DNA from: a virus
Strand: one strand, 5' to 3'
Virus record (IMG/VR): IMGVR_UViG_3300048914_000111
Span: 1 to 20,526 of that record
Length of the DNA stretch: 20,526 nt
The translations under genes were made by a program, and so were the position numbers. The notes under the pieces are model-generated. The model made no database searches. It worked only from the letters and a program-made list of their open reading frames with translations, and was not told the origin of the DNA. This document shows, one piece after another, positions 1 through 20,526 of this stretch (the first letter of the stretch is position 1; each line of letters begins with the position of its first letter).

Positions 1-394
1 TACGGGCTTCGCCGTTGTAAGTCTCATGACCCACAACGAGCAACGCCTTCTGACCAACCCACTCACTCGGGTCGATCTTGCTGGTCTTGAGGCTCAGACC
101 CATAGCCGCGTAGTGCTTCTTCACTGCACTGATTTCGCGGCGGCTGCCACTCGTCGGTGCCTGAATGCGGCTGTAGTTCAGCGTCGTACCTTCCGGGTTG
201 TTCTCGACGTCGTAGTCGGCCGGATAGTTTTCGGGCTCGATCTTCCAGTTGGTGTAGTAGTACTGATTGCCCTTGTCCGAGGTACGAAGCTCGGCGGCGG
301 TGCACACGCCCGGATACTTACTGTCGGGCAGGATTTCGAAGTCCTGCACGTCGGCGAGGTTCATATCCAGTTCGATGATGCTATCGTCAGCCAT
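1..394 (-). CDS. DUF669-like phage protein, 3' end outside window
   Basis: Partial gene: 131 codons are visible and it runs off the left edge. The start is ATG at 394, nine bases after a GGAG box. The protein opens with an acidic stretch, then a region with 'ILPDSKYPGVC', 'KGNQYYYTNWKIEP' and 'WVGQKALLVVGHETYNG'. This is the layout of DUF669-type proteins, small OB-like proteins (limit solubility in additives, keep a target complex) encoded beside phage RecA-fold ATPases and thought to bind single-stranded DNA. The neighbouring ATPase and Cas4-like nuclease support a DNA recombination or replication role. The family call rests on reading and gene context, without a profile search. Confidence 0.6.
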   Translation of the reverse strand, partial: MADDSIIELDMNLADVQDFEILPDSKYPGVCTAAELRTSDKGNQYYYTNWKIEPENYPADYDVENNPEGTTLNYSRIQAPTSGSRREISAVKKHYAAMGLSLKTSKIDPSEWVGQKALLVVGHETYNGEAR

Positions 395-473
395 TTAGGC
401 GTTCTCCATGATTGGGACGTGGAGGATGGGTGCCGTCCCTTACACCCAAAGATGATCGGGTAGTCCGATCGAT

Positions 474-812
474 CTATTCGAGGAAAGCGTTGAGGAATTC
501 GTCGTCGCCAGTGGCGATCACTACAGGCCCTGTAAGAGGCTGATTGATCCGATGCCCCTTGGCCCGAGCTACGAAGTGCCACATGGCCGTAGCCCAGTGG
601 TTGACTTGCAGTCCCATTGCCGGAGCATCTTCATTCACGATGACCGTAGCCTGACGGAACACGCCGTCGAAGTCCACGTTCTGGTCCCAGTGCGGAACGA
701 TCTGTACCGTACCACCTACGATCATCTGTAGGTCGGCGAAGTTCGGGGGGTAGCCCAGTAGCCGCAGCTCCATAGGCTTGTCGGGGTAGACGATGGTCAG
801 CTGACCTCTCAT
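474..812 (-). CDS. DUF3846 domain protein
   Basis: A 112-residue protein. I start it at ATG 812 because this ATG overlaps the stop codon of the upstream ATPase gene (ATGA), implying translational coupling; an upstream in-frame ATG at 863 would lie deep in the ATPase gene. The middle carries 'LQMIVGGTVQIVP' (about residues 28-40), then 'VNEDAPAMGLQVNHWAT' (59-75) and 'LTGPVVIATGDDE' (93-105). That order of a GG-turn strand, a VNEDG-like turn, an N-x-x-A segment and a G-PVVI strand is typical of DUF3846, a small domain of unknown function common in phages. The TGPV segment is encoded by a copy of the 13-bp palindrome. Confidence 0.72.
   Translation of the reverse strand: MRGQLTIVYPDKPMELRLLGYPPNFADLQMIVGGTVQIVPHWDQNVDFDGVFRQATVIVNEDAPAMGLQVNHWATAMWHFVARAKGHRINQPLTGPVVIATGDDEFLNAFLE
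522..534 (-). repeat. 13-bp palindrome, centre GCC
   Basis: TACAGGCCCTGTA, inside the DUF3846 gene. On the coding strand it reads in frame as Thr-Gly-Pro-Val. Confidence 0.9.
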
Positions 813-1621
813 TCTGGCAGCTCCAGTTTCTTCATGCCACCTGCGATGTAAGCATCCCACCACTTGGCGATGGTTTCCTGTCCCGCATCTGGCTTGTCGA
901 TGTTGTACTTGAACTCGAACTCCGCCGCACCGTCCTGCTTGAACATGCGACTACCCATCGGCTTGTGTCCGCGACACGGACGAACCGCGATACGCCGCTT
1001 GTTGCCAGTACCGGGGTCCGAGAAGTGCCAGACCTCCGAGATTTGCAGACTGGTCTGGTTGACGGCTTTCTCAGACATCATGATGGAGATATACAGGAAC
1101 TCACCCTTGTCGTTGGTGGTTGCTGTATCCTCATGCCCGATGATCCAACAATGCATTCCCATCTTACGGGTAGCACGCAGGATTACGCCGGTTGCCTGAA
1201 TGAGATACTGCGTCCGGGCACCATAGGCAGACTGTCCGGGTTCTTCGATGGTCGGAGTGAACTTGTTCGACTTACCGATGCCCTTGGAGACGGCAGTGTT
1301 GAACGCGGCTTGGTAGAATGACGACGCACTGTCGAACAGAAGAGTGTCGCCGGGTTGGGCACCAGACTGCTCAATCTTCGTCCCGATCTTGGTAGTCATG
1401 ACCCGAACGATGTCCTCGGATGGCTGATCGGAGTAGTCCCACACGGTGACGTCATCGCGGTAGCCGATCGCCTGCCAACCGTCGGGGTCGAGGTTGATGA
1501 CGTACTTGTGACCGGGGGATGTCGCAGCGAAGGTGGTCTTACCAGATTTGGGCGGACCCCATATGATGCCCGACATGCGACTGGTAGGGCGCGGTGGGGC
1601 GGCAGTTTCTTCATCAGCCAT
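809..1621 (-). CDS. Phage RecA-fold AAA ATPase (AAA_24 / Sak4-like)
   Basis: A 270-residue P-loop ATPase, about the usual length for phage nucleotide-binding proteins of the AAA_24 group. The Walker A motif is GPPKSGKT at residues 22-29. A Walker B-like strand is 'TLLFDSASS' (93-101, D97), and a later hydrophobic strand ends in a polar turn, 'HCWIIGHED' (157-165). Such proteins, including Sak4-type single-strand annealing ATPases, sit beside DUF669 or SSB-like genes and Cas4-like nucleases and act in homologous recombination or replication. The start at 1621 follows a GGAGACGACA Shine-Dalgarno region and overlaps the upstream gene by 8 bp. Its stop overlaps the next start. The precise biochemical role is inferred. 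Confidence 0.8.
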   Translation of the reverse strand: MADEETAAPPRPTSRMSGIIWGPPKSGKTTFAATSPGHKYVINLDPDGWQAIGYRDDVTVWDYSDQPSEDIVRVMTTKIGTKIEQSGAQPGDTLLFDSASSFYQAAFNTAVSKGIGKSNKFTPTIEEPGQSAYGARTQYLIQATGVILRATRKMGMHCWIIGHEDTATTNDKGEFLYISIMMSEKAVNQTSLQISEVWHFSDPGTGNKRRIAVRPCRGHKPMGSRMFKQDGAAEFEFKYNIDKPDAGQETIAKWWDAYIAGGMKKLELPE

Positions 1622-1847
1622 TGTCGTCTCCAGATGTATCTACGTCGATGAAGTCCTTAGTGATTTGTACCGCATCGTCCGTATTGAACATCAGGATTGA
1701 ACCCTTGAACTCTTTGGTCCAGTACCAGCGGTAGTTTGGTGTTTGGCTTGTTTCTTTCCAACCGAACATCTGTAGATAAGTGCGTTTGGCGTCGGCAAGT
1801 TGGCGTTCAAGTGTCTCCAACACTTCCTTGTATGATCGTTCTTCCAT
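1614..1847 (-). CDS. Hypothetical small protein
   Basis: A 77-residue protein that I do not recognise. The first 28 residues form a charged amphipathic helix ('YKEVLETLERQLADAKRTYL'), followed by an aromatic segment ('PNYRWYWTKEFKGSILMF') and an acidic tail. The start at 1847 has a strong AGAGGAAACAA Shine-Dalgarno sequence. Its 5' end overlaps the upstream gene by 41 bp and its 3' end overlaps the ATPase gene by 8 bp, so it is translated within the recombination operon. The function is unknown. Confidence 0.7.
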   Translation of the reverse strand: MEERSYKEVLETLERQLADAKRTYLQMFGWKETSQTPNYRWYWTKEFKGSILMFNTDDAVQITKDFIDVDTSGDDNG

Positions 1848-2121
1848 TTGTTTCCTCTGGTTGGACCGCTACAGGAGCTGTAGTCGGCCAGTCGTCCCAT
1901 CGAACTCTGTTCTCGATGACCTTCTTACCGAGGCCCTCCACACGGTCGAGTTGATACCTCAACCGTGGGAACAGTTCGACGTCCATGTCCTCAAGCAGAT
2001 CGAGTAGGACATGCTCAAGGCAGTTGCGTTCAGTTGACGCTAGGATCGCCTGTTTCGTCAGCTTGATCAGGTCCACTACCGGCAGCTTCTTCAACACGCC
2101 GTTGGTTGGCAGCTGCTGCAT
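1807..2121 (-). CDS. Hypothetical protein with long overlaps on both sides
   Basis: A 104-residue protein with no recognised family. It is helical in the first half ('VVDLIKLTKQAILAST', 'LEHVLLDLLEDMDVELF') with a Pro/Gly-rich C-terminus. ATG 2121 is preceded by GGAGGGCCTTC, a near-ideal Shine-Dalgarno sequence, which supports this start despite a 92-bp overlap with the upstream gene. The 3' end overlaps the next gene by 41 bp. A 13-bp palindrome copy near the end encodes Thr-Ala-Pro-Val in frame. Confidence 0.65.
   Translation of the reverse strand: MQQLPTNGVLKKLPVVDLIKLTKQAILASTERNCLEHVLLDLLEDMDVELFPRLRYQLDRVEGLGKKVIENRVRWDDWPTTAPVAVQPEETNGRTIIQGSVGDT
1870..1882 (+). repeat. 13-bp palindrome, centre GAG
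   Basis: TACAGGAGCTGTA near the 3' end of the minus-strand gene 1807-2121, encoding Thr-Ala-Pro-Val there. Its central A is on the plus strand, one of few left-arm copies with reversed polarity. Confidence 0.9.
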
Positions 2122-2323
2122 GAAGGCCCTCCAGTTGCATCGCGACCGCCTTGATCACGAAATCGACATCCAGTGTCGCAAGGGTCGTTAGGTGTGTACC
2201 ACCTTCATCGGGGTGCATCACCAGAATAGAGAACCGTGCTGGGTAGTACGCATTCTCCAAGAAGTCGATCAGTCCAGCATACCGCCCTTCGACGGGCAGG
2301 AGTGTATCCTCAGGCACTTGCAT
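2030..2323 (-). CDS. Hypothetical protein
   Basis: A 97-residue protein that I do not recognise. The start at 2323 has a clear AAGGAGA box six bases upstream and overlaps the end of the nuclease gene by 14 bp. The N-terminal half looks globular and mixed alpha/beta ('GRYAGLIDFLENAYYPARF', 'TLATLDVDFVIKAVA'). The last 25 residues are polar and Gly/Asp-rich, and this tail lies in the 92-bp overlap with the next gene, so it may be less constrained. Context suggests an accessory factor in the recombination operon; nothing more can be supported. Confidence 0.65.
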   Translation of the reverse strand: MQVPEDTLLPVEGRYAGLIDFLENAYYPARFSILVMHPDEGGTHLTTLATLDVDFVIKAVAMQLEGLHAAAANQRRVEEAAGSGPDQADETGDPSVN

Positions 2324-3383
2324 CTAGTCTCTCCTTGATTGCTCTCTGGCTTGGTGTGAGAGGAGCCTGAACCATTCCATCCAAAATGTCCTGTCGGTCT
2401 TGCGGGTCAGCAGAGCAGAGGTCGATAAACGCACATGCCCGGAAGTAACGAGAACAGGAATGAGTGAACTGGGGCGCACTAAGTGGATCGTCACCAAATC
2501 GGGTGTTAAGCTCATCGGCAAAGAACAGGCTTCGGACCCAATCTTCGAGCTGGAAGTCCTCTCGTTCTTCGATGAAGGCATAGTAGTCCTCATTGCTTCG
2601 GGTTTGCTTGATCTTAATGCCAATCATGCGGACCTTAGTGACTTCGAGGCCGGTGAGCAGTCGTGCCACAGCGATGTAACCAGTCGGCTGGGACTTGACC
2701 TGATACGACTTACGCCATGTCTCGTCTAGCCTCGATGCCGTCTTATTCTCATCGACCATTGCCGTACCGGGATACTTCTCCGGACAAGTGATGCCGTCGA
2801 TGGTCCCGATGTAGCGGATGCTGCGATCGCCCTGCTCGATGATGATGTCGAACACCTGTTCGATGCCTACAGGAGCTATAGGATCGTTGATGTCCGCCAC
2901 CCATATCGGGTTGGCGTCCATCCGAGGCATCTGCTCATCAACATACTTGATGATCGTCTCCTCCATATTCGCCAACGTCCGGGTCTTATCGTTGGGATCG
3001 TCGTAGTAGTCCCCAGTGTTGAGCACCTTGAAGCAGAACGACAGGAGTTCGTCTCGCGGGGAGGTATTGATCACCTTCCAGCTATCACGGAAGCGCGTTG
3101 GATGGTCCTCGTCGTTGAATAACCGTTCACCGTGGAACTTGAAGTGATCAGGTAGGTTCTGTAGCCGAAGCAGTTGCCACAATCGAACCGCAGCAAAGAC
3201 CTCGTGCATAGCACCCCCAGCTTCGAGTGGGAGTTGCCGGTTCTGGATGGGGTAGTACAAGCCCTTCGCGTACCGGATCAGCCCCCACACAGGACAGGTG
3301 AGGATAGCCTCAACGATCGAGTGTGAGTAGGCGAACATGTGCTGATCGGCAGGGGTGGTGTAGCGGATGTTGATACTGGTCAC
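2310..3383 (-). CDS. Cas4/RecB-like PD-(D/E)XK nuclease, likely Fe-S
   Basis: A 357-residue nuclease of the PD-(D/E)XK superfamily. Visible catalytic motifs are 'GGAMH' (H60), 'GTIDGI' (D196), 'DENKTA' (E212-x-K214) and a QxxxY-like motif 'QPTGY' (Q232, Y236), the signature of Cas4/AddB/RecB-type exonucleases. Four cysteines, C30 near the N-terminus and C310, C317, C323 near the C-terminus, match the split arrangement that holds a 4Fe-4S cluster in Cas4 and AddB. It would process DNA ends for recombination together with the adjacent RecA-fold ATPase and DUF669-like protein. The start is GTG 3383, overlapping the upstream stop as GTGA. No CRISPR array or cas1/cas2 is seen, so a phage recombination role is more likely than spacer acquisition. 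Confidence 0.85.
   Translation of the reverse strand: MTSINIRYTTPADQHMFAYSHSIVEAILTCPVWGLIRYAKGLYYPIQNRQLPLEAGGAMHEVFAAVRLWQLLRLQNLPDHFKFHGERLFNDEDHPTRFRDSWKVINTSPRDELLSFCFKVLNTGDYYDDPNDKTRTLANMEETIIKYVDEQMPRMDANPIWVADINDPIAPVGIEQVFDIIIEQGDRSIRYIGTIDGITCPEKYPGTAMVDENKTASRLDETWRKSYQVKSQPTGYIAVARLLTGLEVTKVRMIGIKIKQTRSNEDYYAFIEEREDFQLEDWVRSLFFADELNTRFGDDPLSAPQFTHSCSRYFRACAFIDLCSADPQDRQDILDGMVQAPLTPSQRAIKERLDASA
2868..2880 (+). repeat. Degenerate 13-bp palindrome (one mismatch)
   Basis: TACAGGAGCTATA, one base off the consensus, inside the nuclease gene. It still reads in the common frame, as Ile-Ala-Pro-Val. Confidence 0.6.
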
Positions 3384-3580
3384 GGGATGTTCTTCTTCGC
3401 ACGGAACTTGGGTGCAGGCTTGGGAAGTACCGCTTCTACAGCACCTGTAGGCCGCCCAAGTAGTTCAACAATCACGTCATCGATCGTACGAGCCGGTGTC
3501 TCATCGTCACCAAACTTCGTCATCGCCCGTAGCTTCGCAGCCGTGTCGGCTGATACGGACAGTAGCACATTGTTAGGCAT
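3380..3580 (-). CDS. Small protein, possible ribbon-helix-helix type
   Basis: A 66-residue protein. The N-terminal 45 residues follow a strand-helix-helix pattern ('NVLLSVSADTAAKLRAM' then 'TIDDVIVELLGRP'), which resembles ribbon-helix-helix DNA-binding proteins such as VapB-like regulators. The tail is basic ('KPAPKFRAKKNIP'). It could be a small regulator, but no partner toxin is seen. The start overlaps the previous stop (TGATG) and has an AGGAAG box. The in-frame palindrome copy encodes Thr-Gly-Ala-Val. The DNA-binding assignment is a guess from the pattern alone. Confidence 0.6.
   Translation of the reverse strand: MPNNVLLSVSADTAAKLRAMTKFGDDETPARTIDDVIVELLGRPTGAVEAVLPKPAPKFRAKKNIP
3437..3449 (+). 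repeat. 13-bp palindrome, centre CAC
   Basis: TACAGCACCTGTA inside the gene at 3380-3580, read in frame as Thr-Gly-Ala-Val. Confidence 0.9.
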
Positions 3581-3858
3581 CAGTTCTTCCTATCTCCTGT
3601 GACCAATCCGAAGTCGTCGCCTTGGAACTTCTTCTCGATCTTCTCCAGATGACGCTTGTGGTCCTTGAACCCAGCATTGAGCAGCTTCGTCGCATCGAGT
3701 AGTGCTGCCTGATGGGTCATCAGTTCATTGACGAGCTTCTCAAGAGCACGTTGCGTCTCGTGAAGTTCGACAAAGACCTCGATGACGTCAGGATGGACTT
3801 CCGCCTTGCTCAGCTTGCGGACGATTACCTCGACGTCGAGTGTTACCAGAGCTACCAT
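3580..3858 (-). CDS. Hypothetical coiled-coil protein
   Basis: A 92-residue protein, predominantly helical, with heptad-like spacing across residues 30-80 ('ELHETQRALEKLVNELM', 'DHKRHLEKIEKKF'). The start at 3858 follows GAGGAGACTGACA. The family is unknown. It shares its stop with the next start and overlaps the upstream gene by 71 bp. Coiled-coil proteins of this size in phage early operons are often inhibitors or oligomerisation factors, but nothing here specifies one. Confidence 0.65.
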   Translation of the reverse strand: MVALVTLDVEVIVRKLSKAEVHPDVIEVFVELHETQRALEKLVNELMTHQAALLDATKLLNAGFKDHKRHLEKIEKKFQGDDFGLVTGDRKN

Positions 3859-4156
3859 TGTCAGTCTCCTCAGGAGGAATTACAGCTCCTGTAGTTGCGT
3901 TCATCACAGTCTCGATGGCCGAGATCGTCTTATCGAGGTCAGTCACACGTTCAGCCCAATACCGTGCCATCTCCCCAGCCCCTTTGCGTTCTTCGCTGAG
4001 GTCGTGAAGCTGATCACGGAGGCTGGCGTAGAGGGTGATGGATGCGACATTGGGTGCAGGAAGCACGCTTGGTGCCTGCGGTGTTTGTGTTAACGCATTC
4101 AGGTTGTTGATGTAATCCTCTGCGAGGTACTCATTCTCTCCGGGACTGTCAGCCAT
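3788..4156 (-). CDS. Hypothetical protein
   Basis: A 122-residue protein. I use ATG 4156 ('MADSPGENEYLAEDY') instead of the far-upstream ATG at 4300, which lies inside the previous gene. The chosen start follows an AAAGGACGG region and gives a normal 8-bp overlap. A helical centre ('LRDQLHDLSEERKGAGEM') is followed by a low-complexity polar tail rich in Gly, Ser, Asn and Arg. No family is recognised. The palindrome copy at 3881 encodes Thr-Gly-Ala-Val before the tail. Confidence 0.65.
   Translation of the reverse strand: MADSPGENEYLAEDYINNLNALTQTPQAPSVLPAPNVASITLYASLRDQLHDLSEERKGAGEMARYWAERVTDLDKTISAIETVMNATTGAVIPPEETDNGSSGNTRRRGNRPQAEQGGSPS
3881..3893 (-). repeat. 13-bp palindrome, centre CTC
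   Basis: TACAGCTCCTGTA (AGGAG on the minus strand), inside the gene at 3788-4156, read as Thr-Gly-Ala-Val. It lies 22 bases before the next start, which has its own Shine-Dalgarno sequence. Confidence 0.9.
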
Positions 4157-4640
4157 CGAGCCCGTCCTTTCCGAAGAACTCACCGAGGATGTCGAATAGC
4201 TTATCAACGTCCTCAGGCGAATTGAGGCTAATCGCGATAATACCCGGCGGTAGGTCGGCTGTCGGCGGATTGAGCTTTCCTCGTGACCAAGCGATGACAT
4301 GCTCGTAAGTCCTTATCTTCTCCATGATCGCATCATGTTCCGCAGCAGGAATAACCGTGTCCCGCGGGTACGACTGCTCCAAGTGGGTAACGTGTGCCTG
4401 TGCATGTTCGATGACCTCGTTGTGAGCAGCCTCGTAGCCCTCAGCATACGGATCACTCGGCTGAGGCTCGTCAGCTACAGGTGCTGTAACTTCTTGTCCG
4501 AAGCGTAAATCCTTATCAAACTCCGCGATAATAGCATTTCGAACAGCATCACGCGTTGAATGCTCTTTCGTCCCTGCTAATTCTATACGATCCTGCCAAT
4601 AAGCATAATCTCGTGCGAGCGTAATAATATCTCGGGGCAT
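4149..4640 (-). CDS. Hypothetical protein
   Basis: A 163-residue acidic protein. The N-terminal half is helical ('MPRDIITLARDYAYWQDRI', 'DAVRNAIIAEFDKDLRFG'), with a Pro/Asp linker around residues 50-65 and a C-terminal segment 'IIAISLNSPEDVDKLFDIL'. The start at 4640 follows AGGAGACTGAT and lies two bases after the upstream stop. I do not recognise the family. The linker contains an in-frame palindrome copy (Thr-Ala-Pro-Val). Confidence 0.68.
   Translation of the reverse strand: MPRDIITLARDYAYWQDRIELAGTKEHSTRDAVRNAIIAEFDKDLRFGQEVTAPVADEPQPSDPYAEGYEAAHNEVIEHAQAHVTHLEQSYPRDTVIPAAEHDAIMEKIRTYEHVIAWSRGKLNPPTADLPPGIIAISLNSPEDVDKLFDILGEFFGKDGLDG
4476..4488 (-). repeat. 13-bp palindrome, centre GTG
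   Basis: TACAGGTGCTGTA inside the gene at 4149-4640, encoding Thr-Ala-Pro-Val. Confidence 0.9.
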
Positions 4641-4641
4641 A

Positions 4642-4953
4642 TCAGTCTCCTAGCTCCTGTTGAATGAGTGTAATGCTTCCGTCCAGTCGGCGAGCCTCAC
4701 GGAGGAGATCGTCGACCTTATCGAGCTTGTCCCGAACGTCGTCCAACATCTTCTCAGCACGTTCGGTGAGCTTGGTGAACTTCTCCAAGTCCTTGCCGGA
4801 CAGACGTGATAGCTTATCCCGTTTGAGTTGGTTGGTTTCGACGGCTGCGAGGAGGCGTCGATTGCGTCGTTGCTCAGCACGTTCCTGTAGGACGTGAAGG
4901 GGGATATCGCGGATGTTGGGATGAGTGTAGAGGGTTGGGTCGGTGGCCGTCAT
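4642..4953 (-). CDS. Hypothetical coiled-coil protein
   Basis: A 103-residue, highly charged protein. Residues 25-95 form an almost continuous helix with Leu/Arg/Asp heptads ('LSRLSGKDLEKFTKL', 'DDVRDKLDKVDDLLREA'), so it is probably an elongated coiled coil. ATG 4953 overlaps the stop of the upstream micro-gene (ATGA) and follows GAGGCGAGCAA. The family is unknown. Confidence 0.67.
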   Translation of the reverse strand: MTATDPTLYTHPNIRDIPLHVLQERAEQRRNRRLLAAVETNQLKRDKLSRLSGKDLEKFTKLTERAEKMLDDVRDKLDKVDDLLREARRLDGSITLIQQELGD

Positions 4954-5105
4954 TTGCTCGCCTCGACCAGCTCATATAGCTTCTTCACCATCTCACGACG
5001 ATGCAGATACTCCATGCCACTTTCTGCGTTGCGGATGTCGAGTTTGGCCTCAGCGACATAAGCTTCGATGACCTCGATGATCTGATCGACCTGTTCCTTG
5101 GTCAC
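4950..5105 (-). CDS. Small hypothetical protein, GTG start
   Basis: A 51-codon gene between two others. GTG 5105 overlaps the upstream stop as GTGA and is preceded by GAGGAGTGAGAC, a strong Shine-Dalgarno sequence at a good distance. The stop TGA overlaps the next ATG. The peptide is helical and charged, starting TKEQVDQIIEVIEAY and ending YELVEASK. The family is not recognised. Tight coupling on both sides is the main evidence that it is real. Confidence 0.7.
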   Translation of the reverse strand: MTKEQVDQIIEVIEAYVAEAKLDIRNAESGMEYLHRREMVKKLYELVEASK

Positions 5106-5533
5106 GTCTCACTCCTCGGTACATCCCCGATATAATCGACCGAGATGCTGATCGGAGCAGCCGAGAGCTTGTTGCACTGTTCGGCCAGTTCTCGAAGCTG
5201 ATGCTTCATAATCTCGGGGTAGGTGTTGCTGATCAAGTCGATGAACTTTTCCTTGTCGAACGACGCACGGGGAGTGCCTTCGCCGACTTCACGGCGGTAG
5301 TTGTTGGAGAGCGTGACAGCAGAGATGTCGCTATCGCGGTACTGCTTCTTGAGCCGATCCTCTAGCTTGTCGAGACGTGGATTCACGATCTTAGCGATGC
5401 GTTTCAGGACGAAGTGTTCGGCCATATCGGCGTCGAGTGCGTCCTGAGAGTTATACGGGAGCTGATGGAGAGTCTTATCAACTACAGCTGCTGTAACAGC
5501 CGAGACTTCGGCTTCGGTCATGACTGATTTCAT
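5102..5533 (-). CDS. Hypothetical protein
   Basis: A 143-residue, mostly helical protein. ATG 5533 overlaps the upstream stop (ATGA); a second in-frame ATG four codons later is the alternative start. A charged centre ('VNPRLDKLEDRLKKQYRDS') is followed by a helix and then a short strand-like end ('ISISVDYIGDVP'). No family is recognised. A palindrome copy in the first 20 residues encodes Thr-Ala-Ala-Val. Confidence 0.68.
   Translation of the reverse strand: MKSVMTEAEVSAVTAAVVDKTLHQLPYNSQDALDADMAEHFVLKRIAKIVNPRLDKLEDRLKKQYRDSDISAVTLSNNYRREVGEGTPRASFDKEKFIDLISNTYPEIMKHQLRELAEQCNKLSAAPISISVDYIGDVPRSET
5483..5495 (-). repeat. 13-bp palindrome, centre CTG
   Basis: TACAGCTGCTGTA near the 5' end of the gene at 5102-5533, read as Thr-Ala-Ala-Val. 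Confidence 0.9.
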
Positions 5534-5757
5534 TTCACTTCCTCAAATCGATCGAAGAACTCTTTCTCAGGCCGAACATAGAATGCGGTAGGATCATTCG
5601 CGTTTCGGTACAAGACAACTTCACGACCATCCACATCGGGAAACTCCCCGTTGCTGTCGAAATAGTCATCGTGGTCACGCCAGTTCTCGGCTTGTACAAT
5701 AGCCTTACCGATAATCTGATAGAAACCACCTGTCTTTTTGTGGCGGTATGTCGTCAT
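5530..5757 (-). CDS. DUF1653-like protein
   Basis: A 75-residue protein with the features of DUF1653: an N-terminal 'YRHKKTGGFYQIIGKA' (Tyr-Arg-His followed by a Gly-x-Tyr strand), a central 'GREVVLYRNA' and the ending 'FYVRPEKEFFDRFEEV', matching the family's V-V-Y and VRP-x-x-x-F signatures. The family is a small beta-rich domain of unknown function found in bacteria and phages. The start at 5757 overlaps the upstream stop (ATGA). The palindrome copy at 5763 lies just before the start, with AGGA about 11 bases upstream. Confidence 0.75.
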   Translation of the reverse strand: MTTYRHKKTGGFYQIIGKAIVQAENWRDHDDYFDSNGEFPDVDGREVVLYRNANDPTAFYVRPEKEFFDRFEEVK

Positions 5758-5984
5758 GTATCTACAGGTCCTGTAATACGGGTGATCTCCCTGACACTCC
5801 CATCCGGACCGAGCGTCACCCGCTCGACTAGGCCCGATGGGTAACAGTCCAAGTACGTACCCTGCGATACGTCATGATCATACGCGAGCCAGACCCGCCA
5901 ATGCTGGTCCGGACCACGTACTAAGAACGGTGCTTGCTTGGAATGTGGTGTTATGATGCCGATACGTGGGGCGGAGAACGTCAA
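5754..5984 (-). CDS. Hypothetical protein, TTG start
   Basis: A 76-residue beta-rich protein ('GIITPHSKQAPFLVRG', 'HWRVWLAYDHD', 'LVERVTLGPDGSVREI'). The start I choose is TTG 5984, overlapping the upstream stop as TTGA, with AGG ten bases upstream. No internal ATG gives a better fit. The last codons (Thr-Gly-Pro-Val-Asp-Thr) are encoded by the palindrome copy at 5763. The family is unknown. Confidence 0.62.
   Translation of the reverse strand: MTFSAPRIGIITPHSKQAPFLVRGPDQHWRVWLAYDHDVSQGTYLDCYPSGLVERVTLGPDGSVREITRITGPVDT
5763..5775 (-). repeat. 13-bp palindrome, centre GTC
   Basis: TACAGGTCCTGTA. It encodes Thr-Gly-Pro-Val at the end of one gene and lies 5 bases upstream of the next gene's ATG at 5757. 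Confidence 0.9.
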
Positions 5985-6244
5985 AGATAAGCCTCAAGAT
6001 CACGTTCAGCACGATGGCGCTGTTTGATGAACTCGATGATTGGCTTGGATCGTTTGTCGGCATCGCGCAAGGCGTCAAATGCCTGACCCGCTTTCACGCG
6101 ACGAGTTGTCGCTTCGGGAGGAACGGTTTGTTCTCCCCAGCCCGTCCACATAACTTCTTCATGGGCGGCAGCCTCCTCAAAACGAAAAACAGCTTCGAGG
6201 GCTATGATGTATAGTTGCTCAAGCTCAGAGCGTACCTTAGTCAT
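5981..6244 (-). CDS. Hypothetical protein, first gene of its transcription unit
   Basis: An 87-residue helical protein ('SELEQLYIIALEAVFRFEE', 'FIKQRHRAERDLEAYL'). ATG 6244 follows AGGAG. It is the first gene after the leader that starts near the promoter-like box at 6392-6397, so it heads the leftward unit containing the recombination genes. The family is not recognised. Confidence 0.68.
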   Translation of the reverse strand: MTKVRSELEQLYIIALEAVFRFEEAAAHEEVMWTGWGEQTVPPEATTRRVKAGQAFDALRDADKRSKPIIEFIKQRHRAERDLEAYL

Positions 6245-6391
6245 TGCGCATACTCCTCTTTTCGGTCGGCGCGTTACAGGTGCTGTAGTAGAACAAGGGG
6301 CGACTGACTACCAAACAGCCGCCCCTCGGATGGCGAAGGAGCTAGGAACTCACACACGCCCTCTATCGTGAGGACAAGCCTCTCCGATCTG
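6245..6391 (-). other. Leader of the leftward unit, with hairpin and palindrome
   Basis: No gene is seen here. Read leftward it is an approximately 140-nt 5' untranslated region holding an inverted repeat AGGGGCG (6296-6302) / CGCCCCT (6320-6326), then the 13-bp palindrome at 6275, then the start at 6244. Confidence 0.5.
6275..6287 (-). repeat. 13-bp palindrome, centre GTG
   Basis: TACAGGTGCTGTA in the leader, 30 bases before the ATG at 6244. Confidence 0.9.
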
Positions 6392-6397
6392 ATTATA
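6392..6397 (-). promoter_or_regulatory. Leftward promoter -10 box (TATAAT)
   Basis: The minus strand reads GTGTATAATCAG, a perfect -10 hexamer just downstream of a terminator. No convincing -35 is seen 16-18 bases upstream. It is well placed to start the unit 6244 to 1. Confidence 0.5.
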
Positions 6398-6431
6398 CAC
6401 TCACAAACTCAGGGATTAGGCAAGCTAAATA

Positions 6432-6453
6432 TTTTGCGTACCTTAACGCAAAA
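6432..6453. other. AT-rich perfect hairpin
   Basis: TTTTGCGT (6432-6439), a 6-base loop, then ACGCAAAA (6446-6453). It adjoins the leftward terminator and may extend it or serve as a weak terminator itself. Confidence 0.5.
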
Positions 6454-6500
6454 AGAAACCCGCCAACAGCCCCGAGGGTTCGAGAAGCTGTTGACGGGCT
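6449..6500 (-). terminator. Rho-independent terminator, leftward
   Basis: On the minus strand a 12-bp stem, CCCGTCAACAGC pairing with GCTGTTGGCGGG (one G-T pair), is followed by TTTCTTTTT. It ends the unit that contains the gene at 6616-7029. Confidence 0.85.
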
Positions 6501-6504
6501 AGTG

Positions 6505-6522
6505 CCCACACGGCGGTGTGGG
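6505..6522 (-). other. GC-rich hairpin after the gene at 6616
   Basis: CCCACAC (6505-6511), loop GGCG, GTGTGGG (6516-6522): a 7-bp stem without a T-run, immediately before the terminator in the leftward transcript. It may protect the 3' end of the RNA. The 93 bases between it and the gene stop at 6616 show nothing I can assign. Confidence 0.5.
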
Positions 6523-6615
6523 TAATCAGGGAGGAAACATCATGCTCACGGTGGGATAGGCATGGGAAAACCGTTCGCACAACGTGGATAGAGCAGATAT
6601 AAGACGGTGGTGTTG

Positions 6616-7029
6616 TCAAGTGACGGCTTTCCACACGTTCGGATGTATCCACAGCGTTGGTAGTTCGTTCTCTTCATACCGTTTATGTCCAACGTGTTCA
6701 CCTTCTTCAAGATCAAGGTACGGCGTAATCCAGTCGGCGAAGGCTTCGATCTCACCTTCGTAATTCTTGAGGTCGCAGCGTACGATCAGCACCCAATACT
6801 TGCCGATGTCATCATACTTGAAGTGTTGAATTGCATCCGGCACGAAGTAGTAACTAGACGAGCGCAACATCCACGGAACACGTTGCCTCGTAAAGAAGGG
6901 ATGATCGATCACAGGTAGATCACCAAGCGCTTTCCCATCATCGCACATGACTTGAAGTGCTTTGATCACATCTGGTGGTGCCTTTCCAGACACGCGCGTA
7001 CAGATGTATAGCTCCGTATACATACCCAT
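6616..7029 (-). CDS. Hypothetical phage protein ('MYTELYI' type)
   Basis: A 137-residue protein. I start at ATG 7029 because GGAGG lies five bases before it; an upstream in-frame ATG at 7074 would start inside the preceding terminator. The protein opens MGMYTELYICTRV and continues with a helix 'APPDVIKALQVM', a hydrophobic strand 'KYWVLIVRCDLKNYEGEIE' and 'LPTLWIHPN' near the end. Small phage proteins with an MYTEL-type beginning are common and uncharacterised. It sits alone between two terminators, so it is transcribed by read-through or from an unseen promoter. Confidence 0.7.
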   Translation of the reverse strand: MGMYTELYICTRVSGKAPPDVIKALQVMCDDGKALGDLPVIDHPFFTRQRVPWMLRSSSYYFVPDAIQHFKYDDIGKYWVLIVRCDLKNYEGEIEAFADWITPYLDLEEGEHVGHKRYEENELPTLWIHPNVWKAVT

Positions 7030-7042
7030 TTCTTCCTCCATG

Positions 7043-7072
7043 AAAAAGGCCCCGGAGTTCTCTCCGAGGCCC
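7043..7072 (-). terminator. Rho-independent terminator, leftward
   Basis: The minus-strand stem GGCCTCGGAG (7062-7071), loop AGAA, CTCCGGGGCC (7048-7057) is followed by TTTTT (7043-7047): a textbook terminator for the gene at 7097-8116. The next gene's Shine-Dalgarno sequence starts directly after the T-run. Confidence 0.92.
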
Positions 7073-7078
7073 AAGAAC

Positions 7079-7091
7079 TACAGGTCCTGTA
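7079..7091 (-). repeat. 13-bp palindrome, centre GTC
   Basis: TACAGGTCCTGTA between the stop of the 7097-8116 gene and its terminator, in the 3' untranslated RNA. Confidence 0.9.
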
Positions 7092-7096
7092 GTCGG

Positions 7097-8116
7097 TTAC
7101 TTCTTCTTGCCTTCACCGGCCACTTCCGCAGCGGCCAGCTTCTTCTTCTGCTCCTCGCCCTTGGCCCAAGCGGTCAGGGTTTCATCGAGGAACGGCACAA
7201 TCGACTGGAGCTGACGGATCATCTCAGGCGTGAACTCGCCTTCCTGAGCCGACACGACACGACGCAGGTTATTCACGATGGCACCGAAGTCCTCATCGCT
7301 GATCCCCAGCTTGGCGTCGCCGGAACGATCGTTGCCCTTGTCGGCACGAGCGTCGATACCCGGCTTGACCTCACCTTCGGCCTTCTTGTGCGCATCAGCC
7401 GCAACACGGATAACCGCAGCCAGCGTCGGAGCAACCTTCGCACCTTCGTTCGGGTTGCGCTTGCCGAACTCGACCGTAGTGCTGCCGTTGTTCTTCGTCT
7501 TGTCGCCGACGAGGAACTCCGGTGCGTTCTCGATCACAGCCTTGACCGAGCCGTTCTCCTCGACGATCTTGAGGTCCGCAGCCTTCGTGCCGCCATCGAG
7601 CAGGCCGATAGCGAACTTGCAGGCATCGGACAGACGCATATTGAGACGCTTCCGGTTGTTGAACCGGCGAGTATACTCAGCTTCGTCCTTGTCCTTGTCG
7701 ACTGCGGAGTAATCGTACTCCTTCTGGTGCGACGGGTCAGTCCAAGACACGACGATCTCGTCGTCCTTGATCTCTTTCTTGACCACGCCGAACATCTGGA
7801 GCAGGCGAGTATTCAGCTTCTCGACCTTCTTGCCGCCCTCGAAGATCGCGAAGATATTCAGCTCCGGGTCCTTCTCGTGAGCAGTCATCACGGCCTTGGA
7901 CAGTTCAAAGCCGATGAACTTCCGCACCTGCTCGCCGGTGTCGACGGCAGCCGCGATTTCTTCGTCGTAGCTAGCCTGCTGGATCAGAGCCTTGAGCAGA
8001 TCGTTACCGAACGCAGCCATGTTGTTCGGGTCGAACGCCTTGAGCTGCGGGACGGTTGCGTTGATCGCAACGGTCGGGAGCTGTTCGGAGGTAGTTTCGT
8101 TAATGACTTCAGCCAT
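7097..8116 (-). CDS. Large hypothetical protein, probably well expressed
   Basis: A 339-residue soluble protein, the second largest on this arm, and not recognised. It has an acidic first half ('VKKEIKDDEIVVSWTDPS', 'DKDKDEAEYTRRFNN'), a central 'RLSDACKFAIGLLDGG', and a Lys-rich C-terminus ending in three lysines. Translation starts at 8116 after AAGGAACTATGAA, a Shine-Dalgarno sequence shared with other well-led genes here. A strong terminator follows directly. Codon choice is more GC-biased than in its neighbours. Size, terminator and leader suggest abundant expression, perhaps as a DNA-binding or structural early protein; this is inference. Confidence 0.75.
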   Translation of the reverse strand: MAEVINETTSEQLPTVAINATVPQLKAFDPNNMAAFGNDLLKALIQQASYDEEIAAAVDTGEQVRKFIGFELSKAVMTAHEKDPELNIFAIFEGGKKVEKLNTRLLQMFGVVKKEIKDDEIVVSWTDPSHQKEYDYSAVDKDKDEAEYTRRFNNRKRLNMRLSDACKFAIGLLDGGTKAADLKIVEENGSVKAVIENAPEFLVGDKTKNNGSTTVEFGKRNPNEGAKVAPTLAAVIRVAADAHKKAEGEVKPGIDARADKGNDRSGDAKLGISDEDFGAIVNNLRRVVSAQEGEFTPEMIRQLQSIVPFLDETLTAWAKGEEQKKKLAAAEVAGEGKKK

Positions 8117-8117
8117 T

Positions 8118-8516
8118 TCATAGTTCCTTGTTGAGTTGTTGCTCGAACCAGTCGTCGTCTACAGGTCCTGTAGTGTCGGCCTGATACCGAATGGTAGTCA
8201 CCATCGGCTGGTCCATATGGATGTTAGGCACGGTGACGGGGAAGCATATCTTAACTTCCACCGCATCTGCAATAGCATTCAGCGTGTTGCAGAATTTCTG
8301 ACGGGCATCGATGGTCTGAAAACCATACAAGCCCGCTGGACGGACGACGGAGTAATCCCCGACGACCTTACGTGTTTGGTGCGCTTCATGCAGATCAGTA
8401 AGCAGTTCGTACGGAACTCCTACAGCTTCTGTAAGTAACGCATGATACTTGTACCCGGCTAGTTGTGTCGGGAGGTAGAATATGGGCGGGTTGTCCCTCC
8501 CACGTTGGTCAGCCAT
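8118..8516 (-). CDS. Hypothetical protein
   Basis: A 132-residue protein with no recognised family, mixed alpha/beta: 'YKYHALLTEAVGVPYELL', 'FCNTLNAIADAVEVKICF' and 'MVTTIRYQAD'. The start at 8516 has GGGAG upstream. Two palindrome copies lie inside and both read in the Thr-x-x-Val frame. The final codons (Lys-Glu-Leu, stop) double as the Shine-Dalgarno region of the next gene. Confidence 0.67.
   Translation of the reverse strand: MADQRGRDNPPIFYLPTQLAGYKYHALLTEAVGVPYELLTDLHEAHQTRKVVGDYSVVRPAGLYGFQTIDARQKFCNTLNAIADAVEVKICFPVTVPNIHMDQPMVTTIRYQADTTGPVDDDWFEQQLNKEL
8160..8172 (-). repeat. 13-bp palindrome, centre GTC
   Basis: TACAGGTCCTGTA inside the gene at 8118-8516, encoding Thr-Gly-Pro-Val, 43 bases before the next start at 8116. 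Confidence 0.9.
8421..8433 (-). repeat. 13-bp palindrome, centre CTT
   Basis: TACAGCTTCTGTA inside the same gene, encoding Thr-Glu-Ala-Val. Confidence 0.88.
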
Positions 8517-8574
8517 TCATTGCGTTCTCCCTAGCAAGGCGTGGAGGGCAGAAAAGAGAAATCGCCTTTGTCCA

Positions 8575-8970
8575 CTACGCAGGTGGTGCTGATAGTTCGC
8601 GAAAGTGCGTAGCATCACGAATGTACACATCATTGTTGAACCAGACGACACCGCCCACTTCCGTATAACCGTAGTGCACGATCTCTTGCGACCCATCCTT
8701 ACAATACACGATGATCTCATGTGGACTGGTATGCCCGTAGAGATGTTCGGCAACAGAGATAGGCTGCCAAGCAGTCGCCTTCTTGTACTCCATGAGCTTC
8801 GCAGACATGCGCTCGGCGTAGGTCTTGGCCTCACTGATCAGCTCAAGCATCGTGGCGGCGTCAGCACGATTAGAGCCCTCGAATGAATAGTGTTTGATCA
8901 TTTTGTCGCGCATCTCCTCCAACACCGCACAGATTGTACGGTGTCGGCTGAGGAATGACGCGGGGCTCAT
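8575..8970 (-). CDS. DUF551-like protein
   Basis: A 131-residue protein. The N-terminal 65 residues are helical ('CAVLEEMRDKMIKHYSFEG', 'EAKTYAERMSAKLMEYKK'). The last 65 match the DUF551 pattern: a 'WQPISVAEHL' opening (family W-I-S-V-x-x-x-L-P), a strand 'EIIVYCKDG', 'YGYTEVGGVVWFN' and the ending 'DATHFRELSAPP' (family T-H-W-x-P-L-P-x-P-P). DUF551 is a small phage and prophage domain of unknown function. ATG 8970 overlaps the upstream stop (ATGA), and its Shine-Dalgarno sequence, AGGAG nine bases upstream, is supplied by the palindrome copy at 8975. Confidence 0.72.
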   Translation of the reverse strand: MSPASFLSRHRTICAVLEEMRDKMIKHYSFEGSNRADAATMLELISEAKTYAERMSAKLMEYKKATAWQPISVAEHLYGHTSPHEIIVYCKDGSQEIVHYGYTEVGGVVWFNNDVYIRDATHFRELSAPPA

Positions 8971-9134
8971 TCGCTACAGCTCCTGTAATACTCCCGAGTG
9001 ATCGAGGCATAACTCTCCTCGGCTTCGTCACCAAAGCCCTCATCAAGCAGCAAATCGTCGGAGTGGTCCTGTGCTGTCATCTCGATGACTGGCATGTCAT
9101 TGGTATCGTCATAGACGAGAACGAGCTTAGGCAT
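8967..9134 (-). CDS. Small acidic hypothetical protein
   Basis: A 55-residue acidic protein beginning MPKLVLVYDD, with a patch 'DDLLLDEGFGDEAEESY'. I use ATG 9134, nine bases after an AGG; ATG 9140 two codons earlier is equally possible. It overlaps the end of the upstream gene by a few bases. Its last residues (Tyr-Arg-Ser-Cys-Ser-Glu) come from the palindrome copy at 8975, here in an unusual frame. The family is unknown. Confidence 0.6.
   Translation of the reverse strand: MPKLVLVYDDTNDMPVIEMTAQDHSDDLLLDEGFGDEAEESYASITREYYRSCSE
8975..8987 (-). repeat. 13-bp palindrome, centre CTC, acting as ribosome binding site
   Basis: TACAGCTCCTGTA. On the minus strand its AGGAG lies nine bases before ATG 8970, and it also encodes the C-terminus of the preceding gene. 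Confidence 0.9.
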
Positions 9135-9420
9135 CGGCATCGGCCTGTTCTGACTCAATACCGCTGTTCGGATTCGCCATCCAAGCATAACGCCGACCAG
9201 CAGCTTCAAACCAAGCCGCATCGAGCTTACATTGTTCGGCTACTTTCTCCTTCAGCCCACCAGCGAGTATTGATGCCGTCACTCGCGAGAACTGTTCCAT
9301 CTCGTGAATGAACTGCTCGATGACTTCCAGCTCCTCCATCGCATACCCGACATACAGATTGTGCAGGCCGGGATTATCCCGATGGTCTATTTGAAAAGAT
9401 AAGACGCTATCGTTCGCCAT
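9127..9420 (-). CDS. Hypothetical helical protein
   Basis: A 97-residue protein, mostly helical ('EELEVIEQFIHEMEQFSRV', 'LKEKVAEQCKLDAAWFEAA'), with no recognised family. ATG 9420 follows AGGAAAGGAACTACGA, the same leader type seen before the genes at 13071 and 13495. The upstream 69 bases carry two hairpins, so this gene begins after a structured spacer. Confidence 0.66.
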   Translation of the reverse strand: MANDSVLSFQIDHRDNPGLHNLYVGYAMEELEVIEQFIHEMEQFSRVTASILAGGLKEKVAEQCKLDAAWFEAAGRRYAWMANPNSGIESEQADADA

Positions 9421-9440
9421 TCGTAGTTCCTTTCCTGATT

Positions 9441-9481
9441 GTGGAGTGTGAACTCCTCACTACGGCAGACATCCGCCGTAG
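9441..9481 (-). other. Two-hairpin leader before the gene at 9420
   Basis: Hairpin one is GGAGT (9443-9447), loop GTGA, ACTCC (9452-9456). Hairpin two is CTACGGC (9460-9466) with GCCGTAG (9475-9481), 8-base loop. Both lie between the stop at 9490 and the start at 9420. Confidence 0.6.
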
Positions 9482-9489
9482 GTAGTAGC

Positions 9490-9615
9490 TCACTTGGCCC
9501 GTAACGCCTCAGGCTTGGTATCGTAATACCCGACCAGTCGGAACAGCGGTGACTGCTTCGGCCAACGATACGCAGCCCATTTCTGCTCACGGGCAGACCA
9601 ACAGACGATGTTCAT
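9490..9615 (-). CDS. Small hypothetical protein
   Basis: A 41-residue gene. ATG 9615 overlaps the upstream stop (ATGA). The peptide begins MNIVCWSAREQKWAAYRW, continues LVGYYDTKPEALRAK and is rich in aromatic residues. The 'GYYDTKPEA' segment is reminiscent of short phage proteins in which a strand is followed by a helix beginning T-x-x-E-A. No family is assigned. Evidence is the start/stop coupling and the protein-like composition. Confidence 0.62.
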   Translation of the reverse strand: MNIVCWSAREQKWAAYRWPKQSPLFRLVGYYDTKPEALRAK

Positions 9616-9992
9616 GCTGCTTCCTTCGCCAGTTCGATCGCACGATCGTAGACCTTGAGCATGGTGGGGTAGTCAGGACAGAGGTCGTCGTTGAAGTCGC
9701 CAACGTCGATATAATAAGACGTATCGATGTTATTCGCATGAAGCCACTCCAAAGCGGCTTTATTGAGTAAGTGGCCAGATTTGTTCCACTCGTGCGTATC
9801 ATACGCTTCTACGCCATCTGTAGCAGACGGACGAGGAACACCCTCACGAGCAAGAAGCATACACGCACGCCCCTCCTCCCGGCTGCCCCACTTGCCCGTG
9901 GGATCATGCATCCAACGATGCTCCCCTTCGCCGAGCCAGTTTCGTGCGTCCTGCAAAATCTCGGCGGCAGTCATCTCCACCGTATCGGTCAT
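9612..9992 (-). CDS. DUF6197-like protein
   Basis: A 126-residue protein. It starts with 'TAAEILQDARNWLGEG', then a Trp/Gly region 'RWMHDPTGKWGSREEGRAC', a central Leu/Ala helix 'LLNKAALEWLHANN', and ends 'VGDFNDDLCPDYPTMLKVYDRAIELAKEA'. This order of an N-terminal 'A-x-x-L-x-x-A' helix, a Cys after Ala/Gly, an F-N-D motif and a terminal 'V-x-x-x-F/Y-D-R-A-I-x-L-A' helix resembles DUF6197, a phage and actinobacterial family of unknown function. The start at 9992 overlaps the upstream stop. Confidence 0.65.
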   Translation of the reverse strand: MTDTVEMTAAEILQDARNWLGEGEHRWMHDPTGKWGSREEGRACMLLAREGVPRPSATDGVEAYDTHEWNKSGHLLNKAALEWLHANNIDTSYYIDVGDFNDDLCPDYPTMLKVYDRAIELAKEAA

Positions 9993-10201
9993 TTGCCTTT
10001 CCCCTTCCTCGGGTTGCGCATCTCATACGCACGATTGCGTGACACGAGCTGAGCATGTGACTTCGGTCGGTGCGTATCCTTGATGAACGTGGGCGTGTCT
10101 TTGGTGAAGCAGGTATTAGACTTCACCCGCCCCGGCGACATGCCATCGGGCCAGTTGCGAGGATGGATCGACAGCTGCGGACGTGTGTTGTTCTCGGACA
10201 T
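9989..10201 (-). CDS. Small basic hypothetical protein
   Basis: A 70-residue basic protein. ATG 10201 lies just past the upstream stop at 10203, with AGGAAAGG upstream; the ATG at 10384 is rejected because it is deep inside the upstream gene. The sequence is polar and short on hydrophobic residues ('SIHPRNWPDGMSPGRV', 'THRPKSHAQLVSRNRAY'), with the basic tail 'RNPRKGKGK'. It may be disordered and nucleic-acid binding, but this is only suggested by charge. Confidence 0.6.
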   Translation of the reverse strand: MSENNTRPQLSIHPRNWPDGMSPGRVKSNTCFTKDTPTFIKDTHRPKSHAQLVSRNRAYEMRNPRKGKGK

Positions 10202-10202
10202 G

Positions 10203-10421
10203 TTAGTGCGCCTTTCCTGCTGCACGAGTACGGGCCCATTTGCGATGAGCACGCGAACCGGATGAACGATGAACTGTGCCCTTGTGCTGACGCCGTAGGC
10301 GCAGTGCGGCCGTGACCTCGTCTGTGCCAAACACGTCCGGCATCTCGAAACGGATCGGCTCAGCCAGTAGCTTGTTGATGGCACGAAGTGGCAGTGTGAA
10401 GGTATTGAAGATATTCATCAT
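10203..10421 (-). CDS. Small basic hypothetical protein
   Basis: A 72-residue, strongly basic protein with an N-terminal helix 'IFNTFTLPLRAINKLLAE' and an Arg/His/Lys-rich C-terminal half ('LRLRRQHKGTVHRSSGSR'). The start is ATG 10421 (a second ATG follows at once). The Shine-Dalgarno sequence is AGGAG seven bases upstream, contained entirely in the palindrome at 10424. The C-terminal half includes the GACGCCGTAGGCGCAG hairpin element. Nucleic-acid binding is possible by charge; the family is unknown. Confidence 0.62.
   Translation of the reverse strand: MMNIFNTFTLPLRAINKLLAEPIRFEMPDVFGTDEVTAALRLRRQHKGTVHRSSGSRAHRKWARTRAAGKAH
10289..10304. repeat. GCC/GGC hairpin element, copy 1
   Basis: GACGCCGTAGGCGCAG. 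GCGCC-type arms surround a short loop. This copy is inside the gene at 10203-10421 and is identical to the copy at 13113. Confidence 0.65.
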
Positions 10422-10423
10422 GT

Positions 10424-10436
10424 TACAGCTCCTGTA
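10424..10436 (-). repeat. 13-bp palindrome, centre CTC, acting as ribosome binding site
   Basis: TACAGCTCCTGTA between two genes. Its minus-strand AGGAG is seven bases before ATG 10421. Confidence 0.9.
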
Positions 10437-10437
10437 G

Positions 10438-10557
10438 TTACCAGCCCAGCCGCCAATCGACTAGGCCATAGATGAGGAAGCTCACGGAGATGGCCGTGAG
10501 TATGATCACGTACGGACGTGGATCACGTATGAAGTGGGCGATGATACGTTTAGTCAT
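10438..10557 (-). CDS. Small single-span membrane protein
   Basis: A 39-residue gene starting at ATG 10557 and overlapping the upstream gene by 8 bp. A basic N-terminus (MTKRIIAHFIRDPRPY) is followed by one hydrophobic segment 'VIILTAISVSFLIYGLV' (about residues 19-35) and a short 'DWRLGW' end. The positive N-terminus suggests an N-in topology. Phage membrane peptides of this kind can be holin-like or superinfection factors; no specific role can be assigned. Confidence 0.6.
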   Translation of the reverse strand: MTKRIIAHFIRDPRPYVIILTAISVSFLIYGLVDWRLGW

Positions 10558-11041
10558 CTTCCAAGTCCTCCAGTGATGGTAGTGGCCCTTCAAGCATGAG
10601 CGGTTTTGGATCAGCCTGCTCAAGCAATAGAGCCTCAGGCTGATTACAGTAATCGATGACTACGCCCATTAGAGCCATGAACATCGATCGTGCGGAGTGT
10701 TTGGTAGTCGAACCACGCAGCGCCCACCAGAAAGGCATGTTGTCCTCGTCTAGTGGAATAGGATCATATGGACCGAGCACATAAATCGTATCGTTGAAAG
10801 CCACGGTCCATGTGTTGTTCGGTTGCGGCTTGAAGTTAACGTGCGGGCGTAGGTCCGTACGTTGTAGATGCTTGCGGACGAGTTCGTCCGATTTCGCCTT
10901 GTGCTGATCAGCTTCCTTCACGATGTCGTCAGCCAACTCCTTAGCCACATTGAGCAAGTCATGGGCCGATTGGAGTGTGCGTTTGAGCGTGAGGTAGGCG
11001 GTCGGCTCGTGGCTTGTGCGTGAGGCTTTGGGGTTGGCCAT
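10550..11041 (-). CDS. Hypothetical protein
   Basis: A 163-residue protein. Residues 20-60 are helical and charged ('TLQSAHDLLNVAKELADDI', 'DQHKAKSDELVRKHL'), followed by a beta-rich part 'NTWTVAFNDTIYVLGPYDP' and a hydrophobic 'SMFMALMGVVIDYCNQ', then an acidic end. The family is unknown. ATG 11041 lies four bases after the palindrome at 11046; AGGA in that repeat is the only Shine-Dalgarno candidate, at ten bases. Confidence 0.68.
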   Translation of the reverse strand: MANPKASRTSHEPTAYLTLKRTLQSAHDLLNVAKELADDIVKEADQHKAKSDELVRKHLQRTDLRPHVNFKPQPNNTWTVAFNDTIYVLGPYDPIPLDEDNMPFWWALRGSTTKHSARSMFMALMGVVIDYCNQPEALLLEQADPKPLMLEGPLPSLEDLEDD

Positions 11042-11045
11042 TGGC

Positions 11046-11058
11046 TACAGGTCCTGTA
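11046..11058 (-). repeat. 13-bp palindrome, centre GTC
   Basis: TACAGGTCCTGTA filling the 18-base gap between the stop at 11060 and the start at 11041. Its AGGAC is the likely ribosome binding site. Confidence 0.9.
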
Positions 11059-11059
11059 G

Positions 11060-11326
11060 TTACGCCGCAGGCTCAGGTTGGGCTGCCAAAGCCTCAAGGA
11101 TCGTATCGCTGTCAGACTGACACGAACAAACCTCAACGATCCGCACCAAATTGCGGTTGAACTTCGGTAGGCAACCCAACGCCCGATCACGAGACGCAAC
11201 CGCCCGTTCGTAATCATAAGTGCCGCAGTCGAATTTCCACGACATAACAGTCGTGCTGCCGATGTCGCGTTCGACCCAAACCGCGACGACGTAATACGGT
11301 ATGCACTTCATTGGCTTGAACGACAT
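11060..11326 (-). CDS. Hypothetical protein
   Basis: An 88-residue protein. ATG 11326 is chosen because AAGGAGG precedes it at ideal distance; the ATG at 11362 would put the start inside the promoter box. The sequence runs 'CIPYYVVAVWVERDIG', 'YDYERAVASRDRALGCL' and 'VRIVEVCSC', a strand-helix-strand layout with clustered cysteines. No family is recognised. It is the first gene after the promoter-like site at 11353-11361. Confidence 0.68.
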   Translation of the reverse strand: MSFKPMKCIPYYVVAVWVERDIGSTTVMSWKFDCGTYDYERAVASRDRALGCLPKFNRNLVRIVEVCSCQSDSDTILEALAAQPEPAA

Positions 11327-11352
11327 CACACCCTCCTTGAGTTGATGAAAGT

Positions 11353-11361
11353 AGTATAGCA
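11353..11361 (-). promoter_or_regulatory. Leftward extended -10 promoter
   Basis: The minus strand reads TGCTATACT, an extended -10 (TGn plus TATACT), 26 bases before the ATG at 11326 and just after a terminator. No clear -35 is seen. Confidence 0.55.
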
Positions 11362-11375
11362 TTCCGAGAAGGAGA

Positions 11376-11403
11376 AGGCGAGTAAAATTTTTTACCCGCC
11401 TTG
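11376..11403 (-). terminator. Terminator-like inverted repeat
   Basis: AAGGCG-x-GTAAAA pairs with TTTTAC-x-CGCCTT around a short A/T centre, just after the stop of the gene at 11410. The downstream minus-strand tail is pyrimidine-rich but not a pure T-run. Confidence 0.5.
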
Positions 11404-11409
11404 GTAGTT

Positions 11410-11670
11410 TTACAGCTCAAAAGCCGGTTTGTCCTTCACACGACGGAATTTGTTGATCGTGTGGGAGACGCTTTCGAGCAGTGCGGCTTCGATCTTCTCG
11501 ATCTGCTGCTCGGTGTACTCATACGACGAACGATTGCTGAGATTGCCGATCAGTTCGATGCGTTTGAGTGCCGACGAGACGCGCGGGTTGGCGAGGCGGA
11601 CGAAGGCCTGAGACTTGGTTTCGCCCGGCTTGGCGTCGAGTTCGATTGGTTCTTCTACTTCATTAGCCAT
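11410..11670 (-). CDS. Hypothetical protein
   Basis: An 86-residue protein beginning MANEVEEPIELDAKPGE. ATG 11670 follows GGAGGAGG and overlaps the upstream stop by 8 bp. The middle part 'ETKSQAFVRLANPRVSSALKR' (residues about 17-37) and 'YTEQQIEKIEAALLESV' are helical. This arrangement is seen in short phage proteins of unknown function; the family is not certain. It is the last gene before the terminator at 11376. Confidence 0.68.
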   Translation of the reverse strand: MANEVEEPIELDAKPGETKSQAFVRLANPRVSSALKRIELIGNLSNRSSYEYTEQQIEKIEAALLESVSHTINKFRRVKDKPAFEL

Positions 11671-11971
11671 TGAGAACCTCCTCCAACCCAAGCACGAGAT
11701 CACCCCACTGTCCTGACTGAAGTGGGTTCCTACCATCGCTAGTATCTAATCGAAGCTCGGCAGGAAGTTCGATGTCCCAAATCGGGTCTGCATATGGATG
11801 AGGCGGCTCTTTGCGTTCGAGATTATAACCCCAGCCTCCGACGTTTGCGTTGGGATGACCCATCGCATGGAGGAATTGGCAGAACGCGCAGTTGTCGTTG
11901 TCTCCATAGTTGTAGTGTTCCTCGGCGGGCTTGGTGCGCGCAAAGTCGAGGAATTGCTGTGCGGTATACAA
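11663..11971 (-). CDS. Hypothetical protein, TTG start
   Basis: A 102-residue protein starting with TTG at 11971. AGGAG inside the palindrome at 11973 lies six bases upstream, which supports the unusual start. The protein reads 'YTAQQFLDFARTKPAEEHY', then 'NCAFCQFLHAMGHPNANVGG' with a Cys-x-x-Cys and a nearby His, and a polar C-terminus. A C-x-x-C with only one His nearby does not make a convincing zinc site. No family is assigned. Confidence 0.65.
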   Translation of the reverse strand: MYTAQQFLDFARTKPAEEHYNYGDNDNCAFCQFLHAMGHPNANVGGWGYNLERKEPPHPYADPIWDIELPAELRLDTSDGRNPLQSGQWGDLVLGLEEVLNG

Positions 11972-11972
11972 T

Positions 11973-11985
11973 TACAGCTCCTGTA
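11973..11985 (-). repeat. 13-bp palindrome, centre CTC, acting as ribosome binding site
   Basis: TACAGCTCCTGTA. Its minus-strand AGGAG is six bases before the TTG start at 11971. Confidence 0.9.
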
Positions 11986-12027
11986 GAGGCGTGATTGCCT
12001 CACGAGGTAGGCGTGCGAACACCTACC
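11986..12027 (-). other. Two-hairpin leader before the TTG-start gene
   Basis: GAGGC (11986-11990), 6-base loop, GCCTC (11997-12001); on the minus strand the loop reads AATCAC. A second hairpin is GGTAGG (12006-12011) with CCTACC (12022-12027). Confidence 0.65.
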
Positions 12028-12038
12028 CACTGAGATCA

Positions 12039-12230
12039 TCACTTCGCAGGACGAATAACCTTGAGTTCGTCCCGCCGCACAACAGCATTCCCCTCAGTCT
12101 CGTACTCATAGATACGCACATAGCTATTGGGGAGGATAGCGGCAATCTTCTCCGCCAACTGTTCTGCATCGTCGTGGAATGTAACTACCTCCACAGCTTG
12201 GAATATCATCTTCATCTTCATCACGCGCAT
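12039..12230 (-). CDS. Small hypothetical protein
   Basis: A 63-residue alpha/beta protein: strand 'MIFQAVEVVTF', helix 'DDAEQLAEKIAAILP', strand 'SYVRIYEYETEG', end 'ELKVIRPAK'. ATG 12230 has AAGGGA eight bases upstream; ATG 12221, overlapping the upstream stop as TGATG, is an alternative that shortens it by three residues. The family is unknown. Confidence 0.63.
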   Translation of the reverse strand: MRVMKMKMIFQAVEVVTFHDDAEQLAEKIAAILPNSYVRIYEYETEGNAVVRRDELKVIRPAK

Positions 12231-12373
12231 GGGATCAGTCCCTTAGCCACGACGATATACACCGCATGTCCAAACTCACGCTTGAACACACGGAATTGCT
12301 TGTTCGGATATTGGCGCGCGAGTTGCGCACGACGCCGTAAGGCGCTGGCTTGGTCTCGGTATATGCGGATCAT
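12221..12373 (-). CDS. Small basic hypothetical protein
   Basis: A 50-residue protein beginning MIRIYRDQASALRRRAQLA and ending VYIVVAKGLIPCA. ATG 12373 overlaps the preceding stop (ATGA) and has GGAGG seven bases upstream. It looks like a strand, a basic helix, then two strands. The GCC/GGC hairpin element copy at 12331 is inside it. No family is recognised. Confidence 0.63.
   Translation of the reverse strand: MIRIYRDQASALRRRAQLARQYPNKQFRVFKREFGHAVYIVVAKGLIPCA
12331..12345. repeat. GCC/GGC hairpin element, copy 2
   Basis: GACGCCGTAAGGCGC, with one extra base in the loop relative to copies 1 and 3. It is inside the gene at 12221-12373. Confidence 0.55.
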
Positions 12374-12519
12374 GAGTAGTCCTCCAAGAACGCCTTGAAC
12401 CACTCTTCTTCCACGGCGTTGAAGCCGGGATGGCCATTGCGCTTGGAACCGTCCGGGCGTGCGAGACGACAAAGGATGAGCGCAAGACATTGCAGGATCA
12501 TATAGTGGTGTGGTTTCAT
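12370..12519 (-). CDS. Small hypothetical protein
   Basis: A 49-residue gene from ATG 12519 to a TGA that overlaps the next start. The peptide opens MKPHHYMILQCLALILCRLA and ends with an acidic helix 'VEEEWFKAFLEDYS'. I see no clear Shine-Dalgarno sequence before the ATG, which lies 11 bases after the palindrome at 12531. Coupling to the next gene supports it; the function is unknown. Confidence 0.55.
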   Translation of the reverse strand: MKPHHYMILQCLALILCRLARPDGSKRNGHPGFNAVEEEWFKAFLEDYS

Positions 12520-12529
12520 GTTGATGCTG

Positions 12530-12625
12530 CTACAGGACCTGTAGCCCTCCGATGAAAACGAGGATGAACAGAATTGCGGAGAGGATGATTAGCCCCTCCG
12601 CAGTTGCGAGGATGAGGTTGATCAT
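12530..12625 (-). CDS. 31-residue membrane peptide
   Basis: ATG 12625 overlaps the stop of the gene at 12622-13071 (ATGA). The peptide starts MINLILATAEGLIILS and is almost entirely hydrophobic, with only one charged residue (Glu10): one membrane-spanning helix. The palindrome at 12531 encodes its last residues (Leu-Gln-Val-Leu) and its stop codon TAG. Phage membrane micro-proteins act as holins, antiholins or exclusion factors, but size and hydrophobicity alone cannot tell which. Confidence 0.58.
   Translation of the reverse strand: MINLILATAEGLIILSAILFILVFIGGLQVL
12531..12543 (+). repeat. 13-bp palindrome, centre GAC
   Basis: TACAGGACCTGTA. It supplies the 3' end and stop of the membrane peptide gene; its polarity is opposite to most left-arm copies. 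Confidence 0.9.
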
Positions 12626-17088: not shown

Positions 17089-18296
17089 TGGGCGACGTTC
17101 GTGTTTCTCCATATGATCGAGCACAGTTGCTGCTAACGCGTATGAAGTCTTTCGTCACGCCAGTAGCTATGGCATCCCCACCGACAGTAGCTGCGCCGGG
17201 TACACACTTTGGTGCGTCAACTATTGCGAGTGCTAAGACAATCCTGCCGAATGCGGCTTCGCAGCAATTGTTTCTTGGCACAGATGTCATCATCGATGCT
17301 GGTGGATCGCGCGCAAACCCGGCTCATATCCGGCTCAGTTCAACAGCTGGTACTGCTGGTAAGGGTGACTATTTCGGCGGCAACTTTACCAAACGCGCCA
17401 TCATGACGGATGCTGATGTGGTGGAGTTCCAGTTCGATCACGCGCCCGGTGGGTCATTTCGATTTTTTGTGGACGATCAGCCGGTGCAGGTCGCTGGGAC
17501 CGCGACCTTCACGGACTTCACCGTACGGCGTTCAAAGCTAACATTCGCCTCGTCGGCCGCGCGTAAGATTGAACTGGAACTGACGAAGGGTGCCCACTGG
17601 GAGATTTGCGTCGGGCCAAACTACAGTGTCTGGAAGCCCGAGGTCGATCCTCTGCGTGTAATGCTTATCGGTGATAGCTATATCGATAATGGTGGATACG
17701 CGACAACATACATCGACAGCTTGGGGCCACAACTCGCCAGAACCTTTGGCGTGCCTGATGTATTCCTTGCTGGTTATGGTGGGCAGAGTTATAACACAGT
17801 TGTACCAGTAGGCATGAGTGGGACGGGTTATCCTATTTCACATATCCCGTATGACATTACGCCGTACAAGCCGGACTGGTTGATTGTTGCTCTCGGTATC
17901 AACGATTTTACGGCTACAGCATCTGCATTACAAGCTGCTGTAACTGCGTACTACACAGCTATTTTCGCGGCTAATCCAAACATGATTGTTACGGTTATTG
18001 GACCGTGGAATGCTCCCGGCCAGATTGTACCAAGCGCAATAGCGAATGCAATTCGTGATGGTGTTGCGGCACTAACGGCGTACGTGACGACGAAGCAGAT
18101 CATGTATATCGACACATTCTTGGAGGATTGGTTCCAGAATGCTGGTCGTGTTGGCGCCCCCTCGGGTGCGGGTAACTCCAATATCTACATTGGTGCAGAC
18201 AACATTCACCAAGTACAAGCTGGACAGGATTTCCTCCGTCGTAGAATTGCTAATGCGTGTATGCAACACCTAGAGGCAATCTTAGCATCGCGGTAA
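17088..18296 (+). CDS. SGNH/GDSL hydrolase spike protein
   Basis: A 402-residue protein in two parts. Residues 1-185 are beta-rich and Gly/Thr/Ser-rich, as in virion attachment domains. Residues 188-400 form an SGNH hydrolase: block I 'VMLIGDSY' (S197 nucleophile), block II Gly in 'GYGGQS' (G231), block III 'GIND' (N272) and block V 'DNIHQ' (D371, H374 catalytic pair). Phage SGNH spike domains remove ester-linked groups such as acetyl from host surface polysaccharide during adsorption. The start at 17088 overlaps the upstream stop. No signal peptide is present, as expected for a virion protein. The substrate is not predictable here. Confidence 0.85.
   Translation: MGDVRVSPYDRAQLLLTRMKSFVTPVAMASPPTVAAPGTHFGASTIASAKTILPNAASQQLFLGTDVIIDAGGSRANPAHIRLSSTAGTAGKGDYFGGNFTKRAIMTDADVVEFQFDHAPGGSFRFFVDDQPVQVAGTATFTDFTVRRSKLTFASSAARKIELELTKGAHWEICVGPNYSVWKPEVDPLRVMLIGDSYIDNGGYATTYIDSLGPQLARTFGVPDVFLAGYGGQSYNTVVPVGMSGTGYPISHIPYDITPYKPDWLIVALGINDFTATASALQAAVTAYYTAIFAANPNMIVTVIGPWNAPGQIVPSAIANAIRDGVAALTAYVTTKQIMYIDTFLEDWFQNAGRVGAPSGAGNSNIYIGADNIHQVQAGQDFLRRRIANACMQHLEAILASR
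17915..17942 (+). repeat. Two degenerate palindrome-like sites
   Basis: TACAGCATCTGCA (17915-17927) and TACAAGCTGCTGTA (17929-17942) side by side in the SGNH gene; both depart from the consensus and may be chance or decayed copies. Confidence 0.3.
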
Positions 18297-18302
18297 TCCA
18301 AC

Positions 18303-18315
18303 TACAGGAGCTGTA
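18303..18315 (+). repeat. 13-bp palindrome, centre GAG, acting as ribosome binding site
   Basis: TACAGGAGCTGTA abutting ATG 18316. AGGAG is five bases from the start and is the only Shine-Dalgarno candidate. Confidence 0.93.
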
Positions 18316-19656
18316 ATGAAAACCGCACTGAAATTACTCCTCGCAGGTGCCGGTGGGCTCGGTGGTATGGGTGGTGGGCTGCTTCGTACCGTACCAGATA
18401 CCGCTGATAGTTTCTACTTAGTCGTACGGAATAATGATGGTACGGCTGATGCTATTCGGTTTCAGCGGAATGTTGGTGGTGCTGCTGGTGCTGATCTTGG
18501 TGGTATGTGGCCAGAGTGGCGGTTCACTGGACGTGCTAGGCTCGCTTCATTCTTCGCAAGTCCTACATCACCAACAGTCACGTTTACGACTGATACAGGC
18601 GCACAGGACATTGTTGGGTTCAACGGGTCCAAGTATATGGGATCATATCATGGCCTAGGTGCTGGTGGCTCACTCAGCTCTGAGACGTTAACACTCGATG
18701 GTGCAGCGTTTGATCCAACGACGGCAAGAATAGGTAATGTCTTTGTACTGCGCAACACGACTGTAGCAACGGACGGAGCTAACAGCTTTACTCGCGATCT
18801 TACGACGACCATCAGCTTTGGGGGTGCAGTTCGTTATAAGATCAATTCAATCTCGACCAGTGGCACAGTTTCGCTGATTTATCTCGGCATGCTGATTGGT
18901 ACTGGTGCCTATGACGAAGCAGACGTACAAGTTGTTACCAATGGCCCGTGGTTAGCACTACCCACGCTTACTGCTACTAACGATGTATTCGGTCGGATAT
19001 TTGCACAGGTTGTGCCCAAAGGTATCAGGCTTCGGGATACTGTAACTGGCCGTGCTGTCACGTTGGTCGGTTCACTTATTTCGGGTCTTGCTGATTACGT
19101 GCAGACCGAACTGCTCCGAGAGATTGCGGGGACAGATCGTCTCAAGGGTTACTTTGGCCGCTTTGCTACTATTTCGGCACTAACCGGTGCTGAGTGGGAA
19201 ACGAATGCTGCGATCGTAGCGACAGGTTCGCAGGTTGTAGCATCGAACTTATTTACGAATGGCGACTTTGCTACTGGCGACTTTACTGGTTGGACGCGGC
19301 AAACCGGTGCTGTTGCTCCAACCGTTGTCAGTGGTGCTATGCGACAGGTACGTGAAGCAGCCGCTAATCACAGAATGCGGCAGACGAATAGTTTTGCGGT
19401 GGCGTTGTCAGACGTGATGGCTTATCGGCTTGATGTAGTTGCCTTGTCTGGTGGCGCATCACCGTGGGCACGTGTATCACAGAGTAATGCGCTATCGTTT
19501 GTTAGTGCGATGGTCGATCGTCAAGTGACGGCTGGTCGATGGGTTTTTGTTTTCCTGCCGAACATCAATCCGATTTGGGCGGGTATCGAGCACAGTCTTG
19601 GTGGTGTTGCTGACACACTCGATACCGACAACTATTGGTTGGGTAAGTTGGGCTAA
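18316..19656 (+). CDS. Tail fibre/spike-like virion protein
   Basis: A 446-residue protein. Residues 1-21 share the MKTALKL...GMG module with the protein at 16906. The bulk is Gly/Thr/Ala-rich and beta-like ('SFYLVVRNNDGTADAI', 'TLTLDGAAFDPTTARIG'), typical of fibre or spike proteins. From about residue 312 the segment 'NLFTNGDFATGDFTGWTR' opens a probable carbohydrate-binding module of the CBM_4_9 type (N-G-D-F...W-x), continuing to the end. It probably binds host surface glycan next to the SGNH enzyme. The start at 18316 uses the palindrome as ribosome binding site. Confidence 0.72.
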   Translation: MKTALKLLLAGAGGLGGMGGGLLRTVPDTADSFYLVVRNNDGTADAIRFQRNVGGAAGADLGGMWPEWRFTGRARLASFFASPTSPTVTFTTDTGAQDIVGFNGSKYMGSYHGLGAGGSLSSETLTLDGAAFDPTTARIGNVFVLRNTTVATDGANSFTRDLTTTISFGGAVRYKINSISTSGTVSLIYLGMLIGTGAYDEADVQVVTNGPWLALPTLTATNDVFGRIFAQVVPKGIRLRDTVTGRAVTLVGSLISGLADYVQTELLREIAGTDRLKGYFGRFATISALTGAEWETNAAIVATGSQVVASNLFTNGDFATGDFTGWTRQTGAVAPTVVSGAMRQVREAAANHRMRQTNSFAVALSDVMAYRLDVVALSGGASPWARVSQSNALSFVSAMVDRQVTAGRWVFVFLPNINPIWAGIEHSLGGVADTLDTDNYWLGKLG

Positions 19657-19669
19657 TACAGGAGCTGTA
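19657..19669 (+). repeat. 13-bp palindrome, centre GAG
   Basis: TACAGGAGCTGTA directly after the stop of the fibre gene. Its AGGAG is six bases before a GTG that opens an 11-codon frame (19671-19706), which may be chance. Confidence 0.9.
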
Positions 19670-19758
19670 AGTGCGTCTGTTTCGTAGATGGGATTTGTGC
19701 ACGTAACTAAGTATAGACAACACCTTTGTGCTTTATCAGCGGTCGCCGCCAATAGAAC

Positions 19759-19771
19759 TACAGGACCTGTA
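19759..19771 (+). repeat. 13-bp palindrome, centre GAC, acting as ribosome binding site
   Basis: TACAGGACCTGTA abutting ATG 19772 of terL, with AGGA in the Shine-Dalgarno position. Confidence 0.92.
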
Positions 19772-20526
19772 ATGAAGTACAAGATCATCGAAGGGTCGGT
19801 CCAAGACCAATTCCGGCTCGGACGAAAGAAGATACAGCTGTTTGGCGGCGGATTTGGTAACGGCAAGTCCGCCGCTTCGTGTGTGAAGGGCATCAACCTC
19901 GCACTGTCATATCCCGGATCGAATGGGCTCATTGGCCGAGCTACCTACGCCAAGCTCAATGATACGGTCCGTAAAGAGTTCTTCAAGTGGCTACCTGCGA
20001 AGTATATCGCAAAGATGCCGACGGTAAATGAGAATACGCTCTACCTCACCAACGGCTCGGTGGTCAACTTCCGTTACATTGCTCAGCGTGGTAAGAAAAC
20101 CAATGATGGGCAGACGACATCGAACCTCTTGTCGGCAACGTACGATTGGGCGATTGTAGATCAGATCGAGGACCCGGAAATCCTGTACAAGGACTTCCTC
20201 GATCTCATGGGTCGTATGCGTGGTAGCACCCCGTACAAGGGGAGTGACCCGACGATGCCTATGACAGGGCCTCGGTTCCTGATGCTCACGACGAACCCGA
20301 CTGGTAACTGGGTGTACTCGAAGCTCGTGAAGCCGTATCATGAGTACCTCGCTACAGGACATGTAGGCCCTGACCTAATCGTTGATGAGGACACACTTGA
20401 ACCCATCATCGAAGTATTCGAGGGTCCGACAGACGACAATGCGCACAACCTCGATGCTGACTTCATCAAGGGTTTGAAGGCGACGTATAAGGGACAGATG
20501 TATGAACGCTTCTTCCTTGGTAAGTG
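19772..20526 (+). CDS. terL: Terminase large subunit (N-terminal ATPase part), runs off window
   Basis: 251 complete codons are visible of a gene that continues past the right edge. The Walker A motif is GGGFGNGKS at residues 25-33. A 'GLIGRATYAKLNDTV' segment (52-66) matches the region after Walker A in large terminases. Walker B is 'DWAIVDQIED' (125-134), with D130 and acidic residues after it. The coupling motif 'LTTNP' is at 172-176. This is the packaging motor ATPase that pumps DNA into the capsid; the C-terminal nuclease lies outside the window. The start at 19772 abuts the palindrome at 19759. A further palindrome variant at 20353 reads Thr-Gly-His-Val in frame. Confidence 0.92.
   Translation, partial: MKYKIIEGSVQDQFRLGRKKIQLFGGGFGNGKSAASCVKGINLALSYPGSNGLIGRATYAKLNDTVRKEFFKWLPAKYIAKMPTVNENTLYLTNGSVVNFRYIAQRGKKTNDGQTTSNLLSATYDWAIVDQIEDPEILYKDFLDLMGRMRGSTPYKGSDPTMPMTGPRFLMLTTNPTGNWVYSKLVKPYHEYLATGHVGPDLIVDEDTLEPIIEVFEGPTDDNAHNLDADFIKGLKATYKGQMYERFFLGK
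20353..20365 (+). repeat. Degenerate 13-bp palindrome (one mismatch)
   Basis: TACAGGACATGTA inside terL, encoding Thr-Gly-His-Val in the common frame; the same variant as at 14976. Confidence 0.75.

Follow-up and report, generated by a model that had tools for sequence, protein, structure and literature searches.

Evenly spaced 13-bp palindromes cover a phage genome and change in sequence among its relatives

By computation we found an array of 13-bp palindromes that extends over the whole genome of a phage, keeps an even spacing, changes its sequence between clades of related phages and is partly conserved in position. The even spacing and the clade-by-clade change of the motif are beyond what could be seen in an earlier note on this DNA, made from a stretch of 20,526 nt (the window). 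We tentatively propose, at a little short of an even chance, that a sequence-specific protein acting as a dimer, and probably encoded by the phage, binds the palindromes and organises or protects the phage chromosome.

All 27 exact copies of TACAGNNNCTGTA listed in the earlier note were present in the window at the coordinates given there, and its claim that such a number should not arise by chance held up: no exact copy appeared in 100 dinucleotide-preserving shuffles. The three one-mismatch copies it had named (at 2868, 14976 and 20353) were confirmed, and two more were added at 17622 and 17915. With up to two mismatches allowed, the window had 37 copies compared to a shuffle mean of 6.96 and a shuffle maximum of 13. 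The entire window is contained at 100% identity in record IMGVR_UViG_3300048913_000115 of 46,155 bp, whose ends are identical over 127 bp; therefore, the map is circular with a length of 46,028 bp. This record has 55 copies of TACAGNNNCTGTA, one of them within the end overlap, which leaves 54 unique sites.

The sites in the window, given here without strand, occupied a variety of contexts. The copy TACAGGCCCTGTA at 522–534 and those at 3437–3449, 4476–4488, 5483–5495, 8421–8433 and 16750–16762 were within ORFs in the T-x-x-V frame. The copies at 1870–1882 and 3881–3893 fell outside called genes, inside the listed minus-strand ORFs 1807–2121 and 3788–4300, respectively, while those at 6275–6287 and 13165–13177 were intergenic. 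Several copies preceded starts: a called start codon followed 5 nt after the site at 5763–5775 and 4 nt after that at 11046–11058, and, with AGGAG at the center of the palindrome, 2 nt after 10424–10436, 1 nt after 11973–11985 and 2 nt after 15959–15971 (the start of a small-terminase-like gene). An ATG followed directly after 18303–18315, also with an AGGAG center, and after 19759–19771, where it opens the large terminase gene. Other copies were near gene ends, at 8975–8987 (close to the end of a called ORF), 12531–12543 (overlapping the end of a doubtful 31-aa ORF) and 19657–19669 (directly after a stop codon). A candidate early gene (7097–8116, minus strand) was flanked by the copy at 7079–7091, 5 nt past its stop codon, and the copy at 8160–8172, 43 nt before its start codon and inside the preceding ORF.

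The leftward and rightward operons are separated by about 2 kb without a confident gene (13496–15559, no strand), where a doubtful 32-aa ORF lies. This region had five exact copies, at 14125–14137, 14292–14304, 14794–14806, 15218–15230 and 15530–15542 (the last, noncoding, 17 nt ahead of the first rightward gene), and the one-mismatch copy at 14976–14988. Further one-mismatch copies were located at 2868–2880, at 17622–17634 and 17915–17927, both of which may be due to chance, and at 20353–20365, inside the terminase gene.

The palindrome sequence differed among related phages, with the 13-bp build kept. Out of 24 related records compared, 22 had a palindrome of one of three classes, TACAGNNNCTGTA-like (7 records), GTGTGANTCACAC (2 records) or TATACNNNGTATA (13 records), and two, G007 and G023, had none. 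The earlier note had held that copies not conserved between related phages would speak against its idea; conservation was observed. The TATACNNNGTATA class was weaker, with 2–23 copies per record and three records with only 2–4. G008, of the GTGTGANTCACAC class, had 35 exact and no one-mismatch copies, and a wider scan for GTGTGANTCACAC produced at least 454 exact and at least 44 one-mismatch copies. Among the matches listed, 96 of 103 GTGTGANTCACAC loci with at least two copies shared proteins with the G008 phage, and the motif thus goes together with one family of phages; the remaining seven were mostly short pieces without a called gene.

Positions were conserved in part. We found that 33 of the 151 coding sites compared coincided with a site in the orthologue, compared to 2.9 expected, where the 151 leave out pairs of orthologues with no site in one of the two proteins and the 33 repeat shared ancestral sites across genome pairs and so are not independent events. 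Four cultured distant relatives had no such array; the top score among them, an AT-rich repeat in API480, was 20.8 compared to 152 for the window phage. A related capsid was found in only one of 84,980 species genomes. In the parts of the open-licence PMC literature covered, no description of the array was found, and the motif strings occurred only in three plant papers.

With respect to genes, the sites lay at gene junctions, could double as Shine-Dalgarno sequences, or fell inside genes, mostly in the one tolerant T-x-x-V frame. The presence of copies in both coding and intergenic DNA, as first described for the window, extends to the whole phage (G001), where 28 of the 54 sites were within called genes, and to G003 (45 of 72) and G004 (50 of 69). 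G008 showed the opposite, with 32 of 35 sites intergenic, commonly just upstream of a Shine-Dalgarno sequence; a TGA inside its motif can explain this avoidance of coding DNA. In the whole phage 13 of 54 sites were 0–6 nt ahead of a called start codon, distances slightly biased because the gene caller rewards Shine-Dalgarno words. The center of the palindrome varies and was GGAGC in 12 of the 24 intergenic sites with an assigned direction, a count in which one site was entered twice via the end overlap. Coding sites had no consistent orientation to transcription: in G004, 15 pointed one way, 16 the other and 19 were symmetric. The test is partial since G001 was biased (13 vs. 4, with 15 symmetric).

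In four genomes of the first two classes, the spacing of sites was uniform to a degree not produced by chance. The coefficient of variation of the gaps was 0.53–0.60 in G001, G003, G004 and G008, compared to about 1 by chance; none of 5000 random placements was as even as observed in any of the four genomes, and two stricter placement nulls again gave 0 of 5000 in each. Short gaps numbered 2, 2, 3 and 3 in these genomes, respectively (11.6, 15.5, 14.9 and 7.4 expected), and long gaps 0, 1, 1 and 0 (4.3, 5.8, 5.5 and 2.7 expected). Several sites could be within a single long gene, for example, six in a 4.2-kb virion gene. The spacing itself appears to be under selection, with both short and long gaps depleted. 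Two small fragments of the first two classes were not significantly even (G014, 0.31; G015, 0.35), nor was the TATACNNNGTATA class (P from 0.39 to 0.999). Helical phasing of neighboring sites gave one value of 0.037 in 16 tests, which leaves looping without support.

The earlier note had called for a search for a co-conserved DNA- or RNA-binding protein. The lead, still unproven, candidate for the array's binding protein is g08, the 339-aa early protein encoded at 7097–8116 on the minus strand, of an unassigned family. Loci with its family all had a motif of the first two classes (22 of 22), a match confounded with phylogeny, and profile comparison supported homology across these classes (97.7%, E 2e-12). 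The structure model (pLDDT 69.5) matched no solved fold (best E 0.59), and we recognised no DNA-binding fold in g08. We also observed 100 loci of the first two classes (A/B), mostly fragments, that had the motif without the candidate protein, and 27 of 215 overlapping sources that had neither.

The sites of the TATACNNNGTATA clade have at their hub a different early protein of similar size, c023; profile comparison did not support homology with g08 (E 0.34), and the c023 model (pLDDT 78.0) resembled no solved fold (best E 0.16). The second candidate in the window, a 213-aa protein with an HTH-like stretch (15974–16615, plus strand), looks by its sequence like a small terminase; a longer same-frame ORF had weak PHROG matches (7.6e-4 and 3.4e-3). 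It was set aside as the less likely binder because its family also occurs in the palindrome-free relatives G007 and G023. A ribbon-helix-helix (RHH), TacA1-like protein of the GTGTGANTCACAC clade, whose family is common to 19 loci, was rejected since no equivalent was found in the other clades; the Pfam TacA1 match (6.5e-6) was in one of 53 proteins, and which member it is we infer. In the window, a 66-aa ORF at 3380–3580 is RHH-like by eye and had no PHROG match. HTH regulators occur in the G003/G004 and G008/G013/G010 sets, among the first 25 families listed.

From these patterns we infer protein binding, a dimeric state, phage encoding (candidate 7097–8116) and an organising function. A dimeric protein would have to meet a site every ~0.6–1.3 kb over the whole genome, and every clade would have its own matched protein–site pair with the 13-bp geometry unchanged. 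Since the spacing is apparently selected, with too few short and long gaps, a coverage job would be most likely: the protein would coat, bridge or otherwise organise or protect the phage chromosome, with condensation, segregation, help in packaging or shielding as possible uses. Sites would be fitted where they do the least harm, in T-x-x-V codon runs and at the junctions between genes, with a possible second use there as Shine-Dalgarno sequences. A more specific picture, possible if somewhat unlikely, is a genome-wide scaffold selected for spacing, with a clade-specific protein about every kilobase forming a chromatin-like array that arranges or shields the chromosome, and with the protein–site pair re-invented or retuned between clades. 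The spacing looks selected within genes and between them alike, throughout the genome, and this applies to several clades whose motifs differ. Such an array would allow the idea of a phage chromosome that is organised, bead-like or shielded to be put to the test; the matched protein–site pairs would form a natural series for studying change in DNA specificity, and the 13-bp palindromes are ready tags for spotting this phage family in metagenomes.

Protein binding, RNA hairpins and a mark of self DNA had all been raised in the earlier note; the first is now favored and the second disfavored. Protein–DNA binding is favored by the change in sequence with the 13-bp build kept, the inconsistent orientation in coding DNA and the noncoding copies. 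That the palindromes act as mRNA hairpins for translation or processing, akin to an elaborated start-associated sequence, is highly improbable even with 13 of 54 sites close ahead of starts and GGAGC at half of the assigned centers: excess pairing at variable positions was seen in 0 of 26 covariation tests (fixed positions are outside the reach of the test), G004 and G008 were below expectation (8 vs. 19.4 and 8 vs. 17.2), isolated stems were weak (-1.8, -1.8, -3.2 and 0 kcal/mol) and 28 of 54 sites were in coding DNA. The absence of pairing covariation argues for recognition as DNA. The palindromes may also mark self DNA, for instance by methylation; the family matches listed included no methyltransferase. 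A host-encoded binder, be it a chromosome organiser, a silencer or a modification enzyme, would account for motifs that differ as hosts differ, and the phage binder is still putative, but no clearly unrelated phage carried GTGTGANTCACAC among the matches listed (96 of 103 loci being of one family), and we consider this reading unlikely.

A Chi-like signal for recombination or nuclease control, or a signal for replication or priming, bidirectional and needed within ~1 kb, would fit the coverage-type spacing, the direction-free palindromy, the exactness in G008 (35 exact, no one-mismatch) and the RecD-like helicase, Sak4-like annealing protein and UDG-polymerase that the phage encodes. Still, 10–12 fixed bases are long for a Chi site and the wider GTGTGANTCACAC set has at least 44 one-mismatch copies beside at least 454 exact ones, which makes this account distinctly unlikely. 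Fairly unlikely, in our view, are stoperator-like roadblocks, by which a phage regulator would stop or time RNA polymerase genome-wide, as in L5 and Bxb1, in lysogeny or in separating early from late expression. The intergenic sites of G008 just before Shine-Dalgarno sequences point this way, as do its noncoding region with five sites (1.0 expected) and the clade-dependent motif, which resembles immunity groups (PMC3029335, in excerpt). On the other hand, the TGA can account for the G008 placement, even spacing within long genes and unoriented sites are not expected of roadblocks, no integrase was among the family matches listed, no repressor was among the scanned proteins of the window phage, and the related capsid was in just the one species genome.

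Turning from the roadblocks to the array as observed, one known parallel is phiC31, where several conserved inverted-repeat operators are spread over the genome of a temperate phage, mainly near early promoters; the likeness is in dispersed inverted-repeat sites and the difference is that the phiC31 repressor is known. The matS site of E. coli is palindromic as well. HIP1 of cyanobacteria is likewise a highly iterated palindrome, but it is shorter and a feature of host genomes. MatP with matS organises DNA through a 13-bp site repeated along it (PMC3330122, in excerpt), and a repeated 13-bp site is found here too, at about one per 0.6–1.3 kb compared to 23 copies per 800 kb of bacterial chromosome; no MatP relative was among the family matches listed. 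Bacillus phage SPbeta has repeated SPBRE sites to which its DNA-binding protein MrpR (YopR) attaches (PMC10516654, in excerpt); they are 15-bp, belong to prophage promoter regions and do not cover the genome, whereas the sites here are not confined to promoter regions; no recombinase-like protein such as MrpR was among the family matches listed. The SAS/ESAS of cluster K mycobacteriophages are 13-bp repeats with a Shine-Dalgarno-like AGGAG beside start codons (PMC3203893, in excerpt), and some sites here have AGGAG adjoining starts; SAS, however, are asymmetric, number 11–19 per genome and are tied to translation starts, compared to palindromes here with 13 of 54 near starts. Cluster A stoperators (L5, Bxb1) have many 13-bp copies per phage genome and a consensus that varies between relatives (PMC3029335, in excerpt), as is the case here. 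They are asymmetric, mainly intergenic (a feature absent in G001, G003 and G004 and present in G008), oriented with transcription and bound by the HTH repressor of temperate phages, while the array is palindromic, unoriented at coding sites, often inside genes and evenly spaced. The array departs from defining features of both stoperators and start-associated sequences. The dispersed binding sites known from phages serve regulators and follow genes or promoters; in this array it is the spacing that looks selected.

All 27 exact copies of TACAGNNNCTGTA that the earlier note had listed were found at their positions in the window, and its view that chance would not produce them was confirmed by shuffling (no copy in 100 dinucleotide shuffles compared to 27 in the window). 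One-mismatch copies in the window numbered five, two of them absent from the earlier list. The complete phage is IMGVR_UViG_3300048913_000115, which matches the full window at 100% identity and whose ends overlap by 127 bp, so that its map is circular, with a length of 46,028 bp. This whole genome (G001) carries 54 unique copies of TACAGNNNCTGTA, as well as 10 one-mismatch copies compared to 1.0 in shuffled sequence.

The relatives were scanned de novo for gapped palindromes. The 24 records comprised seven with TACAGNNNCTGTA-like palindromes (class A), two with GTGTGANTCACAC (class B), thirteen with TATACNNNGTATA (2 to 23 copies each) and two without a motif, no palindrome array being found in G007 (a 23.5-kb fragment) or in the G023 contig. 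TACAGNNNCTGTA was common to six records (G001, G002, G003, G004, G005 and G014), some of which had the relaxed forms TACANNNNNTGTA or CTACANNNNNTGTAG; the palindrome of G006 was TACAANNNTTGTA, and that of G008 and G015 was GTGTGANTCACAC. All 35 copies in G008 were exact at the 12 fixed bases, with no one-mismatch copies. One 15-base form of GTGTGANTCACAC, used as a scan query, matched at least 120 loci. Among the matches listed, 103 loci had at least two copies, and the 68 non-redundant loci (578 kb) held 454 exact copies, 44 with one mismatch and 33 with two, compared to 1, 0 and 12, respectively, in a single shuffle of this set. Since 96 of these 103 listed loci have a protein family in common with the G008 phage, GTGTGANTCACAC runs with one phage family; five of the seven remaining loci had no called gene. 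The scan with a 15-base form of TACAGNNNCTGTA, loci with two or three copies being left out, returned the known relatives and IMGVR_UViG_3300012944_000069, with 21 copies of the window motif in 14.9 kb.

The large terminase (start at 19772) matched at least 80 further viral loci. Against 50,697 phage records, it had weak similarity to 12 records, the major capsid protein had six matches at 22-26% identity, and megablast of the whole window gave no match. A search with the capsid alignment in one genome per species (84,980 species) found just one relative, on a contig that is 44.5 kb long and belongs to the assembly of an uncultured bacterium. This contig, CASFCK010000011.1 (L135-L137), has about 25% GC and a capsid 44% identical, and lies within a metagenome-assembled bacterial genome; no such palindrome array was found in it. 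The window phage encodes a Sak4-like annealing protein, a RecD-like helicase and, outside the window (L008:12477-15008), a protein combining a family A DNA polymerase with a uracil-DNA glycosylase superfamily domain. The interval that separates the small from the large terminase gene (16619-19656 of the window) holds tail-fibre-like, GDSL-hydrolase and unknown genes, the GDSL-type hydrolase (17088-18296) being a family match; this position is odd for tail or hydrolase genes. One of the 52 early proteins of G003 and G004 (L092-L097) matched the Pfam Acb2/Tad1 hairpin domain (1.4e-15) and is possibly an anti-defence sponge. Many of these phages may come from soil.

Site spacing appears to be under selection in the first two motif classes. 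The gap CV was 0.53, 0.60, 0.56 and 0.55 for G001, G003, G004 and G008, respectively, and in each of them 0 of 5000 random placements were equally even, short gaps and long gaps both being rarer than expected. Two stricter nulls, one holding the site numbers inside and between genes and the other drawing from near-matching positions, likewise yielded no equally even placement among 5000 in each of the eight tests. G005 and G006 were even as well (P 0.0018 and 0.011), and evenness fell short of significance in G014 (11 sites) and G015 (14 sites). Sites were not evenly spaced in the TATACNNNGTATA genomes; therefore, regular coverage characterises the first two classes.

The earlier note had offered RNA hairpins and binding of a phage protein as options. 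Hairpins predict excess pairing at the variable centre and flank positions, the ten to twelve fixed positions being outside the reach of covariation. No excess was found in 26 tests on seven genomes, and pairing was below expectation in G004 (8 compared to 19.4) and G008 (8 compared to 17.2), with flank combinations in the larger GTGTGANTCACAC set tending likewise toward less pairing. Immediately outside GTGTGANTCACAC, and at the centre in G004, bases that would complete a longer palindrome are avoided (L093, L096, L099). Stems folded in isolation were weak, and five exact copies lie in a noncoding stretch of about 2 kb separating divergent operons. The hairpin option is disfavoured, and we read the sites as double-stranded DNA probably recognised by a two-fold symmetric protein.

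The lead candidate binder is g08, an early protein of 339 aa (7097-8116 of the window, minus strand), whose family is homologous to proteins of the GTGTGANTCACAC clade according to a profile comparison (97.7%, E 2e-12). This family was detected in 22 of 215 overlapping sources, all 22 carrying a motif of class A or class B. A second early family, with proteins about as large, turned up in 44 of the 215; 41 of these had at least two copies of TATACNNNGTATA and three had fewer; no source had both families, and G007 and the G023 contig had neither. The distributions track the motif classes but also phylogeny. Their structure models, of fair to modest confidence, had no match in the PDB comparison. 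A small-terminase-like HTH protein (15974-16615, plus strand) occurs in 23 of the 24 records, including motif-less ones, which disfavours it as the sole explanation. A small protein encoded between the SSB-like and helicase genes of G008 (L099:1225-1497), of a family common to 19 loci of that clade, we read as ribbon-helix-helix (TacA1-like). Binding of the sites by a host protein is a rival explanation.

By our own gene calls, 28 of the 54 G001 sites are within genes, 22 of these in the T-x-x-V frame, and 14% of the genome is noncoding. Long genes hold several sites (six in the 4.2-kb virion gene). A dimer of the candidate binder would sit on one site per about 0.6-1.3 kb over the whole chromosome. 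Because the constraint seems to be distance, not gene or promoter, we tentatively prefer an organising or shielding role of the binder over gene-by-gene control. Transcription roadblocks at the sites are a less probable alternative; recombination, nuclease or replication signals are a further rival. Thirteen G001 sites are 0-6 nt upstream of a start called by a program that favours Shine-Dalgarno starts, and among the 24 intergenic sites with an assigned direction (one counted twice via the end overlap), 12 have a GGAGC centre, so that these can act as Shine-Dalgarno sequences. In G008, 32 of 35 sites are intergenic, often with a stop codon before and a Shine-Dalgarno sequence after; the TGA within its motif closes one reading frame to it. 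Conservation of position in relatives, a check that the earlier note had proposed, was observed for 33 of 151 compared class A coding sites, which coincide with an orthologue site within two alignment columns of the partner protein, compared to 2.9 expected. The count shows conservation of sites rather than 33 independent events, since one old site recurs across pairs and the terminase site accounts for ten. The remaining sites have turned over with density kept.

No integrase or repressor was among the family matches listed for the window-phage proteins scanned, a part of the proteome; several HTH-type regulators are present in related phages. No earlier description of the array was found in the open-licence literature. 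Stoperators are nearest to the array in look and in change between relatives; however, they are asymmetric, oriented and mainly intergenic sites of temperate phages with a known repressor (PMC3029335), while the array is palindromic. Start-associated sequences are asymmetric and placed at starts (PMC3203893), and SPBRE are located in promoter regions (PMC10516654). If the organising reading holds, matS would be nearest in purpose, though its density is far lower (PMC3330122). Since the array lacks defining features of each family tested, we do not class it as a member of any of them, but as a variant within the general kind of protein-binding sites that are dispersed over a phage genome.
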